From Nocardia carnea (GTDB lineage: Bacteria; Actinomycetota; Actinomycetes; Mycobacteriales; Mycobacteriaceae): a DNA stretch of 61,519 nt. Numbering within the stretch: position 1 is the stretch's first letter; each line of letters begins with the position of its first letter. A program made the position numbers and the translations under genes. The stretch is taken from the NCBI RefSeq assembly GCF_029868325.1, contig NZ_JARWNW010000174.1, positions 1 through 61,519 on the forward strand. Direction: 5' to 3'. The notes below the pieces were generated by a model. That model searched no databases. It saw only the letters and a program-made list of their open reading frames with translations, and had not been told where the DNA came from. Shown here piece after piece: positions 1-61,519 of the stretch.

Positions 1-127
1 ACCCCGGCGCGCTGCGCGAGTTCGGCGGTGGATACCGCGGCGTAGGGCCGCTCCCCGAACATTTCGATCGCCTTGGCCAGGATCTGGGCCCGGCGTTCGT
101 CTGGTTCGAGGCGGCGCCGCCGGGCCG

Positions 128-133
<6 letters not shown>
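1..133 (-). CDS. TetR-family regulator, N-terminal fragment
   Basis: Read on the minus strand this stretch encodes a helix-turn-helix of TetR type: a basic lead (ARRRRLEPDERR), then QILAKAIEMFGERPYAAVST and AELAQRAG. TetR proteins are dimeric DNA-binding repressors with the HTH at the N terminus and a ligand domain behind it; only the first part of the HTH is present because the gene runs off the left edge. Its start codon is lost in the homopolymer tract that begins near 128. It is divergent from glcB, so control of glcB is possible but nothing in the sequence shows it. Identity of the family is fairly secure; the ligand and targets cannot be inferred. Confidence 0.75.
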
Positions 134-355
<222 letters not shown>

Positions 356-375
356 CTCGAGACGCGGAGCGTCTC

Positions 376-801
376 AAAAATTACAGCCCGCCCCTTTGCG
401 GATGGTCTGCCTTGATAGCCGTGGCAATGGGACTCCGCAGATGGTCTGCTCCGATATCCACCCCGAAGTCCCCGCCGCCCGCTGAGCAAGGGCCCAGGTA
501 GAGGCGGTCGGGGCGACGGTGCCCGGGGAGGGGGACAACCAGCCGTCCCATGCCGAGACGGCGGTGGTTACCGCAGGACGCGGTGCCCGAAGATCCTCGA
601 CGCTGCGGGTGGTCGGAGTTCGTCCATACCCGGTGTCGCGGGTGCCGTTATGAAGTGCGGGGTGCCCGTCGGTAACGGAGTAGAGTCCGGGGCGGACGGC
701 GGCACGCGCCCGCGCTCTCACCCGGCGGCCGAAGCGGCACTACCGGTCGGTAACATATACATCGACTTTCCACCCGGTATTCGCGGAAGTGAGGCAAGTA
801 G
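376..801. other. glcB upstream region, no gene recognised
   Basis: I see no convincing coding region here. Two near-identical 10-12 nt stretches sharing GATGGTCTGC occur near 400 and 440. A 7-bp hairpin (GAGACGC-GGA-GCGTCTC) sits at 359-375 but lacks a downstream T-tract on either strand. The promoter of glcB should lie in this stretch. A purine-rich GTGAGGCAAG precedes the glcB ATG and can serve as its ribosome binding site. Confidence 0.4.
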
Positions 802-2979
802 ATGACAGAGCGGAAAAAGGTCGGCGGGCTCGAGGTTGCCACCGTTCTCCACGACTTCGTCGAGAACGAGGCGTTGCCCGGCACCGGCGTCGATTCCGCC
901 GCGTTCTGGGCCGGCGCCGAGCGGATCATCAATGAATTCGCTCCGCGTAACCGGGCCCTGCTGGCCGAACGCGACGAAATCCAGGGCAAACTCGATGCCT
1001 GGCACAGCGAGCACCCGGGCGCGAACTACGACCGCTCGGCGTATAAGCAGTTCCTCACCGAGATCGGTTATCTGCGCCCCGAACCCGCGGATTTCACGAT
1101 CGGCACCACCGGTGTCGACGACGAGATCAGCAGCACGGCCGGTCCGCAGCTGGTGGTGCCGGTCAGCAATGCCCGCTTCGCCATCAACGCCGCCAACGCG
1201 CGCTGGGGTTCGCTCTACGACGCGCTCTACGGCACCGACGCCATCCCGGAGACCGGCGGCGCGGAAAAGGGCACCGGCTACAACAAGGTGCGCGGTGACA
1301 AGGTCATCGAATGGGCGCGTAATTTCCTCGACGATGCCGTCACCCTGATCACCGGTTCGCATATCGGGTCCACCTCGTACGCCATCGTCGACGGGGAGCT
1401 CGAGGTCGGCCTGGAGGACGGCACCACGATCGGCCTGGCCGACGCAGGCCAGCTCGTCGGCTACCTCGGCGACCCGGCCGCGCCCACCTCGATCCTGCTG
1501 AAGCACAACGGCCTGCATATCGAGATCCAGATCGATCCCGAATCGCCCATCGGCAGCACCGACACCGCCGGTGTCAAGGATGTCGTCATCGAATCCGCGG
1601 TCACCACGATCATGGACTTCGAGGATTCGGTGGCCGCGGTCGACGCCGACGACAAAACCCTCTGCTACCGCAACTGGCTGGGCCTGATGAAGGGTGATCT
1701 CGCCGAAGAGGTCACCAAGAACGGTAAAACCTTCACCCGCACCATGAACCCGGACCGCGTCTACACCGCGCTCGACGGTTCCGAGCTGGCGCTGCACGGC
1801 CGCTCGCTGCTGTTCGTCCGCAACGTCGGGCACCTGATGACCAGCGACGCCATCCTCGACGCCGACGGTAACGAGGTGCCCGAGGGCATCCTGGACGGCA
1901 TCATCACCTCCCTCATCGCCAAGCATTCGCTGCGCCAGGATGTGGCGCTGTCCAACAGCCGCACCGGCTCGGTGTACATCGTGAAGCCGAAGATGCACGG
2001 GCCCGACGAGGTCGCGTTCACCAACGACCTGTTCGCCGCCGTCGAGGATGTGCTGGACCTGCCGCGCAACACCCTCAAGGTCGGCATCATGGACGAGGAA
2101 CGCCGCACCACGGTGAATCTGAAGGCCTGCATCGATGCCGCCGCCGACCGGGTGGTGTTCATCAACACCGGCTTCCTGGACCGCACCGGCGACGAAATCC
2201 ACACCTCGATGCTGGCGGGTCCGATGATCCGCAAGGCCGAGATGAAGACCCAGCGCTGGATCCTGGCCTACGAGGACTGGAACGTCGATACCGGGATCGC
2301 GGCGGGCCTGCCCGGTAAGGCGCAGATCGGTAAGGGCATGTGGGCCATGCCCGACCTGATGGCCGGGATGCTCGAACAGAAGATCGGTCACCCGAAGGCC
2401 GGCGCGACCACCGCCTGGGTGCCCTCGCCGACGGCGGCCACCCTGCACGCCACGCACTACCACCTGGTGGATGTGTTCAAGCGGCAGGCCGAGCTCGCCA
2501 AGGGCGGCGCCCGCGCGAGCGTCGACGAGATTCTGGAGATCCCGCTGGCGGCCGATACGAATTGGAGCGACGCCGATAAGCAGCAGGAGCTGGACAACAA
2601 CTCGCAGTCGATCCTCGGCTACGTGGTGCGCTGGATCGATCAGGGTGTGGGCTGCTCCAAGGTCCCCGATATCTCCGATATCGCACTCATGGAGGATCGC
2701 GCCACCCTGCGCATCTCCAGCCAGCTGATGGCCAACTGGCTGCGGCACGGCGTGGTCACCACCGACCAGGTGATCGCCAGCCTGGAGCGGATGGCGCCGG
2801 TGGTGGACCGGCAGAACGCCGGTGACCCGGGCTACCGGCCGATGGCCCCGGATTTCGCCGGAAGTGTCGCCTTCCAGGCCGCCAAGGAGCTGATCCTGGA
2901 GGGCACCACGCAGCCCAACGGATACACCGAGCCGATCCTGCACCGCCGCCGCCGCGAGGCCAAGGCCAAGTACCAGTGA
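802..2979 (+). CDS. glcB: Malate synthase G
   Basis: Cytosolic enzyme of the glyoxylate shunt; condenses glyoxylate with acetyl-CoA and water to malate and CoA. The 725-residue product is the usual length for isoform G and aligns over its whole length with the mycobacterial enzyme. Visible landmarks are FVRNVGHLM (about 338-346), MDEERRT (430-436) and GFLDRTGD (457-464), which hold the Mg-binding acidic residues, Cys618, and MEDRATLR with Asp632, equivalent to the catalytic Asp633 of M. tuberculosis GlcB. The C terminus ends in the typical ILHRRRRE tail. It is monocistronic, with a hairpin just after the stop. It supports growth on C2 compounds and fatty acids and carries no operator of the neighbouring catabolic regulon. 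Confidence 0.97.
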
Positions 2980-3026
2980 GTGCTGTTCGGTGATCGAAAA
3001 GTAGCTTCCGACAGCTCTTTTCGAAC

Positions 3027-3063
3027 GGAGGCCCCGCATCAGGAACACCAGGTGCGGGGCTCC
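3027..3063 (+). terminator. Hairpin after glcB
   Basis: GCCCCGCA (3031-3038) pairs with TGCGGGGC (3053-3060); three more pairs form outside if G3030 is bulged. The loop is 14 nt and there is no T-run, as is common for actinobacterial terminators. It starts about 50 nt after the glcB stop. Confidence 0.6.
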
Positions 3064-3889
3064 GCGATAGCTGGAGATCAGTGTGGATACCGGCTTTGCC
3101 ACGCTCGAAACGGTCACAAAAACGGTCACACGCCGTCAGGCTGTCGTGTCGGAAAGCGATGCCTCACCAGCGCCGTAGCTGCTGCCCTCCTTGATGGGTA
3201 CGGTCGTGGCGTAACGCGAGCGTGAGATTTGGTGGGCGGCCGACGGTGTGTCGCTCGGATACGGGGATCGGCCACTGCTTCAGCGGTCCACCGAAATGAG
3301 GCCCGTGCGCCGACCGCTTCCTGACCGGCACAGTCGCGCAACTCACCGAGCATGCTCTTCCAGCATGTCGTCACGTCGACACGCCGACGAATTTCCGTGG
3401 CAGCTAATCGTTGGCAATCTTAGAGGTGGGGCTGGTCCCTGGTTTCGGGCACCTGGGAGGCGTGGACGGCGGCGGGCAGCTCGGGCAGGCACCGATTCAA
3501 CCCCTTCGGTAACGTGCCACGGTGGCGAGTTCGCCGAGTCCTCCGTCGCCCCCCGGTGCAGCGCGGCGTCGGCCGGCACCTGGACCGCGAATCGCGCGTA
3601 CCAGGTAGGGCTGCCGAGTTCGGTCATTGTGCTAGGTGATCAGGCGAACGAGACGCCAAAACACAGCCGGGGGCACCTGTTCGAGTGCACTCTATGGGGC
3701 GCCTGCCCGCGCCGCGGCGGCACCCGATGGCGACATACCGACCGGGCCCGCGGCTGATCGAGGACGAATCCGCCGACGACGGCGCCCGGTATCGTCAGAC
3801 GGCCGGTCCGGGCCGTTCGTCCGCTGGTGGCGGCGCCAGGCCGGGGAAGGTCCACCTGTGGCATAGCGCGGCTGGGGGAGCACACCGGA
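3064..3889. other. Long stretch without a recognisable gene
   Basis: Open frames exist on both strands but none gives a protein I recognise, and none has a good ribosome binding site with consistent codon use. With the sulfatase-modifying-factor remnant next to it, this looks like decayed DNA between glcB and the catabolic island. Confidence 0.4.
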
Positions 3890-4063
3890 TGCTGGGCGTA
3901 GGCGTTGGTGACGGCGTGCGCCGCGATCACGAAGGGCCGGAGCCGAACTCGGTGCACGGGGTGTTCGCCGTCATCGGGGAAACCGTCCGGATCAGCGCTT
4001 CCCATCAGAAACTCCCACCCGGCAATTCCACGAACTGCCCGGGCCGAGCTGCTCGGGTGAGGG
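3890..4063 (-). pseudogene. Formylglycine-generating-enzyme-like (FGE-sulfatase) remnant
   Basis: On the minus strand one frame gives FVELPGGSF and, after a one-base shift, the next gives LMGSADPDGFPDDGEHP, then VRLRPFVIAAHAVTNA. This is the conserved opening of FGE-sulfatase domain proteins, which activate sulfatases by turning an active-site cysteine into formylglycine. The similarity stops after VTNA, where a phenylalanine-rich continuation is expected; the downstream codons resemble nothing in the family. About 55 codons of a roughly 300-residue protein survive with a frameshift, so this is a relic. No sulfatase gene is present in the window. Confidence 0.6.
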
Positions 4064-4113
4064 CTACCGGCCGCCACCGGGACTTCGGCTGTCGCCCCCC
4101 GGGGGGCGGTGGG

Positions 4114-6180
4114 TCATCGACCGGTCGGTGCCGCACTCCCAGGTGTGACGATACGGACGACCTCGAACAGGTCGATCACGGGCAACTCGACGACGAGCGA
4201 TGATTCCGTCCGGCGTGTGCTGAGTTCTCGACCGGCTACCAGTGCGGTTGCCCGCGACTCGCGGTTCGCTCCGTGGAGGAACAGGCGGCAGCCGCTGAGC
4301 GGAATATGCGGGCCGAACGATCGTCGGCCTGCGCCCGTGTGGTTGAGTATGTGCGCGACCAGGCCGGTGTCGTCGCGGCCGAGAATCAGTTCTGCTCGTT
4401 CCGGTAGGTCTGCGCTCACGGTGTGGTCGGCAAGCGGCTCGAGCACGCGCACCAGGTGATCTCGCACCTCGGTCTTGCCGAACTCGCGATAGGTGCGCCC
4501 GACGGTCCAGGGGATCATCGAGTGGACACCGGAACCGAAATGTGCCGCGGCGACGGCCGGTTCGCCGCTGGTCCGGTGGCCGTAGGCGAGTTCCGGCGGC
4601 CCCCAGGGCGCCTGGGCGAGTATCTGTCCGGTCGTGGTGACCGCCGGCTTCCAGACATAGCGGGCGTTCGCTCCGAATATCGGGACTATGGAACCCTCGT
4701 AATGGAACGCTGTTGCCTGGGGTTGTTCGTCCAATGTCGCGTACGTGGACCACAGATCCGGGCCGGACAGTGCTGTTCCGATCCGGCGCAGTGCCGGGCT
4801 GGAGGTCAGTTCCACCGTGCCTTCCGCAGTGACACCGCTGGTCCCGGTGGTGAGCAGGTTGCCGCCGCGTCGGACGAAATCGTCGAGCACCGTGGCGGTA
4901 TCCGGCCCGATTGATCCGACGCCGGGGAGGACGATCAGCCGGTAGCGGTCGATGGCCGGCGTCGTCACATCGTCGATCGGCAGGACGTCGAACGGCAGCT
5001 GCCGCTCCTGCAGGGCGAGATAGACACCGCGGAACTCCTCGATCGAGTCCAAATAGGCGCCGGAGGCGCCGCGAGCCCCTGGTCGTACCAGGGCAATCGA
5101 CGCTGCCGGGTGCAGGGCCGCATAGAGCTCGTGATGTGCGCGATGGAATCGTGTGACATCCTGGGCCAGCGAGACGCTGGTCATCGGGAGCCGGCCTGGT
5201 GCGCCGAGGATGTAGGTGGAGGGATTTCCCCCGCGTGCGATTGCCTGGATCAGATGCTGGGCGACGTGCTCCGGCTGCTCGGCCCCCATCCGGTACGTGG
5301 AGTCGATATGGGCCACCGTGTTGAGCACGAGCGGGATGTCCGGGCGGGCCGAGATATGCGCGCTGACCGCCTCCGCGGTCGCGTGTGGCCAGAAATCCTT
5401 GCCCGGCATCTGCAGGAAGGAATTGTTGCCTTCGTGGTACACGATCGGGGCGCCCTTGCGCAGGATCATCGCCAGGTCCCGATCGCGGATCGCCGTGTGG
5501 TGGTTGTACTTCCTCGCCAGCCCTGCCAGCGTTGTCTCCGTGTACCGGCGCCACTGTAGAAGGCTGGGGGAGCGATGGTCGTCGGGGAGCGGTGCGCCGC
5601 CGCTCATCTCCGCGAATCCTTGCAGGCAGGAAGCGCAGTGACATACGCCGTGGATTACCTGGCCGTAGTCCCGCTCATTGAAGTTGAACCAGTTGAAGAA
5701 GAAGCCGTCGACCGGGTAGCGGTCGAGTATCTCATCGAGGATGTCGAGCGCACGATGCTGGTAGTACTCCCCGGAGGGGCACGTGCTGTAAAGCCCTTGG
5801 TAGATCTGCGGTTGCCCACTGTGCGAGACGAACAGCCAGTCGGGATGGCGGGCGGCGGTTTCGGCGGAGACCTTGGACAGGTCGAGCCGGGCGAGCACCC
5901 GTATCCCACGCCGGTTCGCTGCTGTCACCGCGTCGCCCAGGAGGTCGCCGGAGGGACGCTGGTCGAGGAATGGGTTGCGCGCGTGGTACGGCAGGTCGGT
6001 CGGATAGAACGCGGTGATCCCGCCGGCATTGAGCAGCCAGGTGTCGGCCCCGTGCCGCTCGATGACATCGAGTGCAGCCGCAACGTCCATCGTGGCGTCG
6101 ATGTCCTGGAGGTTGGTCTGGAAGACGGTGAACGGCTCCTGCCATCGACTGTGCGTGCCGTGGGCGGTGCTGACTGACAT
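4114..6180 (-). CDS. GHL6-type putative glycoside hydrolase with GH42-like trimerisation domain
   Basis: A 688-residue protein without signal peptide, so cytoplasmic. Residues about 10-340 look like a TIM-barrel of the hypothetical glycosyl hydrolase 6 group (DTWLLNAGGITAFYPTDLPY; VLARLDLSKVS; PVDGFFFNWFNFNERDYG; a C-x-C-x2-C-like HCASCLQGF). Residues about 355-500 resemble the GATase-like beta-galactosidase trimerisation domain (LIVLPGVGSIGPDT; FVRRGGNLLTTG). A beta-sandwich-like tail follows. The start has GGAG nine bases upstream. An operator palindrome lies at 6311-6328, about 130 bp upstream, placing it in the island's LacI regulon. The substrate is unknown; a plant glycoside or uronide is an inference from context. 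The three clustered cysteines are unusual for a glycosidase. Confidence 0.7.
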   Translation of the reverse strand: MSVSTAHGTHSRWQEPFTVFQTNLQDIDATMDVAAALDVIERHGADTWLLNAGGITAFYPTDLPYHARNPFLDQRPSGDLLGDAVTAANRRGIRVLARLDLSKVSAETAARHPDWLFVSHSGQPQIYQGLYSTCPSGEYYQHRALDILDEILDRYPVDGFFFNWFNFNERDYGQVIHGVCHCASCLQGFAEMSGGAPLPDDHRSPSLLQWRRYTETTLAGLARKYNHHTAIRDRDLAMILRKGAPIVYHEGNNSFLQMPGKDFWPHATAEAVSAHISARPDIPLVLNTVAHIDSTYRMGAEQPEHVAQHLIQAIARGGNPSTYILGAPGRLPMTSVSLAQDVTRFHRAHHELYAALHPAASIALVRPGARGASGAYLDSIEEFRGVYLALQERQLPFDVLPIDDVTTPAIDRYRLIVLPGVGSIGPDTATVLDDFVRRGGNLLTTGTSGVTAEGTVELTSSPALRRIGTALSGPDLWSTYATLDEQPQATAFHYEGSIVPIFGANARYVWKPAVTTTGQILAQAPWGPPELAYGHRTSGEPAVAAAHFGSGVHSMIPWTVGRTYREFGKTEVRDHLVRVLEPLADHTVSADLPERAELILGRDDTGLVAHILNHTGAGRRSFGPHIPLSGCRLFLHGANRESRATALVAGRELSTRRTESSLVVELPVIDLFEVVRIVTPGSAAPTGR

Positions 6181-6310
6181 GCGGGTGAGCTCCTTCGCAA
6201 AACCTGCTGTGCGCGGCGTTGATCACGGGCCGGTCGCATAGTCGGCGTACTACCGTGGCGGACCGCTGAGGCGTCGCCGTCGCGTTACAGTCAAGCAGTG
6301 GTCCTTCCAT

Positions 6311-6328
6311 TTGGCAACCGGATGCCAA
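6311..6328. promoter_or_regulatory. LacI-type operator, GHL6 gene side
   Basis: TTGGCAACCGGATGCCAA is palindromic except at the centre. It lies between the divergent GHL6 gene and alpha/beta-hydrolase gene. No third half-site is present at the 10-bp offset. A degenerate partner (GACAA-N5-TTGCC) lies at 6346-6360. Confidence 0.65.
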
Positions 6329-6399
6329 CACGGGTGGTGGAGGCTGACAAGTAATTTGCCGATAGTTCGGTGCAGATTCCCGTCTCGGCCGATCCGGAT

Positions 6400-6413
6400 G
6401 GCAATCGGTTGAC
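6400..6413. promoter_or_regulatory. LacI-type operator, hydrolase side
   Basis: GGCAATCGGTTGAC fits the island consensus GGCAA-N4-TTGCC with one mismatch and a central CG. It lies about 120 bp before the likely start of the alpha/beta hydrolase. Confidence 0.6.
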
Positions 6414-6532
6414 GGTCGGCCGGGATGCGTGCGACGGTGGTCCGGTCCGGGCAGCATTGCCTCTCGGGCGATGTCGTCCCGTTCCGCGATAAGTGTTTCG
6501 CCGAAGTCGTCACAAGGGTGGGTGTCGGTCCA

Positions 6533-7330
6533 ATGCACAGTCGTCCTGCTGGTGGCGCCGTTCTCGATCGCGCAGTGCGCTCGGGTCCCGGAGCCGGAAC
6601 CGTTGCACTGTTGAACTCCCTCGGTACGACACTGGAGTTGTGGGACGACGTGGTCGCGAGGCTGCGGGAGTCGTTCGATATCGTCCGCTGCGATCAGCGT
6701 GGGCACGGACGGGCCCCGTTGGGGGACGGCGTCGCCGGGATCGATGTTCTCGTCGACGACTTCCTGGCCGTCCTGGACCGCTTCGATATCGAGCGTGTCC
6801 ATCTCGCCGGGGTATCGATCGGCGGAATGGTCGCGATCCGTGCCGCCGCCCGTGCACCCGAACGCGTCTCCTCACTGACTGTTCTGTGCAGTGCGGCCGT
6901 ATACGAGCCGCAAGGGTGGATCGAGCGGGCCCGAGCCGTCCGGCAGGGCGGCCTCGAACCACTCGTGCCGTTCGTGATGGACCGATGGTTCACTGCGGAG
7001 TTCCGGCGCCGGGATCCCGAGATCGTCGCGGCGTATGCCGATATGTTGCGGTCGATCAGCCCGGAAGCGTACGCGGTAGGGTGCGATGTCCTCGCCGCCG
7101 CGGATGTGCGTGGCGATCTACCGAGGGTGTCGGCGCCGACAGTGGTTGTCGGTGGTGCCCGGGATATCGCGACACCGCCGGACGAACAGCGATTCATCGC
7201 CCGATCCATCCCCGGAGCCGGACTCGAAATCCTGCCTGGCGTGGGACATCTGGCCCCCGCCGCAGCGCCTGCCGAGGTCGCGCGAATCGTGGCGGCGAAT
7301 GCCTCGGGTCGTCGCGCGGAGTCAGGATGA
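6533..7330 (+). CDS. Alpha/beta hydrolase, 3-oxoadipate enol-lactonase-like
   Basis: A 265-residue alpha/beta-hydrolase if the ATG at 6533 is used, the normal length for the PcaD/lactonase group; a longer in-frame reading from 6425 adds residues that look non-coding. The nucleophile elbow is GVSIGG, followed by a GARDIATPP acid loop and GVGHLAP carrying the catalytic histidine. Family members open enol-lactones or esters. In this island it could open an aldonolactone or uronolactone, or hydrolyse an acyl group on the imported glycoside; the sequence does not decide. Its 3' end overlaps the convergent lacI-type gene by nine bases. Two operator-like palindromes precede it. Confidence 0.75.
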   Translation: MHSRPAGGAVLDRAVRSGPGAGTVALLNSLGTTLELWDDVVARLRESFDIVRCDQRGHGRAPLGDGVAGIDVLVDDFLAVLDRFDIERVHLAGVSIGGMVAIRAAARAPERVSSLTVLCSAAVYEPQGWIERARAVRQGGLEPLVPFVMDRWFTAEFRRRDPEIVAAYADMLRSISPEAYAVGCDVLAAADVRGDLPRVSAPTVVVGGARDIATPPDEQRFIARSIPGAGLEILPGVGHLAPAAAPAEVARIVAANASGRRAESG

Positions 7331-8356
7331 CGGTGTCGTGGTGGAGCCGCGCTGGACGAATACAGTTTCCAGTGGTTTGTCGCCGCCCTCCGGTTCCTCG
7401 TCGTCGATCTGGGCGATGAGCCGTCGAACGGCCTCTTCGCCCATGGCGCCCAGCGGTGTCCGGATGGTGGTGATGGGCGGAGTGGTGAAATCGGAGCCGA
7501 ATATGTCATCGAATCCGACGATGCTCAACCGCTCCGGAACGGCGATATCCGCGTTCTTGCTCGCCTGGAGCAGGCCGATGGCCATCAGATCGTTGTAGGT
7601 CACTACGGCGGTCACACCTGACGCGACGACGCGGCGGAGGCTCTTCCTGCCGCCTTCGGTTGTCGGTTCACCTGGCCCTATCTCGACGACGGTCATCGAT
7701 CGCCGGGGAGCTTCGTCGAGCAGTGTTTCCCACCGCAGAGTGCTCATCCAGGAGTTCGCAGGACCGGACAAGAACGCCAGCGATCGGTGCCCGAGGTCGG
7801 CGAGATGGTCCAGGGCCGCCCGGATGCCCGGGAGTACATCGGGAACGATGCCGGTGACGCCGGGTACCACGCGGTTCACCAGCAGGACCGGACGTTGATC
7901 GTCGAGTCGCTGGATTTGATCGTCGCCGAGGCGCGAAGCGACCAGCACGAGTCCGTCGACCGAGGGGAGCAGCCGATCCGCTGTCTCCCACTCCAGCGCG
8001 GCGGTCTCCTGCGATTCGGCGACCACCAGGGTATAGCGCTGCCGGGCGGTGATCCGCTCGGCTCCTCGGACAAGGTCGAAAAAGACAGGATTGGTGATAT
8101 CGGACAAGAGCAGGCCGAGCATGCGGGTGCGCCCGGTGGGCAGGGCACGGGCCAGGGGATTGATCCGATAGCCGAGAGCCTGGGCGGTGTCCCGGATATG
8201 CTGCGCTGTCTTGGCATTGATGCGGCCGGGCTTGTGCAGTGCGCGGGAGACCGTGGACGGGCTCACCTCGGCCGCTCGGGCGATATCGTAGATCGTCACA
8301 TCGGCACCGCGGTTGCCGCCGGGGGTTCCACCGCCTGCCCGCCTGCTCGCAGCCAC
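7322..8356 (-). CDS. LacI-family transcriptional regulator 1
   Basis: A 344-residue LacI/GalR regulator. The HTH (VTIYDIARAAEVSPSTVSRAL) is followed by the hinge helix NPLARALPTGRT and a periplasmic-binding-protein-like sensor domain with SDITNPVFF and GFDDIFGSDF. GTG start preceded by GAGGAG eight bases upstream. It is closely related to regulator 2 at 28314: both share SDxTNPVFF, a DRLL-VDGxVL-AS-RL segment and GFDxxFGSDF-TP. A palindrome at 8427-8440 lies about 70 bp upstream, so autoregulation is likely. The effector is probably a uronate, aldonate or glycoside. Which of the two regulators owns the operators cannot be told from sequence. Confidence 0.93.
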   Translation of the reverse strand: MAASRRAGGGTPGGNRGADVTIYDIARAAEVSPSTVSRALHKPGRINAKTAQHIRDTAQALGYRINPLARALPTGRTRMLGLLLSDITNPVFFDLVRGAERITARQRYTLVVAESQETAALEWETADRLLPSVDGLVLVASRLGDDQIQRLDDQRPVLLVNRVVPGVTGIVPDVLPGIRAALDHLADLGHRSLAFLSGPANSWMSTLRWETLLDEAPRRSMTVVEIGPGEPTTEGGRKSLRRVVASGVTAVVTYNDLMAIGLLQASKNADIAVPERLSIVGFDDIFGSDFTTPPITTIRTPLGAMGEEAVRRLIAQIDDEEPEGGDKPLETVFVQRGSTTTPSS

Positions 8357-8426
8357 ATCGTCTCCTCATCGGGTTCGGTCTTCCGGCCTCTGCCAGGATC
8401 TGTCGCATCGATAGCTCTCCGATTAT

Positions 8427-8440
8427 GGCAACCGGTTGAC
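8427..8440. promoter_or_regulatory. LacI-type operator of regulator 1
   Basis: GGCAACCGGTTGAC, one mismatch from a perfect 14-bp palindrome, about 70 bp upstream of the regulator's GTG. It lacks the third half-site, as does the operator of regulator 2. Confidence 0.7.
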
Positions 8441-8488
8441 CGAACAGCGCGCCCGCCACGGGCCGGGAGTTGTCCGTGCGGCGAACAG

Positions 8489-8512
8489 GGCAACTGGGCG
8501 CAACAGATTGCG
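8489..8512 (+). promoter_or_regulatory. Three-half-site operator upstream of garR-like gene
   Basis: GGCAA at 8489 precedes CGCAA-CAGA-TTGCG (8499-8512), with starts exactly 10 bp apart. The extra half-site is on the promoter-distal side of the plus-strand gene at 8626. Confidence 0.65.
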
Positions 8513-8625
8513 GTACTGCGCTGCCGGTTGGTTCGGTGGGAACCGGCGCACTCGGCGACCGCCGAATCGCCGGCCGGACGGTGAGCCCGGTCGGCGATCA
8601 GTACGGTGAATTGGGAGAACATGCG

Positions 8626-9507
8626 ATGACGAAGATCGGTTTCCTCGGCCTGGGGATCATGGGCGGCCCGATGGCGGCGAACCTGGTAGGGGCCGGTTTC
8701 GATGTCACCGGCTACAACCGGAGCCTGGCCAAGGTGGACCGTCTCGTCGCGGCGGGCGGTAAGGCCGCCGGCTCGATCGCCGAGGCAGTCCGCGGCGCCG
8801 AGGTGGTCATCACGATGCTGCCGGACTCCCCGGATGTCCGGGAAGTGGTGCTGGGCACCGAGGGTGTGCTCGCCCATGCGTCGCCCGGTGCACTGCTGAT
8901 CGACTGCAGCACCATCAGGCCCGATGTGTCGCGCGAGATCGCCGCCCGGATCCGAGCGGTGGATGCACCGGTTTCCGGTGGGGAACAAGGTGCCGTCGAC
9001 GGGACCTTGTCGATCATGGTCGGCGGCGCGGACGCGGACTTCGCCACTGCGAAACCGGTTCTGGACGCCGTCGGCGGCACGGTCGTGCACGTCGGCGCCG
9101 CCGGCGCGGGGCAGACCGTCAAGGCCGCGAATCAACTGATCGTCGCGGGCACCATCGAACTGGTCGCCGAGGCTCTGGTCTTTCTGCGAGCCCACGAGGT
9201 GGATACGGCGGCGGCGATCCGGGTACTTGCCGGCGGGCTGGCGGGCAACCGGATCCTCGACCGCAAAGCGCAGGCCATGGCCGAGCGCCGGTTCGAGCCC
9301 GGCTTCCGGGTCGATCTGCACCACAAGGATCTCGGGATCCTCCAGTCCGCGGCCCGGGAAGCGGGAGTGGCAATTCCGCTCGGAGCCGTGGTGGCTCAGC
9401 TCATGGGTGCCCTTGTCGCCCAGGGCTACGGCGGCCGGGACCACGGCGCGCTGATCGATCTGGTCACCGTGTTGTCCGGGCACGAGCTGCCGCGGGCCGG
9501 CCGCTGA
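8626..9507 (+). CDS. garR: NAD-binding 2-hydroxy-3-oxopropionate reductase-like (beta-hydroxyacid dehydrogenase)
   Basis: A 293-residue member of the 3-hydroxyisobutyrate/tartronate-semialdehyde reductase family. GFLGLGIMGGPMAANL is the Rossmann dinucleotide motif; DCSTIRPDVS and DAPVSGGEQGA follow the family substrate motif, and GAGQTVKAANQ carries the catalytic lysine. Start ATG has GGGAG upstream. Such enzymes reduce tartronate semialdehyde to glycerate in glucarate and galactarate breakdown, or oxidise related beta-hydroxyacids. It has a three-half-site operator about 120 bp upstream, so it belongs to the island regulon. Gene symbol by family similarity only; the physiological substrate is not shown. 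Confidence 0.85.
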   Translation: MTKIGFLGLGIMGGPMAANLVGAGFDVTGYNRSLAKVDRLVAAGGKAAGSIAEAVRGAEVVITMLPDSPDVREVVLGTEGVLAHASPGALLIDCSTIRPDVSREIAARIRAVDAPVSGGEQGAVDGTLSIMVGGADADFATAKPVLDAVGGTVVHVGAAGAGQTVKAANQLIVAGTIELVAEALVFLRAHEVDTAAAIRVLAGGLAGNRILDRKAQAMAERRFEPGFRVDLHHKDLGILQSAAREAGVAIPLGAVVAQLMGALVAQGYGGRDHGALIDLVTVLSGHELPRAGR

Positions 9508-9508
9508 A

Positions 9509-9554
9509 CCGGGTGCGTCGCGCCCACCGCGATGTGTGGGCGTGGCGCACCCGG
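9509..9554 (+). terminator. Long hairpin after garR-like gene
   Basis: CCGGGTGCG (9509-9517) pairs with CGCACCCGG (9546-9554) and, inside a 3x3 internal loop, CGCCCAC (9521-9527) pairs with GTGGGCG (9536-9542). It lies directly after the stop codon and before the convergent ABC operon end; no T-run. Confidence 0.7.
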
Positions 9555-9632
9555 CGGGTGACGACTATCCCGCGGCCGTTCCGGCGATCCCTGTCGCGGG
9601 CGGCCGCAACGACCACGGATGTGAACCGATTC

Positions 9633-10478
9633 CTATCCGGTAGAGCCGGTTTCGGCCAGCCGTCGGCGCTCTTCGCGGCGGCGTCGCTGCTCGACCGGAT
9701 CGGTGACGGGCGCGGCCAGGAGCAGGCGCCGGGTGTACGGATGTTCGGGGGTGCCGGTGACGGTGGTGGCCGGGCCGGTTTCCACGATATCGCCGCGGTA
9801 GAGCACGGTGACCCGATGGCTGATATGCCGGATGACGGCGAGATCGTGGGAGATGAACAGGTAGGCCACCCCGGTGCGCCGCTGGATATCGACGAAGAGG
9901 TCGAGCACCCGCGCCTGGGTCGACAGGTCGAGTGCGGAAACGGGTTCGTCGCAGACGATGAGCTTCGGCTCGGGAGCCAGCGCCCGGGCGATAGCGATGC
10001 GTTGCCGCTGGCCGCCGCTGAACTCCCGGGGTAGGCGCTCGGCGGAGTCGGCCGGCAGCCCGACCTGGTCCAGCAGTTCGGCGATGCGGGCCCGGGCGGC
10101 GGCCGGTTCGGTGCCCTGCACGACCAGCGGCTCGCTGAGAATATCGCCGATCGTCAGGGAGGGGTTGAGGGAACCGTACGGGTCCTGGAAGACCACCTGC
10201 AGGTCGCGGGCCAGCGCTCGCCGGGCGGTGCCGCCGAGAGAGGTGATGTCCGCACCGTCGAATCGGATACTTCCACCGCTCGGCCGTACCAAGCCCAGTA
10301 CGGCACGCCCGATGGTGGTTTTTCCGGACCCGGATTCGCCGACCAGGCCCAAGGTCTCACCGGCAGCGACGGTCAGCGACACCGCGTGCAGCACTTCGAC
10401 CGGCCGGGCACGGAATCCGCGACCCGGAAAGCCGACGCGTAGATCGTTCACTTCGAGGAGGGAAGTCATCACGCTCAC
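9633..10478 (-). CDS. ABC transporter ATP-binding protein, OppF/DppF type
   Basis: A 281-residue nucleotide-binding subunit of a peptide/nickel/oligosaccharide (Opp/Dpp) importer. Walker A is GESGSGKTT, signature FSGGQRQRI, Walker B KLIVCDEPVSALD, and the typical oligopeptide C-terminal stretch (TGTPEHPYTRRLL) is present. The initiating GTG follows the stop codon of the upstream fused permease-ATPase immediately, so they are translationally coupled. Last gene of a four-gene minus-strand operon. Context suggests import of glycosides or sugar acids rather than peptides, as several Opp-type systems do. Confidence 0.92.
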   Translation of the reverse strand: MSVMTSLLEVNDLRVGFPGRGFRARPVEVLHAVSLTVAAGETLGLVGESGSGKTTIGRAVLGLVRPSGGSIRFDGADITSLGGTARRALARDLQVVFQDPYGSLNPSLTIGDILSEPLVVQGTEPAAARARIAELLDQVGLPADSAERLPREFSGGQRQRIAIARALAPEPKLIVCDEPVSALDLSTQARVLDLFVDIQRRTGVAYLFISHDLAVIRHISHRVTVLYRGDIVETGPATTVTGTPEHPYTRRLLLAAPVTDPVEQRRRREERRRLAETGSTG

Positions 10479-12281
10479 TCACTCCGCAGCCATGGCGGTC
10501 GGGATGGTTGTCTCGTCAGCTCCACCGGTGGGTGGATCGGTGCGTACCACGCTGCCGTCGAGGATGGAATCGAGCAGCATCCGGGTGTATTCGTGCTGTG
10601 GCTCGGTGAAGAGCGTGCGGGTGTCTCCGGATTCGACGATCTCGCCGCGGCGCATCACCGCCACGCGATCGCACAGGTCGGCCACCACGCCGAAATTGTG
10701 GGTCACCAGCAGTACTGCCATATCCAGTTGTTGCTGTAGGTCCCGGAGCAGATCCAGGATCTCGGCCTGCACGGTGACATCGAGCGCGGTGGTCGGTTCG
10801 TCGGCGATGAGTACCCGGGGCCGGGACGCGACCGCACCGGCGATGAGAACGCGTTGCGCCATACCACCGGAGATCTGGTGCGGGTAGCAGGAGAATGTCC
10901 GCTCGGGGTCCGGGATGCCCACTTGGCCCAGCAGGGCGATAACCCGTTTGTGGGCTGCTCGGCGCGACATCGGCGTAGCAGCACGCACTCCCTCGGCGAG
11001 TTGCGAGCCGATCGTGACCGAGGGGTCGAGATTGGTCATCGGCTCCTGCGGCACATAGGCGATATCGCGTCCGCGTACGGCACGAAGTTGTTTTTCGCTG
11101 CGGCCGAGCAGTTCGTACCCGTCGATCATGACGGATCCACTGGTGACCACCGCCTCGGGCGGGAGAACACCGAGGACAGCGAAGGCGGTCTGGGTCTTAC
11201 CGGAACCGGATTCGCCCACCAGCCCCAAGGTTTCGCCGGCGTCGAGGCTGAACGAGACGCCGCTGACCACCTCTCTGAGCTCACCGGACGGCGACGGATA
11301 AGCGATGGTGAGATCCTGTACCGTCAACAGCCCGGACGTGGTGGGCATATCGTCGTTGTCGAGGGCGGGTGGACGTCGCGCGCCCGCTATCTTGACGGGT
11401 TTGTGGCGGGGACCCTCCAAGGTGTCGCGCAGGGCATTGCCGAATAGCACCAGCGACGCGGTCATGACGCCGAGAGCCAGGCTCGGCCAGACGAACTGGA
11501 GTGGCTCGACATACAGGTTGACGAAGCCGTCGGCGATCATGGCGCCGAAGCTCGGCACCGAGCTGGAACCGACACCGAGGAATGCCAGTCCCGCCTGTAC
11601 ACCGATGGCGGATCCGGCGAGGAAGGCGGTGGCGATGATGATCGGCCCCCGGACCACGAACAGTACGTGCCGGGCCAGGATGCGCCGGTCCGGCAGCCCG
11701 GATACCCGCGCGGCATCCACGAACAGTTCGTTCTTCACACCGAGCACCTGATTGCGCGTGATGCGGTACACCGCGGGCGACAGCAGCACGCCGAAGATCG
11801 CCATGGTGGCCCGGAAGTCGCCCTGGGTGACCGGCATGAGCACGATCAGCAGCAGCAGCCCGGGAAAGGTCATGATCAGGTTGAACACCCATTCGGTGAC
11901 CACGCGGGTGCGGGTACCGAAATAGCCACCGACGAGGCCGGAGCTGACCCCGATGATCAGCGCGATACTCGTGCCGATGAGCGCCGATACCACGCTGGTG
12001 TTGATCGAGTGCAGCAATCGCGCGAACATATCGCGCCCGTTCTGGTCGCCGCCGAGCGGGAAGCCGGGTGTCCCGATATCCGCGTTGACCGCGTCCAGGG
12101 AAGCGAAGTTCGGGTCGTGCCCGGCCAATACGGGGGCCGCCAGGCCGAGTGCCACGAAGACGAGGAGGATCCCGGCGGTGGCGACGGCCTGCGGATCGCC
12201 GAGCAGTCGCCGGACCGTGCCGGTGCGAGTTATCGGTTCGTCGGTGGTGGCCACGCCGGTGGGGGGAAGTGCCGCGTTCAA
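10479..12281 (-). CDS. Fused ABC permease (DppC type) and ATPase (DppD type)
   Basis: A single 600-residue chain combining two normally separate subunits. Residues about 1-300 are a DppC-like permease with six predicted membrane helices and the EAA-like region (ELFVDAARVSGLPDRRIL). Residues about 315-600 are a complete ATPase: Walker A GESGSGKT, Q-loop YVPQEPMTNLDP, signature ISGGMAQRV, Walker B RVLIADEPTTALD, and the peptide-transporter tail EPQHEYTRMLL. The linker carries DNDDMPTTSGLLTVQDL, where an independent ATPase would begin. Start overlaps the stop of the upstream permease by four bases. Fused importers of this kind are known but uncommon. Confidence 0.9.
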   Translation of the reverse strand: MNAALPPTGVATTDEPITRTGTVRRLLGDPQAVATAGILLVFVALGLAAPVLAGHDPNFASLDAVNADIGTPGFPLGGDQNGRDMFARLLHSINTSVVSALIGTSIALIIGVSSGLVGGYFGTRTRVVTEWVFNLIMTFPGLLLLIVLMPVTQGDFRATMAIFGVLLSPAVYRITRNQVLGVKNELFVDAARVSGLPDRRILARHVLFVVRGPIIIATAFLAGSAIGVQAGLAFLGVGSSSVPSFGAMIADGFVNLYVEPLQFVWPSLALGVMTASLVLFGNALRDTLEGPRHKPVKIAGARRPPALDNDDMPTTSGLLTVQDLTIAYPSPSGELREVVSGVSFSLDAGETLGLVGESGSGKTQTAFAVLGVLPPEAVVTSGSVMIDGYELLGRSEKQLRAVRGRDIAYVPQEPMTNLDPSVTIGSQLAEGVRAATPMSRRAAHKRVIALLGQVGIPDPERTFSCYPHQISGGMAQRVLIAGAVASRPRVLIADEPTTALDVTVQAEILDLLRDLQQQLDMAVLLVTHNFGVVADLCDRVAVMRRGEIVESGDTRTLFTEPQHEYTRMLLDSILDGSVVRTDPPTGGADETTIPTAMAAE

Positions 12282-13219
12282 TGGATCCTCGCCTTCGGGT
12301 TCAGCCAGCCGTTCACCAGGTCCACGGTCAGGTTGATGCCCACGACCAGCAGCACGGCGAACAGCGTGATGCCCATGATGACCGGCACGTCGCCCTGGAC
12401 GGCCGAGGTGAAGGCGTACGAACCGAAACCGGGCATCGCGAACACGTTTTCGATGATGAGCGCCCCGCCGAGCATGGTGATGAACTCCAGCGAGAGCACT
12501 GTCAGCGCCGGCCCGGCGGCATTACGCAAGGCATGCCGCAGCACCACCGACCGGGTGGAGATACCCCGGGTGCGCAGGGTGCGGACGTAGTCCTTGCGCA
12601 GTTCGTCGATCATCGCGCCGCGCACTTGCGCGCTGAGATTGGCGATTCCATTGATGACCAGCACGATCACCGGAATGGTGATGGTGGCCGCCCAGCGGGC
12701 GGGATCCTCGCTGAAGTGGGTGAAGCCGGTGGCGGGCAGCAGCTTCAGTTCGATGGCGAGGACGTAGACCAGGATGATCGCCAGCAGCAGATTCGGCAGC
12801 AGCATTCCGGTCAGGGATACGCCCTGCGCCATGCGGTCGATCGCGCCGCTGCGGGTGGCCGCCAGGACACCCAGGGCCGCACTGACGACGGCGGTGATGA
12901 CCAGAGCGACCACGACGACGGACAGCGTCACGCCGAGGCGGGTGGAGACGGCCGGTCCGACCGGTTCGCTGGTGAAGTAGGAGACACCGAAATCACCCCG
13001 GATCGCGTGACTCAGCCAATCGGCATACTGCACCAGGATCGGGCGGTCCAGCCCCATAGCGGTTTTGCGAGCCGCGATGGTCTCCGGGGTTGCGGCGGGG
13101 CCCACGACTCCGTGCACGATACTGTCGAACGAGCTACTCAGCAGCACATAGGTGATCAAGGTGACCAGCACGGCCAGTACCGAGCCGATTGCCAGCCGCC
13201 GCAGCGCGTAGAGGACCAT
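12278..13219 (-). CDS. ABC transporter permease, OppB/DppB type
   Basis: A 313-residue inner-membrane permease with the conserved opening YALRRLAIGSVLAVLVTLIT and binding-protein-dependent transport signature (IDELRKDYVRTLRTRGIS). About six membrane helices are visible. It pairs with the DppC half of the downstream fusion to form the channel. The start ATG lies six bases after the stop of the substrate-binding protein gene and its stop overlaps the fused gene by four bases, confirming an operon. Confidence 0.93.
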   Translation of the reverse strand: MVLYALRRLAIGSVLAVLVTLITYVLLSSSFDSIVHGVVGPAATPETIAARKTAMGLDRPILVQYADWLSHAIRGDFGVSYFTSEPVGPAVSTRLGVTLSVVVVALVITAVVSAALGVLAATRSGAIDRMAQGVSLTGMLLPNLLLAIILVYVLAIELKLLPATGFTHFSEDPARWAATITIPVIVLVINGIANLSAQVRGAMIDELRKDYVRTLRTRGISTRSVVLRHALRNAAGPALTVLSLEFITMLGGALIIENVFAMPGFGSYAFTSAVQGDVPVIMGITLFAVLLVVGINLTVDLVNGWLNPKARIH

Positions 13220-13225
13220 GCCCGA

Positions 13226-14779
13226 TCACGTCCCGATATCGAACTGTCGTACGGAGCTCAGCCCCCGCGCGCTGAGCGCCACGAACTCGATGCCCGTTCT
13301 GGTCACCCAGTTGACGGTGACGTGCAGTAGGGGCGCATCCCACGCGTATCGCACGGTGAACGCATTGATCTCCTTGGCCAGTTCGTCGGCACGCTCCGGA
13401 TCGAGCGCCCGGTTGAACTGATCGATCAGTGCGGTGAGCTCCGGCTCGACGGTGTGGAAAGGATTACGTGCGTGCTCCGGTGCGAATCCCTGCAGTTCAC
13501 GAGGAAACGGGGCGGCGGCGTCGATGGCGAGCACCAGGGGGAATCGTTTCGACGCCACGGCGGCGGGTGCCTGCTGTTGCGGTATCGGCTCCCAGTTCAC
13601 GGTGATACCGATGGCCGCCAGTGATTGGGTGACGGTAGGGGCGAAAGGCTTGGCATGAGCCGTTTCCGGCATCGTCACCGCAAACCCGTCCGGGTAGCCC
13701 GCCTCGGCCAGGAGCCTCTTGGCACCGGCGACATCGAAGGCGTACTCGTTCGCCAACGCGGGATCGTAGGCCGGCCCTTGTGGGCTGAAGGTCTGCACCG
13801 TGGGTTTGCCGGATCCGTGGATGAGCTGTCCGACAATTTTCGTGCGATCGAAGGCCATGTTGATCGCCGCGCGGACGCGTTGATCGGCAAGGGCGGGAAC
13901 CAGTTCGCCTTTTCGATCGGCAATGATCAGGCTGACCAGCGAGGCACCTTCGACCGGAGTGACCTGGAAGCCGCTCGCTTCGAGTCGGGGCAGGTGCGTG
14001 ACCTCGACGGAGCCCGCATTGAGTTCACCCGCCTGAAGGGCGTTCAAAACGGCCGTACGGTCGGGGATCACGCGGACCTTCACTGTGGCGAAGGGATACG
14101 CGTCGGCGTTCCAGTAGTCGTCGCGGCGGTTCAGCACATAGGTCGTCCCGTGCACAGTCTGCGCGGTATCGAGGGTGTACGGCCCGGAGCCGACCGGGTT
14201 CAAGGCTGTGCCGGGCCGGTCGATGGTTGCCGGATCGCCGATTACTCCCGGTCCCATGGCAAGTGCGGGCAGCAGACCGGCGTCGGGCCGGGCGAGTTCG
14301 AGGACGACGGTGCGATCGTCCGGTGTGCGGACGGCTTCGACCACGTCCAGCCAGTTCTGCATCGGCCCGGGCGTCGCCTTGGTGCGCTCCATGGTCGTCT
14401 TCACCGCGGCCGCGTTCACCGGGGCACCGGAACTGAAGGTCATGCCGGCGCGCAGGGTCAGGGTAACTGTACGAGCGTCGTCGCTGATCTGCCAGCTCTC
14501 GGCCGCGTTGGGCTGTAGTTTTCCATCGTTGTCCAGGTACAGGAGGGTGTCGAAGATTCCCGACCACACGTAGGCTTGCTGGCCCTCCACCAGCTGTGCG
14601 GGATCGAGGGAGTTCGGTGCGCCCTGGACCGCGAAGGCGAGTGTCGCGTCGCCCGAGGTCGCCGAGGGGCCCGAGGCTTGGTCGACACCGCAGCCGGCCA
14701 CCGCGGCCCACAGGAGCCCGGCGACCAGTACGGCCGGCAGGCGCGGGCGGCGGCGCGAGCGAAGTGATTGACAAGACAT
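13226..14779 (-). CDS. ABC transporter substrate-binding lipoprotein, family 5
   Basis: A 517-residue extracellular solute-binding protein of the Opp/Dpp family (SBP_bac_5). The N terminus has a positively charged region, a hydrophobic stretch and the lipobox VAGC, so it is probably lipid-anchored. Start chosen at 14779 because GGAAG lies eight bases upstream; a frame start at 14812 has no such site. Conserved features include DPAQLVEGQQA, GTTYVLNRRDDYW and RAAINMAFDR. It leads the operon and is preceded at 14836-14859 by a three-half-site operator. With all the island's glycosidases lacking signal peptides, this system probably imports intact glycosides. Confidence 0.92.
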   Translation of the reverse strand: MSCQSLRSRRRPRLPAVLVAGLLWAAVAGCGVDQASGPSATSGDATLAFAVQGAPNSLDPAQLVEGQQAYVWSGIFDTLLYLDNDGKLQPNAAESWQISDDARTVTLTLRAGMTFSSGAPVNAAAVKTTMERTKATPGPMQNWLDVVEAVRTPDDRTVVLELARPDAGLLPALAMGPGVIGDPATIDRPGTALNPVGSGPYTLDTAQTVHGTTYVLNRRDDYWNADAYPFATVKVRVIPDRTAVLNALQAGELNAGSVEVTHLPRLEASGFQVTPVEGASLVSLIIADRKGELVPALADQRVRAAINMAFDRTKIVGQLIHGSGKPTVQTFSPQGPAYDPALANEYAFDVAGAKRLLAEAGYPDGFAVTMPETAHAKPFAPTVTQSLAAIGITVNWEPIPQQQAPAAVASKRFPLVLAIDAAAPFPRELQGFAPEHARNPFHTVEPELTALIDQFNRALDPERADELAKEINAFTVRYAWDAPLLHVTVNWVTRTGIEFVALSARGLSSVRQFDIGT

Positions 14780-14835
14780 ATACGAACTTCCTTGTTCTGT
14801 GATGTGTGTCAATTACGCGGCCCACAGCGATAACC

Positions 14836-14859
14836 CACAAGCGGTTGCCATGGGTTGTC
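14836..14859 (-). promoter_or_regulatory. Three-half-site operator of ABC operon
   Basis: CACAA-GCGG-TTGCC (14836-14849) followed by TTGTC at 14855, exactly 10 bp after the start of TTGCC. The third half-site is distal to the minus-strand operon. A TAATTG hexamer about 20 bp on the gene side could be a -10 element. Confidence 0.65.
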
Positions 14860-15185
14860 ACCGCGCTCGATCGCTTCGGAATCGGGCAGTCCGGCGCATA
14901 GTCTCTAGTGACCTGCCTGGAGGTTATCCCAAATCGGAATTATCATTCGCAGTTTTCGAGAGGGGTATTCTCGAACCCAGGCAGAAGCGCCCTCCGGGCT
15001 GCCGCTGTAGCGGGGCCGATCCTTGCCGGCCGCCGGCCACGAGGGCCGGTGCGGTGGTCGCGCCCACGCCAGTACCCGAGCGGCCGACACCCGAGCGCAG
15101 GAGCCGGAGTCGGCGGATTCGGCACAATACGCCGGATATGGCCGCCCGGTGGCGCGGTAGCTCCGCCCGAACGGTAACCCGGCTG

Positions 15186-15209
15186 GACAAGTCTTGGCAA
15201 CCGATTGAC
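15186..15209 (+). promoter_or_regulatory. Three-half-site operator of hydroxyacid dehydrogenase gene
   Basis: GACAA at 15186, then GGCAA-CCGA-TTGAC (15196-15209); the starts are 10 bp apart, with the third half-site upstream of the plus-strand gene at 15264. Confidence 0.65.
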
Positions 15210-15263
15210 GCCCTGATAGCGCTATGCCACTGTGACCCGGTGTAGCGGCTGGTAACCACAAGG

Positions 15264-16286
15264 ATGTGTGCATTCATGAACGATGACCGGCGCCCCCGTG
15301 AAGTCCGGAGTGTTCTCGCCACGGTCATGTACACCCCGGAGGAGATCGAGCAGCTGCGGCAGGCGTTCGCTCCCGCGGAGTTCCTCCACATCCAGCCCTG
15401 GGATGCGGAGGGTATCGCCGCTGCCCTCGAACATGTGGACGTCGCGGTACTGCTGGGAGATATCGACCGGAGACATCTCGAGGCGCCTCGGCTGCGCTGG
15501 GTGCACTGCGACCATTCCGGTCTCACCAGGTCCGCGGTGCCCGAACTGTTCGCCCGCGATCTGGTCGTCACCGGCTCCGCCGGCCGGTCGGCGCCCGCAC
15601 TCGCCCAGCACGGGTTCTATTTCGCGCTTGCGCTCACCTTCGATGCCCGGCGACTGTTCCGGCAGCAGGACGCACATCGCTGGCAGGGCTTCCTGGGGTC
15701 CGAAGAGCGACTCGCGCTGTACGGCAAGACGCTCGGCATCGTGGGCTACGGCCATACCGCCAAGGAGATGGCGCGCCTCGGGAAGGCGTTCGGGATGAAG
15801 GTGATCGTCTACCGCCGCAGCGCCGCGGACCATGCGGCGGATGTGGACACCATGCTGTCCGCGGACCGTGGCGACGGATTGGAGCGGCTGCTCGACGAAG
15901 CAGATGTCGTCATGATCGCCGCACAGCTGACGGACAAGACGCACCACATGTTCTCCGCCGCCGAGTTCGCCCGGATGAAGGAGTCGGCTTTCGTCATCAA
16001 CATGGCACGCGGGCCGATCATCGACCAGGACGCACTGATCGAGGCGCTCCACGCCGGGCAGATCGCCGGTGCGGGGCTGGATGTCACCGACCCCGAGCCA
16101 CTACCACCGGAATCCCCGTTGTGGGATGCGCCGAATGTAGTCATCACGCCGCATTCGACGCCGCGGTTACCCGATCGGACGCAGCGCACGATCGATATGA
16201 TCGTCGAGAACCTCCGACGCTACCGCGCGGGCGAACCGATGCTGAACGCGCTGACGGAGCGAGATGTCTACACTCCGCGGCTCTGA
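15264..16286 (+). CDS. D-isomer-specific 2-hydroxyacid dehydrogenase
   Basis: A 340-residue NAD(P)-dependent dehydrogenase of the glyoxylate/phosphoglycerate dehydrogenase superfamily. The nucleotide-binding motif is GIVGYGHTAKEMA; the catalytic set appears as the Arg in VINMARGPIID, Glu in DVTDPEPLP and His in VVITPHS. Two start codons, 15264 and 15276, are possible; AAGGA lies before the second. It interconverts a 2-oxoacid and a D-2-hydroxyacid. In this island the substrate may be glyoxylate, hydroxypyruvate or a sugar-derived 2-oxoacid. A three-half-site operator lies 55 bp upstream, so it is a regulon member. Confidence 0.88.
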   Translation: MCAFMNDDRRPREVRSVLATVMYTPEEIEQLRQAFAPAEFLHIQPWDAEGIAAALEHVDVAVLLGDIDRRHLEAPRLRWVHCDHSGLTRSAVPELFARDLVVTGSAGRSAPALAQHGFYFALALTFDARRLFRQQDAHRWQGFLGSEERLALYGKTLGIVGYGHTAKEMARLGKAFGMKVIVYRRSAADHAADVDTMLSADRGDGLERLLDEADVVMIAAQLTDKTHHMFSAAEFARMKESAFVINMARGPIIDQDALIEALHAGQIAGAGLDVTDPEPLPPESPLWDAPNVVITPHSTPRLPDRTQRTIDMIVENLRRYRAGEPMLNALTERDVYTPRL

Positions 16287-16392
16287 ACCACGCAACGATG
16301 CCGTGGTCGTTCGTCTCGTGGATTTCCCTCGGCGTAGCAGCCGATCGGCCGATCCGGGACCGGGTGCGGTGATCGGTATCCGGAGGCATCCT

Positions 16393-16899
16393 GTGCGACC
16401 TCGCCTGGTCGTGCTGGCCCCCACGGTCGCCGGCGTGGTGCGCGCGGCGGGCGGCTGGCTGTTCGACCGGGTGTCGGCCGGATGGGAGGTCATCGTACTG
16501 GTCGCCGATCACACCGAATCGCGGCCGCTGGAGATTCTGGGCGTGCGTGTCGACGATCTGGAGGCCGGGATGACCGCGCAGTGGCGTGGACTGATACCCC
16601 ATGCGCTCGCGCTCGATATCGAGCTCTGGGCAACCGATGCCCGTGTCCGCGACGGGTTGTCGAGGGTCCTCGCACATTGCCTGGCCGACGAGGTGACGTT
16701 CTGGGGGCCGGGCCTACCCAGCGATTTCGGTCGGCCTGTCGACTCTGTGCTGCACCGCCCGAGCGCCGCCGCGCGGGTCTTCAAGACACAGGCACTGGTT
16801 GCCGTCGGATCATCGTTCGCGGGCGATCCGGTCGAGCGATTCTACTGTTGTGGGCGGCTTTCCGGTCGGGGTACTCGCGATCTCGTCCCGATGTCGTGA
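16393..16899 (+). CDS. Conserved protein of unknown function
   Basis: A 168-residue protein if the GTG at 16393 is used; GGAGG lies seven bases upstream. The body has alternating hydrophobic strands and helices (RPRLVVLAPTVAGVVRAAG; WEVIVLVADHTE; VFKTQALVAVGSSF) suggestive of a small soluble alpha/beta domain. No catalytic motif or family is recognised, and no membrane segment or signal peptide is seen. It follows the hydroxyacid dehydrogenase by about 100 bp in the same direction but has its own start region, so an operon is uncertain. The terminator hairpin at 16995-17033 ends it. Confidence 0.6.
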   Translation: MRPRLVVLAPTVAGVVRAAGGWLFDRVSAGWEVIVLVADHTESRPLEILGVRVDDLEAGMTAQWRGLIPHALALDIELWATDARVRDGLSRVLAHCLADEVTFWGPGLPSDFGRPVDSVLHRPSAAARVFKTQALVAVGSSFAGDPVERFYCCGRLSGRGTRDLVPMS

Positions 16900-16994
16900 C
16901 AGTGTCTTGTGGACTCGTCTGCCGCGAGCCCCCGGAAACCGGCGGGTCGCTTGCTCGGAATGGGTACCTTTCCGGAGCAGCCGGCAGTCAGACA

Positions 16995-17033
16995 GAGGCT
17001 GTGGCCGCCCGGTGCAGGCAGGGCCACAGCCTC
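16995..17033. terminator. Bidirectional terminator between convergent genes
   Basis: GAGGCTGTGGCC (16995-17006) pairs perfectly with GGCCACAGCCTC (17022-17033) around a 15-nt loop. It sits between the plus-strand unknown gene and the minus-strand gusA end. Confidence 0.8.
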
Positions 17034-17046
17034 GATCGCGCCTGGA

Positions 17047-18852
17047 TCAGGCCTGCGGTCCCGGGGCGTCCGGTTTCCTGTTACCGATCCGCCGCCAGCG
17101 GCTGCGCAGGCTGTGTGCGGCGGCCTTGGGCTGACGATCGCGGGTGAATACACCCTTTTTGTTGCCGTCTACGCGGTGGATACCGTTCGATGTCCGGAAG
17201 TCGGCGAAATTCCATACATGCTCGCCCACCAGTGCCTCGATGCGGTCGAAAACGCGATGGTGCATCTCCAGGAAGGCGGTCTGATATTCCTCCGTCCAGG
17301 GAATGTCCCAGACCGAATGCAGACCGGGCATGGTGTCGGCACCGTACTCGCTCATGATGATCGGCTTCCCGTGCGCGGCCGCCCACGCGGTGAGCTCGGC
17401 TTCCAGGTCGGCTTCGGCCGTGGTGAGGTCGCCGTTGGCGAGATACCAGCCGTGATAGCGGTTGAGGCCGAGGACGTCGAAGAGGTCGGCGATGCGGTCG
17501 TTGTCCGGGGTGGCGAACATGAAGCTGGCGTAGGTCACCGGACGCGTGGGATCGAGTTCGCGGGTGAGTGCGACGAGCGGCTCGAAATATTCGCGCGCAC
17601 CTTCCTCGATGGAGGACGGCTCGTTGGATACGCACCACATCACCACACTGGGATGGTTCTTGTCGCGGGCGATGAGCTCGCGCAGCGCCTGGGCGTGCGC
17701 GTTCCTCGTTTCGTCGTTCATGGTCTCGGGTGAGAATGTGGGGCGTTTGTCGCCGCGGCCGATACCGCCCTCGATGAAGAGATTGAGCCCGACCGCCGCG
17801 GTTTCGTCGATGACAACGATTCCGTGCCGGTCGGCGAAGTCCATCACTTCTTCGGCGTACGGATAGTGCGAGGTACGGAACGAATTCGCGCCGATCCAGT
17901 CCATCAGCTGGAAATCGTGGACGAGGTAGGCGTCGTCGTGGCCCTTACCGCGGACGGCCGTGTCCTCGTGCTTGCCGAACCCGGTGAAGTAGAACGGCTC
18001 TCCGTTGATGAGGAACTGCGTGCCGCGCACCTCGACGGGGCGCACGCCGACCTGCAGCGGATACTCGTCGAGCACGGTGCCGTCACCGTCGCGGATCTCG
18101 GCCGTCAATTCGTACAGGTAGGCTCGGCCCGGTTGCCACAGGGTGACATCGGGAACGCGCAGAGACCCGCGCGCGCCCTCGCCGGCCGCCACCTCGACGC
18201 CGGCCGCGTCCTTCAGTCGTACCCGGACGGACGCGGGTCCGGTTGTCGCGACGGAGTAGTCCACGACGCCGGCGGTTCCGTCCACCTCGGTGACGACGGT
18301 GATATCCGAGATCCGCACCGGCGGCACGCTGTACAGCCACACCGACCGGGCGAGCCCGGCGTAGTTGTAGAAGTCGTGCAGGTACTTCTGCTGCCGGCGG
18401 CCGTCCGGAGTGACCGTGATGGTGCCCGGCGGAATGGTCGTATCGGTGAGCTCATTACTCACCCCGATGGTGAGCCGGAACTCGGCGCCCGCGGTGACCA
18501 CGTCGGTGATATCGGCCTCGAAGGGGGTGTAACCGCCCGAATGCTCGGCGACGAGCCGGTCGTCGGCATAGACCTTGCCGGCATGCGTCGCGGCGTCCAC
18601 CCGGACGAGGATCCGCTCCCCGGCCCAGCCGCGCGGGACACGGACAGTGCGTTGATACCACACCCAGCCGACGTGGTCACGAATGGCCGGATCGACGAAA
18701 AGGTCGTTGTAGCTGGCCGGGACGGCGGCTTCGAGCGTGCCGTCGAGTCGACCCAGCCACGGCCGGTCACCGGCCGCTGTGTCGATGGCGAAACGCCAGA
18801 TCCCGTCCAGCGATACCAGCTCACGAGTGGCGGTGGGCTTGGGTGCGAGCAT
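17047..18852 (-). CDS. gusA: Beta-glucuronidase (GH2)
   Basis: Hydrolyses beta-D-glucuronides to free D-glucuronate. The 601-residue product matches E. coli UidA (603) from end to end. Landmarks: acid/base Glu411 in SNEPSS, nucleophile Glu502 in MSEYGAD, and Asn564-Lys566 in GNKKGVF, the NxK motif that binds the glucuronate carboxylate and separates glucuronidases from galactosidases. The sandwich, immunoglobulin-like and TIM-barrel domains are all present (SHYPYAEE, VIDETAAVG). Start at 18852 is supported by GAGGAGA upstream; an earlier in-frame start lacks one. No signal peptide, so the substrate must be imported. First enzyme of the proposed glucuronide route. Confidence 0.97.
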   Translation of the reverse strand: MLAPKPTATRELVSLDGIWRFAIDTAAGDRPWLGRLDGTLEAAVPASYNDLFVDPAIRDHVGWVWYQRTVRVPRGWAGERILVRVDAATHAGKVYADDRLVAEHSGGYTPFEADITDVVTAGAEFRLTIGVSNELTDTTIPPGTITVTPDGRRQQKYLHDFYNYAGLARSVWLYSVPPVRISDITVVTEVDGTAGVVDYSVATTGPASVRVRLKDAAGVEVAAGEGARGSLRVPDVTLWQPGRAYLYELTAEIRDGDGTVLDEYPLQVGVRPVEVRGTQFLINGEPFYFTGFGKHEDTAVRGKGHDDAYLVHDFQLMDWIGANSFRTSHYPYAEEVMDFADRHGIVVIDETAAVGLNLFIEGGIGRGDKRPTFSPETMNDETRNAHAQALRELIARDKNHPSVVMWCVSNEPSSIEEGAREYFEPLVALTRELDPTRPVTYASFMFATPDNDRIADLFDVLGLNRYHGWYLANGDLTTAEADLEAELTAWAAAHGKPIIMSEYGADTMPGLHSVWDIPWTEEYQTAFLEMHHRVFDRIEALVGEHVWNFADFRTSNGIHRVDGNKKGVFTRDRQPKAAAHSLRSRWRRIGNRKPDAPGPQA

Positions 18853-18993
18853 CAGTTTCTCCTCGGATGGGGTAGTTGTCACGGTATCGGTACGGCTGTA
18901 CAAGGCATCGGTCTCGCTCCGGTTCGAGCATCCGCTCGCTGCTCGGTTCGGCGGTGCACGGACGCTCCTAGATCGCCGTGTCCACGAGACTCG

Positions 18994-19018
18994 GGCAACC
19001 GGCGCTCAGCCGGTTGTC
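18994..19018. terminator. Hairpin between FAD oxidase and gusA
   Basis: GGCAACCGGC (18994-19003) pairs with GCCGGTTGTC (19009-19018) with one mismatch and a 5-nt loop. It can end the glcD-like transcript. Its arms are also two outward-spaced copies of the island's operator half-sites, so it may double as a regulatory site for gusA, which otherwise lacks an operator. Confidence 0.5.
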
Positions 19019-19055
19019 TTCGCGCGCAGGAACCGGGCAATGAGCATCGGCGGGC

Positions 19056-20414
<1,359 letters not shown>

Positions 20415-20498
20415 AGCGTGCTCTTTTCCCTTCACTGGCAGAAACCTGCCGACAATTCGAAGTGGCCCATTCCAACGAAACAGACGGGCACAGGAGCC

Positions 20499-20522
20499 GG
20501 CAATCGGTTGCGGTCAGTTGCC
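20499..20522 (-). promoter_or_regulatory. Three-half-site operator of glcD-like gene
   Basis: GGCAA-TCGG-TTGCG (20499-20512) followed by TTGCC at 20518, 10 bp after the start of TTGCG. The third half-site is distal to the minus-strand gene. Confidence 0.65.
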
Positions 20523-20542
20523 CGGCGCGATGCGCCCACGAC

Positions 20543-23119
20543 CTAACCCGTTCCCGCAGGTACTACGAAATAGGGCTGATTCGCCAGGGAGCCGTCCAGT
20601 CCGGGCACGATCCGAGCCGCCCGGCCGGTGCTGTCACGGGCGAGGACGAAGAACTGGATGGCATAGGGGCTGTCGGTGTACTCCGCGGGGATCGTGGCCG
20701 TGAAGTCGCGCCCGATATCGGGCTTCATGGACACTTGCAGATAGTGCTCGGCTTGGTTGAGATGCCGGGCGTGCACGGTCAGTCCCATGCCCACGGGTGC
20801 ATGCGCCCGTATGGTCAGCGGCTCGCCCGGGACGAAATACGCTGGGGGAGTGCACCGGATTCCGTTTATCGGTGCCGATCGGCGCTCCGGCGGCACCGTG
20901 GCGCGTACCGGTCGATTCGCGGCCTCCGCCGCGGCGAGTTCGTTGCCGAGATCGGCGATATCGTCGTCGATGCGGGGCAGGCGGTCAGCCCAATGGCCGT
21001 GTTCTCCAGGACGCCTGCCGAAGGCGAGGTCCGCGACGTAGACGTCGCGGGTGAGCGCGATCAGCTCGGTCAGCGCGACCCGGCCGTCGCGGTACCGCTC
21101 GAGACCCTCCCGCAGGTGCCGGGTGTCGTCGGTCAGCCGGAACAGCGCGTAGCCCACGCCGGCGCGGATCTTGCCGGCGAAGAACCTACCGAGCAGGGCC
21201 TGCACCCGGACGTCTGTTTCGACCCGCCGGAAATCGGCCGTAGTGCGATCGGGAACGCTGTTGCGGGCCTCCTCGATCGAGGCTTCCGCAGCGTCGGCGA
21301 AGGCCTGTAGCCACGATGCCACTTCCGCCGGTGTGTACCGGCCACTCGGACGATCGTCGATCACGCCGCGCGCGTAATCGTCCGCGCATTCGAAGAGCGC
21401 GGGGTCGAGGGGACTCATCGTGCCCCAGGTACGTGGCGGAAGAAGGTCCCACGCGTAGATCGATGGCCGCTCCTGCCCGGCTATCGGCTGGTCGAAGAAC
21501 ACTTCGGGCCAGAAGAAGTTGTTCGATGCGCTGGCCGACACCGTGATCGCTACCAAGGGCAGTACCTTTCCCGCGGCGCTGAGGGACCGCTCGACGGGTT
21601 CGGCGGCGGCACCGAATTGTTCCCGCAGGTAACGGAGCCAGGACTCGCGGTCCGCGTCGGGATCGAACAGCAGGCGGCCCCACAGGCGGTACTGGTAGGC
21701 GTATTTCCGCCAATCGGAACGGCCGAGGGTCAGGGTGGGGTCGGCGTAGAGATCACGGGCGGTGCCCGTGCGGCCGGTGTCCTTGCGCCCGCGAAAGGTC
21801 AGTGGTTCGCACAGTTCCGCGCCGATCGCGCCGCCGAGCGTGCTCATCCGGCCGTAGCCGGCGAAGATTTCCGGGTCCGCCCACAGCAGAAAACGCTGGG
21901 AGCCCGGCCAGATGCGGAAAAGAAGATCGAACGGCCGATCCCGGCGCAGGAAATCGGCATATCCGTAGCGGGTGAACCGGCGCGCGTTCTGGGTGACACC
22001 GCGCAGATCGTCGTTGTCGTCGCGTCGCATGAACTCCATCGGCCGGATGGCGGCCTGGTGATAGGGCAGTCCTTGGTGTTCCGCCCAATACTTGGCCGAG
22101 ACGACAACACGGGCGCCGGTGCCGGTGGCCGCCGCCAGGAGTTCCTGGTCGACTCCCTTCGCATGCATATCGATTTCCAGCGGGCGGCCGGCATTCCGCA
22201 GACCGCCCAGCACCGTACGCCAGAACGCATTACGACCCGATTCGGCGACTCCGCCCTCGTAGTGCACGCGCAACGTCAGCCCGGCGATCGCCGGGCATTC
22301 CCGCAACAGCAGCCGCAATGCCGCGGCGCTGTATTCGGCGATATCCCGGTCGGCGAGCCCCACAATCCGGTATCGCAGGTTCGGGCTCTCCCCGAGCTCC
22401 GGGCGCACGGCATGATTCCACAGGCCGAGCTGGAAATGGATGCCCCGGCGGGCGGCCTCCTCGCCGGCGAATCGCAGGGCCGCGAGATCGGCGGCCCGGT
22501 CCGCATCGGATACCCCGGTGACTCGGACGTTCTCCCAGCCCGGCACCTCGAGGAGGAACGGGTAGGGAAAACACAGGTAGTTGTCGCGCACATCGGAGTC
22601 GTGGGAGAAGTTGTACTGCATGCCCAGAGCGAGGTGCAGCCGATTGATCCGCTGGGTGGCCAGTTCGTCGAGGTACTCGGTCCAGAAATCGCGGTCGCGC
22701 AGCCAGGGCAGGTCCAGGACATCGCTCGAAAACGCGCGCAGCACACTGCGCACCGGCACCGCGGGTGATCGCCGAGCGCAGCGTGCCGAGCGGATCGCCG
22801 CAATGGGATCGTCCGCGTAGCGCACTCGATCGGCGAGTTCGGATATGCCGTACGCCACGCCACGCACGTCGGCTCCGTGGATCAGCACCTCGGCCGGTGA
22901 CCGTCCGCTTTCGATCAGAAAGGTCTCGGCCGGACCCAGAGCGTCGTCCACGCGGATACGGACCACGGTGGTGCCGGCGGCCGGTGCCGCGGAGGACCCG
23001 CTGCCGCAGCGTACGCCCTTCCGGTCCAATTCCCGGGTCAGTGTCGCCAGCGCCCAGGGGACCGGTGCCGCGAGACCGGCGGGGATATCGAGCGAAACAG
23101 CGGCTACAGGGGCAGGCAT
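20543..23119 (-). CDS. Putative glycoside hydrolase, GH20/GH67-like architecture, family unassigned
   Basis: An 858-residue cytoplasmic protein (no signal peptide). GTGAGGAAA precedes the ATG at 23119; the frame extends further upstream but that part looks non-coding. Residues about 1-120 resemble the alpha/beta domain found before the barrel in GH20 and GH67 (VLIHGADVRGVAYGISEL). Residues about 135-480 look like a TIM barrel (INRLHLALGMQYNF; LTLRVHYEGGVAESGRNAF; LEIDMHAKGVDQELL; VVVSAKYWAEHQGLPYH). A helical domain and a C-terminal beta-domain follow. Candidate acidic catalytic residues are in RVHYEGG and EIDMHAK. The family is not one I can name with confidence. A three-half-site operator is about 195 bp upstream. 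A role as alpha-uronidase or hexosaminidase-like enzyme is speculative. Confidence 0.65.
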   Translation of the reverse strand: MPAPVAAVSLDIPAGLAAPVPWALATLTRELDRKGVRCGSGSSAAPAAGTTVVRIRVDDALGPAETFLIESGRSPAEVLIHGADVRGVAYGISELADRVRYADDPIAAIRSARCARRSPAVPVRSVLRAFSSDVLDLPWLRDRDFWTEYLDELATQRINRLHLALGMQYNFSHDSDVRDNYLCFPYPFLLEVPGWENVRVTGVSDADRAADLAALRFAGEEAARRGIHFQLGLWNHAVRPELGESPNLRYRIVGLADRDIAEYSAAALRLLLRECPAIAGLTLRVHYEGGVAESGRNAFWRTVLGGLRNAGRPLEIDMHAKGVDQELLAAATGTGARVVVSAKYWAEHQGLPYHQAAIRPMEFMRRDDNDDLRGVTQNARRFTRYGYADFLRRDRPFDLLFRIWPGSQRFLLWADPEIFAGYGRMSTLGGAIGAELCEPLTFRGRKDTGRTGTARDLYADPTLTLGRSDWRKYAYQYRLWGRLLFDPDADRESWLRYLREQFGAAAEPVERSLSAAGKVLPLVAITVSASASNNFFWPEVFFDQPIAGQERPSIYAWDLLPPRTWGTMSPLDPALFECADDYARGVIDDRPSGRYTPAEVASWLQAFADAAEASIEEARNSVPDRTTADFRRVETDVRVQALLGRFFAGKIRAGVGYALFRLTDDTRHLREGLERYRDGRVALTELIALTRDVYVADLAFGRRPGEHGHWADRLPRIDDDIADLGNELAAAEAANRPVRATVPPERRSAPINGIRCTPPAYFVPGEPLTIRAHAPVGMGLTVHARHLNQAEHYLQVSMKPDIGRDFTATIPAEYTDSPYAIQFFVLARDSTGRAARIVPGLDGSLANQPYFVVPAGTG

Positions 23120-23312
23120 CGGTTTCCTCACGGATCTTTCGCGGCGCAATAGACAGCGTCTCTTGCCAAAGGCAGTTCTCGTCGGCGGATCCCGCGGTGC
23201 GGCGAGGTCGCATGGATGCGCACCGAATGCGGCGACGATCCGGACCGTGGAGGCATCGTTGCGGGTATCGGGCAGGGCAGGAAATTCGATCCTCGCCCGG
23301 AATGCCCCGAAT

Positions 23313-23336
23313 GGCAACCGATTGCCCCGAGTTGTC
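23313..23336 (-). promoter_or_regulatory. Three-half-site operator between GH gene and gntK
   Basis: GGCAA-CCGA-TTGCC (perfect arms, 23313-23326) plus TTGTC at 23332, offset 10 bp. The third half-site is distal to the minus-strand hydrolase; gntK-larC diverge from the same 320-bp region and have no other visible site. Confidence 0.75.
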
Positions 23337-23442
23337 GTCACCGGCGCTGTGCGCTGGAGAGGCCGCTGCCGGGTATGCGATTCTCGGCCCCACACAGGCT
23401 CCTGCATCGCCCGTGTCTCGGGCGCGCGGTTAGGAACGGGCA

Positions 23443-23949
23443 ATGACAGTGATCGTCGTGATGGGTGTGGCGGGTAGCGGAAAAACCACGGTCGGCACAC
23501 TCCTGGCCGAACGACTCGGCGTGGAATACGGTGAGGCGGATTCCTTCCACCCGGCCACCAATATCGCGAAGATGGACGCCGGGATTGCTTTGTCCGACGC
23601 GGATCGGGCACCGTGGCTGCGAGCCGTCGCCGAATGGGTGAGCGCGCACGATCGCAGCGGAGGTGTGGTGTCGTCCTCGGCACTGAAGCGGCGGTACCGC
23701 GATGTGCTGCGGGACGCCGGGCGCACCTGGTTTCTGCATCTGTCCGGGCCACGCGACCTCATCGCCGACCGGATATCGGCGCGTACCGGCCATTTCATGC
23801 CGGTATCGCTGCTGGACTCGCAATTCGCCGACTTGGAACCGCTGTCCGCCGACGAGACCGGAGTGGTGCTCGAGGTGGACGATACCCCGGAACGGATCGT
23901 CGATACCGCCGTGCGGGCTTTCACCGCGGCTCGTGGGAGTGCGCAGTGA
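23443..23949 (+). CDS. gntK: Gluconokinase
   Basis: Phosphorylates D-gluconate with ATP to 6-phosphogluconate, which enters the pentose-phosphate pathway. The 168 residues are the usual length for the small GntK family. Walker A is GVAGSGKTT (8-16); the substrate region EADSFHPATNIAKMDAG and lid region ISARTGHFMPVSLLDSQF are typical, the latter normally reading GHFMPxxLLxSQF. It overlaps larC by four bases (GTGA), so they are translationally coupled, an unexpected pairing of a sugar-acid kinase with a nickel-pincer cofactor gene. That pairing is the strongest neighbour clue that the LarA homologue makes gluconate. Confidence 0.95.
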   Translation: MTVIVVMGVAGSGKTTVGTLLAERLGVEYGEADSFHPATNIAKMDAGIALSDADRAPWLRAVAEWVSAHDRSGGVVSSSALKRRYRDVLRDAGRTWFLHLSGPRDLIADRISARTGHFMPVSLLDSQFADLEPLSADETGVVLEVDDTPERIVDTAVRAFTAARGSAQ

Positions 23950-25175
23950 AACTGGCGTGGATCGACGCATCGGCCGGCGTGGCCGGGGATATGCTGCTGG
24001 GCGCACTTGTCGATGCCGGAGTGCCGCCGGAGGTGCTTCAGGCGGCGATAGATGCTGTCGTGCCGGATGCGGTGCGAGTGGAGGGCTCGCAGGTCGTCCG
24101 CTGCGGGATGCGCGCGTGCAAGGTGGACCCGGTTGTCCGCGTGGACGACCCACCGCATCGGCACTGGTCCGATATCCGGGATCTGCTCGTCACGGCGGCG
24201 CTGCCGGAGCCGGTCCGCGCGGATACGTTGCGGGTCTTCGGCCACCTGGCCGAAGCGGAGGCCGGCATCCACGGCGTACCGGTCGATCGGGTGCACTTCC
24301 ACGAGGTCGGTGCCCTGGACTCGATCGCCGATATCGTCGGTGCCTGCGCGGCGCTGCACCATCTCGGGGTCGAACGGGTCACCGCCGGTCCGCTTTCGCT
24401 GGGGTCGGGCTCCGTGATGGCGGCGCACGGCGCCATCCCCGTGCCCGTGCCCGCGGTGCTGGCGATGTCCGCCGGCTGGCAGGTGCGCGCGGGCGGCGCC
24501 GGGGAACTGGCCACGCCTACCGGTGTGGCCTGGGTGACCGCGTTGGCGGATGCCTGCACGACCTTGCCGCAGATGCGGCTCGAACGGGTGGGCATCGGCG
24601 CGGGTACCAGGGATGTCCCCGATCGCCCGAATATCGTCAGGGTGCTGATCGGCGAGGCCGAGGACGCCGAATCAGCCGGCGGGAGTGTTGTCGAAGCCGC
24701 CGGTGAGAATGTCGTCCTGGAGGCCAATATCGACGATCTCGATCCGCGGGTCTGGCCGGCAGTCCTGCAGCGTCTGCTGGACTCCGGCGCCGACGACGCC
24801 TGGTTGACGCCCATTCTCATGAAGAAGGGCCGACCGGCCCATACGGTCCACGCCCTGGTCCCGGTCCGGCACGCGGAACAGGTATCGGCGGCACTCCTGG
24901 CCGAGACCAGCACGATCGGCCTACGGCGGATCGCGGTGGGGAAGGTCGCGCTCGCGCGGACCTGGCGACCGGTCGAGGTCGCGGGTGGCCCGGTACGGAT
25001 CAAGGTGGCGCTGGAACAGGACCGTATTCTCCAAGCCACACCCGAATTCGAGGATGTCGCGGAACTGGCGCGGTCGACCGGTCGACCCGTGCGCGCCGTC
25101 CTGGCCGAGGCGGTTGCGGCAGCGGTCGCGAACGGGCTGTCGACCGGAGAACTGCTACCGGACCTCTCGCGCTAG
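23946..25175 (+). CDS. larC: Nickel-pincer cofactor nickel insertase/cyclometallase LarC
   Basis: CTP-dependent enzyme that inserts nickel into the pyridinium bis-thiocarboxylate precursor to finish the nickel-pincer nucleotide (NPN) cofactor. The 409-residue chain opens with the family signature (V)KLAWIDASAGVAGDMLLGA, continues with RVHFHEVGALDSIADIVG and GELATPTGVAW, and has the C-terminal half with VLEANIDDLDPRVWP and TPILMKKGRPAHTVH. In Lactiplantibacillus the gene is split by a programmed frameshift (larC1/larC2); here it is one continuous frame. GTG start inside the gntK stop. It ends 16 bp before the convergent larB gene. Confidence 0.95.
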   Translation: MKLAWIDASAGVAGDMLLGALVDAGVPPEVLQAAIDAVVPDAVRVEGSQVVRCGMRACKVDPVVRVDDPPHRHWSDIRDLLVTAALPEPVRADTLRVFGHLAEAEAGIHGVPVDRVHFHEVGALDSIADIVGACAALHHLGVERVTAGPLSLGSGSVMAAHGAIPVPVPAVLAMSAGWQVRAGGAGELATPTGVAWVTALADACTTLPQMRLERVGIGAGTRDVPDRPNIVRVLIGEAEDAESAGGSVVEAAGENVVLEANIDDLDPRVWPAVLQRLLDSGADDAWLTPILMKKGRPAHTVHALVPVRHAEQVSAALLAETSTIGLRRIAVGKVALARTWRPVEVAGGPVRIKVALEQDRILQATPEFEDVAELARSTGRPVRAVLAEAVAAAVANGLSTGELLPDLSR

Positions 25176-25191
25176 CCGCACCGGCACGGAT

Positions 25192-25863
25192 TCAAGCCGG
25201 GGCGGCGATTTGTGCGGCGATATGCCCGGCGCCGTACCCGTTGTCGATATTGACCACCGACACACCGGGAGCGCAGGAGTTGAGCATGGTCAGCAGCGGC
25301 GCGACGCCACCGAATGCGGCGCCGTAACCCACCGAGGTGGGAACGGCGATCACGGGCGCGCTGATGAGCCCGGCGACGACGCTGGGAAGCGCGCCGTCCA
25401 TGCCCGCGACGACAACCACGACCCGCGCGGAACGCAGCAGGTCGAGACGGGCCAGGACACGATGCAGGCCGGCGACACCGATATCGGCCACAAGATCGCA
25501 GTGCCGGCCGAGATAGCGGGCGGTCATCGAGGCTTCCTGCGCTACCGGGAGGTCGGTGGTTCCGGCGGTGGCGACGACGACCGGTCCGCCGTCGGCCGCC
25601 GGCGGATCCGGCGGCCAGGCGAGCATCCGGGCGGCCGGTTCGTAGTGGGCCTCCGGCAACGCGCGCCGGACGGCCTCCGCCTGTTCGGGTTCGGCGCGGG
25701 TGAACAGGACCGTCCCTGCGTGCTCCCGTACCTCGGCGGCGATCCGTTCCAGCTGCTCGGCCGTCTTGCCCGGGCAGAAGATCGCTTCGGGATAGCCGCG
25801 CCGGGCGGCGCGATCGTGGTCCAGTTCGCTGAACACCGCGGGAGCGGACCAGGTGCCGGTCAT
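25192..25863 (-). CDS. larB: Nickel-pincer cofactor synthase LarB
   Basis: Carboxylates and hydrolyses nicotinic acid adenine dinucleotide to pyridinium-3,5-dicarboxylate mononucleotide, the first step of NPN synthesis. The 223 residues show the AIR-carboxylase-like core: VVVATAGTTDLPVAQEA, DIGVAGLHRVLA, VVVVVAGMDGALPSVVAGL, VIAVPTSVGYGAAFGG, and the C-terminal NIDNGYGAGHIAAQI. The amino-terminal part (DHDRAARRGYPEAIFCPGKT) is also typical. Its ATG overlaps the larE stop by four bases, so larE-larB is one coupled unit transcribed towards larC. Confidence 0.95.
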   Translation of the reverse strand: MTGTWSAPAVFSELDHDRAARRGYPEAIFCPGKTAEQLERIAAEVREHAGTVLFTRAEPEQAEAVRRALPEAHYEPAARMLAWPPDPPAADGGPVVVATAGTTDLPVAQEASMTARYLGRHCDLVADIGVAGLHRVLARLDLLRSARVVVVVAGMDGALPSVVAGLISAPVIAVPTSVGYGAAFGGVAPLLTMLNSCAPGVSVVNIDNGYGAGHIAAQIAAPA

Positions 25864-26714
25864 CGGACCGACACCAGCGGCAGCGTGAACGCACCGGACT
25901 GGATACCGGCCAGATCGACCGTGACGAACCGGAAGCCGTGCTCGCGCACCGCTGTCCGAATCCGTTCGCGCAATCGTGGTGACATCGCCCGCGCGATGTC
26001 ACCGGACGGCAACTCGATTCGTGCCACATCACCGTGGTGACGGATACGCAGATCGTGGAAACCCAGCTTGCGCAGCGCTTCCTCGGCGCCCTCCACCTGT
26101 GCCAGCTTCTCCGGGGTCACTTCCGTGAAATGAGGTATGCGTGAGGCCAGACAGGGCGCGGCGGGCTTGTCCGCGTTGGGCAGCGCCAATGCGCGGGCCA
26201 GGCGGCGGACCAGGGCTTTGTCTATTCCCGCCTCGGCCAGCGGCCGCAGGACCGAGAACTGGGCCGCCGCCCGGGCTCCGGGCCGGTCGGGCCGGCGGGT
26301 GTCGTCGGCGTTCTCACCGTAGGCGATCGCGGTCAAGCGCTCACGGCCGGCCAGATCGGCGGAAATTCGTTCGAACAGTTCGTACTTGCAGTGATAGCAG
26401 CGGTCGGGGCCGTTGGCCCGGTACTCGGTGCGGTCACCCTCGTGGGTCGGTAAGGCCACCGTCCGGACACCGAGTGCGGCGCTGACTTCCAGGGCGGCGG
26501 CGAGTTCGGAGCGGGGGAGACTCGGGGACACGCCGATGATGGCGCATACGCGGTCGGTTCCCAAGGCCCGGGCGGTGAGTGCGAGCAGGACCGAGGAATC
26601 CACCCCGCCCGAGTAGGCCACCCCCAGCGCTTCCTGTCCGTGCACGAGCGCGGCAACCCGTTCGGCCGCGAGCGCGAGATCACCCGTCAGGGGCGGGTTG
26701 CCGGTGCCGGTCAT
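25860..26714 (-). CDS. larE: ATP-dependent sacrificial sulfur transferase LarE
   Basis: Adenylates the dicarboxylate intermediate and installs two sulfurs to give the bis-thiocarboxylate of the NPN cofactor. The 284-residue chain has a PP-loop (YSGGVDSSVLLAL, about 34-46), the ADDTRRPDRPGARAA segment and PCLASRIP. Cysteines 106 and 109 (RCYHCK) and 188 (PCLASR) match the three-cysteine type, which in some bacteria binds an iron-sulfur cluster for catalytic sulfur delivery, as opposed to the single sacrificial cysteine of Lactiplantibacillus. Start at 26714 has CAGGAG upstream; the longer frame is rejected because it reads through the operator. A three-half-site operator lies 50 bp upstream. 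Confidence 0.95.
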   Translation of the reverse strand: MTGTGNPPLTGDLALAAERVAALVHGQEALGVAYSGGVDSSVLLALTARALGTDRVCAIIGVSPSLPRSELAAALEVSAALGVRTVALPTHEGDRTEYRANGPDRCYHCKYELFERISADLAGRERLTAIAYGENADDTRRPDRPGARAAAQFSVLRPLAEAGIDKALVRRLARALALPNADKPAAPCLASRIPHFTEVTPEKLAQVEGAEEALRKLGFHDLRIRHHGDVARIELPSGDIARAMSPRLRERIRTAVREHGFRFVTVDLAGIQSGAFTLPLVSVR

Positions 26715-26763
26715 GCCTGTACTCCTGTCGTCTTCCTCATTCAGCCGGGTGGCTCGCCTGCGG

Positions 26764-26787
26764 TGCAAGCGGTTGCCGCGACTTGTT
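26764..26787 (-). promoter_or_regulatory. Three-half-site operator of larE-larB
   Basis: TGCAA-GCGG-TTGCC (26764-26777) with TTGTT at 26783, offset 10 bp from TTGCC, distal to larE. Confidence 0.65.
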
Positions 26788-26832
26788 CGCTGCATCGCGA
26801 TGTTCGGATCTGTCCGATCAGCGGCCGGGAAC

Positions 26833-28209
26833 TCATCGGGCCCCGGTGACGCCGAATCGGATCACCAGGCCGCCGAGCAGCACCAGTGCACCACCGGCCA
26901 GATAGAGCAGGGTGTAGTTCGGGCCCGACCCGACGGCCAGCAGGACCGGGGCGAGCAGTGGCGCGGTGGACCGCGAAACCGTAGTCGCGAGTCCGGCGAT
27001 GGCCATGAACCGGCCCGCCTCCCGGAGGTCCGGCAGGATATCGAGGGTGATGGCCTGATCGACGGCGGCGAAGGCGCCCAGCCCGAAACCGCAGAGACAG
27101 GCCGCCAGCAGGAAAATCCGGAGATCGTGCGCGAATGCATAGGTGGCCGCACCTCCGGCATAGACAACGGCCGCCGTTACCACGAAAATGCGGCGGCGGC
27201 CGAGCCGGTCGGAGAGGTATCCGGCGCCGACCGATCCGGCAACCGCCGCGACCACCCCGGCCACGCTGATCCATGCGACGGCGTGTGCCACCTGGGCCAC
27301 TGTCAGGCCGAGCCGGTGGGCGAGGAAAAAGGTCTGGAACGTGGTGTTGAGCGCCAATCCGCTGTGGAAGCAGAACTTTCCCAGCCACTCCCAGGAGAAG
27401 TCGGGATAGCGGCGGGGGTTGTACCGATATTTGCGGGCGATCATGCGCACCGACAACGGTTCGTCGAAAACCGCCGACCGGGTATCGGTCTCGGCGGCGA
27501 ACAGTATCAGCGGTACCAGTAGCGCCGCTCCCAGCAGACCGGGTACGACGGTGAGCAGAACGCCGTGGTGCGCCAGCAACCCGGCCACCACCACGCCCAG
27601 TACGGGTGCGCCCTGCTGGGCGAATCCGAGGAAACCGGCGACGGTGCCGCGCTGATCGGCCGGCAGTTTATCGGCCTGTAGGGCGGTGATCGAACTCATC
27701 GCCGCGCTCCAGCCCAGCACGGTCAGCACCCATCCCAGCGCCAGGACACCGATATTCGGTGCCACGCCCACGACCACCAGCGCCGACATTCCGACAACCA
27801 CACCGGTGACCAGTACCGGTCGCCGGCGTCCGAAGCGGGTGCGTACCCGGTCGCTGATCACACCGACCACCGGACCCGCAAGCAGGGATACGGCACCGCC
27901 GAGGCTGGTCAGGTAGCCGAGGTATTCGGTACGCCCGGGCTCCAGCATGTCGACCCGTACCGCCAGCGAGTAGGCGAGAACGGTGATGTAGGCCATGAAG
28001 GCTCCGCAACTGCCGAGCATGAGCATGACGACATACGCGGCTCCGACCCGCTTCTCGCCGGGCACGGCGGCGGTACGCCGTGCGGGCTCAGTCGCTCGGC
28101 GCACGGCCGCTGTCTCCACCGGTGCCGATGCGGATTCCCCGGCGGCGAGCGTGCGGCCGATGCATCCTCGGGTCTCCTCTCCCCGCAGCAGGATGCGGGC
28201 ACCGACCAT
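26833..28209 (-). CDS. MFS transporter, probable glycoside or sugar-acid carrier
   Basis: A 458-residue integral membrane protein with about twelve hydrophobic segments. MFS loop motifs are clear: DRVRTRFGRRRPVLV after helix 2 and DRLGRRRIFVV in the second half, typical of the sugar (GPH/SLC45-like) branch. The first 55 residues are a charged, probably cytoplasmic extension, so a later start is possible. It lies about 120 bp downstream of larE-larB's promoter region in the same orientation but is separate: its own operator at 28233-28256 is only about 25 bp before the first codon. It probably imports glucuronides or free uronate alongside the ABC system. Confidence 0.85.
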   Translation of the reverse strand: MVGARILLRGEETRGCIGRTLAAGESASAPVETAAVRRATEPARRTAAVPGEKRVGAAYVVMLMLGSCGAFMAYITVLAYSLAVRVDMLEPGRTEYLGYLTSLGGAVSLLAGPVVGVISDRVRTRFGRRRPVLVTGVVVGMSALVVVGVAPNIGVLALGWVLTVLGWSAAMSSITALQADKLPADQRGTVAGFLGFAQQGAPVLGVVVAGLLAHHGVLLTVVPGLLGAALLVPLILFAAETDTRSAVFDEPLSVRMIARKYRYNPRRYPDFSWEWLGKFCFHSGLALNTTFQTFFLAHRLGLTVAQVAHAVAWISVAGVVAAVAGSVGAGYLSDRLGRRRIFVVTAAVVYAGGAATYAFAHDLRIFLLAACLCGFGLGAFAAVDQAITLDILPDLREAGRFMAIAGLATTVSRSTAPLLAPVLLAVGSGPNYTLLYLAGGALVLLGGLVIRFGVTGAR

Positions 28210-28232
28210 TCAGCCGACCGGTCACCGGAGCC

Positions 28233-28256
28233 GGCAACCTGTTGCCGCTACTTGCC
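28233..28256 (-). promoter_or_regulatory. Three-half-site operator of MFS gene
   Basis: GGCAA-CCTG-TTGCC (28233-28246) plus TTGCC at 28252, offset 10 bp and distal to the minus-strand gene. Confidence 0.7.
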
Positions 28257-28263
28257 CGGGATT

Positions 28264-28281
28264 GTGGCAAACGGTTGCCAC
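28264..28281 (+). promoter_or_regulatory. Perfect operator palindrome of regulator 2
   Basis: GTGGCAA-ACGG-TTGCCAC is an 18-bp site with perfect 7-bp arms, 33 bp before the ATG of regulator 2. It has no third half-site. It sits 33 bp centre to centre from the MFS operator, about three helical turns, so cooperative binding across the divergent promoters is possible. Confidence 0.75.
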
Positions 28282-28313
28282 AGCGGGCGCCGGTGGCTAT
28301 TCTCGCGGCCAGG

Positions 28314-29399
28314 ATGAACGACATCGCACGCCCACCCACCATCTACGACGTCGCTGCGGCGGCGGGCGTGGCACCGTCCACGGTGTCCCGGGCGTTCTCC
28401 CGGCCCGGCCGCGTGAGTGCGCCGACCGCCACGCGCATCCTCACGGTCGCGGCCGAGTTGGGATATCGGGCGAATCCGCTCGCCCGGGCGCTGCAGAACG
28501 GCAAGACCTCCACGATCGCACTGGTGGTTTCCGATGTGACCAACCCGGTGTTCTTCGCCATCATTCGCGGTGTCGAAGCAGCGGCCGCGGGGGCCGGGTA
28601 CGCCATGCTGCTGGCCGATACCCAGGAATCGGAGACGTTGGAGCGGACGCTGCTCGACCGGCTGTTGCACGGTGTCGACGGCGTGGTCCTGGCCAGTTCC
28701 CGGCTCTCCGACCGGACGATTCGCACGGTGGCGACGCAACGGCCGGTGGTGGTGCTGAACCGTATCGTGTCCGGAACCCGCTGTGTCGTGCCCGATACCG
28801 AATCCGGGGTCGGCGCAGCGTTACGGCATCTGGTCGAATTCGGCCACCGTTCGGTGACCTACATGGCGGGCCCGGCTGCCTCCTGGGCGGACGGTATGCG
28901 CTGGCGTTCGGTGGTGGATACGGCCGCCGAACTAGGGCTGAAGGCCAGCCGCCTCGGCCCCTACGTGCCCACCATGGCGGCCGGTGTGGCGGCGGCCGAG
29001 GACATCCGCCGCCAGGCGCCGACCGCGGTGCTCGCCTACAACGACCTCCTCGCGATCGGCCTGATCCGCGGTCTCGGACAGGCCGGGGTGCGGGTGCCCG
29101 AGCAGATGAGTGTGATCGGGTTCGACAACGTCTTCGGCTCCGATTTCTGTACGCCGGCGCTGACGACCGTGGCGGCACCGCTGCGGGCCATGGGCACCGC
29201 CGCGTTCGGGGAATTGCACCGGGCGATCCGCGGTGAGGCGACGAACTCGCATCCGGTCGTACCGCTGGCCGCTCAGCTCGTCGTGCGCGGCTCGGCGGGG
29301 CCGCGCAGACGGAAGAGCACCTCGCCGGCATCGGGGACGACCAGGGTATCTGGATCCGCTCGCCAGGCATCGATATCGATGCCTGCCGGGTCCGAATAG
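28314..29399 (+). CDS. LacI-family transcriptional regulator 2
   Basis: A 361-residue LacI/GalR regulator: HTH TIYDVAAAAGVAPSTVSRAF, hinge NPLARALQNGKTS, sensor with SDVTNPVFFAIIRG and GFDNVFGSDFCTP. A clear paralogue of regulator 1 at 7322. ATG at 28314 follows AGG closely and lies near the operator, so the leader is short. The C terminus runs about 40 residues past the usual end (VVRGSAGPR), overlapping the 3' end of the convergent larA-like gene by 127 bp. An autoregulatory palindrome is upstream. Together with regulator 1 it is the best candidate to control the regulon described in the findings. Confidence 0.93.
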   Translation: MNDIARPPTIYDVAAAAGVAPSTVSRAFSRPGRVSAPTATRILTVAAELGYRANPLARALQNGKTSTIALVVSDVTNPVFFAIIRGVEAAAAGAGYAMLLADTQESETLERTLLDRLLHGVDGVVLASSRLSDRTIRTVATQRPVVVLNRIVSGTRCVVPDTESGVGAALRHLVEFGHRSVTYMAGPAASWADGMRWRSVVDTAAELGLKASRLGPYVPTMAAGVAAAEDIRRQAPTAVLAYNDLLAIGLIRGLGQAGVRVPEQMSVIGFDNVFGSDFCTPALTTVAAPLRAMGTAAFGELHRAIRGEATNSHPVVPLAAQLVVRGSAGPRRRKSTSPASGTTRVSGSARQASISMPAGSE

Positions 29400-30562
29400 T
29401 CCAGCCCGGCGGCGCGTACTCGCTGTTCCGGAATGCCGGTCGCGAGCGTGACCGTGACCCTGCAACGTTCCCCGTCGATATCGTCGAACGTGCCGGCACC
29501 ACGCAGATGGGTGGAGTGCGCGAGCACTCCCCAGTGCAGGTGCCGGAAGCGGTCCCACTGCCGGACGAAATAGTCGCGGGTGTGGTAGCCGATTTCCTCG
29601 ATTTCCGGGTGCATTTCGGAAATCGTCGAGATGTGCGGGGCGTAGACGACGACCTGGCCGTCGTCGGCCGTGACGGGTTCGACCTTGTAGAACCCTTTGG
29701 CCGCGGTCCACATATCGTCGTACTTGGCCGGGATCAGCGACAGAACTCGCTGCACGGGAGCGTCCAGATACCTGACGTGGACCTGTGCGGATACGGCGGC
29801 GGCTGCGGCCCACGCCGATACGGGATCGCCGAACGCGGCGCTGTGCAACGCGTTGCTGCCCGACCGCACCACCAGGCACAGGGCGTGTCTCTCCCCGGGA
29901 ACGAGGGACGCGGCCTCGTGTATGAGGGCGCGCACCGGTGTGATCCCGGTGGTGCCGATGATGTCGCGGCTGGTGATCAGCGCACCGAGCCAATGCGAGA
30001 CGTCGATCACCTCGGGACCGGAAAGGCCGGGGAAGAGATACTTGTTTCCGCCGGAGAAGCCTACGACCTCATGCGGGAACACCGGGCCCACGATGATTGT
30101 CACGTCGTGTTCGACCACCACGCGATTGACTCGTACATCGACACCGGTCCGCAGAAGCCCGCCGGAGAGTTCGGCGATCCGTTCGCCGGGGATATGGCCT
30201 GCCGTGAAGAATGTTGCCGGGTCCCACCATTCGTGGTTCCGGACGGACAGACCGGGATAGCGTTCGGCCAGGGCACCGGGCGGGTAGCCCAGCCAATTCG
30301 CGAGCCGATCCTCGCTCATGGCCGCGTGGGTGCCCAGCGCGACGAGGACCGTCATCCGCCGCACCCGGCCGTACAGTTCTGCGTGCAGAACCGATATCAG
30401 CAGCGGTAGCGGACAGCTGCGGGTGGCGTCGGGAACGACCAGGCATACGCTGCGCCCGTCGAGGGCGAGGTTCGCCAGTTGCCCGGCCACGAAGCCGCGC
30501 ACCTGATCCGCGCTCAGCTCCTCGTCCGGTCCGCCGATGGTTGCGGCACAGTGTTCGGGCAC
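29273..30562 (-). CDS. LarA-family nickel-pincer racemase/epimerase, proposed D-mannonate/D-gluconate 2-epimerase
   Basis: A 429-residue member of the lactate racemase (LarA) superfamily, which racemises or epimerises 2-hydroxyacids by hydride transfer on a covalently held nickel-pincer cofactor. Key residues align with L. plantarum LarA at steady offsets: DATR (45-48, Lp D72/R75), His79 in GTHA (Lp H108), His164 in FPHEVVGFSGG (Lp H174), Lys174 in GGNKYLFPG (cofactor-binding Lp K184) and His190 (nickel ligand H200). Lp Gln295 appears as Thr286 in TAAK while Lys289 keeps Lp K298, suggesting a substrate other than lactate. Neighbours uxaC, uxuB and gntK point to D-mannonate to D-gluconate; this is inference. 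The 3' end overlaps regulator 2. Confidence 0.88.
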   Translation of the reverse strand: MPEHCAATIGGPDEELSADQVRGFVAGQLANLALDGRSVCLVVPDATRSCPLPLLISVLHAELYGRVRRMTVLVALGTHAAMSEDRLANWLGYPPGALAERYPGLSVRNHEWWDPATFFTAGHIPGERIAELSGGLLRTGVDVRVNRVVVEHDVTIIVGPVFPHEVVGFSGGNKYLFPGLSGPEVIDVSHWLGALITSRDIIGTTGITPVRALIHEAASLVPGERHALCLVVRSGSNALHSAAFGDPVSAWAAAAAVSAQVHVRYLDAPVQRVLSLIPAKYDDMWTAAKGFYKVEPVTADDGQVVVYAPHISTISEMHPEIEEIGYHTRDYFVRQWDRFRHLHWGVLAHSTHLRGAGTFDDIDGERCRVTVTLATGIPEQRVRAAGLDYSDPAGIDIDAWRADPDTLVVPDAGEVLFRLRGPAEPRTTS

Positions 30563-30627
30563 GGTGCTCTCCTCCCGGTTCGTCCTCGAACCATGGCGCC
30601 GGGCGCGGCGCTACGGCAACCGGTGAT

Positions 30628-30651
30628 GACAACTGGAGGCAACCGATTGCC
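30628..30651 (+). promoter_or_regulatory. Three-half-site operator of uxaC
   Basis: GACAA at 30628, then GGCAA-CCGA-TTGCC (30638-30651), offset 10 bp, third half-site upstream of uxaC. Another GGCAACCGG half-operator at 30615 faces the divergent larA-like gene. CATAAC at 30673 may be a -10 element, making the uxaC message nearly leaderless. Confidence 0.72.
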
Positions 30652-30683
30652 GATGAATCGGGCGACCGCCCAGCATAACGGGC

Positions 30684-32108
30684 ATGCTTTCTGCTTCCGC
30701 GGCGCACGCGGCGCCCCATCCCGACCGGCTGTTTCCGGCCGACCCGGGGGTGCGTGCCGTGGCACAGCGCCTCCACCGCGCAATACGCGACGAGCGGATC
30801 ATCTCACCGCACGGCCATGTCGACGCGCGCCTGCTGGCCGACGACGAACCCTTTCCGGATCCGGCCGGCCTGCTCATCACGCCGGATCACTACGTCACGC
30901 GATTGCTGCACGCGAACAGGATTCCGCTGGACCGGCTCGGTGTCGGCCGGGGCGAATTGTCCGAGGCGCAGGCTCGGGCGGTGTGGCGCAGCGTATGCGA
31001 GAACTGGGACGTCTTCCGGGGCACCCCGGTGCGCTACTGGTTCGATGTGGAGCTGGCGGAAATATTCGGTATCACCGAACGGCCGTCCCGGCACAACGCC
31101 GATATGTTGTACGACCGGATCGCGGAGCGGCTGCGGCAGCCCGAATACCGCCCGCGCCGGCTGTACGAGCGATTCGGGATCGATGTGCTGGCCACCACGG
31201 ACGACCCCTGTGACGAGCTGAGCGCACACGCCCGGCTCGCCGCCGACCCGGGATGGAACGGCCGGGTCGTTCCCACCTTCCGCCCGGACCGCTATCTGGA
31301 ACCAGCAACGCCGGGCTGGCGGCAGGCCGTCGACCGTCTCGCCACGGTTTCGGACGCCGACACCGGTGACTACGACGGATATCTCGCGGCACTGGAGAAA
31401 CGCCGCCGGTACTTCGTCGCACACGGAGCGACCGCGACCGACCATAGCCACGAGGACGTGCAGACCCATCCGCTCGGGGCGGCCGAGGCGCGTCGTATCT
31501 ATCGCGCTGCCCGCGCCGGTGCGGTGACCGCGGCCGAGGCCGTGGCGTTTCGCCGCCATATGGTTTTCGAGATGGCCCGCATGTCCACCGACGACGGGCT
31601 GGTGATGATGCTGCACCCCGCCGTCCGGCGCAACCATCACGGTCCCACCGCGGCCGCCTTCGGTTCCGACACCGGCCACGACCTACCGCTGCGCGTGGAA
31701 TTCGTCGACGGGCTGCGACCACTACTGGAGAATTTCGGCACCCATCCGAATCTCAACCTGGTGCTGTTCACCCTCGACGAAACCACCTATTCGCGGGAGA
31801 TCGCACCCCTGGCCGGTTTCTATCCGACAGTGTTCGCCGGCGCACCGTGGTGGTTTCTCGACGCGCCCGACGCCATCGGGCGCTTCCACCGCGCGGTGAC
31901 CGAAACCGCGGGCCATCGCAAACTCGCCGGATTCGTCGACGATACGCGGGCATTCTGCTCGATCCCGGCACGCCACGATATGGCCCGGCGCCTCGATGCG
32001 GCGGCTTTGGCGCACCTTGTCGCCGAACATCGCCTCGGTGAGGATGAGGCCGTGGTCATCGCCGGTGAGCTGGTGCGGGAGCAGCCGAGACGGGTGTTCA
32101 AACTCTAG
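30684..32108 (+). CDS. uxaC: Uronate isomerase
   Basis: Isomerises D-glucuronate to D-fructuronate (and D-galacturonate to tagaturonate). The 474 residues match the UxaC family of the amidohydrolase superfamily: ISPHGHVDARLLADD near the N terminus holds the metal-binding histidines; ENWDVFRGTPVRYWFDVEL, DVLATTDDPCDEL, MLHPAVRRNHH and the C-terminal GFVDDTRAFCSIPARHDMARR are all characteristic. Divergent from the larA-like gene across a 120-bp region with the operator. Second enzyme of the proposed glucuronate route. No cleaner start than the ATG at 30684 is visible. Confidence 0.96.
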   Translation: MLSASAAHAAPHPDRLFPADPGVRAVAQRLHRAIRDERIISPHGHVDARLLADDEPFPDPAGLLITPDHYVTRLLHANRIPLDRLGVGRGELSEAQARAVWRSVCENWDVFRGTPVRYWFDVELAEIFGITERPSRHNADMLYDRIAERLRQPEYRPRRLYERFGIDVLATTDDPCDELSAHARLAADPGWNGRVVPTFRPDRYLEPATPGWRQAVDRLATVSDADTGDYDGYLAALEKRRRYFVAHGATATDHSHEDVQTHPLGAAEARRIYRAARAGAVTAAEAVAFRRHMVFEMARMSTDDGLVMMLHPAVRRNHHGPTAAAFGSDTGHDLPLRVEFVDGLRPLLENFGTHPNLNLVLFTLDETTYSREIAPLAGFYPTVFAGAPWWFLDAPDAIGRFHRAVTETAGHRKLAGFVDDTRAFCSIPARHDMARRLDAAALAHLVAEHRLGEDEAVVIAGELVREQPRRVFKL

Positions 32109-32363
32109 CGTCGAGGCCTGCCTGGGGTGACCCTGCACCTGTACGCCTTGCGCGCGGTAACCGTCCGGCGGCGCCGGTACGCATGATCCATCCGGTCACG
32201 ATGCGCCGATCCGGGCGCGGCAGGTGTTTGCGATGTCGATGCGGCGCCGGCGCAGTTGCATCCGTCCCTCGTGGCCGATGACCGGCTTCGGAGGGCTTTC
32301 GAGAATGCAGTGCACCGTCCTGACCTGATGATGCGCGGTGTGCCGGCACGGTGCACACCGAGA

Positions 32364-32397
32364 ACCCCGCCCGGGACGAGTGTGACCCGGGCGGGGT
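32364..32397. terminator. Strong hairpin between uxaC and mspA-like gene
   Basis: ACCCCGCCCGGG (32364-32375) pairs perfectly with CCCGGGCGGGGT (32386-32397) around a 10-nt loop. It lies directly after the stop of the minus-strand porin gene and about 255 nt after uxaC; it can serve both. The rest of 32109-32363 holds nothing I recognise. Confidence 0.8.
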
Positions 32398-32408
32398 GAG
32401 TGGTGGCG

Positions 32409-33077
32409 TCAGCCGAGGCTGAAGGGCTGTCCCCAGAGCGTCACGTCCTGGGATGCCTTTTCCGTATCCACTTCCACCCGTACGAATGCGCGCGCCTGCG
32501 CGTATCCGGCGCAACCGGACAGCGCGATGGTCGAGTTCTTCCAGGAGACGCCGGCCCGGCCGCTGCGGAACGGGTTGAAGGTGTTGTGGACGCTCTCCCC
32601 GAACGGATCGGCGCGTTCCTGGTCGAGGATGAAGAACTGCTGGGCCTCACCAGGGCCCAGGCTCAAGTTGCCGCCGAGGCTTCCGCTCGGGTTGGGCCGC
32701 GAACCTTCCCAGTCGGAGCTGTATCCGGCGCCGCTGTTCATACCGCCACCACCGATATTGACTTGGCAGCCGACGACATAGCCGGGCCGGATCTTCCCCA
32801 GTGTGAGGGGTTGTCCGGTGACCACTGCCTCCGCGGTGCCCGACACCCACGCGTTGCGATGCAGCGGTGTCGATCCCAGGGACGGGTTGATGGTTGCGGA
32901 TTCACCGACCAGTCGCACGGTGACGACCGTGCCGTCACCCAGAGTTTGGCTGATCTCGCCACCGGGCAGTGGAATGAATGTGTCGGCATGGGCGGCGCCC
33001 GTGGAGAGCAGGCCGATGGCGGTGGCGGCGGTGAGGCACGCGCCGGCGGCTCGTGCGACCATCTTGGTTTTGATCAT
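32409..33077 (-). CDS. MspA-family outer-membrane porin 1
   Basis: A 222-residue secreted porin of the mycolic-acid bacteria. A cleavable signal peptide (MIKTKMVARAAGACLTAATA, cleavage near AHA-D at 31) precedes the mature beta-rich chain. Family markers are PGYVVGCQVNI in the middle, LSLGPGEAQQF, and the C-terminal LSGCAGYAQARAFVRVEV with VTLWGQPFSLG. MspA-type octamers form hydrophilic channels through the mycomembrane. It lies about 65 bp behind the second porin gene in the same direction, so the two are probably one unit and may form mixed channels, as the Nocardia NfpA/NfpB pair does. Confidence 0.93.
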   Translation of the reverse strand: MIKTKMVARAAGACLTAATAIGLLSTGAAHADTFIPLPGGEISQTLGDGTVVTVRLVGESATINPSLGSTPLHRNAWVSGTAEAVVTGQPLTLGKIRPGYVVGCQVNIGGGGMNSGAGYSSDWEGSRPNPSGSLGGNLSLGPGEAQQFFILDQERADPFGESVHNTFNPFRSGRAGVSWKNSTIALSGCAGYAQARAFVRVEVDTEKASQDVTLWGQPFSLG

Positions 33078-33141
33078 GCTTCAAGACCTTCTCGGGAGTG
33101 GATATGTTGTCGGCGAAACGAGATGACTTCGGCCGACCGCA

Positions 33142-33816
33142 TCAGCCGATGCTGAAAGGCTGCCCGTAGAGGGTGACCTTGGAATGGTATTCGCCGATGA
33201 GTTCGAGGACGGTATACGAGCGCGCCTGCGCGTAGCCGGCGCACCCTTGTATCTGGATTTCGAAATCCCGGTACCCGAGTGAGTAGGTGCCCGGCTCGGT
33301 GATGGTCTTCTTGCCGACCGATACGAACCTCACCTCGCCCGGTCCCAGCTGCAGACCGGCGGAGGCGTTGACCCCGAAACCGTTGGCGCTGAGGTTGCCC
33401 GACATACCGGCCGATATTGCGGTATCGGAGATACTGACCTGGCAACCGACGATGTATCCGGTATTGACCGCAGAAGCGCCGTGGGTCCACGAATTGTCGG
33501 TACCCGGCCGGTTACTGGCCGCCGTACCGGGGCCTGCCTTTTCGACAATCCGTGTCGCGGTGACGTCCGCGGTGATGTTCGCCGACACCCAGACCACTCG
33601 GCCTACACCGTTGGCGGCCATGGACGATGAGACGAGAGCCTGTTCGCCGGTGCGGGTGATGGTTCCGCCATTGGTCGCCTCTGCTCCGTCCGGCAGGGGG
33701 ACGAAGACATCCGCGTTCGCGGAGCCGGTCGACAGCAGGCCCACGGCGGCCGCGACAGCGCAGCCCAGCCCGGCCAGGCGGGCCGCTCCGGCGGTCACCG
33801 GATCAGTTGAATTCAT
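33142..33816 (-). CDS. MspA-family outer-membrane porin 2
   Basis: A 224-residue MspA-type porin. Start at 33816 is chosen for GAGGG eight bases upstream; the frame remains open further but without a site. The signal peptide runs to SANA-D. TGYIVGCQVSISD, LQLGPGEVRF and IQGCAGYAQARSYTVLEL with VTLYGQPFSIG define the family. It is upstream of porin 1 and has a three-half-site operator about 235 bp before its start, which places mycomembrane passage under the same control as the catabolic genes. Channel preference for anionic sugars is not inferable from sequence. Confidence 0.93.
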   Translation of the reverse strand: MNSTDPVTAGAARLAGLGCAVAAAVGLLSTGSANADVFVPLPDGAEATNGGTITRTGEQALVSSSMAANGVGRVVWVSANITADVTATRIVEKAGPGTAASNRPGTDNSWTHGASAVNTGYIVGCQVSISDTAISAGMSGNLSANGFGVNASAGLQLGPGEVRFVSVGKKTITEPGTYSLGYRDFEIQIQGCAGYAQARSYTVLELIGEYHSKVTLYGQPFSIG

Positions 33817-34049
33817 CAGATCTACCCTCATCTCGATCGAAAAACGACGCGGATATCCGAAAGCGCTCTGCCGGCGATTACGGGTTCGTCGGGATTCGCG
33901 AGTGCGATCTATGTCGACGCTCCCGCGAAAGAGCTGCCGTGAAGGCGATCGCGCCGGTCGCCTTCTCTGGATTACGAGTGATCGGCCGTCGGGACGGGAG
34001 TGGTGTCGATCACAGCGTGTGGTCATGGTTGATTACCCAGGGAACCCCT

Positions 34050-34073
34050 CGCAACCGGTTGCCTCGAGTTGTC
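34050..34073 (-). promoter_or_regulatory. Three-half-site operator of porin genes
   Basis: CGCAA-CCGG-TTGCC (34050-34063) plus TTGTC at 34069, offset 10 bp and distal to the minus-strand porin gene. TAATCA about 14 bp on the gene side could be a -10 element. Confidence 0.7.
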
Positions 34074-34168
34074 ATGGGGCTGCGATGCGGCGCCGTCGTA
34101 AGGGGTTTCGACGCGAACATCACGGCAGCAGCGCTTACTTGACCTGCAACGACGCCAGTGGCCGCAGG

Positions 34169-34189
34169 TTTGAGAATAAGAGTCTCAAA
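34169..34189. promoter_or_regulatory. AT-rich inverted repeat, possible operator
   Basis: TTTGAGA and TCTCAAA are perfect 7-bp arms separated by 7 nt in an unusually AT-rich patch (34165-34225). It resembles a TetR/MarR-type site and precedes the hydrolase remnant at 34284. No regulator of that kind is next to it. Confidence 0.35.
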
Positions 34190-34283
34190 GTAAACACATA
34201 CATTCTTTTGTGTGAGAACATGGCTTCTTCAAGTCGACTCCGTTTCGAGTCCGGGCGGCACGAAGCGGAGTCGGAATGCGGAG

Positions 34284-34412
34284 GAGACATCGGTCGATGA
34301 CATCGCGGCCGAACTTGTTGCCGATATCGAGGCAGCGGGCATGGATGATGTGGGGCTGGTAGGCCATTCGCAGGCGGGCTGCATCCTATGGGCTATGGGC
34401 CGAGCACCGCAG
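34284..34412 (+). pseudogene. Alpha/beta-hydrolase remnant
   Basis: A short in-frame stretch reads SVDDIAAELVADIEAAGMDD followed by VGLVGHSQAGCIL, the usual approach to and nucleophile elbow (GHSQAG) of an alpha/beta hydrolase. The upstream beta-strands and everything after the elbow are missing, and the frame stops soon after. A degraded gene fragment beside the porin operon. Confidence 0.5.
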
Positions 34413-34477
34413 TGATCAGAGCGTTGCCCGGTGCGAGGCGTGCAGCGCCTCAGGACCGGAAGGTGGCGATATCCCGC

Positions 34478-34501
34478 GACAACTCGGGACAACCGGTTGC
34501 C
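34478..34501 (+). promoter_or_regulatory. Three-half-site operator of GH1-GH2-uxuB operon
   Basis: GACAA at 34478, then GACAA-CCGG-TTGCC (34488-34501), offset 10 bp, third half-site upstream. It is about 270 bp before the GH1 start, so the leader is long or the promoter is further downstream. Confidence 0.7.
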
Positions 34502-34769
34502 GTGGACCGTCGCCACCGAGAATATGGCGGCATGGTTCCCGACTCCCCGCCACGCTGTGCGTTGCCTCCCGGCCCGCATCTCGTCCGGAACCGCGATCTG
34601 CGCCGCGACGAGGCCGTGGCAGCGCCCGATGCGGAAGCAGCCACGCCGAACTACAGCGCCCTGTACCCGGCCGGCGGGGTCCTGACGATCCTGGGCGGCC
34701 CGATCATTGATACCCGGGTCCGAGGCAGCCGTTGAGCGGTACCGCCGGGCAGAGAGAAATGAGAAACCC

Positions 34770-35957
34770 ATGGTGACACAGCTCCGGGCCGGATTTCTGT
34801 GGGGCGCCTCCACCGCCGCCCATCAAGTGGAGGGCGACAACGTCAACAGCGACTGGTGGGTGCGTGAACAACAACGTCCGCCGGAGCAGCGCAGCGGCTC
34901 GGCGGTCGACAGTTATCACCGCTATCCCGAGGATATGCGCCTGCTCGCGGAGGCAGGTCTCGACGCCTACCGGTTCAGTATCGAATGGGCGCGGATCGAG
35001 CCCGCCGAGGGACAGTTCTCCCTCGCCCAGCTGGCGCACTACCGGCGGATGATCGACACCGCCCTGGAGACCGGACTCCGCCCGGTGGTCACCCTGCATC
35101 ATTTCACCTGCCCGCGCTGGTTCGCCGAGCACGGCGGCTGGCTGGGAGAGCGGGCGATACCGCAGTTCGAACGGTATGTCGAGCGTGTCACGGCCATCCT
35201 GGACGGTGTCGACTGGGTGTGCACGATCAACGAGCCGAATATGCTCGCCATGATGGAATCGCTGGCCGCCGCGTACCGGTCGGGGGAGTTCAGTGCCACT
35301 GTCGAGGAGGGGAGGCCGCCGGTACTGCCCGCCCCGGACCCGCAGGTCGGCGCCCGGCTGGCCGCAGCACACCACGCGGCGCGGGCAATCCTGAAGAGCC
35401 ACACCGGAGCCGCCGTCGGGTGGACCGTGGCCGCCGGGGCGCTGACCGCCACCCCCGGTAACGAGACGATACTGCGTGAGGTCCGGGAAGTCCGCGAGGA
35501 TTTCTACTGGCGGGCCGCCCGGGAGGACGACTTCGTCGGCGTGCAAGCGTATTCGAGTCAGCAGGTGGACGAGCGCGGGGTAGTCCCGACTCCGCCGAGT
35601 CCGGACAACACCCTGACCGGTGCGGCGTATCGGCCCGATGCCCTGGGCGCCGCGGTCCGCCATGCGTGGGACGTCACCGGCGGCGTGCCGATCCTGGTCA
35701 CCGAGAACGGTATCGCCACCGCCGACGACGAGCGACGGATCGCCTACACCGCCGACGCACTACGCCACTTGTTCGCCGCCATCGATGCCGGCGTCGATAT
35801 TCGCGGATACCTGCACTGGTCGGCACTCGACAACTACGAATGGGGCCATTGGGAACCGACCTTCGGGCTCATCGCCGTCGACCGCGAGACCTTCGAACGG
35901 GTGCCGAAACCGAGTCTGGCATGGCTGGGCAACGTGGCGAAGCAGGGGGGACTGTGA
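34770..35957 (+). CDS. GH1 family beta-glycosidase
   Basis: A 395-residue retaining beta-glycosidase, shorter than the usual 440-480 for GH1. Family landmarks: FLWGASTAAHQVEG near the N terminus, the acid/base Glu155 in TINEPN, the nucleophile Glu312 in VTENG, and the C-terminal ALDNYEWGHWEPTFGL. The ATG at 34770 is the first one compatible with the family start. No signal peptide. First gene of an operon with the GH2 enzyme and uxuB; each junction overlaps by four bases. It probably removes a glucosyl, galactosyl or similar residue from the imported glycoside before or after GusA; the sugar specificity is open. Confidence 0.93.
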   Translation: MVTQLRAGFLWGASTAAHQVEGDNVNSDWWVREQQRPPEQRSGSAVDSYHRYPEDMRLLAEAGLDAYRFSIEWARIEPAEGQFSLAQLAHYRRMIDTALETGLRPVVTLHHFTCPRWFAEHGGWLGERAIPQFERYVERVTAILDGVDWVCTINEPNMLAMMESLAAAYRSGEFSATVEEGRPPVLPAPDPQVGARLAAAHHAARAILKSHTGAAVGWTVAAGALTATPGNETILREVREVREDFYWRAAREDDFVGVQAYSSQQVDERGVVPTPPSPDNTLTGAAYRPDALGAAVRHAWDVTGGVPILVTENGIATADDERRIAYTADALRHLFAAIDAGVDIRGYLHWSALDNYEWGHWEPTFGLIAVDRETFERVPKPSLAWLGNVAKQGGL

Positions 35958-38900
35958 CCGGGCTCGACCTCCGGGCGATGGCGCCCGACGATACGGGATT
36001 CCATGCCGTCGGCCGCCTGCCCATGCACGCACTCCGGCGCACCCCGGACATCGATCTCGACGGCGAATGGGAATTCCAGCTGCTGGAATCGCTGGAGCAG
36101 GTACCCGGCGACGAATGGCGAACGGTGATCGTCCCCGAACTGTGGACGATGCGGGAGAACGCCGACCGGCCGCACTACACCAACGTGCCCATGCCGTTCG
36201 ACGAGTCCCCACCGCAAATACCGGCGCGGAACCCGACCGGCGTCTACCGGCGCAGTTTCGACTTACCCGATACCGGTGACCGGCGCGTGGTGCTGCATAT
36301 CGGTGCCGCCGAAGGGCTGCTCCGCGTGTTCGTGAACGACCGGCCCATCGGCACGAGCACCGATTCGCACCTTGCCGCCGAGTTCGACATCACCGATGCC
36401 TGTATGCCCGGCCCGAATACTGTGACACTGGCGGTGTCGAAGTGGTCGGCCGTGTCCTACCTCGAAGACCAAGACCACTGGTGGCAGTCGGGAATCAGCC
36501 GCTCGGTATTCGTGTATTCCGTGCCGCCGCAGCACCTTGCGGATCTCTCGGTGCGTGCCGACTACGACCCGGAGACCGGGTACGGTGCGCTCGGCGTCGA
36601 GATCGTCACCGCGGGACTCGATCATCTCGGCGACTCGGAATGGACCGTGGAGGTGCGCGCACTGGATCGAACGGTGGCGCTACCGGTCGCACCGCGCTGC
36701 GCGGCGCCGGCACTGCCCCTTCCGGATGACGACCGCAGCGTCCGGCCGCAGTCGCGTATCCCCGCCGATTTCATGGATCTGCTCTCGATCCGGGCCGCCG
36801 GCGCGCCGGTGCCCGAACGACTCGCCCCGTATGCCTCCCGCTTCGGTCGATCCCTCCTGCCCTCCCGTCTCGCGGGAACCGCCGGCCTGGAATGGCGCGA
36901 TCTGGAGGTGCAACCCTGGTCCGCGGAGGAGCCGCGACTTTACGACCTGACGGTGCGGCTCGTGCGGCCGGACGGGACGGTCGCCGACGAAACCCGCACC
37001 CGCATCGGGTTTCGGCGAGTGCATATCGAGGGCCGGGATCTGCTGGTCAACGGTCGCCGAATTCTCGTGCAAGGCGTGAACCGTCATGACACCCACCCCG
37101 TCACCGGACGGGTCCTCTCCCGCCGGGACATGCTGGCGGAACTCGCTGTGCTGAAGCGATGCAATGTCAATGCGATCCGCACCTCGCACTACCCGAACGA
37201 CCCGGAATTTCTCGATCTCTGCGACCAGATCGGCTTCTACCTCGTCGACGAGGCCGATATCGAAGGACACGCCTTCGCAGGCACCCTGTGCGACGATCCG
37301 CGCTACCTGCCCGAGTTCATGGAGCGCGTGACGCGGATGGTGCAGCGGGACCGCAATCATCCGTCGGTGATCATGTGGTCGCTCGGCAACGAAACCGGAT
37401 ACGGCACCAACCACGACACCGCCGCGACCTGGGTGCGCCGTACCGATCCCACCCGGCCGCTGCACTACGAGGGCGCGATAGCGCACGACTGGCACGGCGG
37501 CCACGCAGCCACCGATGTCGTGTGCCCGATGTATCCCGCGTTCGATGCGTTGCGCGCCTATGCGGCGGATCCGCGCGCCGATCGACCGCTGATCCTATGC
37601 GAATACGCCTATTCCCAGGGGAATTCGACCGGGGGTCTGGCCGAGTACTGGCGGTTGTTCGAGACCCTGCCCGGACTACAGGGCGGGTTCATCTGGGGAT
37701 TCAAAGACCTGGCCTTGGCCCCTGACGGGGACGGAAAGTACTACTATGGAGGAGATTTCGGCGACGAACCGAACAGTGGGCCCGCGCTGCTGTACGGCAT
37801 CGCCTTCGCCGACAACACACCGAAGCCCGCGCTGTACGAGGCCCGCGGGCTGTTCTCGCCGATCCGGATCTCCTCCGGCGCCGCAGCGGCCCGCGCCGGG
37901 AAGATCACGGTCCGCAATCGGCAGACATTCGCCGATCTCGGCCGCTACACATTCGAAATACACATCGACACCGCCGACGGTCCGGCAGCGGCCACAGCAC
38001 TACCCCTGGAGGTTCCGGCCGGCGGGACGGTCACTGTCGAGTTGCCGTCCGCGATCCGGGCGGCCCTCGCCGCCCGGCCGCTGGCGCTGACGGTTACCGT
38101 GCGGACCCGTGACCACGCACTCTGGGCACCGGCGGGAACCGTGGTCGCGATCGAGCAGGTCCGGTTCCCGGCTCCACGTATCACGCTGCCGGCGTTGGCG
38201 ACCGGAGCGGTTCACCTGGATGCCGACGGCGGTCTGCGGCACCCGCTGCTACGTGTGCCACCCCGGCTCTGCCTGTGGCGCGCTCTCACCGATGTCGACC
38301 GATCCGTGAAAATGGATCAGCGCTTCGTCCGAACCGGGTTCTTCCGGCTGACCGCGAAATCGATCGATATCTCGCATGGTGACGATGCAGTAAGGGTGTG
38401 CACCCGCTACTTGGGTGCGTTCGGCGACGAGATATGCCACACCCGGACCATGCGCGCGGTCGGGGCGGACGACTACGTGCTCACCGAGCATGTCCGGCTG
38501 CCGGACGATACCCGGGACGGGCTGCGGGTCGGCGTGGAATTCGCACTCGCCGAAGGTCTCACCGACGCGAAATGGGTGGGATCGGGCCCGTGGGAGAACT
38601 ATCCCGACCGCCGATCCGCCGCGCTCGCCGGGTGCTGGCACAGCAGTATCGACGATATGGCCGTGCCGTACCTGCGCCCGCAGGAGAACGGGGGACGCGG
38701 TGACGTCACCGAGTTGTCGCTGAGCGGCCCGGCCGGCACGGTGACCACGACTCACCAGCCACTGCAGGTCAGCGTCGGGCGGTATCGGGTCGCGGAGCTC
38801 GAGGCGGCGGCGCATTGGTGGGAGCTGCCGCCCTCGGAGGCCACCATTGTCCACCTGGATATCGCGCATCGCGGACTCGGCGAAATCCTGGGACCCGATA

Positions 38901-38971
38901 CCCTGCCCGAATTCCGGCTCGCCGCCACCGAATACGAATGGCAATGGCGCATGCGGCTGGCAGTTCGATGA
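35954..38971 (+). CDS. GH2 family beta-galactosidase-like enzyme
   Basis: A 1005-residue LacZ-type GH2 enzyme, full length for the family. GTG start within the GH1 stop; the longer upstream frame is a shadow of GH1. Sugar-binding, immunoglobulin-like and TIM-barrel domains are present, with RTSHYPNDPEFLDLCDQIG, acid/base Glu480 in SLGNETGYG, nucleophile Glu550 in LCEYAY, and a C-terminal beta-galactosidase small-chain domain (GSGPWENYPDRRSAA). It lacks the NKKG carboxylate clamp seen in GusA, so a neutral sugar is more likely than a glucuronide. Cytoplasmic, and coupled to uxuB downstream. Confidence 0.93.
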   Translation: MTGLDLRAMAPDDTGFHAVGRLPMHALRRTPDIDLDGEWEFQLLESLEQVPGDEWRTVIVPELWTMRENADRPHYTNVPMPFDESPPQIPARNPTGVYRRSFDLPDTGDRRVVLHIGAAEGLLRVFVNDRPIGTSTDSHLAAEFDITDACMPGPNTVTLAVSKWSAVSYLEDQDHWWQSGISRSVFVYSVPPQHLADLSVRADYDPETGYGALGVEIVTAGLDHLGDSEWTVEVRALDRTVALPVAPRCAAPALPLPDDDRSVRPQSRIPADFMDLLSIRAAGAPVPERLAPYASRFGRSLLPSRLAGTAGLEWRDLEVQPWSAEEPRLYDLTVRLVRPDGTVADETRTRIGFRRVHIEGRDLLVNGRRILVQGVNRHDTHPVTGRVLSRRDMLAELAVLKRCNVNAIRTSHYPNDPEFLDLCDQIGFYLVDEADIEGHAFAGTLCDDPRYLPEFMERVTRMVQRDRNHPSVIMWSLGNETGYGTNHDTAATWVRRTDPTRPLHYEGAIAHDWHGGHAATDVVCPMYPAFDALRAYAADPRADRPLILCEYAYSQGNSTGGLAEYWRLFETLPGLQGGFIWGFKDLALAPDGDGKYYYGGDFGDEPNSGPALLYGIAFADNTPKPALYEARGLFSPIRISSGAAAARAGKITVRNRQTFADLGRYTFEIHIDTADGPAAATALPLEVPAGGTVTVELPSAIRAALAARPLALTVTVRTRDHALWAPAGTVVAIEQVRFPAPRITLPALATGAVHLDADGGLRHPLLRVPPRLCLWRALTDVDRSVKMDQRFVRTGFFRLTAKSIDISHGDDAVRVCTRYLGAFGDEICHTRTMRAVGADDYVLTEHVRLPDDTRDGLRVGVEFALAEGLTDAKWVGSGPWENYPDRRSAALAGCWHSSIDDMAVPYLRPQENGGRGDVTELSLSGPAGTVTTTHQPLQVSVGRYRVAELEAAAHWWELPPSEATIVHLDIAHRGLGEILGPDTLPEFRLAATEYEWQWRMRLAVR

Positions 38972-40356
38972 CGGGGAATGGCGCGGCGCCCCGGCTTTCC
39001 CGAGACTCCGGCACCGCTGCGGCGGTACGCATGGTTCATCTGGGACTCGGCAGCTTCTTCCGTGCTCACCAGGCCTGGTACACCGCATCCGCTCCGGACG
39101 GGCACCACTGGGGAATTGCGGCATTCACCGGCCGCGGCCCCGCCATGGCTGCGGCCCTGAGCGCTCAGGACGGGCTCTACACGCTGGTCACCCGTACTGC
39201 GGGCGGTGATGAATTCGAGGTTGTGCGCACGATCAGCCGGGCGCATGCCGCGACCGACGCGCAGGCTTGGCTCCGGTATTTCGCCGCACCGGAAGTGGCG
39301 GTGGTGACGCTCACCGTGACCGAGGCGGGCTACACCCGTCGAGGTGACGGCAGCTTGGATCTCGGCAATCCGGCGGTGGCCGCGGATCTCACCGCCGTGC
39401 GCGCTGATCCAGGTGCGGTCGGAACCACTGCGGCGGCCCGCCTGGTGGCGGGCTTCGCCGCCCGGCGAGCGGCGGGGGCGGGGCCGCTGGCGGTCGTACC
39501 CTGCGACAACCTCCCGGGCAATGGTGCGGTACTCGCGCACATCATCGGCGAATTCGCCGCTCTGGCGGCACCGGGCCTGCGTGGCTGGATCGACGACAAC
39601 GTCTCCTTCGTCACCTCCGCGGTGGACCGCATCACGCCCGCGACCACGCCCGAGGATATCGCGGCGGTCGGGCAGGCTCTCGGCTATCGCGACGATGTGC
39701 CGGTGGTCACCGAGCCGTTCCGGGAATGGGTACTCGCCGGTGAGTTCCCGGCCGGCCGTCCGCGCTGGGAAGTCGCGGGTGCTGTTTTCACCGCCGACCT
39801 CACACCGTATGAACAGCGGAAACTGTGGCTGCTCAACGGCGCGCACTCACTGCTGGCCTATACCGCGCCGCTGCGCGGCCATCTGACGGTGGGGCAGGCT
39901 GTGGCCGATCCCGTGTGCCGCGAGTGGGTGACACAGTGGTGGGCCGAGGCTGTTCCGCACCTGCGGCTGCCCGCTCAGGAGTTGACGGAATACACCCGGG
40001 CATTGCTCACCAGATTCGCCAACCCGCGGATGCAGCACCGGCTTTCGCAGATCGCCCAGGACGGTTCGCAAAAGTTGCCGGTGCGGATACTGCCGGTGTT
40101 GCGGCGGGAACGTGCGGCCGGGCGGATGCCGGCCGGGGCTGTCCGGGCGTTGGCCGGGTGGGTATGTCATCTGACCGGTAACGGTGTCCCGGTGTCCGAT
40201 GATCGCGTTCGGCCGGTGTCCGGTGCCGGTGCCGCTCTCGGGCTGCTGGACGGCACGCTCACCGATGATCGGGAATTGTGCCGCGCCGTCGACGCGGAAG
40301 CCCGGCAACTGCGCGCCGCTCTCGATCACCGGGCGGGGAGCCTTCCACCTTCCTGA
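38968..40356 (+). CDS. uxuB: Mannitol dehydrogenase-family fructuronate reductase
   Basis: NAD-dependent reduction of D-fructuronate to D-mannonate. The 462 residues belong to the polyol-specific long-chain dehydrogenase family: VHLGLGSFFRAHQAWYT at the N terminus, VPCDNLPGNG, VDRITPATTP, VTEPFREWVLAGEFP, and the catalytic KLWLLNGAHSLLAY with its lysine. Among family members UxuB/UxaB fit best because uxaC and gusA are in the same island; mannitol or arabinitol dehydrogenase cannot be wholly excluded. ATG overlaps the GH2 stop by four bases. In the usual pathway uxuA would follow; it is absent here, which motivates the proposed LarA step. Confidence 0.88.
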   Translation: MTGNGAAPRLSRDSGTAAAVRMVHLGLGSFFRAHQAWYTASAPDGHHWGIAAFTGRGPAMAAALSAQDGLYTLVTRTAGGDEFEVVRTISRAHAATDAQAWLRYFAAPEVAVVTLTVTEAGYTRRGDGSLDLGNPAVAADLTAVRADPGAVGTTAAARLVAGFAARRAAGAGPLAVVPCDNLPGNGAVLAHIIGEFAALAAPGLRGWIDDNVSFVTSAVDRITPATTPEDIAAVGQALGYRDDVPVVTEPFREWVLAGEFPAGRPRWEVAGAVFTADLTPYEQRKLWLLNGAHSLLAYTAPLRGHLTVGQAVADPVCREWVTQWWAEAVPHLRLPAQELTEYTRALLTRFANPRMQHRLSQIAQDGSQKLPVRILPVLRRERAAGRMPAGAVRALAGWVCHLTGNGVPVSDDRVRPVSGAGAALGLLDGTLTDDRELCRAVDAEARQLRAALDHRAGSLPPS

Positions 40357-40401
40357 CGGAGCCGGGTGGACGGCCCGCGGAGAAGGATCGTCACCCGAGG
40401 C

Positions 40402-40704
40402 GGGCCGGTCGTATTCGGCGCGGGCGAAATGGGCCGTGGCGGTCAGGTCTCCCGGCACCGCGCTCAGGACGGTGTCGATCTCGGTATCGTCGTAACGGAC
40501 CAGGACGGTCACCGGGCCGAAGCATTTCTCGAGCAGTACCGCCTGGTCCGGGCCGATGATCAGGTCGGCTGTTATCCCTAGGGCGTTCGCGCGCACCCGG
40601 TTCTCATCCGGTGGTTCGGCCGGTAGCAACGTCGTCACGCCGGGTAGCGCGCTGCGTTCGGCGACGCCGGTGAGGAACACGGCGCGCATGCGGTCGTCGA
40701 GCAT
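40402..40704 (-). pseudogene. Aldehyde dehydrogenase remnant
   Basis: About 95 codons on the minus strand (LDDRMRAVFLTGVAERSALP; GITADLIIGPDQAVLLEKC; FGPVTVLVRYDD) match the C-terminal third of NADP-dependent ketoglutarate-semialdehyde-type aldehyde dehydrogenases, with the EKCFGP block well preserved. The catalytic cysteine and the cofactor-binding half are absent upstream, and the last part of the domain is missing. A relic, interesting because such enzymes end the non-phosphorylating pentose and aldarate routes. Confidence 0.6.
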
Positions 40705-40816
40705 GATGCCGGGCTCGGTCCGGGCCGGCTGGCCGCGCCGGCAACCCTCGTCGGTGATCGCGGTGCACGCCGCCGGCGGGCCGGGTGTACCTCATCTGAC
40801 GGTGCTTCGCCGGGCA

Positions 40817-41327
40817 TTACCGGGTGAGCGCGGTGATGGCCGCCGCGGTGTCGAGGTCGCTGTAGGCCGCGGAATAGCGTTGGGCGAGGGCGATGGCGAT
40901 ATCGGGGCGTTGCCACAGTTCGCCGGCGCCGGCGGTGCACAGCCACAGGGTCAGGCCGTGGGCGACCGAGGCGCGGTAGCCGAGCCGGATCTGTTCGTGA
41001 GTAGGCATTTCGGCGGCCGGGAGGGCGAGTGCGTCGCGATATCGGTCGAGCAGGTCGTTCTCGTGGCGGCGGCGGTCGCCGGTGGTGAGCGCGCCCTGCA
41101 GGAAGTATCCGAGGTCCAGTGACCAGTTGCCGCGGCGTGCGACCTGCCAGTCGAGGAATCCGACCTGCCCGTCGGCGAGCAGGCAGGTGTTGCCGATATG
41201 CGGGTCGCCGTGCAGCAGGGTCTGCGGGCCGGTTCCGACGCGGGTTCGGCTGCCGGTCGGGTGGTCGAAGCCCCCCCGGAATTCATGGCGGCCGGTCTGC
41301 GGGCGCTGAATGTGGCCGTTGGCACGG
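40817..41327 (-). pseudogene. Phosphotransferase (APH family) C-terminal remnant
   Basis: The minus strand reads LLHGDPHIGNTCLLADGQVG, then LDWQVARRGNWSLDLGYFLQ and a helical tail ending ITALTR. HGDPHIGN and the DWQ aspartate are the Brenner-type catalytic and metal-binding motifs of aminoglycoside/choline-kinase-like phosphotransferases. The frame opens after a TAA near 41328, so the whole N-lobe is missing and no start codon fits. A truncated gene, substrate unknown. Confidence 0.6.
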
Positions 41328-41386
41328 CAGGGTTACCGGCGGTGGCGTCGCGGTGCTCCGGCGACCCGGCCGCTCGGCCGTGGGCG

Positions 41387-42703
41387 CTATCCGGTACCGC
41401 GTGGCGGCGCCGAGTCAGGGGAGCGCAGCTGGAGCTTCAACACCAGCGAGCTCGCGAGGAGGGCCAGGGCGACAGCGCACCACGGCGCGGCGAGCCCCCA
41501 GCCGGTGGCCGGCACTATGTCGATCAAGGCTCCGGTGAGTACCGAGCCGGCCAGTACGCCGAGTCCGCCGATCGAGGCGAAGAGCCCGTAGTAGGACCCG
41601 AGCCGGCGTTCAGCGGCCAGGCGCGGTATCAGGTCCCGGGCGACGGGCAGGGTCGTCATCTGTCCCAGTGTCAGCAGGAGCGTGAATACGGCGGGCGGGA
41701 CGAGTGCGGGCACGCCCTCGAGCTGCCTCGGCGCCAGCAGGGCCATCACGGCGAATCCGGCGGCCGTCACGATCAGGCCCGCGGGCAGGGCCGCGGCGCT
41801 GCGGACACGCCGGGTGAGGGGTAGCTGGGCGATGACGACGAAGAGCGATGCCAGGGCGAAGTACCAGCCCAGCGGGGTCTGTGAGCCCCAGGCGCGGTCG
41901 AGCTCCAGCGGTAACAGCAGGTACAGCTGGTTGTACGCCAGTAGTTGCGAACTCATCGCCACCGCGAGCAGCAGAAAGGTTCTGTTCGCGACCACTTCGC
42001 GCCAGCCGTCGAGCCATTTCTCGGCGGCGTGGGCGCCGGGCCGGGCGGGGAGCAGCCTTAGATGCACGACCAGGATTACCGTGAACAGGCCCGCTGCGAC
42101 CAGGCAGGCGGCGGCGAAGTCGGCCGCCAACAGCAGCGATCCGAGCAGCGGCCCGACGAATGTGCCGATCTGACCGTACGCGGCGAAGAGCGCGAAAACG
42201 TCTGTGCGGGACTGTCCGTCGTCGCTTCCGGCGGCGGTGGCGAGGGCGGACTCGACCGCCGGGGAGAACAGCGCGCCGGCGAATCCCGTCAGCACGGTCG
42301 CGATCACGATTCCGGGCACCGACCCGGCGAAGGCCAAACCGGCGAAACCGAGGATCCGGCACCCGCAACCGGCGACGACCACGGGTTTCACACCCCACCT
42401 GTCCGCGAGCGAGCCCCCGACGAAGAAGAGGCCCTGCTGGGCGAACGTGCGGAGTCCGAGTACCACGCCGACCAGCGCCGCCCCCAGGCCGAGATCCTGC
42501 GTCAGGTGCACCGACAGGTACGGCAGCACCATGAAGAAGCCGATATTGAAGGCGAGCTGAGTGAGCACGAGCAGCCGGACGGCCGGGGTCGCCGCCGCGA
42601 GGCCGGACAGCAGCGACCACCGGCCGCCGAACCTCCGGGCAGCAGCGGCCACTGTCTCGGGTGCCGGGCCGCCCGGCCGGCTGCTACCGCGCGGCGGCCG
42701 CAA
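41387..42703 (-). CDS. MFS transporter linked to siderophore uptake operon
   Basis: A 438-residue major facilitator protein with about twelve membrane segments and the loop motif GGSLADRWGVKPVVV. A TTG start at 42703 overlaps the end of the ATPase gene by 20 bp; a GTG at 42652 is an alternative. Last gene of the iron-box operon, so it may export a siderophore or recycle the deferrated form, but close sugar or drug exporters look similar. Transport direction cannot be deduced from sequence. Confidence 0.8.
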   Translation of the reverse strand: MRPPRGSSRPGGPAPETVAAAARRFGGRWSLLSGLAAATPAVRLLVLTQLAFNIGFFMVLPYLSVHLTQDLGLGAALVGVVLGLRTFAQQGLFFVGGSLADRWGVKPVVVAGCGCRILGFAGLAFAGSVPGIVIATVLTGFAGALFSPAVESALATAAGSDDGQSRTDVFALFAAYGQIGTFVGPLLGSLLLAADFAAACLVAAGLFTVILVVHLRLLPARPGAHAAEKWLDGWREVVANRTFLLLAVAMSSQLLAYNQLYLLLPLELDRAWGSQTPLGWYFALASLFVVIAQLPLTRRVRSAAALPAGLIVTAAGFAVMALLAPRQLEGVPALVPPAVFTLLLTLGQMTTLPVARDLIPRLAAERRLGSYYGLFASIGGLGVLAGSVLTGALIDIVPATGWGLAAPWCAVALALLASSLVLKLQLRSPDSAPPRGTG

Positions 42704-43469
42704 CCGGCCCCGGTTCGAACAGGATCGACAGCCGCCCCTTCGACTCGTCGACGAGCACTTCGGCCCGGACGTTGTACACCTGCGCGATCAGTTCGGCGGT
42801 CAGTACCTCGGCCGGTTTTCCGCCGGCCACGGCACGGCCCTCCTTCAGCACGAGGACGGTATCGCAGAACATAGCCGCGAGGTTGAGGTCGTGCAGAGCG
42901 ATCACACTGGTGACGGGCAGCCGGGTAATCAGCGCCAGCAACTCCAGTTGATGATGGATGTCCAAGTGATTGGTCGGCTCGTCCAGCAGGAGTTCGCGTG
43001 GTTCCTGCGCCAGGGCACGGGCGATCTGGACCCGTTGTTTCTCTCCGCCGGAAAGCCGGTGCCAGAGCCGGTCCGCTTTCGCGGTGAGTCCGGTGTGTTC
43101 GAGCGCGGACGCGACCGCGGCGTCGTCGGTGCTGGGATTTCCGCCGAAAGTCGTCCGGTGCGGGATCCGCCCGAGGCGCACGACGTCGCGGACGGTGATA
43201 TCGAGATCGGTGTCGGCCTGCTGGGCCACGACGGCCACCGCCCGCGCGATGTCTTTGCGCCGCATGGTGGAGAGGTCGTTGCCGTCGAGGGTCACCACCC
43301 CGGCGGTCGGGCGTACGACACCGTTGAGCAGATGTAACAGGGAGGATTTCCCGGACCCGTTCGGGCCGAGCAGGCCCACGGTCTCGCCGGGTGCCGGTGT
43401 CACGGTGACCCCGTCGACGACGAGCGCGCCGCCGCGATTCCAGCTGACGGTATCCGCGTGCAGGGTCAC
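42684..43469 (-). CDS. Iron-siderophore ABC transporter ATPase (FecE/FepC type)
   Basis: A 261-residue ATPase: Walker A GPNGSGKSSLL, Q-loop VAQQADTDLDITVRD, signature LSGGEKQRVQIA, Walker B ELLLDEPTNHLD, and HDLNLAAMFCDT containing the H-loop. GTG start at 43469 preceded by AGGAGGAG; the longer frame belongs to the permease in another register. It overlaps the permease stop by four bases. Powers import of ferric-siderophore across the inner membrane. Confidence 0.94.
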   Translation of the reverse strand: MTLHADTVSWNRGGALVVDGVTVTPAPGETVGLLGPNGSGKSSLLHLLNGVVRPTAGVVTLDGNDLSTMRRKDIARAVAVVAQQADTDLDITVRDVVRLGRIPHRTTFGGNPSTDDAAVASALEHTGLTAKADRLWHRLSGGEKQRVQIARALAQEPRELLLDEPTNHLDIHHQLELLALITRLPVTSVIALHDLNLAAMFCDTVLVLKEGRAVAGGKPAEVLTAELIAQVYNVRAEVLVDESKGRLSILFEPGPVAAAAR

Positions 43470-44536
43470 CGGCCTCTCCTCCTGCGCGACAGGATGACGA
43501 TGAACGCGGGCACACCGACCAGCGCGGTACCCACACCCACCGGCAGCGGGGTGGGCGCGAACGCGACCCGGGAGACGGCGTCCACCCATACCATGAAGAC
43601 CGCCCCCAGCAGTGCTGTCGCGGGAACCAGCCGGCTGTGCCGGGGCCCCAGCAGGAACCGTGCCGCGTGCGGGAGCACGAGCCCGACGAACCCGATCGCA
43701 CCGGCGACGCTGACCAGGGTCGCGGTGATGATCGCCGTGCACACCAGCAGCAGGAGCCGGAATTTCGCGACGGAGATACCGAGCGATGCCGCTACCTCGT
43801 CACCGAACGAGAAGGCGTCCAGGACATGCGCGTAGTACAGGCACACTGCCGTCCCGGCGAGCACCACCACCGCGCACAGCCGGACATCGTCCCAGCGGAC
43901 GCCTTCGAGTGATCCGAGTAGCCAGAACATCACGCCCCGGGTCTCGTCGGAGTCCGCGAACGCGAAGATCACGAACGAGGTCAACGCCGAGAACAGCTGT
44001 GTACTGGCGACACCGGCCAGAATGACGCGGTCGTTGCTGCCACCGGAGAGGCGGGCGAGCAGCAGCACCAGCCCGAACGCGATCAGCGCCCCGAGGAACG
44101 CGCCGCCGGACAAACCGAGCGCGGCGCTGCCCACGCCGAGAACCCCCACGATCACGGCACCTGTCGACGCGCCGGACGAGATGCCCAGGACGAACGGGTC
44201 CGCGAGCGGGTTGCGCAGTAGCGACTGCATGATCACGCCGCACACGCCCAGCCCGGCACCGCACGCCGCCGCCACCAGTGCGCGCGGGAGCCGCTCCTCC
44301 CAGACGATCGCGTTCTTGGCCGCCCGCACCGGGATATCGGTGAGACCCAGGTGGTTGAGCAGGACATCACGGACGTTCACCAGCGAGATATTCGCCGGGC
44401 CCAGCGTGACCGCGACGAGCACGGACAAGATGAGCGCGACCAGCCCACCGACCGTGATCAGCGCCCCGGCGACCCATCCTCGCCGCCGAACCCGTTCGGG
44501 GGCGGGTGCGGCGGCGTGGTCGCGGGTGGCGGTCAG
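43466..44536 (-). CDS. Iron-siderophore ABC permease (FecCD type), apparent CTG start
   Basis: A FecCD-family permease with about nine or ten membrane helices; WEERLPRALVAAACGAGLGV and NPLADPFVLGISSGASTGA are family hallmarks. The only ATG/GTG/TTG that opens the frame is a TTG at 44428, but it would cut through the first membrane helix. Upstream codons stay open and coding-like (RVRRRGWVAGALITVGGLVA) back to a CTG at 44536 that overlaps the stop of the binding-protein gene as CTGA, the same geometry as the other coupled junctions. I therefore place the start there, giving 356 residues, with moderate confidence in the codon itself. Confidence 0.85.
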   Translation of the reverse strand: MTATRDHAAAPAPERVRRRGWVAGALITVGGLVALILSVLVAVTLGPANISLVNVRDVLLNHLGLTDIPVRAAKNAIVWEERLPRALVAAACGAGLGVCGVIMQSLLRNPLADPFVLGISSGASTGAVIVGVLGVGSAALGLSGGAFLGALIAFGLVLLLARLSGGSNDRVILAGVASTQLFSALTSFVIFAFADSDETRGVMFWLLGSLEGVRWDDVRLCAVVVLAGTAVCLYYAHVLDAFSFGDEVAASLGISVAKFRLLLLVCTAIITATLVSVAGAIGFVGLVLPHAARFLLGPRHSRLVPATALLGAVFMVWVDAVSRVAFAPTPLPVGVGTALVGVPAFIVILSRRRRGR

Positions 44537-45591
44537 CGGGGCACCTGCATATCGCGGAGGCCGGCGACGATCTTCTCGAGTCCGTCGACGGCCCGGATGG
44601 ACGGGTTCATCTCGGCGCCGTGCAGGGCGATGTAGCGCTTGTTGCGTACAGCATCGAGGTTGCGGGTCACGGGATCGGATTCCAGGAAGGCGATCTTGTC
44701 GGCCAGCCGGTCCCCGGGGAAGCGGTTGCGCAGCAGATCGCCCAGCACGAGGACATCCGGGTTGCGTTCGACCACGGTTTCCCAGCCGACCGCCGGCCAG
44801 TCGTCGGTCAGCTCCGCGAAAGCGTTGGTGGCGCCGACCGAGGTGGCGAGCAGATTCGCCGAACCCAGCCCGCCGGCCACGTACGGGCTCTTGGTATCGG
44901 CGAACCAGAACGCCATCGACACATCCGACTTCTCGAGGGCGGCCAGGGCCGCTTTCTCGCGAGCCTGGAGCTCGTCGATGAGTTGCGCGCCCCGGTCGTT
45001 TACATCGAAGACGGCGGCGAGTTCACGGATCTCCTGATACAGCGAGTCCATCGTCAGCGGTGTGGTGCGCTTCCCACCACCATTGACGCTCACACCGTTG
45101 TCACAGTCGGTCGGGGACAGGTACGACTCGATCCCGGTCTCGGAGAACCGGCTCCGCTCGGCGACGCCGCCCTGTGCGAAATGCCGGCCGAACGACGCGG
45201 TGACGAAGTCGGGGTCGGCTCCCAGGACGACCTCGTAGGTCGGCGCGTTATCCGCCAGGCGGGGAACCGATGCGTTCGCTGCCGCCAGATTCTCGCGAAT
45301 GGGATCGGTCCACGACGCGGTTCCCGCGATGCGGTCGCCGAGACCGAGGGACAGCAGGATCTCGGTGGACCCCTGATCCAGCGAGACGACACGCTGCGGC
45401 GCGGCCTCGACGGTGATCGTCTCGCCGCAGTTGTCGAGGACTACGGGATACGTAGTACTGCCTTCGCCGGCGGATAGGGTGCCGAGGTCGTCGACCTGCT
45501 CGGACTGCCCGCACGCGACGAGGGTGCCCGCCAGTACAGCGGTAACGGCCGCGAAACCGATCCGGCCCATGGAAATCTTCACGTTCCTCAC
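44533..45591 (-). CDS. Iron-siderophore substrate-binding lipoprotein (FecB/FepB type)
   Basis: A 352-residue periplasmic-type binding protein anchored by a lipobox (TLVACG). Features of the class III family include AAPQRVVSLDQGSTEILLSL, ETVVERNPDVLVLGD and IRAVDGLEKIVAGL. It leads the operon binding protein, permease, ATPase, MFS; all are coupled. An IdeR/DtxR-type box lies about 90 bp upstream. The exact ligand (nocobactin, heterobactin, xenosiderophore) cannot be told. The start may be any of three nearby in-frame codons. Confidence 0.93.
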   Translation of the reverse strand: MRNVKISMGRIGFAAVTAVLAGTLVACGQSEQVDDLGTLSAGEGSTTYPVVLDNCGETITVEAAPQRVVSLDQGSTEILLSLGLGDRIAGTASWTDPIRENLAAANASVPRLADNAPTYEVVLGADPDFVTASFGRHFAQGGVAERSRFSETGIESYLSPTDCDNGVSVNGGGKRTTPLTMDSLYQEIRELAAVFDVNDRGAQLIDELQAREKAALAALEKSDVSMAFWFADTKSPYVAGGLGSANLLATSVGATNAFAELTDDWPAVGWETVVERNPDVLVLGDLLRNRFPGDRLADKIAFLESDPVTRNLDAVRNKRYIALHGAEMNPSIRAVDGLEKIVAGLRDMQVPR

Positions 45592-45680
45592 TGCTTTCCG
45601 CTTCTCTGGAACAGGTGGTGCCTCGCGCGATCACTGATGAGGCCGACCACCGCAACCTGTACCGAGGAAGCAGGCGAACG

Positions 45681-45704
45681 TTAGCATAAGTAACCCTATC
45701 CTAA
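45681..45704 (-). promoter_or_regulatory. IdeR/DtxR-type iron box upstream of siderophore importer
   Basis: On the minus strand TTAGGATAGGGTTACTTAT matches the 19-bp consensus TTAGGTTAGGCTAACCTAA at about 14 positions. It lies in a marked AT-rich patch about 90 bp upstream of the binding-protein gene. Repression under iron-replete conditions is expected. Confidence 0.7.
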
Positions 45705-45937
45705 TTGCCGCGGTGCGGGTGCCGGCCGGAAAGCGGCCGCTCGCGCGGGGTCGCCGCCGATGCGACCACCCGTGCCGAGCGGGTAGCGGCCTCGTATACG
45801 CAACCCTCCGCCGAATGGTGCTGCGGCGCAGACCGCAACCTGTCGCTCGGCATTGCCGAATGCCATCTCCTGCACAGTCGTGCCGGACGACCCGATGTCA
45901 CCGTGAACGACTTTCCGGCAGCGGGTTCGCCTGTGGC

Positions 45938-46162
45938 GCTCTTATCGGGGCGTATCGCGAGGACCCCGAGGTGCAGGAGGCACTCGAGACTGCCCAGGTG
46001 TACTCCCTGCGCCGGACGACGCTCGCGCCGGGGGAGGGCTACCGGGAATTGCTGGCCGATCCGGCTGTCGAGTCGCTCGACGCGGATCGTGCGGCTGGGC
46101 GCGGCGCCGGCTTCGTCCGGCTCGATCAGCTTGCGCTGGAGCACCTGATGGGTGCCCGTTGA
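45938..46162 (+). pseudogene. Xylose isomerase C-terminal remnant
   Basis: About 75 codons ([18 protein letters not shown], then [20 protein letters not shown], then [17 protein letters not shown]) match the end of actinobacterial XylA, including the final LEHL-GAR. The TIM barrel with its metal and catalytic residues is absent upstream. The stop codon is immediately joined to a xylulokinase start, preserving a former xylA-xylB operon junction. Confidence 0.65.
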
Positions 46163-46320
46163 CCGGGGTGCCCGTCGCAGGGGTCGATTCGTCGACGCAG
46201 GCATGCAGGGTGGTGATCCGCGATGCGGGGACCGGTCGGCTGGTGCGGCACGGTCGCGCAGCGCGTCCGGCCGGCACAGAGGTCGATCCGGAACACTGGT
46301 GGTCGGTCGTTCATCGGGTA
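46159..46320 (+). pseudogene. Xylulokinase N-terminal remnant
   Basis: Starts in the xylA remnant's stop region with [20 protein letters not shown], the phosphate-binding opening of FGGY kinases, then TEVDPEHWW. After about 54 codons the similarity ends. In another frame the sequence continues as [20 protein letters not shown] before a stop at 46383, a tail that resembles the C terminus of malate synthase. The remnant is thus fused to unrelated DNA. Confidence 0.65.
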
Positions 46321-46394
46321 CCCGGAACTGATCCTGCACCGCCGCCGCGAGGTCAAGGCGCTGGCCGCGAAGAACGGGTCCTGATCGCCCGCGT

Positions 46395-46433
46395 GACGCC
46401 GAACGCGGCGTCCCCGACCGAATTCGGTCGGGG
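46395..46433 (+). terminator. Tandem hairpins after xylB remnant
   Basis: GACGCC/GGCGTC (46395-46412) and the perfect 22-bp palindrome CCCCGACCGAATTCGGTCGG-GG (46412-46433) form two adjacent hairpins. They follow the relic stop at 46383 and may end transcription of a lost gene. Confidence 0.55.
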
Positions 46434-46896
46434 GCGGGGTCGTTTCACCCATGGCCGCGGACCACCTACGGAGTGCCGGGCGCGGTGCCGGATGGGCCGT
46501 CCGGCGGATCCGAAACGCATGAGTTGCGGCCGCATCGTCGAATGGTGTCGACCCCTCAGCGGTTGTCGGGGCCACCTTGTGGACACCGGCGGGGAATTCG
46601 CTGTCGCAGCCGGTCATCGAGCGGACCCGGTGGATACAGGAAGGCCGCGCGATCATGCCTACCTCCGATGCCGGTGGCGGCGTCGGAGGCAGGCAGTGGG
46701 CCGGACGCCGCCTCCGCGCTGCATACGGCTCGGGCCGGTAGGGCGCGGAATATCTTGGCCGGTGGACGGGTACGCCGTGCGGGTTGGTGTTACGGGGATC
46801 ACCCCGGACTGCGGATGCCACGCCCGGGGATTAGCTTTGTCGGGAATCGAAACAATACTTTGGGATCGAACAGATTTCACCCGATGGAGGAAAACC
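46434..46896. other. Stretch without a recognisable gene before hypX
   Basis: The hypX frame stays open through this region, but the translation is arginine- and proline-rich and unlike any family. No promoter is obvious. A GGAGG at 46887 supplies the hypX ribosome binding site. Confidence 0.4.
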
Positions 46897-48591
46897 TTGC
46901 GCGTCCTGCTCGTCGCCAGCGCATTCAACAGTCTCACCCAGCGGGTGCACACCGAGTTACGCGGTCGCGGGCACGAGGTGGGTGTCGAACTGGCACTCGG
47001 CGACGATCTGCTGCGGGCCCGGGTCACGCATTTCCGCCCCGATCTCATCGTGGCGCCGATGCTGACAACGGCGATCCCGGAAGATATCTGGACCGCGTAT
47101 ACCGTGCTCATCGTGCATCCCGGCCCGAAGGGCGACCGCGGGCCCTCCTCGCTCGACTGGGCGATCAGCAGCGGTGCCCGGGAGTGGGGTGTGACAGTGC
47201 TGCAGGCCGTCGCGGAAATGGATGCCGGACCGATCTGGGCTTCCGTGCGGTTCCCGGTGGCCGCCTGCGGAAAGAGCGAGCTGTACCGCAACGAGGTCTC
47301 CGATGCTGCCGTGGCCGCGGTACTGCTGGCCGTCGATCGGTTCGCCGGCGGCGAATTCGAGCCCGAACCATTGGATTACAGCCGTCCCGATGTGCGCGGA
47401 CAGCTGCGGCCCTACCATTCCCAGCAGTATCGCCGGATCGACTGGAACAGCGAGGACACCGCCTCGATCCTGCGCAAACTGCGCGCCGCCGATTCGCAGC
47501 CGGGAGTGCTCGACGAACTGTACGGCCGGGAGTACTTCCTCCACGGCGGTCACCGTGAGGACCGGTTGCGGGGTACTCCCGGGTCCGTCGTCGCCACCCG
47601 CGACGGGGCTATCTGCCGGGCCACTGTCGATGGCGCGGTCTGGCTGCCGCAGCTGCGCCGGCGCCGGAAACCGGGCGGGCCGGCAACCTTCAAACGCCCC
47701 GCCGCCGACGCGCTCGGCGCCGACCTGCCCGGGGATATCCCCGAGGTACCGGTCACGCCGGCCGAGGCAGCGGTCCGCGATACCTGGTCGGAGCTGTGCT
47801 ATTACGAGCAGGGCTCCGTCGGCTATCTGGAATTCGCCTTCGCCGGTGGCGCCATGAGTACCGTCCAGTGCCGGCGCCTGCATGCGGCCTACCGGCAGGC
47901 CTGTGCGCGGCCGATCCGCGCGCTGGTCCTGGGCCCGGCCCGTGACTTCTTCTCCAACGGGATCCATCTCAACGTCATCGAGGCGGCCGCGGACCCGGCC
48001 GAGGAATCGTGGCGCAATATCACCGCGATGAACGACCTGGTGGAGGCGATCCTCACCACGACGGACAAACTGGTGATCTCGGCGTTGACCGGGAACGCGG
48101 CGGCCGGTGGGGTGATGCTCGCGCTGGCCGCCGACGAGGTGTGGTGCCGCGAATCGGTCGTGCTCAATCCGCACTACCGGCTCATGGGCCTGTACGGCTC
48201 GGAATATTGGACGTATTCGCTGCCGCGCCGCGTGGGAGCCACCGAGGCCGCGCGCTTGACCAGGGACACCCTGCCCATCGGGGCGGGCGCGGCCGAGGCC
48301 ATCGGTCTGGTGGACCGCGTCGCGGGCGGCGGCACCGCCGAATTCCGCGAATGGGTGCGGCGGGAGGCGGCCCTGCTCGCCGATTCGCCGGAGCTGGAGG
48401 CTCGCCTGACGGCCAAGAAACGGCAGCGGGAAGCGGACGAAGCGGTCAAACCGCTCGCCGACTACCGGGCCGAGGAGCTGGCACATATGCGTCGGAACTT
48501 CTTCGCCGAGGACGAGCCGTACCACCAGTTGCGGCAGAACTTCGTGTACAACGTCGTGCCCCCGGCCACCCCGGCGTATCTGCTGGGCTGA
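46897..48591 (+). CDS. hypX: HypX-like hydrogenase maturation protein (formyltransferase-crotonase fusion)
   Basis: A 564-residue two-domain protein. The N-terminal half is formyltransferase-like ([37 protein letters not shown]); the C-terminal half is an enoyl-CoA hydratase/isomerase-like domain ([37 protein letters not shown]). HypX makes the CO ligand of [NiFe]-hydrogenases from a formyl group under aerobic conditions, as CoA-bound intermediates. TTG start supported by GGAGG six bases upstream. No hydrogenase or other hyp gene is in the window, so its partners must lie elsewhere, or it has another role. Confidence 0.88.
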
Positions 48592-48752
48592 GGCACCGGT
48601 CCGGGCCGGGTAGCCCAGTTGTGACATCAGGTGGCGAGGGCATACCCGCCTGAGGTGAAATTTTTACTTTGTTGCCCGCTTCCGGGAACATCGAACTTCT
48701 GCCTGCGTGGCTGTGGTTCGGAAATCGACTAATACAAGCGGAGTAGAGAGAC

Positions 48753-49592
48753 GTGCTACATCTCGAGCACTTCAGCAACGGCTGGGTGACTCCTGTCCTT
48801 GCCTATGTGATGTCGTTCATCGGCTCGGTGCTCGGCCTGCGCTGCGCCGTGCGAGCGCGTACGGCGAACCCGGCCTACGGCTGGCTGGTCGCGGCGGCGA
48901 TCGCCTTGGGTGGGGCCGGTATCTGGGTTATGCATTTCACGGCGATGCTCGGCTTCACCATCGACGGGACCAGTATCCGGTACAACATGCCGATGACCCT
49001 GCTCAGCGCGGTGATCGCGATCGTCGTGGTGTTGATCGGGCTGATGATCGTCGTCCGCGGGCACCGGGAGGCGGTCGCACTACCCCTCGGCGGTGCCATC
49101 ACCGGGCTCGGCGTGGTGGCCATGCACTATCTGGGTATGGCCGCGATGAGCACCGGCGTCGATATGCAATACAGCACCGGCCTGGTCCTGCTCTCCATTG
49201 CGATCGCGGTGGTCGCCGCCACCGCCGCGCTGTGGTTCATGCTGCACGTGCAGGGCTGGGGTAATACCGTGGGTGCGGCGCTGATCATGGGTGTCGCGGT
49301 ATGCGGTATGCACTACACCGGTATGGCGTCCATGAGCGCACACCACGGCGAACATCACGGGTTGCCCGAGGGGGGCGCGCCGGTCGAGTTGCTCACCCCG
49401 TTGCTGACCACGGTCGCGCTGGTCGTCGTGGGACTGGTGGTGCTGGTCGGCGTCGCCGAACTCGAGGTGCGCAGTGTCGCCGCGGCCGGTCCGGCGCCCG
49501 AATCGGGCAAATCCGGCACCTTGCTCACCACGGACCCGGCTACATTGGCCCATAGTGGCCGTCAGTGGCCACGAATGCCCAGCCACGACTAA
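48753..49592 (+). CDS. MHYT-domain integral membrane sensor
   Basis: A 279-residue membrane protein with about seven hydrophobic segments. Three MHYT motifs are visible: MHFTAML, MHYLGMA and MHYTGMA, a family proposed to bind metal (copper) and sense O2, CO or NO. There is no attached GGDEF, EAL or kinase domain, unlike many MHYT proteins; only a soluble tail of about 45 residues. A histidine-rich loop (SAHHGEHHG) follows the third motif. The 5' side holds an AT-rich promoter-like region (48658-48675). Confidence 0.9.
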   Translation: MLHLEHFSNGWVTPVLAYVMSFIGSVLGLRCAVRARTANPAYGWLVAAAIALGGAGIWVMHFTAMLGFTIDGTSIRYNMPMTLLSAVIAIVVVLIGLMIVVRGHREAVALPLGGAITGLGVVAMHYLGMAAMSTGVDMQYSTGLVLLSIAIAVVAATAALWFMLHVQGWGNTVGAALIMGVAVCGMHYTGMASMSAHHGEHHGLPEGGAPVELLTPLLTTVALVVVGLVVLVGVAELEVRSVAAAGPAPESGKSGTLLTTDPATLAHSGRQWPRMPSHD

Positions 49593-49699
49593 CCTCGGAG
49601 ATCGCCGTCGTGACACCGTGGGCGGGGCCCGGTTGTCCCGATGGGCCGGGGGTCCTATCCTGGGCCGCCGTATCTGCAAGCTGATGTGAGGAATGCTCG

Positions 49700-49801
49700 A
49701 TGGGTAGTACCGTGCTCGATATCGCCGCGCTGATCGTGATGCGGGTGGGGGATTTCTGGAACTGGATGGCCACCGGCTCGGCGGGTTTCCCGCCGCTGTG
49801 A
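49700..49801 (+). CDS. Candidate 33-residue small protein
   Basis: ATG at 49700 preceded by GTGAGGAA; the frame encodes MGSTVLDIAALIVMRVGDFW and ends WMATGSAGFPPL before TGA. The first 25 residues could form an amphipathic or membrane-associated helix. It resembles short surface or channel peptides of mycolata only in size and character; no homologue is recognised. The adjacent homopolymer tract at 49818 raises the chance that this end of the contig segment is imperfect. Confidence 0.35.
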   Translation: MGSTVLDIAALIVMRVGDFWNWMATGSAGFPPL

Positions 49802-49817
49802 GTCGCTGACCGGCCGA

Positions 49818-49901
49818 GGCGGGGGGGGGGGGGGGCCGGGGGCGCGGCCCCCCCCCGCGGGGGGGGGGGGGGGGGGGGGGGGGGCGGGGGGGGGGGGGGG
49901 C
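49818..49901. other. G/C homopolymer block, probable assembly artefact
   Basis: About 85 bases of G runs with one C run, between the small ORF and the LVIVD protein gene. Like the other two blocks it interrupts normal sequence, so distance and even adjacency of the flanking genes are uncertain. Confidence 0.7.
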
Positions 49902-49938
49902 CCCGCTGTCGTGCGGGTGGGTTTGCCCGGTGCGCCGA

Positions 49939-51516
49939 TCAGGAACCCACCACCGACTGCTGATCGGCCGGCGGCGTGTACACCGATTCGTCCACGTGCA
50001 ACACCATGAAACCGTTATCGGAACAGGTGACGTAGAGATCGTTGCCCCGCCATTCCGGCGGCGACAGGCACCAGTCGGTCGAGACATCGCCGAAAGCGAG
50101 CTTGCCGGTCCGCGCGGAGAGCGCCTGCGACGGGTCGAATTGCCCCTCGAGTACCGCGCGGGCCGCGCTGGGCGCCGTCATCGCCGGAATACCGAGCAGT
50201 GAGGCCAGCGCATGCGGTGAGTTGGTCAGTTCGAGATTGCGCCCGGTGCGCGCCGGCGGGTTGAAATAGGCGATCTCCCGGATCGCTTTCGGATCGCGGA
50301 TATCGAACACCCGGATACCGGACGATATCCAGCCGCAGGCCAGCGCGGTGGGGTTCGCCGGCCGGTCGGCGGCGCAGTAATGGGATTCGTAGGCGAAGAT
50401 CGAACCTCCCATGGAGGAGGCGATACTGCTGTCCAGATTCTGCGGCAGGTTGATCTCCAGTTTCACCTTTGCGACGACCCGGGGGTCGGTGTCGTCGGAG
50501 ACGTCGATCAGTTTGACGCCGCCGGAACCTCCCTCGTCGACGGTGTAGATATGGGGCCTGCCGTCGTAGGTGACCGGAATACTGTGCTGCGTGGCCCAGC
50601 CGTCGGACCAGAACATCCGCCCGATGTGATGTACCTGCGGGTTGGGGTCGCGCCGCTGTACCGCGCTGACGTCCAGCACCGTGACGCCGCTGAGAGCCGA
50701 AAGATACAGCCGGTTGCCGTCCGGGCTCACGCCGAAACCATGGGCGGTGATACCGGTGAGTCCCTGCCAGACGACTCGGGGGTTCGCGGGGTCGGTGAGG
50801 TCGACCGCACTCAGGAAACCGGGCGTGATCCCGGAGGCCCAGTAGGTGTTGCCGTCGGGGGAGAATCCGCCCTCATGGGTCGTGATCGGCAGCGGCATAC
50901 CGAGGTTCGTACCCGGGCCGGGATTCAGCAGCCGCGGATGCGCGCAATCGGAAATATCGTAGACCGAGAGATACCCGGCCCCGACCAGCATCGGGACCCC
51001 GGTGCCCACCAGCAGTTTGCGCCGGGCGTTCACCTTCAGGCTCTCCCAGGTGCCGGCGACCATCGCCGGTTCGTTCAGGGTCACGGTCGGGCGCGGATGC
51101 GCCGGATCGGAAACATCGAGGACCTGCACCCCGCCGTTCTGGTGCAGCAGGTTACCGGGGAAGAAGGTCCCCATATAGGCGCAGTGCTCGAAACTGGTGG
51201 AGGTGATCCCCGCCCCGCGTCCGGCGAACTGGCCGACCATCGACATATTGCAGCGGTACCCCTGGGTGCTGCGCCCGCTGTCGCGATCGGCGGCCGGAAC
51301 ATCGCCCTGCAGCCCGGGTTCGGGCATGGCGCCGGGCCCGCATTCGGCGCGCGGTACGGCGATACGGCCTACGTCGAGGAATTCCCGGACCTCGTTGTGG
51401 ATATCTGCCTGTAGATCCGCTGTGGCACTGCCCGGTAGCAGTATCGCGGTGACCACGGTGACCACGCCGAGCACCATCGCCCTGGCCCGATGGAGTTCTC
51501 CGAAGGGACGCCCCAT
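49939..51516 (-). CDS. Secreted LVIVD-repeat beta-propeller protein
   Basis: A 525-residue exported protein. A signal peptide with a hydrophobic core (MVLGVVTVVTAILLPGSATA) is followed by repeated blades such as VQVLDVSDPAHPRP, LSVYDISDCAHPRLL, SAVDLTDPANPRVV, VKLIDVSDDTDPRVV and IRVFDIRDPKAIREI. These are LVIVD repeats, which fold as a beta-propeller in surface proteins of unknown function. No catalytic motif stands out. It is a monocistronic-looking minus-strand gene; homologues in actinobacteria are usually annotated only by the repeat. Confidence 0.85.
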   Translation of the reverse strand: MGRPFGELHRARAMVLGVVTVVTAILLPGSATADLQADIHNEVREFLDVGRIAVPRAECGPGAMPEPGLQGDVPAADRDSGRSTQGYRCNMSMVGQFAGRGAGITSTSFEHCAYMGTFFPGNLLHQNGGVQVLDVSDPAHPRPTVTLNEPAMVAGTWESLKVNARRKLLVGTGVPMLVGAGYLSVYDISDCAHPRLLNPGPGTNLGMPLPITTHEGGFSPDGNTYWASGITPGFLSAVDLTDPANPRVVWQGLTGITAHGFGVSPDGNRLYLSALSGVTVLDVSAVQRRDPNPQVHHIGRMFWSDGWATQHSIPVTYDGRPHIYTVDEGGSGGVKLIDVSDDTDPRVVAKVKLEINLPQNLDSSIASSMGGSIFAYESHYCAADRPANPTALACGWISSGIRVFDIRDPKAIREIAYFNPPARTGRNLELTNSPHALASLLGIPAMTAPSAARAVLEGQFDPSQALSARTGKLAFGDVSTDWCLSPPEWRGNDLYVTCSDNGFMVLHVDESVYTPPADQQSVVGS

Positions 51517-51655
51517 TGCATCCTCGCGCTTCCCGAGCTACCTCGTCCGACCCGCCCGGGCAGTGTTTGGGACACAACCCGGAATTGTCCAGTGATGGTA
51601 GCGATTCGGCGTGCCCCCGTGGCGCGGTTTCGCCGAATGCCGACGGCGTTCCGGC

Positions 51656-52555
51656 CTATCCGCGGAGTTGTTCCAGTAGGTATTCGCACTCGGCGAGCAG
51701 CCGAGACCTGAGCGTGGTCGCGCGGTCCGCGATGAGCGATTGCTGCCGCACATAGACGGCGCGGCCCGCCGGGGTCTCTATCTCGATCGGCTCGTACCCG
51801 TACTCGCGGAGATCGTAAGGAGAGGCCCGCATATCGAGTTCGCGGGCGTCACGAGCCAGGGCGAAACAGTCCAGCAGCAGATCCGAGCACACCAGCGGGC
51901 TGAGCTTGAAACACCACTTGTACAGGTCCATATTCGCGTGCAGACAGCCCGGCTGTTCCGTGAGCGGCTGGTCGTCGCGGGTGAGATGCCGGTTGTTACG
52001 GCCCACGGCGGGCGGGGTGAAGAAGCGGAACGCGTCGAAATGGGTGCAGCGCACCGGCATCGACTCCAGGACGGCATCGGTACCCGCCGCACCCAGCCGC
52101 AACGGGACCGAATCGTGGCGGACCTCCCCGGTGCGGTACACCATCGCCCATTCGTGCAGGCCGAAACAGGACAGCTGGGCCGGCCGGGAGGCGGTCGCCC
52201 GCAGCAGGCCGGCGATATAGGCCACGGTATCGCCGCGGGCGCGCAGGAACCGCGGATCGGCGGTCAGCACCGGCCCGGAGGCGGAGGTGGGCTCGTCGAG
52301 CCGGTGATAACCGCGCAGACCGCTGTACTCGGCGGCGCCGCGTAGGGCGCGGCCGTACCCCGGATGCCAGCGGCGCAGCTGCGCCGGACGATGCCCGTAA
52401 TAGGTCCACAGGAAATCGAGCACCGGGTGGCGGGTCCCGGTGGCTCGCCGCCGCAGATAGTCACCGGCGAGCTCATCGGCGCGGGCGGTGTGCGCGGTGG
52501 CGCGGGGCCGCCATTCGGATTCGGCGAGGACCGCCACGGTGGCACCTACCGTCAT
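51656..52555 (-). CDS. Conserved actinobacterial protein (often labelled 3-methyladenine DNA glycosylase)
   Basis: A 299-residue soluble protein conserved in mycolata. The sequence is rich in aromatic residues (HPVLDFLWTYYGHRPAQLRR; LHANMDLYKWCFKLSPLVCS) and has no recognisable helix-hairpin-helix or catalytic aspartate of known DNA glycosylases, so the common database label is weakly supported. Its 3' neighbour on the minus strand is the LVIVD gene; its start overlaps the stop of the CBS protein gene by four bases, suggesting an operon with the two CNNM/CBS proteins. Confidence 0.75.
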   Translation of the reverse strand: MTVGATVAVLAESEWRPRATAHTARADELAGDYLRRRATGTRHPVLDFLWTYYGHRPAQLRRWHPGYGRALRGAAEYSGLRGYHRLDEPTSASGPVLTADPRFLRARGDTVAYIAGLLRATASRPAQLSCFGLHEWAMVYRTGEVRHDSVPLRLGAAGTDAVLESMPVRCTHFDAFRFFTPPAVGRNNRHLTRDDQPLTEQPGCLHANMDLYKWCFKLSPLVCSDLLLDCFALARDARELDMRASPYDLREYGYEPIEIETPAGRAVYVRQQSLIADRATTLRSRLLAECEYLLEQLRG

Positions 52556-53619
52556 TCGGCCACCCGGTGCGTGGCATCACGTACCGTACCGACGAACTGT
52601 TCGACCAGATCCTCGAGCGCCACGACCCCGACCGTGTTCCCGCGGGCGTCCACCACCCGGCCCAGATGACTGCTGGTGCGGCGCAGCCGGGCCAGCGCCT
52701 CGTACAGGGTGGTGCCCAGCAGTACGGTCGGCAGCGGGCGGATATCGGTGCGTGGGATCTCGGTATTCGGTCCGGCCGACTCGTCGGACACCTTGTCCAG
52801 CACATCCTTCACATGCAGATACCCGACCAACGACCCGTCCGCGGCCCGCACCGGATATCGGGAGAACCCGGTTTCGGCGACGGCGGTTTCGATATCGCCG
52901 AGCGAGGTACCGCCCGCTCCCCGCAACGGCACGGTCCGCATCCGGTGCAGCGGGATCATGACCTCGGCCACGAACCGCTCCCCGGTACCCAGAGCCTGGG
53001 TGAGGCGGCGGTGCTCCTCCTCGTCCAGCAGCCCCTCGGACCGCGATTCGCCGATCATCTCGGCGAGTTCATCGCTGGATACCGCGGATTCGAGTTCGTC
53101 CTTCGGTTCGATACGCAGCATGCGCAATGTCGCGTTGGCCGCGAAGTTGTAGAGCGCGATGAGCGGCCGGGCGATCCGCAACCAGGCCAGATGCAGCGGC
53201 ACCAGCAGTAGCGCACTGCGTTCCGGACCGGCGAGCGCGATGTTCTTCGGGATCATCTCGCCCATCAGGATGTGCAGGATCACCACGATGGTCAGCGCCA
53301 CCACGAACGACACCGGATGCAGCAGCGCCTCCGGCAGGCCCACCAGTTCGAAGGGGTATTCCAGCAGATGCGCGACCGCGGGTTCGCCGACCCGGCCCAG
53401 CAGAATCGAGCAGATGGTGATACCGAGCTGGGCCGCCGCCAGCATCATCGAAAGATTCTGGCCGGCCCGGATCACGGTATCGGCATTACGTTTACCCTGC
53501 GCGGCGAGCGCCTCGAGCCGGTCGCGCCGGGCCGAGATCAGCGCGAATTCCGCGCCGACGAAGAAGGCGTTCCCGGCGAGCAGCAGCACCGTGAGCGCGA
53601 CAGCGAACAAGTCACCCAT
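52552..53619 (-). CDS. CNNM/CBS-domain membrane protein (hemolysin C / CorC-like), shorter paralogue
   Basis: A 355-residue protein: an N-terminal DUF21/CNNM membrane domain ([36 protein letters not shown]), then a CBS pair ([32 protein letters not shown]). Start at 53619 is preferred for GGGAG upstream. No C-terminal CorC/HlyC domain is present, so it is shorter than the partner at 53612. Corresponds in size and position to M. tuberculosis Rv1841c. Related proteins act in magnesium or other divalent cation homeostasis. Start overlaps the longer paralogue's stop by eight bases. Confidence 0.9.
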
Positions 53620-55006
53620 GGTGGTACTCCCGTCCGGCGGGCTGATGTTCGCGTTCGAGCGACCGGTCGTCGACCGGAACCAGCCGGACCCGGTCCACCC
53701 GGCGCCCGTCCATCCGTTCCACGCGGGCGAGCCAACCACCCGGGCCGTCGATATGGCGGCGGTCGTGGCCGCGCCGCTGCGGCAGAACGACGATATCGCC
53801 GGCCGCCGGGATCCGGCCGAGCCTGGTCAGCACCAGACCGCCGAGGGTTTCGTATTCGCCCTCCGGCGCCTGGTAACCGGTGGCCCGGGAGACCTCGTCG
53901 ATCCGCAGCAGCCCGGAACAATCCCAGCCGTCGGAGACACGGCGGACGTCGCGTTCCTCCTCGTCGTGTTCGTCGCGGACATCGCCGAGGATCTCCTCGA
54001 TGATGTCCTCCATGGTCACCAGACCGGCGGTGCCGCCGTATTCGTCGACCACCAGCGCGACCTGCATACCGTCGGCCCGGACCCGTTCGAGTACCTCGTC
54101 GCCGTCGAGGCTGGCGGGTACGACGGGAACGGGTTGCGCGATCTGCGCCAGACCCACTCCGGCGCGGGTGCGCGCCGGATGAGCGAAGGCCTGTTTGACG
54201 TGGACCACGCCGAGCGTGTTGTCCAGGTCGCCGTCGATCACCGGGAACCGGGAGAACCCGGTGCGGGCGGCGGCGGCCAGCAGATCGCCGATGGTATCGG
54301 TCCGTTCGAGCGCTTCGATCTTCACGCGGGGTGTCATGAGTTCTTCGGCACTGCGCGCCCCGAACTGCAGCGACCGGTCCAGGATCTGGGCGGTGCGCTG
54401 ATCGAGCGCACCGTGCTGGGCCGAGGTGCGCACGAGCGAACCCAGTTCCTGCGGCGACCGCGCCGAGCGCAGTTCCTCGGCCGGTTCCACCCCGAGCCGG
54501 CGCACCACCCAGTTCGCCGTCCCGTTGAGGAATTGGATCATCGGTTTGAACACCGTCGAGAACGCCACCATCGGCCCCGCCGTGGTGCGCGCGGTGGCCA
54601 GCGGTGCCGCGATCGCGATGTTCTTCGGCACCAGCTCGCCGTAGATCATCGATAGCGAGGTCGCCAGGATCAGGGCGAGGACGAGCGAGATACCGGTGGC
54701 CGCGGAATCGGGGATACCCACCAGGCCGAACAGCGGTGCCAGCAAACGGGCCAGCACCGGTTCGGCGATATAGCCGGTGATCAGCGTGGTGATGGTGATG
54801 CCGAGCTGGGCCCCGGACAACTGGAACGACAGTGTGCGATGGGCCTGGCGGACCGCGCGGGCCCGGACGTCACCGTCGCGGGCATGCGCTTCGACGGTGC
54901 TGCGTTCCAACGCGGTGAGGGAGAATTCGGCGGCCACGAACAGGGCGGTGCCCGCGGTGAGCGCCACGAACCCGATCAGGCTCGCAATGGTGAGTACGAC
55001 GGTCAT
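53612..55006 (-). CDS. CNNM/CBS/CorC_HlyC-domain membrane protein, longer paralogue
   Basis: A 464-residue protein with DUF21/CNNM membrane domain ([34 protein letters not shown]), two CBS repeats ([52 protein letters not shown]) and a C-terminal CorC_HlyC domain ([30 protein letters not shown]). Matches Rv1842c in size and neighbours. First gene of the probable operon 55006 to 51656. Likely a cation transporter or regulator of one; older hemolysin labels are not supported. Confidence 0.92.
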
Positions 55007-55206
55007 ATCACCACCACCCGGCGGGCTTCGGCAGCAACGGCCGGACGAACAGGTGGTCGGTGGAGGGTCGTGCGGAGGGGGACGCCGGGTCTGTCACCCG
55101 GCTCGATAGATGAGCCCTCCTGAGTGGCGCCCTCGGACGCGGGTGACAACTGGTTCCTTTCGTCCTGATGAACTCACGGCCGGCAATCGCCGACGAAACT
55201 CATGGT

Positions 55207-55238
55207 ACCGGCCCGTACACCGGGGTGCACGGGCCGGT
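55207..55238 (-). terminator. Hairpin after guaB1
   Basis: ACCGGCCCGT (55207-55216) pairs with ACGGGCCGGT (55229-55238), 12-nt loop, directly after the guaB1 stop on the minus strand. Confidence 0.65.
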
Positions 55239-55253
55239 CGGCGGGCCGTCCGC

Positions 55254-56840
<1,587 letters not shown>

Positions 56841-56894
56841 TCAGTGGTGGCTGTCGCGGTGCGGGCGGCAGGGTGGTCGGCCGGACCGGGCGGA

Positions 56895-58232
56895 TCACTT
56901 CTTCCGGCGTCGATGCGGGCGCCGTGGCGGGGGCGTGTCGGCCGCCCGGTATCCGCGTCCGGTACCGCGCCGGGGCCGGGTGTGGCCGGGGGCTGCCGGT
57001 TCGGGGGCGGCGGGCGCGGCCGCAGGGGAGCGGGCGCCGGTGAGCTGCTGGAGTTCCCGGTCCTGCGGCCGGACGGTATGGACCACCACGTCGACGCCCG
57101 CCGCCTCGGTGAGGGCAGTGACCTCGGCGCGCTGATCGGGGGTCACCACGGTGACCACCGTGCCGGTGGCGCCGGCGCGCGCCGTGCGGCCGGCGCGGTG
57201 GACGTAGTCCTTCGGGTCGGTGGGCGGATCGGCGTGGACGACCAGGGAAACCGCGTCGACGTGGATACCGCGGGCGGCGATATCGGTGGCGACCAGTGCC
57301 GGTACCGCACCGTCCGCGAATGCTGCCAGGGTGCGCAGCCGCCGGTTCTGGGCTTTGCCGCCGTGCAGCGCGGCGACCGTGACCCCTTGGTCGCGTAGCC
57401 GGCGGGTGAGTTTCTCGGCACCGTACTGTGTACGCACGAACAGCAGTGTGCGCCCCTCGCGGGCGGCGATTCGCGCGAGCACGGCGGGTTTGTCGGCCGT
57501 TTCGACGTAGAGCAGGTGGTGGACCGCGACAGCTGCCGTGGGTTCGGATGCGACGCTGTGGGTGACCGGATTCCGGAGATGGTGCCGGACGAGGTCCTGG
57601 ACGGATTCGTCGTCGAGGGTCGCCGAGAACAACAGCCGCTGGCCGTCGGAGGGAGTCGCGTCCAGCAGGCTCCGCACCTGCGGCAGGAAACCGAAATCGG
57701 CCATATGGTCGGCCTCGTCGACGGCCGTGATCCGTACTGCATCCAGTATCGCGGCGCCCTGCTCGACCAGGTCGGTGAGCCGTCCCGGGGTGGCGATCAG
57801 CAGATCGATACCGCGCTGTAGTTTGTCGGCCTGGCGGCTCGCCGGCATACCACCGACGGCGGTACCCAGCCGCAGACCCAGTGCGAAGGGTTCCAGCGCG
57901 CGTTCGATCTGCAAGGCCAGTTCGCGGGTGGGCGCGAGGATCAGCCCGCGCGGGGAGCGGGGAATCGCGGGCCGCCCGGCGAGCCGGGCCAGCATGGGCA
58001 GCCCGAAGGCGAGCGTTTTGCCCGATCCCGTCGGTGCACGACCCAGGACATCGCGACCCGCCAGTACATCGGGAACCGCCGCCTCCTGGATGGGCAGTGG
58101 CTCGGTGAGACCTTCCCGCCGCAGCGCCTGGACCGTGAGTACGGGCAGGCCCAGCCGGGCGAACGGGGGCTTCGCGGGTGAGCTGGCGGATTCCGGCGGC
58201 TGACGCTGCGGGACGGATACCGGATCAGGCAC
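56895..58232 (-). CDS. DEAD-box RNA helicase (RhlE-like)
   Basis: A 445-residue ATP-dependent RNA helicase. Motifs in order: Q-motif with PIQEAAVPDVLAGRD, I GRAPTGSGKT, Ia PTRELALQIE, Ib TPGRLTDL, II DEADHMADFG, III SATLD, IV LLFVRTQYGAEKL, V ATDIAARGIHV, VI HRAGRTARAG. A basic, glycine/proline-rich tail follows (RPRRGTGRGYRA), typical of RNA-binding tails. It overlaps the M56 gene end by eight bases and may be cotranscribed with blaI and M56; it is not a usual member of that pair. Confidence 0.94.
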   Translation of the reverse strand: MPDPVSVPQRQPPESASSPAKPPFARLGLPVLTVQALRREGLTEPLPIQEAAVPDVLAGRDVLGRAPTGSGKTLAFGLPMLARLAGRPAIPRSPRGLILAPTRELALQIERALEPFALGLRLGTAVGGMPASRQADKLQRGIDLLIATPGRLTDLVEQGAAILDAVRITAVDEADHMADFGFLPQVRSLLDATPSDGQRLLFSATLDDESVQDLVRHHLRNPVTHSVASEPTAAVAVHHLLYVETADKPAVLARIAAREGRTLLFVRTQYGAEKLTRRLRDQGVTVAALHGGKAQNRRLRTLAAFADGAVPALVATDIAARGIHVDAVSLVVHADPPTDPKDYVHRAGRTARAGATGTVVTVVTPDQRAEVTALTEAAGVDVVVHTVRPQDRELQQLTGARSPAAAPAAPEPAAPGHTRPRRGTGRGYRAADTPPPRRPHRRRKK

Positions 58233-59163
58233 GGAAGAGCCGGCTCAGCTCGACGAGCCAGGGAATCGCGACGGCCAGCGTCGGCACCACCAGGATGGCG
58301 AGCGAGGCGAGATAGGCGGCGCCGGCGATACGCATATCGCCGAGCGGCCCGGCCAGGCGCTGGATCCGGATGAGCGTGCTCGGGCCGCCGACCGCGAGCG
58401 CACCCTGCGGGGCGGTGGATTTCGAACAGGCGACCAGCGCCCGGGCCAGCGGTTTGGGCCCGGTCACCTTCACCGCGGAATCGTCGGCAAGGAGTTCGAT
58501 CAGCAGTTTCACCGAATCCAGTGCCGATTTGCTGCGGACGAAGCGGGGAAAGGCCTCGTGTGCCGCGGTGAACGCTTCGAGCACCAGATCGTGGCGGGCC
58601 CGCAGATGCGACCGTTCATGGCTGAGGATGGCGGTCAGTTCCTGTTCGGTGAGGTTGTCCAGGGTGCCCGCACTCACCACGACCCGGCGCCGCAGGCCCG
58701 GCAGGCAGTAGGCGATGGGTTCGGTGGCCGAGAGAACCCGGATATCTGCCGCGCGGCGGACCGGTCCGCTCTGGTCGAGCAGATCCACGAGCATCCGATG
58801 GCGGGCCCGCCGCCGCCGGGTGTGGACCCCGACCCTGATCGACGCGTAGACCAGCCGCGCGCCGACCAGCAGGGTCAGCATGAAAACCGACACGTAGGCC
58901 AGCCACAGCGGCAGGCCGAGTGCATCGATTTCATCGGTGGGCTTGGTGGTCGGCCGGCCGTCGGCGCCGGGGACCAGGAGTTCGGCGGCGATGGCGAGCC
59001 CGGAACTGAAGGCGCTGAGCACGGCCGCCAATGCGATGGCCTGCCAGAGGACGAGTGCGGCCCGCGGCACCCGGTAGGTCCAGGTCGCACGGCTGAGCGC
59101 CTCCGGGACGGGACCGGCGAGAAGCAAGGCAAGTACGGCGAAGGCCGGTGCTGCTGCGTTCAT
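58225..59163 (-). CDS. M56-family membrane metallopeptidase (BlaR1-like)
   Basis: A 312-residue membrane protein with about four hydrophobic helices and a cytoplasmic zinc-peptidase domain (ILSHERSHLRARHD, an HExxH-type motif). It lacks the C-terminal penicillin-binding sensor of true BlaR1, like the mycobacterial Rv1845c, so the signal may be cell-wall stress rather than a beta-lactam as such. It lies 38 bp after blaI in the same direction; the pair should form a repressor/protease switch in which the peptidase inactivates BlaI. Confidence 0.9.
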   Translation of the reverse strand: MNAAAPAFAVLALLLAGPVPEALSRATWTYRVPRAALVLWQAIALAAVLSAFSSGLAIAAELLVPGADGRPTTKPTDEIDALGLPLWLAYVSVFMLTLLVGARLVYASIRVGVHTRRRRARHRMLVDLLDQSGPVRRAADIRVLSATEPIAYCLPGLRRRVVVSAGTLDNLTEQELTAILSHERSHLRARHDLVLEAFTAAHEAFPRFVRSKSALDSVKLLIELLADDSAVKVTGPKPLARALVACSKSTAPQGALAVGGPSTLIRIQRLAGPLGDMRIAGAAYLASLAILVVPTLAVAIPWLVELSRLFRA

Positions 59164-59201
59164 CGACTCTGCTCACTGCGTTGTGGGGCCAGGGTCCGAG
59201 C

Positions 59202-59591
59202 TCACTGCGGCGGTGCGGTGTCCTCGGTTGCTTCGAGCTTAGCGAGCGCATCCCGCAGGGCCGCAGCCTCGTCCTTCCCGACCTGCTCCACGAAATGCAC
59301 CAGGGCCGCTGCCCGGCTGCCGGCCTCGTCGGCTTGCTGCAGCGCATCCATCATGAGTCCGGCGACCAGTTCGTCGCGGCTGTGTACCGGAGCGTACCGG
59401 TGCGCGCGATCGTCGCGCCGCTGCACCACGAGGTTCTTCTTCGCCAGTCGCTGCAGCACTGTCATCACAGTGGTGTACGCGAGTTCACGGCGCGCCGACA
59501 GGGCCTCGTGCACCTGCCGGACCGTTTGTGGTTCGTCGGCCGACCACAACTGGTCCATAACCGCTTTCTCGAGTTCACCAAGTCCAGCCAT
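59202..59591 (-). CDS. blaI: BlaI/MecI-family transcriptional repressor
   Basis: A 129-residue winged-helix repressor (GELEKAVMDQLWSADEPQTV; YTTVMTVLQRLAKKNLV), orthologous in context to Rv1846c. The N-terminal 80 residues are the DNA-binding domain and the rest the dimerisation and cleavage region. It is transcribed with the M56 peptidase. A palindromic site at 59626-59642 lies about 35 bp upstream and probably mediates autoregulation. Other targets in mycobacteria include the beta-lactamase and ATP synthase genes; not seen here. Confidence 0.94.
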   Translation of the reverse strand: MAGLGELEKAVMDQLWSADEPQTVRQVHEALSARRELAYTTVMTVLQRLAKKNLVVQRRDDRAHRYAPVHSRDELVAGLMMDALQQADEAGSRAAALVHFVEQVGKDEAAALRDALAKLEATEDTAPPQ

Positions 59592-59625
59592 CTCTCGATT
59601 TTACGACCTCAACGACACTTGGGCG

Positions 59626-59642
59626 TACTACAGGGTGTCGTA
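59626..59642. promoter_or_regulatory. Probable BlaI operator
   Basis: TACTACA-GGG-TGTCGTA is a near-palindrome with the TAC-ACA/TGT-GTA form of BlaI sites, 35 bp before blaI. Confidence 0.6.
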
Positions 59643-59750
59643 ACCGCGTGGGATTGGTCATAGCTCACAGTTCGCCCGCTCGGGCGGTGATTCGGGGGGT
59701 GCGAGCCCGATGGTGCGCATTCGATCGGTTTGCGCGAAATACTTGCTAGG

Positions 59751-59769
59751 TCTGGTTAGGCTAACCTAT
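59751..59769 (+). promoter_or_regulatory. IdeR/DtxR-type iron box upstream of 59816 gene
   Basis: TCTGGTTAGGCTAACCTAT matches the 19-bp consensus at about 16 positions, with the core GGTTAGGCTAACC perfect. It lies about 50 bp before the ATG at 59816. Confidence 0.8.
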
Positions 59770-59815
59770 CTTTCGATCAAGCCGTTGCTGCAACGCCGAT
59801 CCCGAGGAGGTTCGA

Positions 59816-60526
59816 ATGTCCGAACTGGCCACTGTGCGCATCCCCCGTCCCTACGAGGCGGCGGCCTTCGGTTCGGCATGTTCTCGGTTGCGGGCGCTGC
59901 AGCCGGAACATCCGCGGGTGTACGCCGCCGCGGCCATGGCCGATCAGGGCAAACGGCGCTGGTGGGCGCTGTCCACCGGCCTGCGTGAGGGGCGGATCGA
60001 CCTGATGTACCGCCGGCACGCCGCCGAGATGATCAGCGCGACCGCCGCCGCCGAGGTGGTCGCCACCGCCCTGATCCATGCGGTGGTGGGCCGGGTCGCG
60101 GCGCTGTGGGTCGCCGACGGACGGGCGTGGGATCCGGGGCTGGAGAACCTCTGGATCCACACCGACAACGACGGCGGTATCGACTGGGCGGGTCTGGCCG
60201 ATACGACGATCCGTGTGGTCGACGGGGATCCGCTGGCCGATTCGCCGGGTGTGGTGACGTTGCCGTGTGAGCGGGCGATGTGGGTCTGGCTCGCCTACCG
60301 GTGTGAACCGTCGCTCCTGCTGGTGCAGGGTGCGCTGGCCCGGTGTGCGGGCTTGAGTCCGCGGCGCTTCTGGGCCTTGGTCGCCGAATCCGTGTGCGGC
60401 GCCACGACCTATGTGCCCGCGCTGGCGGGGGCCGATCCGGTGGCGGGCGCCCGGCGTGGTGAGGGCCTGCTGACGGCCCTCGAGGATCGCGGGCTGGCGA
60501 TCCGCCGTGCCCAACGTGTTGCCTAG
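59816..60526 (+). CDS. Iron-box-controlled protein of unknown function
   Basis: A 236-residue soluble protein, ATG preceded by GAGGAGG. Domain character is alpha-helical with several cysteines (LPCERAMWVWLAYRCEP; ALARCAGLSPRRFWALVAES). It shares helical features with siderophore-reductase (FhuF-like) proteins but lacks their C-terminal CC-x10-CxxC iron-sulfur motif, so I do not assign that function. It sits between blaI and the thioesterase gene with a strong iron box, so a role in iron acquisition or utilisation is likely. Part of the block resembling Rv1841c-Rv1847 but with this gene added. Confidence 0.6.
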   Translation: MSELATVRIPRPYEAAAFGSACSRLRALQPEHPRVYAAAAMADQGKRRWWALSTGLREGRIDLMYRRHAAEMISATAAAEVVATALIHAVVGRVAALWVADGRAWDPGLENLWIHTDNDGGIDWAGLADTTIRVVDGDPLADSPGVVTLPCERAMWVWLAYRCEPSLLLVQGALARCAGLSPRRFWALVAESVCGATTYVPALAGADPVAGARRGEGLLTALEDRGLAIRRAQRVA

Positions 60527-60548
60527 TTAGGTAAGCCTGACCTATACT
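60527..60548 (+). promoter_or_regulatory. Iron box with overlapping promoter of putative sRNA
   Basis: TTAGGTAAGCCTGACCTAT (60527-60545) matches the IdeR consensus at about 15 of 19 positions. A TATACT -10 element (60543-60548) overlaps its right end, so bound regulator would block RNA polymerase. The predicted start of transcription is near 60555. Confidence 0.7.
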
Positions 60549-60554
60549 TGAAAG

Positions 60555-60650
60555 CGGCGTACGGATCGCGCGAGAGTCCCGAGGGCTGCGGTGACCCCCG
60601 ATCCAAACGCGCGGCGGACTCCACTTCCGGTGGGGTCCGCCGCTTTCATT
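60555..60650 (+). ncRNA. Putative iron-responsive small RNA, MrsI-like
   Basis: Between the iron box/promoter and a strong terminator lies about 95 nt with no reading frame. GGATCG (60563-60568) can pair with CGATCC (60599-60604) to close an upper stem-loop, followed by an A-rich linker and the terminator stem. In M. tuberculosis the iron-sparing sRNA MrsI (ncRv11846), about 100 nt and IdeR-controlled, lies between blaI (Rv1846c) and the thioesterase gene Rv1847. Here the element lies between blaI and the thioesterase gene too, so an orthologue is likely. Identity rests on position, size and control, not on a sequence alignment. Confidence 0.65.
60611..60649 (+). terminator. Strong intrinsic terminator
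   Basis: GCGGCGGACTCCAC (60611-60624) pairs with GTGGGGTCCGCCGC (60630-60643) around TTCCG, 14 bp with one T-G pair, then TTTCATT. One of the few terminators here with a T-rich tail. Confidence 0.85.
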
Positions 60651-60873
60651 ACCGGCCACAGAGCGACCGAACTCTGCGCGGATTGCGTACCGCCGGCACC
60701 GCTGCGGCCGCGGTACGCACAGGACGCCCCGGGGCAGACAGCCGAGCTGGGCGGCGAGCGTTCGATCGCACCGGAACAGAGCCGGCAGCGAGCGCGGCCG
60801 AAAGTCGAATCCCGGGACGTGTATCGGGCAACCGGTTCCGCCTCGTGCACGGCCGCCGTGCGATTGTTGAGGC

Positions 60874-61320
60874 ATGACCGAACAGCAGACCCGGCTCCCG
60901 CAGTCGATGGCCGATCTCGGCCCCGAGGAGCTGAACGAGATCAGCAAGGGCACCTTCGCGGGCCTGATGGGCCTGAAGGTGACCGAACTGGGACCGGACC
61001 GGGTGCGGGGTGAATGGGTCGTCACTCCGCAGCATCATCAGCCGGCCGGGATCCAGAACGGCGGGGTCCTGTGTACCGCCGTGGAAACGCTCGCCAGCAC
61101 GGGCGCCTCCGCGTGGTACGGGGACCGGGGAATCGTGGTCGGAGTCAACAACTCCACCGATTTCCTGCGGGCCGTGCGCGAGGGCAAGCTCACTGCCGAA
61201 GCCACCCCGATCCATCGGGGCGGGATGCAGCAGCTGTGGCAGGTCCTGGTCACCGACGAGGAGGATCGGCTGATCGCGCGCGGTCAGGTACGGATACAGA
61301 ATCTGCCGCACCGGTCCTGA
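60874..61320 (+). CDS. PaaI-type thioesterase (hotdog fold)
   Basis: A 148-residue acyl-CoA thioesterase of the hotdog superfamily, corresponding to Rv1847. Family core: FAGLMGLKVTELGPDRVRGE, PAGIQNGGVLCTAVETLAST (the HGG-like active-site region, here QNGG), VVGVNNSTDFLRAVREGKL, and TPIHRGGMQQLWQVLVTDEE. It hydrolyses small or aromatic acyl-CoA in related proteins; substrate unknown. ATG at 60874 is the family start. Confidence 0.9.
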   Translation: MTEQQTRLPQSMADLGPEELNEISKGTFAGLMGLKVTELGPDRVRGEWVVTPQHHQPAGIQNGGVLCTAVETLASTGASAWYGDRGIVVGVNNSTDFLRAVREGKLTAEATPIHRGGMQQLWQVLVTDEEDRLIARGQVRIQNLPHRS

Positions 61321-61329
61321 GATCGGGCG

Positions 61330-61519
61330 GCATAACGGCGGTCGAACGAAAGACGGGGGGGGGGGGGGGGGGGGGCGGGGCGCCGGCCGCGCGCGCCGCC
61401 GCCCCCCCGGCGTCTTCTGTGCCCCCCCACCCCATCACCGCCGGGTGGGGGGGGGGGGGGGGGGCGGCGCTTTTCGCCCGCGCGCCCCCCCCCCGTCTTT
61501 CGTTCGACCGCCGTTATGC
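61330..61519. repeat. Fold-back inverted repeat with G/C homopolymer at contig end
   Basis: 61330-61364 and 61485-61519 are perfect inverted copies: 25 bp of unique sequence (GCATAACGGCGGTCGAACGA... read inward) plus ten G/C bases. Between them lie G- and C-runs. The right arm ends exactly at the last base. This has the form of a chimeric fold-back at a contig end rather than a genomic repeat. Confidence 0.75.

Follow-up and report, generated by a model that had tools for sequence, protein, structure and literature searches.

The isomerase (Ashwell) pathway of glucuronate catabolism proceeds through UxaC, UxuB, a mannonate dehydratase (UxuA or ManD), KdgK and KdgA. A route from mannonate to gluconate and on to 6-phosphogluconate is not new as a proposal, having been put forward for Thermotoga (Rodionova 2012, as cited by PMC6978723 and PMC3750489), and the D-mannonate/D-gluconate reaction has been demonstrated in vitro for the enzymes GntE1 and GntE2 (PMC7583248) and for LarAH15 (PMC11770544). 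Because the KM of the Corynebacterium glutamicum enzyme GntE1 for D-mannonate is high (120), its authors doubted mannonate as the true substrate (PMC7583248).

The window, a stretch of 61,519 nucleotides from Nocardia carnea (contig NZ_JARWNW010000174.1), encodes a glucuronate isomerase (uxaC; 30684-32108, + strand; PRK02925, 523 bits, cut-off 387), a predicted fructuronate reductase giving D-mannonate (uxuB; 38968-40356, +), a GntK/IdnK-type gluconokinase (gntK; 23443-23949, +; TIGR01313, 169 bits, cut-off 114) and, divergent from uxaC, a LarA-superfamily nickel-pincer epimerase of 429 amino acids that is predicted to be a D-mannonate/D-gluconate 2-epimerase (gntE; 29273-30562, −; Lar_N over cut-off). 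The LarA-superfamily cofactor genes are all in the window and over curated cut-offs: larC, for insertion of nickel into the pincer cofactor (23946-25175, +; TIGR00299 and NF052512), larB, for pincer cofactor biosynthesis (25192-25863, −; NF033503, 289 bits), and larE, for the sacrificial sulfur transferase (25860-26714, −; TIGR00268; start placed by eye). The profile scores uphold the earlier note in treating these as real ORFs of the named families; UxuB has fructuronate reductase as its best match, at 244 bits where the cut-off is 603, and the protein is 61% identical to UxuB from a ManD operon. The coupling of gntK with larC that the earlier note had proposed is visible as a GTGA shared by the gntK stop and the larC GTG start (23946-23949); the larB start overlaps the larE stop (ATGA), the uxuB start overlaps the stop of a GH2 gene (ATGA), and the tails of lacI and gntE overlap by 127 nt.

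The remaining genes of the locus include an MFS transporter ORF predicted to serve uronate or glucuronide uptake (26833-28209, −; the true start may be internal), a LacI-family regulator (28314-29399, +), an MspA-type porin (32409-33077, −), a second MspA-like porin ORF (33142-34026, −) that by eye is a paralogue of the first and whose true start is probably internal, a GH1 glycosidase (34707-35957, +) and the GH2 enzyme (35954-38971, +). The last is a LacZ-type beta-galactosidase and was rejected as gusA; the true beta-glucuronidase gene is found at 17047-18852 (−; PRK10150, 884 bits, cut-off 544), so that gusA does share the operator-marked stretch described below, as its assignment to the island implied, but falls outside the range of 23443-40356 first given for that island. 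Upstream of gusA is a gene for a GlcD-like FAD-linked 2-hydroxyacid oxidase (19056-20435, −), and an 860-aa protein, weakly alpha-galacturonidase-like and a possible uronidase, is encoded at 20546-23125 (−).

An operator-like palindrome, GGCAACCGATTGCC, lies between gntE and uxaC (30638-30651), and palindromes are also found upstream of gntK-larC (23313-23326), larE-larB (26764-26777), the MspA porins (34050-34063), GH1-GH2-uxuB (34488-34501) and glcD-gusA (20499-20512), with two between the MFS transporter and lacI (28233-28279), two at the left edge of this series (6313-6413) and more at 8427 and 15196. The stretch marked in this way includes gusA, the GlcD-like gene, the 860-aa gene, LacI, the MFS carrier, the MspA porins and GH1. 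Through this shared operator the island genes are likely placed under a LacI-family regulator, and which LacI protein would bind the palindrome is something we infer. Genome-wide the palindrome is not enriched (131 strand matches when up to one mismatch is allowed, whereas the reversed pattern gives 211), so its clustering here is the sole informative part. Single matches to the loose pattern occur about 5 kb from gnd (C204:38478) and about 0.4 kb before zwf-gntK2 (C237:1010); the stricter form, in which the central CG is counted, has no match in stretches L013, L169 and L012. In 12 of 20 GntE-negative loci the motif (at most two mismatches) occurs within 400 bp of uxaC, and it therefore belongs to uronate regulation in general and not to the GntE version.

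The LarA homologue contains a Lar_N domain and is predicted to adopt the LarA fold, and its closest solved and characterised relative, by both sequence and fold, is GntE2 (PDB 4NAR). Residues D45, R48, H79, H164, K174, H190 and K289 align with the catalytic and NPN residues of GntE2, compared from the list in PMC7583248, and are invariant in 12 of 12 aligned sequences. The substrate loop H164-E165-V166, together with W285, fits the GntE signature that PMC7583248 describes, in which E-V/S follows the catalytic His and alpha-11 has a W; in the region of the alpha-14 A/V signature, N348 of GntE2 aligns with G345, followed by V-L-A. Confidence in the structure model is lower near the active-site loop, with block means of 56-72 over residues 161-210. 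The protein is likely a GntE-type nickel-pincer enzyme that would interconvert D-mannonate and D-gluconate at C2. Membership of NF052594 (group 18 putative hexonate epimerase) was rejected, the score of 155 bits being far under the cut-off of 500; relatives from Corynebacterium, Brachybacterium and Kribbella (one each) score 162-175.

Homologues are labelled "lactate racemase (domain-containing) protein" in the sources. Such names would suit an ordinary lactate (or malate) racemase beside unrelated sugar genes, but the protein scores only 27-35 bits against solved lactate and malate racemases and 192 against GntE2, its loop reads E-V where LarA has F-F (PMC7583248), and gntE, uxaC and gntK have the palindrome in common. 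On profile scores, sequence and fold matches an ordinary racemase was rejected, and its probability is negligible.

In agreement with the earlier note, which saw no uxuA, kdgK or kdgA, tblastn with reference proteins (uxuA, three kdgK-like, two eda/dgoA and one manD) gave no match in the window. A mannonate dehydratase elsewhere would speak against the route through gluconate; across the whole genome there were no matches to UxuA, none to ManD over cut-off and none to Edd, both ILVD/EDD proteins being IlvD. UxuA occurs in just 14 of 397 genomes of this order, so its absence says little and was discarded as evidence when taken alone; ManD is the informative enzyme. The genome holds five enolase-superfamily matches, the best two being a galactonate dehydratase and a muconate cycloisomerase and the other three unclassified. 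Mannonate flux might still be carried by a dehydratase such as DgoD, since a galactonate locus is present, with GntE running in reverse to use gluconate; in one genome (G348, locus L166) a GntE-like gene does adjoin ManD, a KDG-kinase-like gene and an aldolase. This DgoD, however, scores 575 bits as a galactonate dehydratase against 207 as ManD (cut-off 550), and the palindrome common to uxaC and GH1-GH2-uxuB is, in its stricter form, absent within 14 kb around the galactonate locus. Gluconate, moreover, could be served by a second gntK that adjoins zwf, so that the island does not hold the only gluconokinase of the genome. We give reverse operation of GntE hardly any credence.

Among relatives with uxaC, most GntE carriers are without a mannonate dehydratase and most GntE-negative genomes have one, as compared by Fisher tests that ignore ancestry above the genus; a dehydratase is also present in 3 of 17 genomes with both UxaC and GntE. 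The downstream module is swapped among relatives. The loci given by name are the 80 best among the matches listed and so lean to close relatives; the 92 GntE loci listed are 99 less seven duplicates, with L130, where G371 has another copy whose frame is broken, left out. No uxaC lies in the fetched stretch of 40 of these 92, and no gluconokinase in that of 31 of the 52 uxaC-linked loci listed. Some stretches are short. Gluconokinase or gnd is a neighbor in 23 of the 52 against 1 of 20 controls. By bit thresholds set by us, the kinase near GntE is of GntK type in 7 and of FGGY type in 17 of the 92, so that GntK was rejected as a constant partner. From 96 GntE-negative uxaC loci, 20 were chosen for differing genera (18 genera); ManD is in the stretch in 8 and absent from the other 12. 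In a GntE tree built without L168 (broken), L114 (cut), L044 (a near-copy of the window) and L072 (short), the label "uxaC-linked" is scattered (22 changes), and linkage to uxaC is therefore not the property of one clade; eight Kribbella rows that lack uxaC group in a single clade.

The enzyme might act on another C6 acid of uronate metabolism, such as D-glucarate/D-mannarate, suggested as substrates for group 19 (PMC7583248), or D-altronate from galacturonate, which UxaC family enzymes also take (PMC6978723, PMC3750489); the high KM of GntE1 for mannonate would fit (PMC7583248). So would the 40 loci without uxaC and a 2-hydroxy-3-oxopropionate-reductase-like gene within the operator-marked stretch (8626-9504). 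Enzymes of this type are familiar from aldarate pathways. The GntE1 KM is reportedly in mM. The identity of UxuB to its counterpart in an operon for D-mannonate (ManD), and the frequency of gluconokinase or gnd beside uxaC-linked GntE relative to controls, make a different C6 substrate very unlikely. Alternatively, D-mannonate could be phosphorylated before a 6-phosphomannonate 2-epimerase yields 6-phosphogluconate, an order with precedent in Lactobacillus suebicus (PMC6978723) and compatible with a gntK in the island. In PMC6978723, however, no gene is assigned to the L. suebicus epimerase, and E. coli GntK is reported not to use mannonate; proven GntE enzymes act on unphosphorylated mannonate (PMC7583248), and the FGGY-type kinases of other loci have gluconokinase as best match, below the curated cut-off. 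Phosphorylation before epimerization is thus highly improbable.

In the pathway that we favor, GusA, and perhaps other hydrolases, would free glucuronate, which UxaC would convert to fructuronate and UxuB would reduce to D-mannonate; GntE, with a cofactor made by LarB, LarC and LarE, would turn D-mannonate into D-gluconate, GntK would phosphorylate this to 6-phosphogluconate, and the 6-phosphogluconate dehydrogenase of the genome would pass it into the pentose-phosphate pathway. We infer every catalytic step in this organism, as well as the direction of GntE; the genes, the gene absences, the co-occurrence, the palindrome clustering and the predicted fold are observed. The conversion of D-mannonate to D-gluconate that the earlier note ascribed to the LarA homologue gains support from the fold, the active-site residues, the lack of UxuA and ManD genome-wide, the module swap and the operator-marked stretch, which together point to the sequence mannonate, gluconate, 6-phosphogluconate. 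It is highly probable that glucuronate reaches 6-phosphogluconate via GntE without mannonate dehydratase, KDG or KDPG. Scores below curated cut-offs for UxuB, the FGGY kinases and NF052594 count against the reading, as do the high KM of GntE1, the lower model confidence near the active-site loop, the 3 of 17 genomes that have a dehydratase as well, the loci without uxaC or a gluconokinase, the second gntK and the 2-hydroxy-3-oxopropionate-reductase-like gene.

Somewhat more broadly, Actinobacteria probably possess a complete pathway for glucuronate, with a nickel-pincer epimerase in place of mannonate dehydratase, KDG kinase and KDPG aldolase, exchanged as a cassette at the uxaC-uxuB operon and placed with its cofactor genes in one LacI regulon, which would also answer the purpose of actinobacterial GntE and bear on the question of its natural substrate raised in 2020 (PMC7583248). 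Glucuronate carbon would then enter the pentose-phosphate pathway through another door, with the output shifted from pyruvate and glyceraldehyde 3-phosphate to ribulose 5-phosphate, reducing power and CO2; many Actinobacteria would have a definite catabolic use for the nickel-pincer cofactor, and glucuronide use in cassette carriers would depend on nickel supply. Cassette genomes lack the dehydratase that is the usual mark of glucuronate use, and since the epimerase is named lactate racemase in many sources, the pathway would be missed.

The galacturonate pathway of L. suebicus to the phosphoketolase route likewise joins the isomerase pathway to 6-phosphogluconate, but there the kinase comes first, followed by a 6-phosphomannonate epimerase of unassigned gene, and no nickel enzyme is identified (PMC6978723). 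The Ashwell pathway is alike in its first two steps, with the same UxaC and UxuB families, and differs from the locus described here in that no mannonate dehydratase was found and GntE, GntK and 6-phosphogluconate dehydrogenase are predicted instead. GntE1 (LarAH19) is actinobacterial too, has G2E activity and is encoded in a context of uronic-acid genes (PMC7583248); compared via a C. doosanense homologue the identity is 51-52%, and the Corynebacterium rows form a separate branch of the tree. GntE2 (LarAH20) of Thermotoga maritima, the closest solved structure, is of the same superfamily and has the same active-site residues, and its gene likewise has gntK and gnd as partners in the pectin locus gnd-uxaE-uxaD-gntE-gntK (PMC3750489). 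In T. maritima a kdgA-kdgK-uxuB-uxuA operon is present as well, and it carries a site for the regulator of the pectin locus too (PMC3750489), whereas no UxuA or ManD was found here. The regulator is GntR-type in T. maritima and likely LacI-type in the N. carnea locus.

A set of 397 Mycobacteriales genomes was searched for GntE (the LarA-superfamily nickel-pincer homologue encoded at 29273-30562 on the reverse strand, a predicted D-mannonate/D-gluconate 2-epimerase), for UxaC, and for the two mannonate dehydratase families, UxuA and ManD. GntE-like matches (283 bits or more) were found in 20 of the 397 genomes; UxaC was present in 17 of these 20 versus 96 of the 377 others. Among the 113 UxaC-positive genomes, UxuA or ManD scored above cut-off in 88 of the 96 without GntE but in 3 of the 17 with it; by genus, the dehydratase was present in 19/20 without and 2/10 with GntE. 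In these comparisons, kinship above the rank of genus is uncorrected. The three GntE- and UxaC-positive genomes that keep a dehydratase count against replacement. The strongest part of the case is an argument from comparison, which involves two genomes inferred to belong to one genus, Modestobacter: one (G039) has the row uxaC-uxuB-aldolase-KDG-kinase-like-ManD; in the other (G092), gntE is divergent from a uxaC-uxuB-FGGY kinase row, and the best model for the kinase is gluconokinase, though under cut-off. Window UxuB (38968-40356) shares 61% identity with its counterpart in the ManD operon and 57% with the one in the GntE operon; thus, the upstream genes point to a D-mannonate substrate and the swapped downstream genes to a gluconate product.

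The genome carrying this contig (7.04 Mb, rated 100% complete) yielded no UxuA match when searched throughout (the earlier note had seen no uxuA in the island); ManD gave weak matches only (best E 1.3e-33), none above cut-off. The best of its five enolase-superfamily matches is a galactonate dehydratase (575 bits, cut-off 311; as ManD 207, cut-off 550), whose neighbours are a GntR-type regulator and the one KDPG-type aldolase of the genome, so that it is assigned to a galactonate locus; the second best is a muconate cycloisomerase. The genome's two ILVD/EDD proteins are both dihydroxy-acid dehydratases. 6-Phosphogluconate dehydrogenase is present above cut-off, a second gntK adjoins zwf, and no KDG kinase was found in the window.

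Among named records, a Nocardia carnea strain comes closest and shares the gene order (LarA homologue 98% identical; Nocardia flavorosea, 91%). The genes named in the earlier note have open frames and were correctly placed, apart from two corrections: the GH2 gene within 23443-40356 is LacZ-type (forward strand), and the true gusA lies at 17047-18852 (reverse strand). Four bases are shared by gntK (23443-23949) and larC (23946-25175; GTGA), by larE (25860-26714) and larB (25192-25863; ATGA), and by GH2 and uxuB (ATGA). gntE and lacI (28314-29399) converge, with 127 nt common to both. Divergent from gntK-larC, with a palindrome between, 20546-23125 encodes an 860-aa protein with no Pfam match and a weak likeness to alpha-galacturonidase (NCBIfam 50 bits, cut-off 1300; PDB 6HZF, 20 bits), possibly a new uronidase type.

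With at most one mismatch allowed, the window holds 12 copies of the palindrome GGCAANCNNTTGCC (24 matches over both strands versus 1.15 expected), all between 6.3 and 34.5 kb. Copies precede glcD-gusA, gntK-larC, larE-larB, the porins and GH1-GH2-uxuB, lie between a transporter gene and lacI and between gntE and uxaC (30684-32108), and recur at 6313, 6400, 8427 and 15196. Given this distribution, the genes for cofactor synthesis, the epimerase, the kinase and the uronate enzymes probably share their induction, and we infer that the LacI at 28314 binds the palindrome; a second LacI-family regulator, at 7322-8356, also has copies nearby. The stretch additionally holds 2-hydroxy-3-oxopropionate-reductase-like (8626-9504), 2-hydroxyacid-dehydrogenase-like (15264-16283) and GlcD-like (19056-20435) genes. 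Genome-wide, the exact palindrome occurs at seven places, four of them in the window, and with one mismatch it is no commoner than the reversed pattern. In the 13-16 kb around gnd, zwf-gntK2 and the galactonate locus, a search with a stricter form gave no match; the loose form matches once at about 5 kb from gnd and once immediately ahead of zwf. In relatives, the palindrome (two mismatches or fewer) occupies 24 of 36 divergent gntE/uxaC gaps versus 0.6 expected from shuffles, and it also precedes 12 of 20 GntE-negative uxaC genes.

Among 92 distinct GntE-like loci (the best 80 named loci plus 19 from the order survey), 52 have uxaC and 57 uxuB; one or more of larB, larC and larE occur in 44, a gluconokinase of one type or the other in 24, gnd in 12 and UxuA in none; the enolase-superfamily dehydratase in 1/92 is a galactonate dehydratase. 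uxaC lies within 1 kb of gntE in 37 of the 52 uxaC-linked loci (opposite strand in 36 of the 37), and these 52 include gluconokinase in 21 and gnd in 9. The 40 of 92 stretches that lack uxaC, some of them short, count against the proposal. Twenty uxaC loci picked from the 96 GntE-negative genomes served for comparison: eight carry an enolase-superfamily protein, in every case ManD above cut-off, one carries gluconokinase, and none of the 20 carries gnd, larB, larC or larE. The GntE-like genes of eight Kribbella stretches (L073, L079, L081, L085, L091, L096, L100 and L101) form a single clade; uxaC, gluconokinase and gnd had no match in these stretches, and the clade's substrate may differ. Another genome, G259, adds to the counter-evidence: its gntE (L168, C1:5134120-5135262) is broken across several frames, through either decay of the gene or faulty sequencing, and UxaC had no match in the genome.

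A different substrate is argued for by C. glutamicum GntE1, whose KM for mannonate is very high and for which the authors proposed another substrate, e.g., an aldarate (PMC7583248); the 2-hydroxy-3-oxopropionate-reductase-like gene is likewise counter-evidence. As to direction, in one genome with no UxaC match (G348), ManD and a KDG-kinase-like gene flank a gene that is GntE-like (65% identical; L166:8067-11775), with an aldolase also nearby; this arrangement suggests that some members run from gluconate to mannonate, in G348 perhaps onward to KDG.

According to PMC6978723 and PMC3750489, which cite the work, Rodionova 2012 put forward the mannonate-to-gluconate route for T. maritima, and the mannonate/gluconate reaction has been proven in vitro (PMC7583248). 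T. maritima has gntE with gnd and gntK, but also a kdgA-kdgK-uxuB-uxuA operon bearing a site of the same regulator (PMC3750489). As far as searches of openly licensed literature show, three points are new here: among UxaC-positive genomes, GntE and mannonate dehydratase exclude each other; one cassette is swapped for another at a single operon; and a likely LacI regulon takes in the nickel-cofactor genes.
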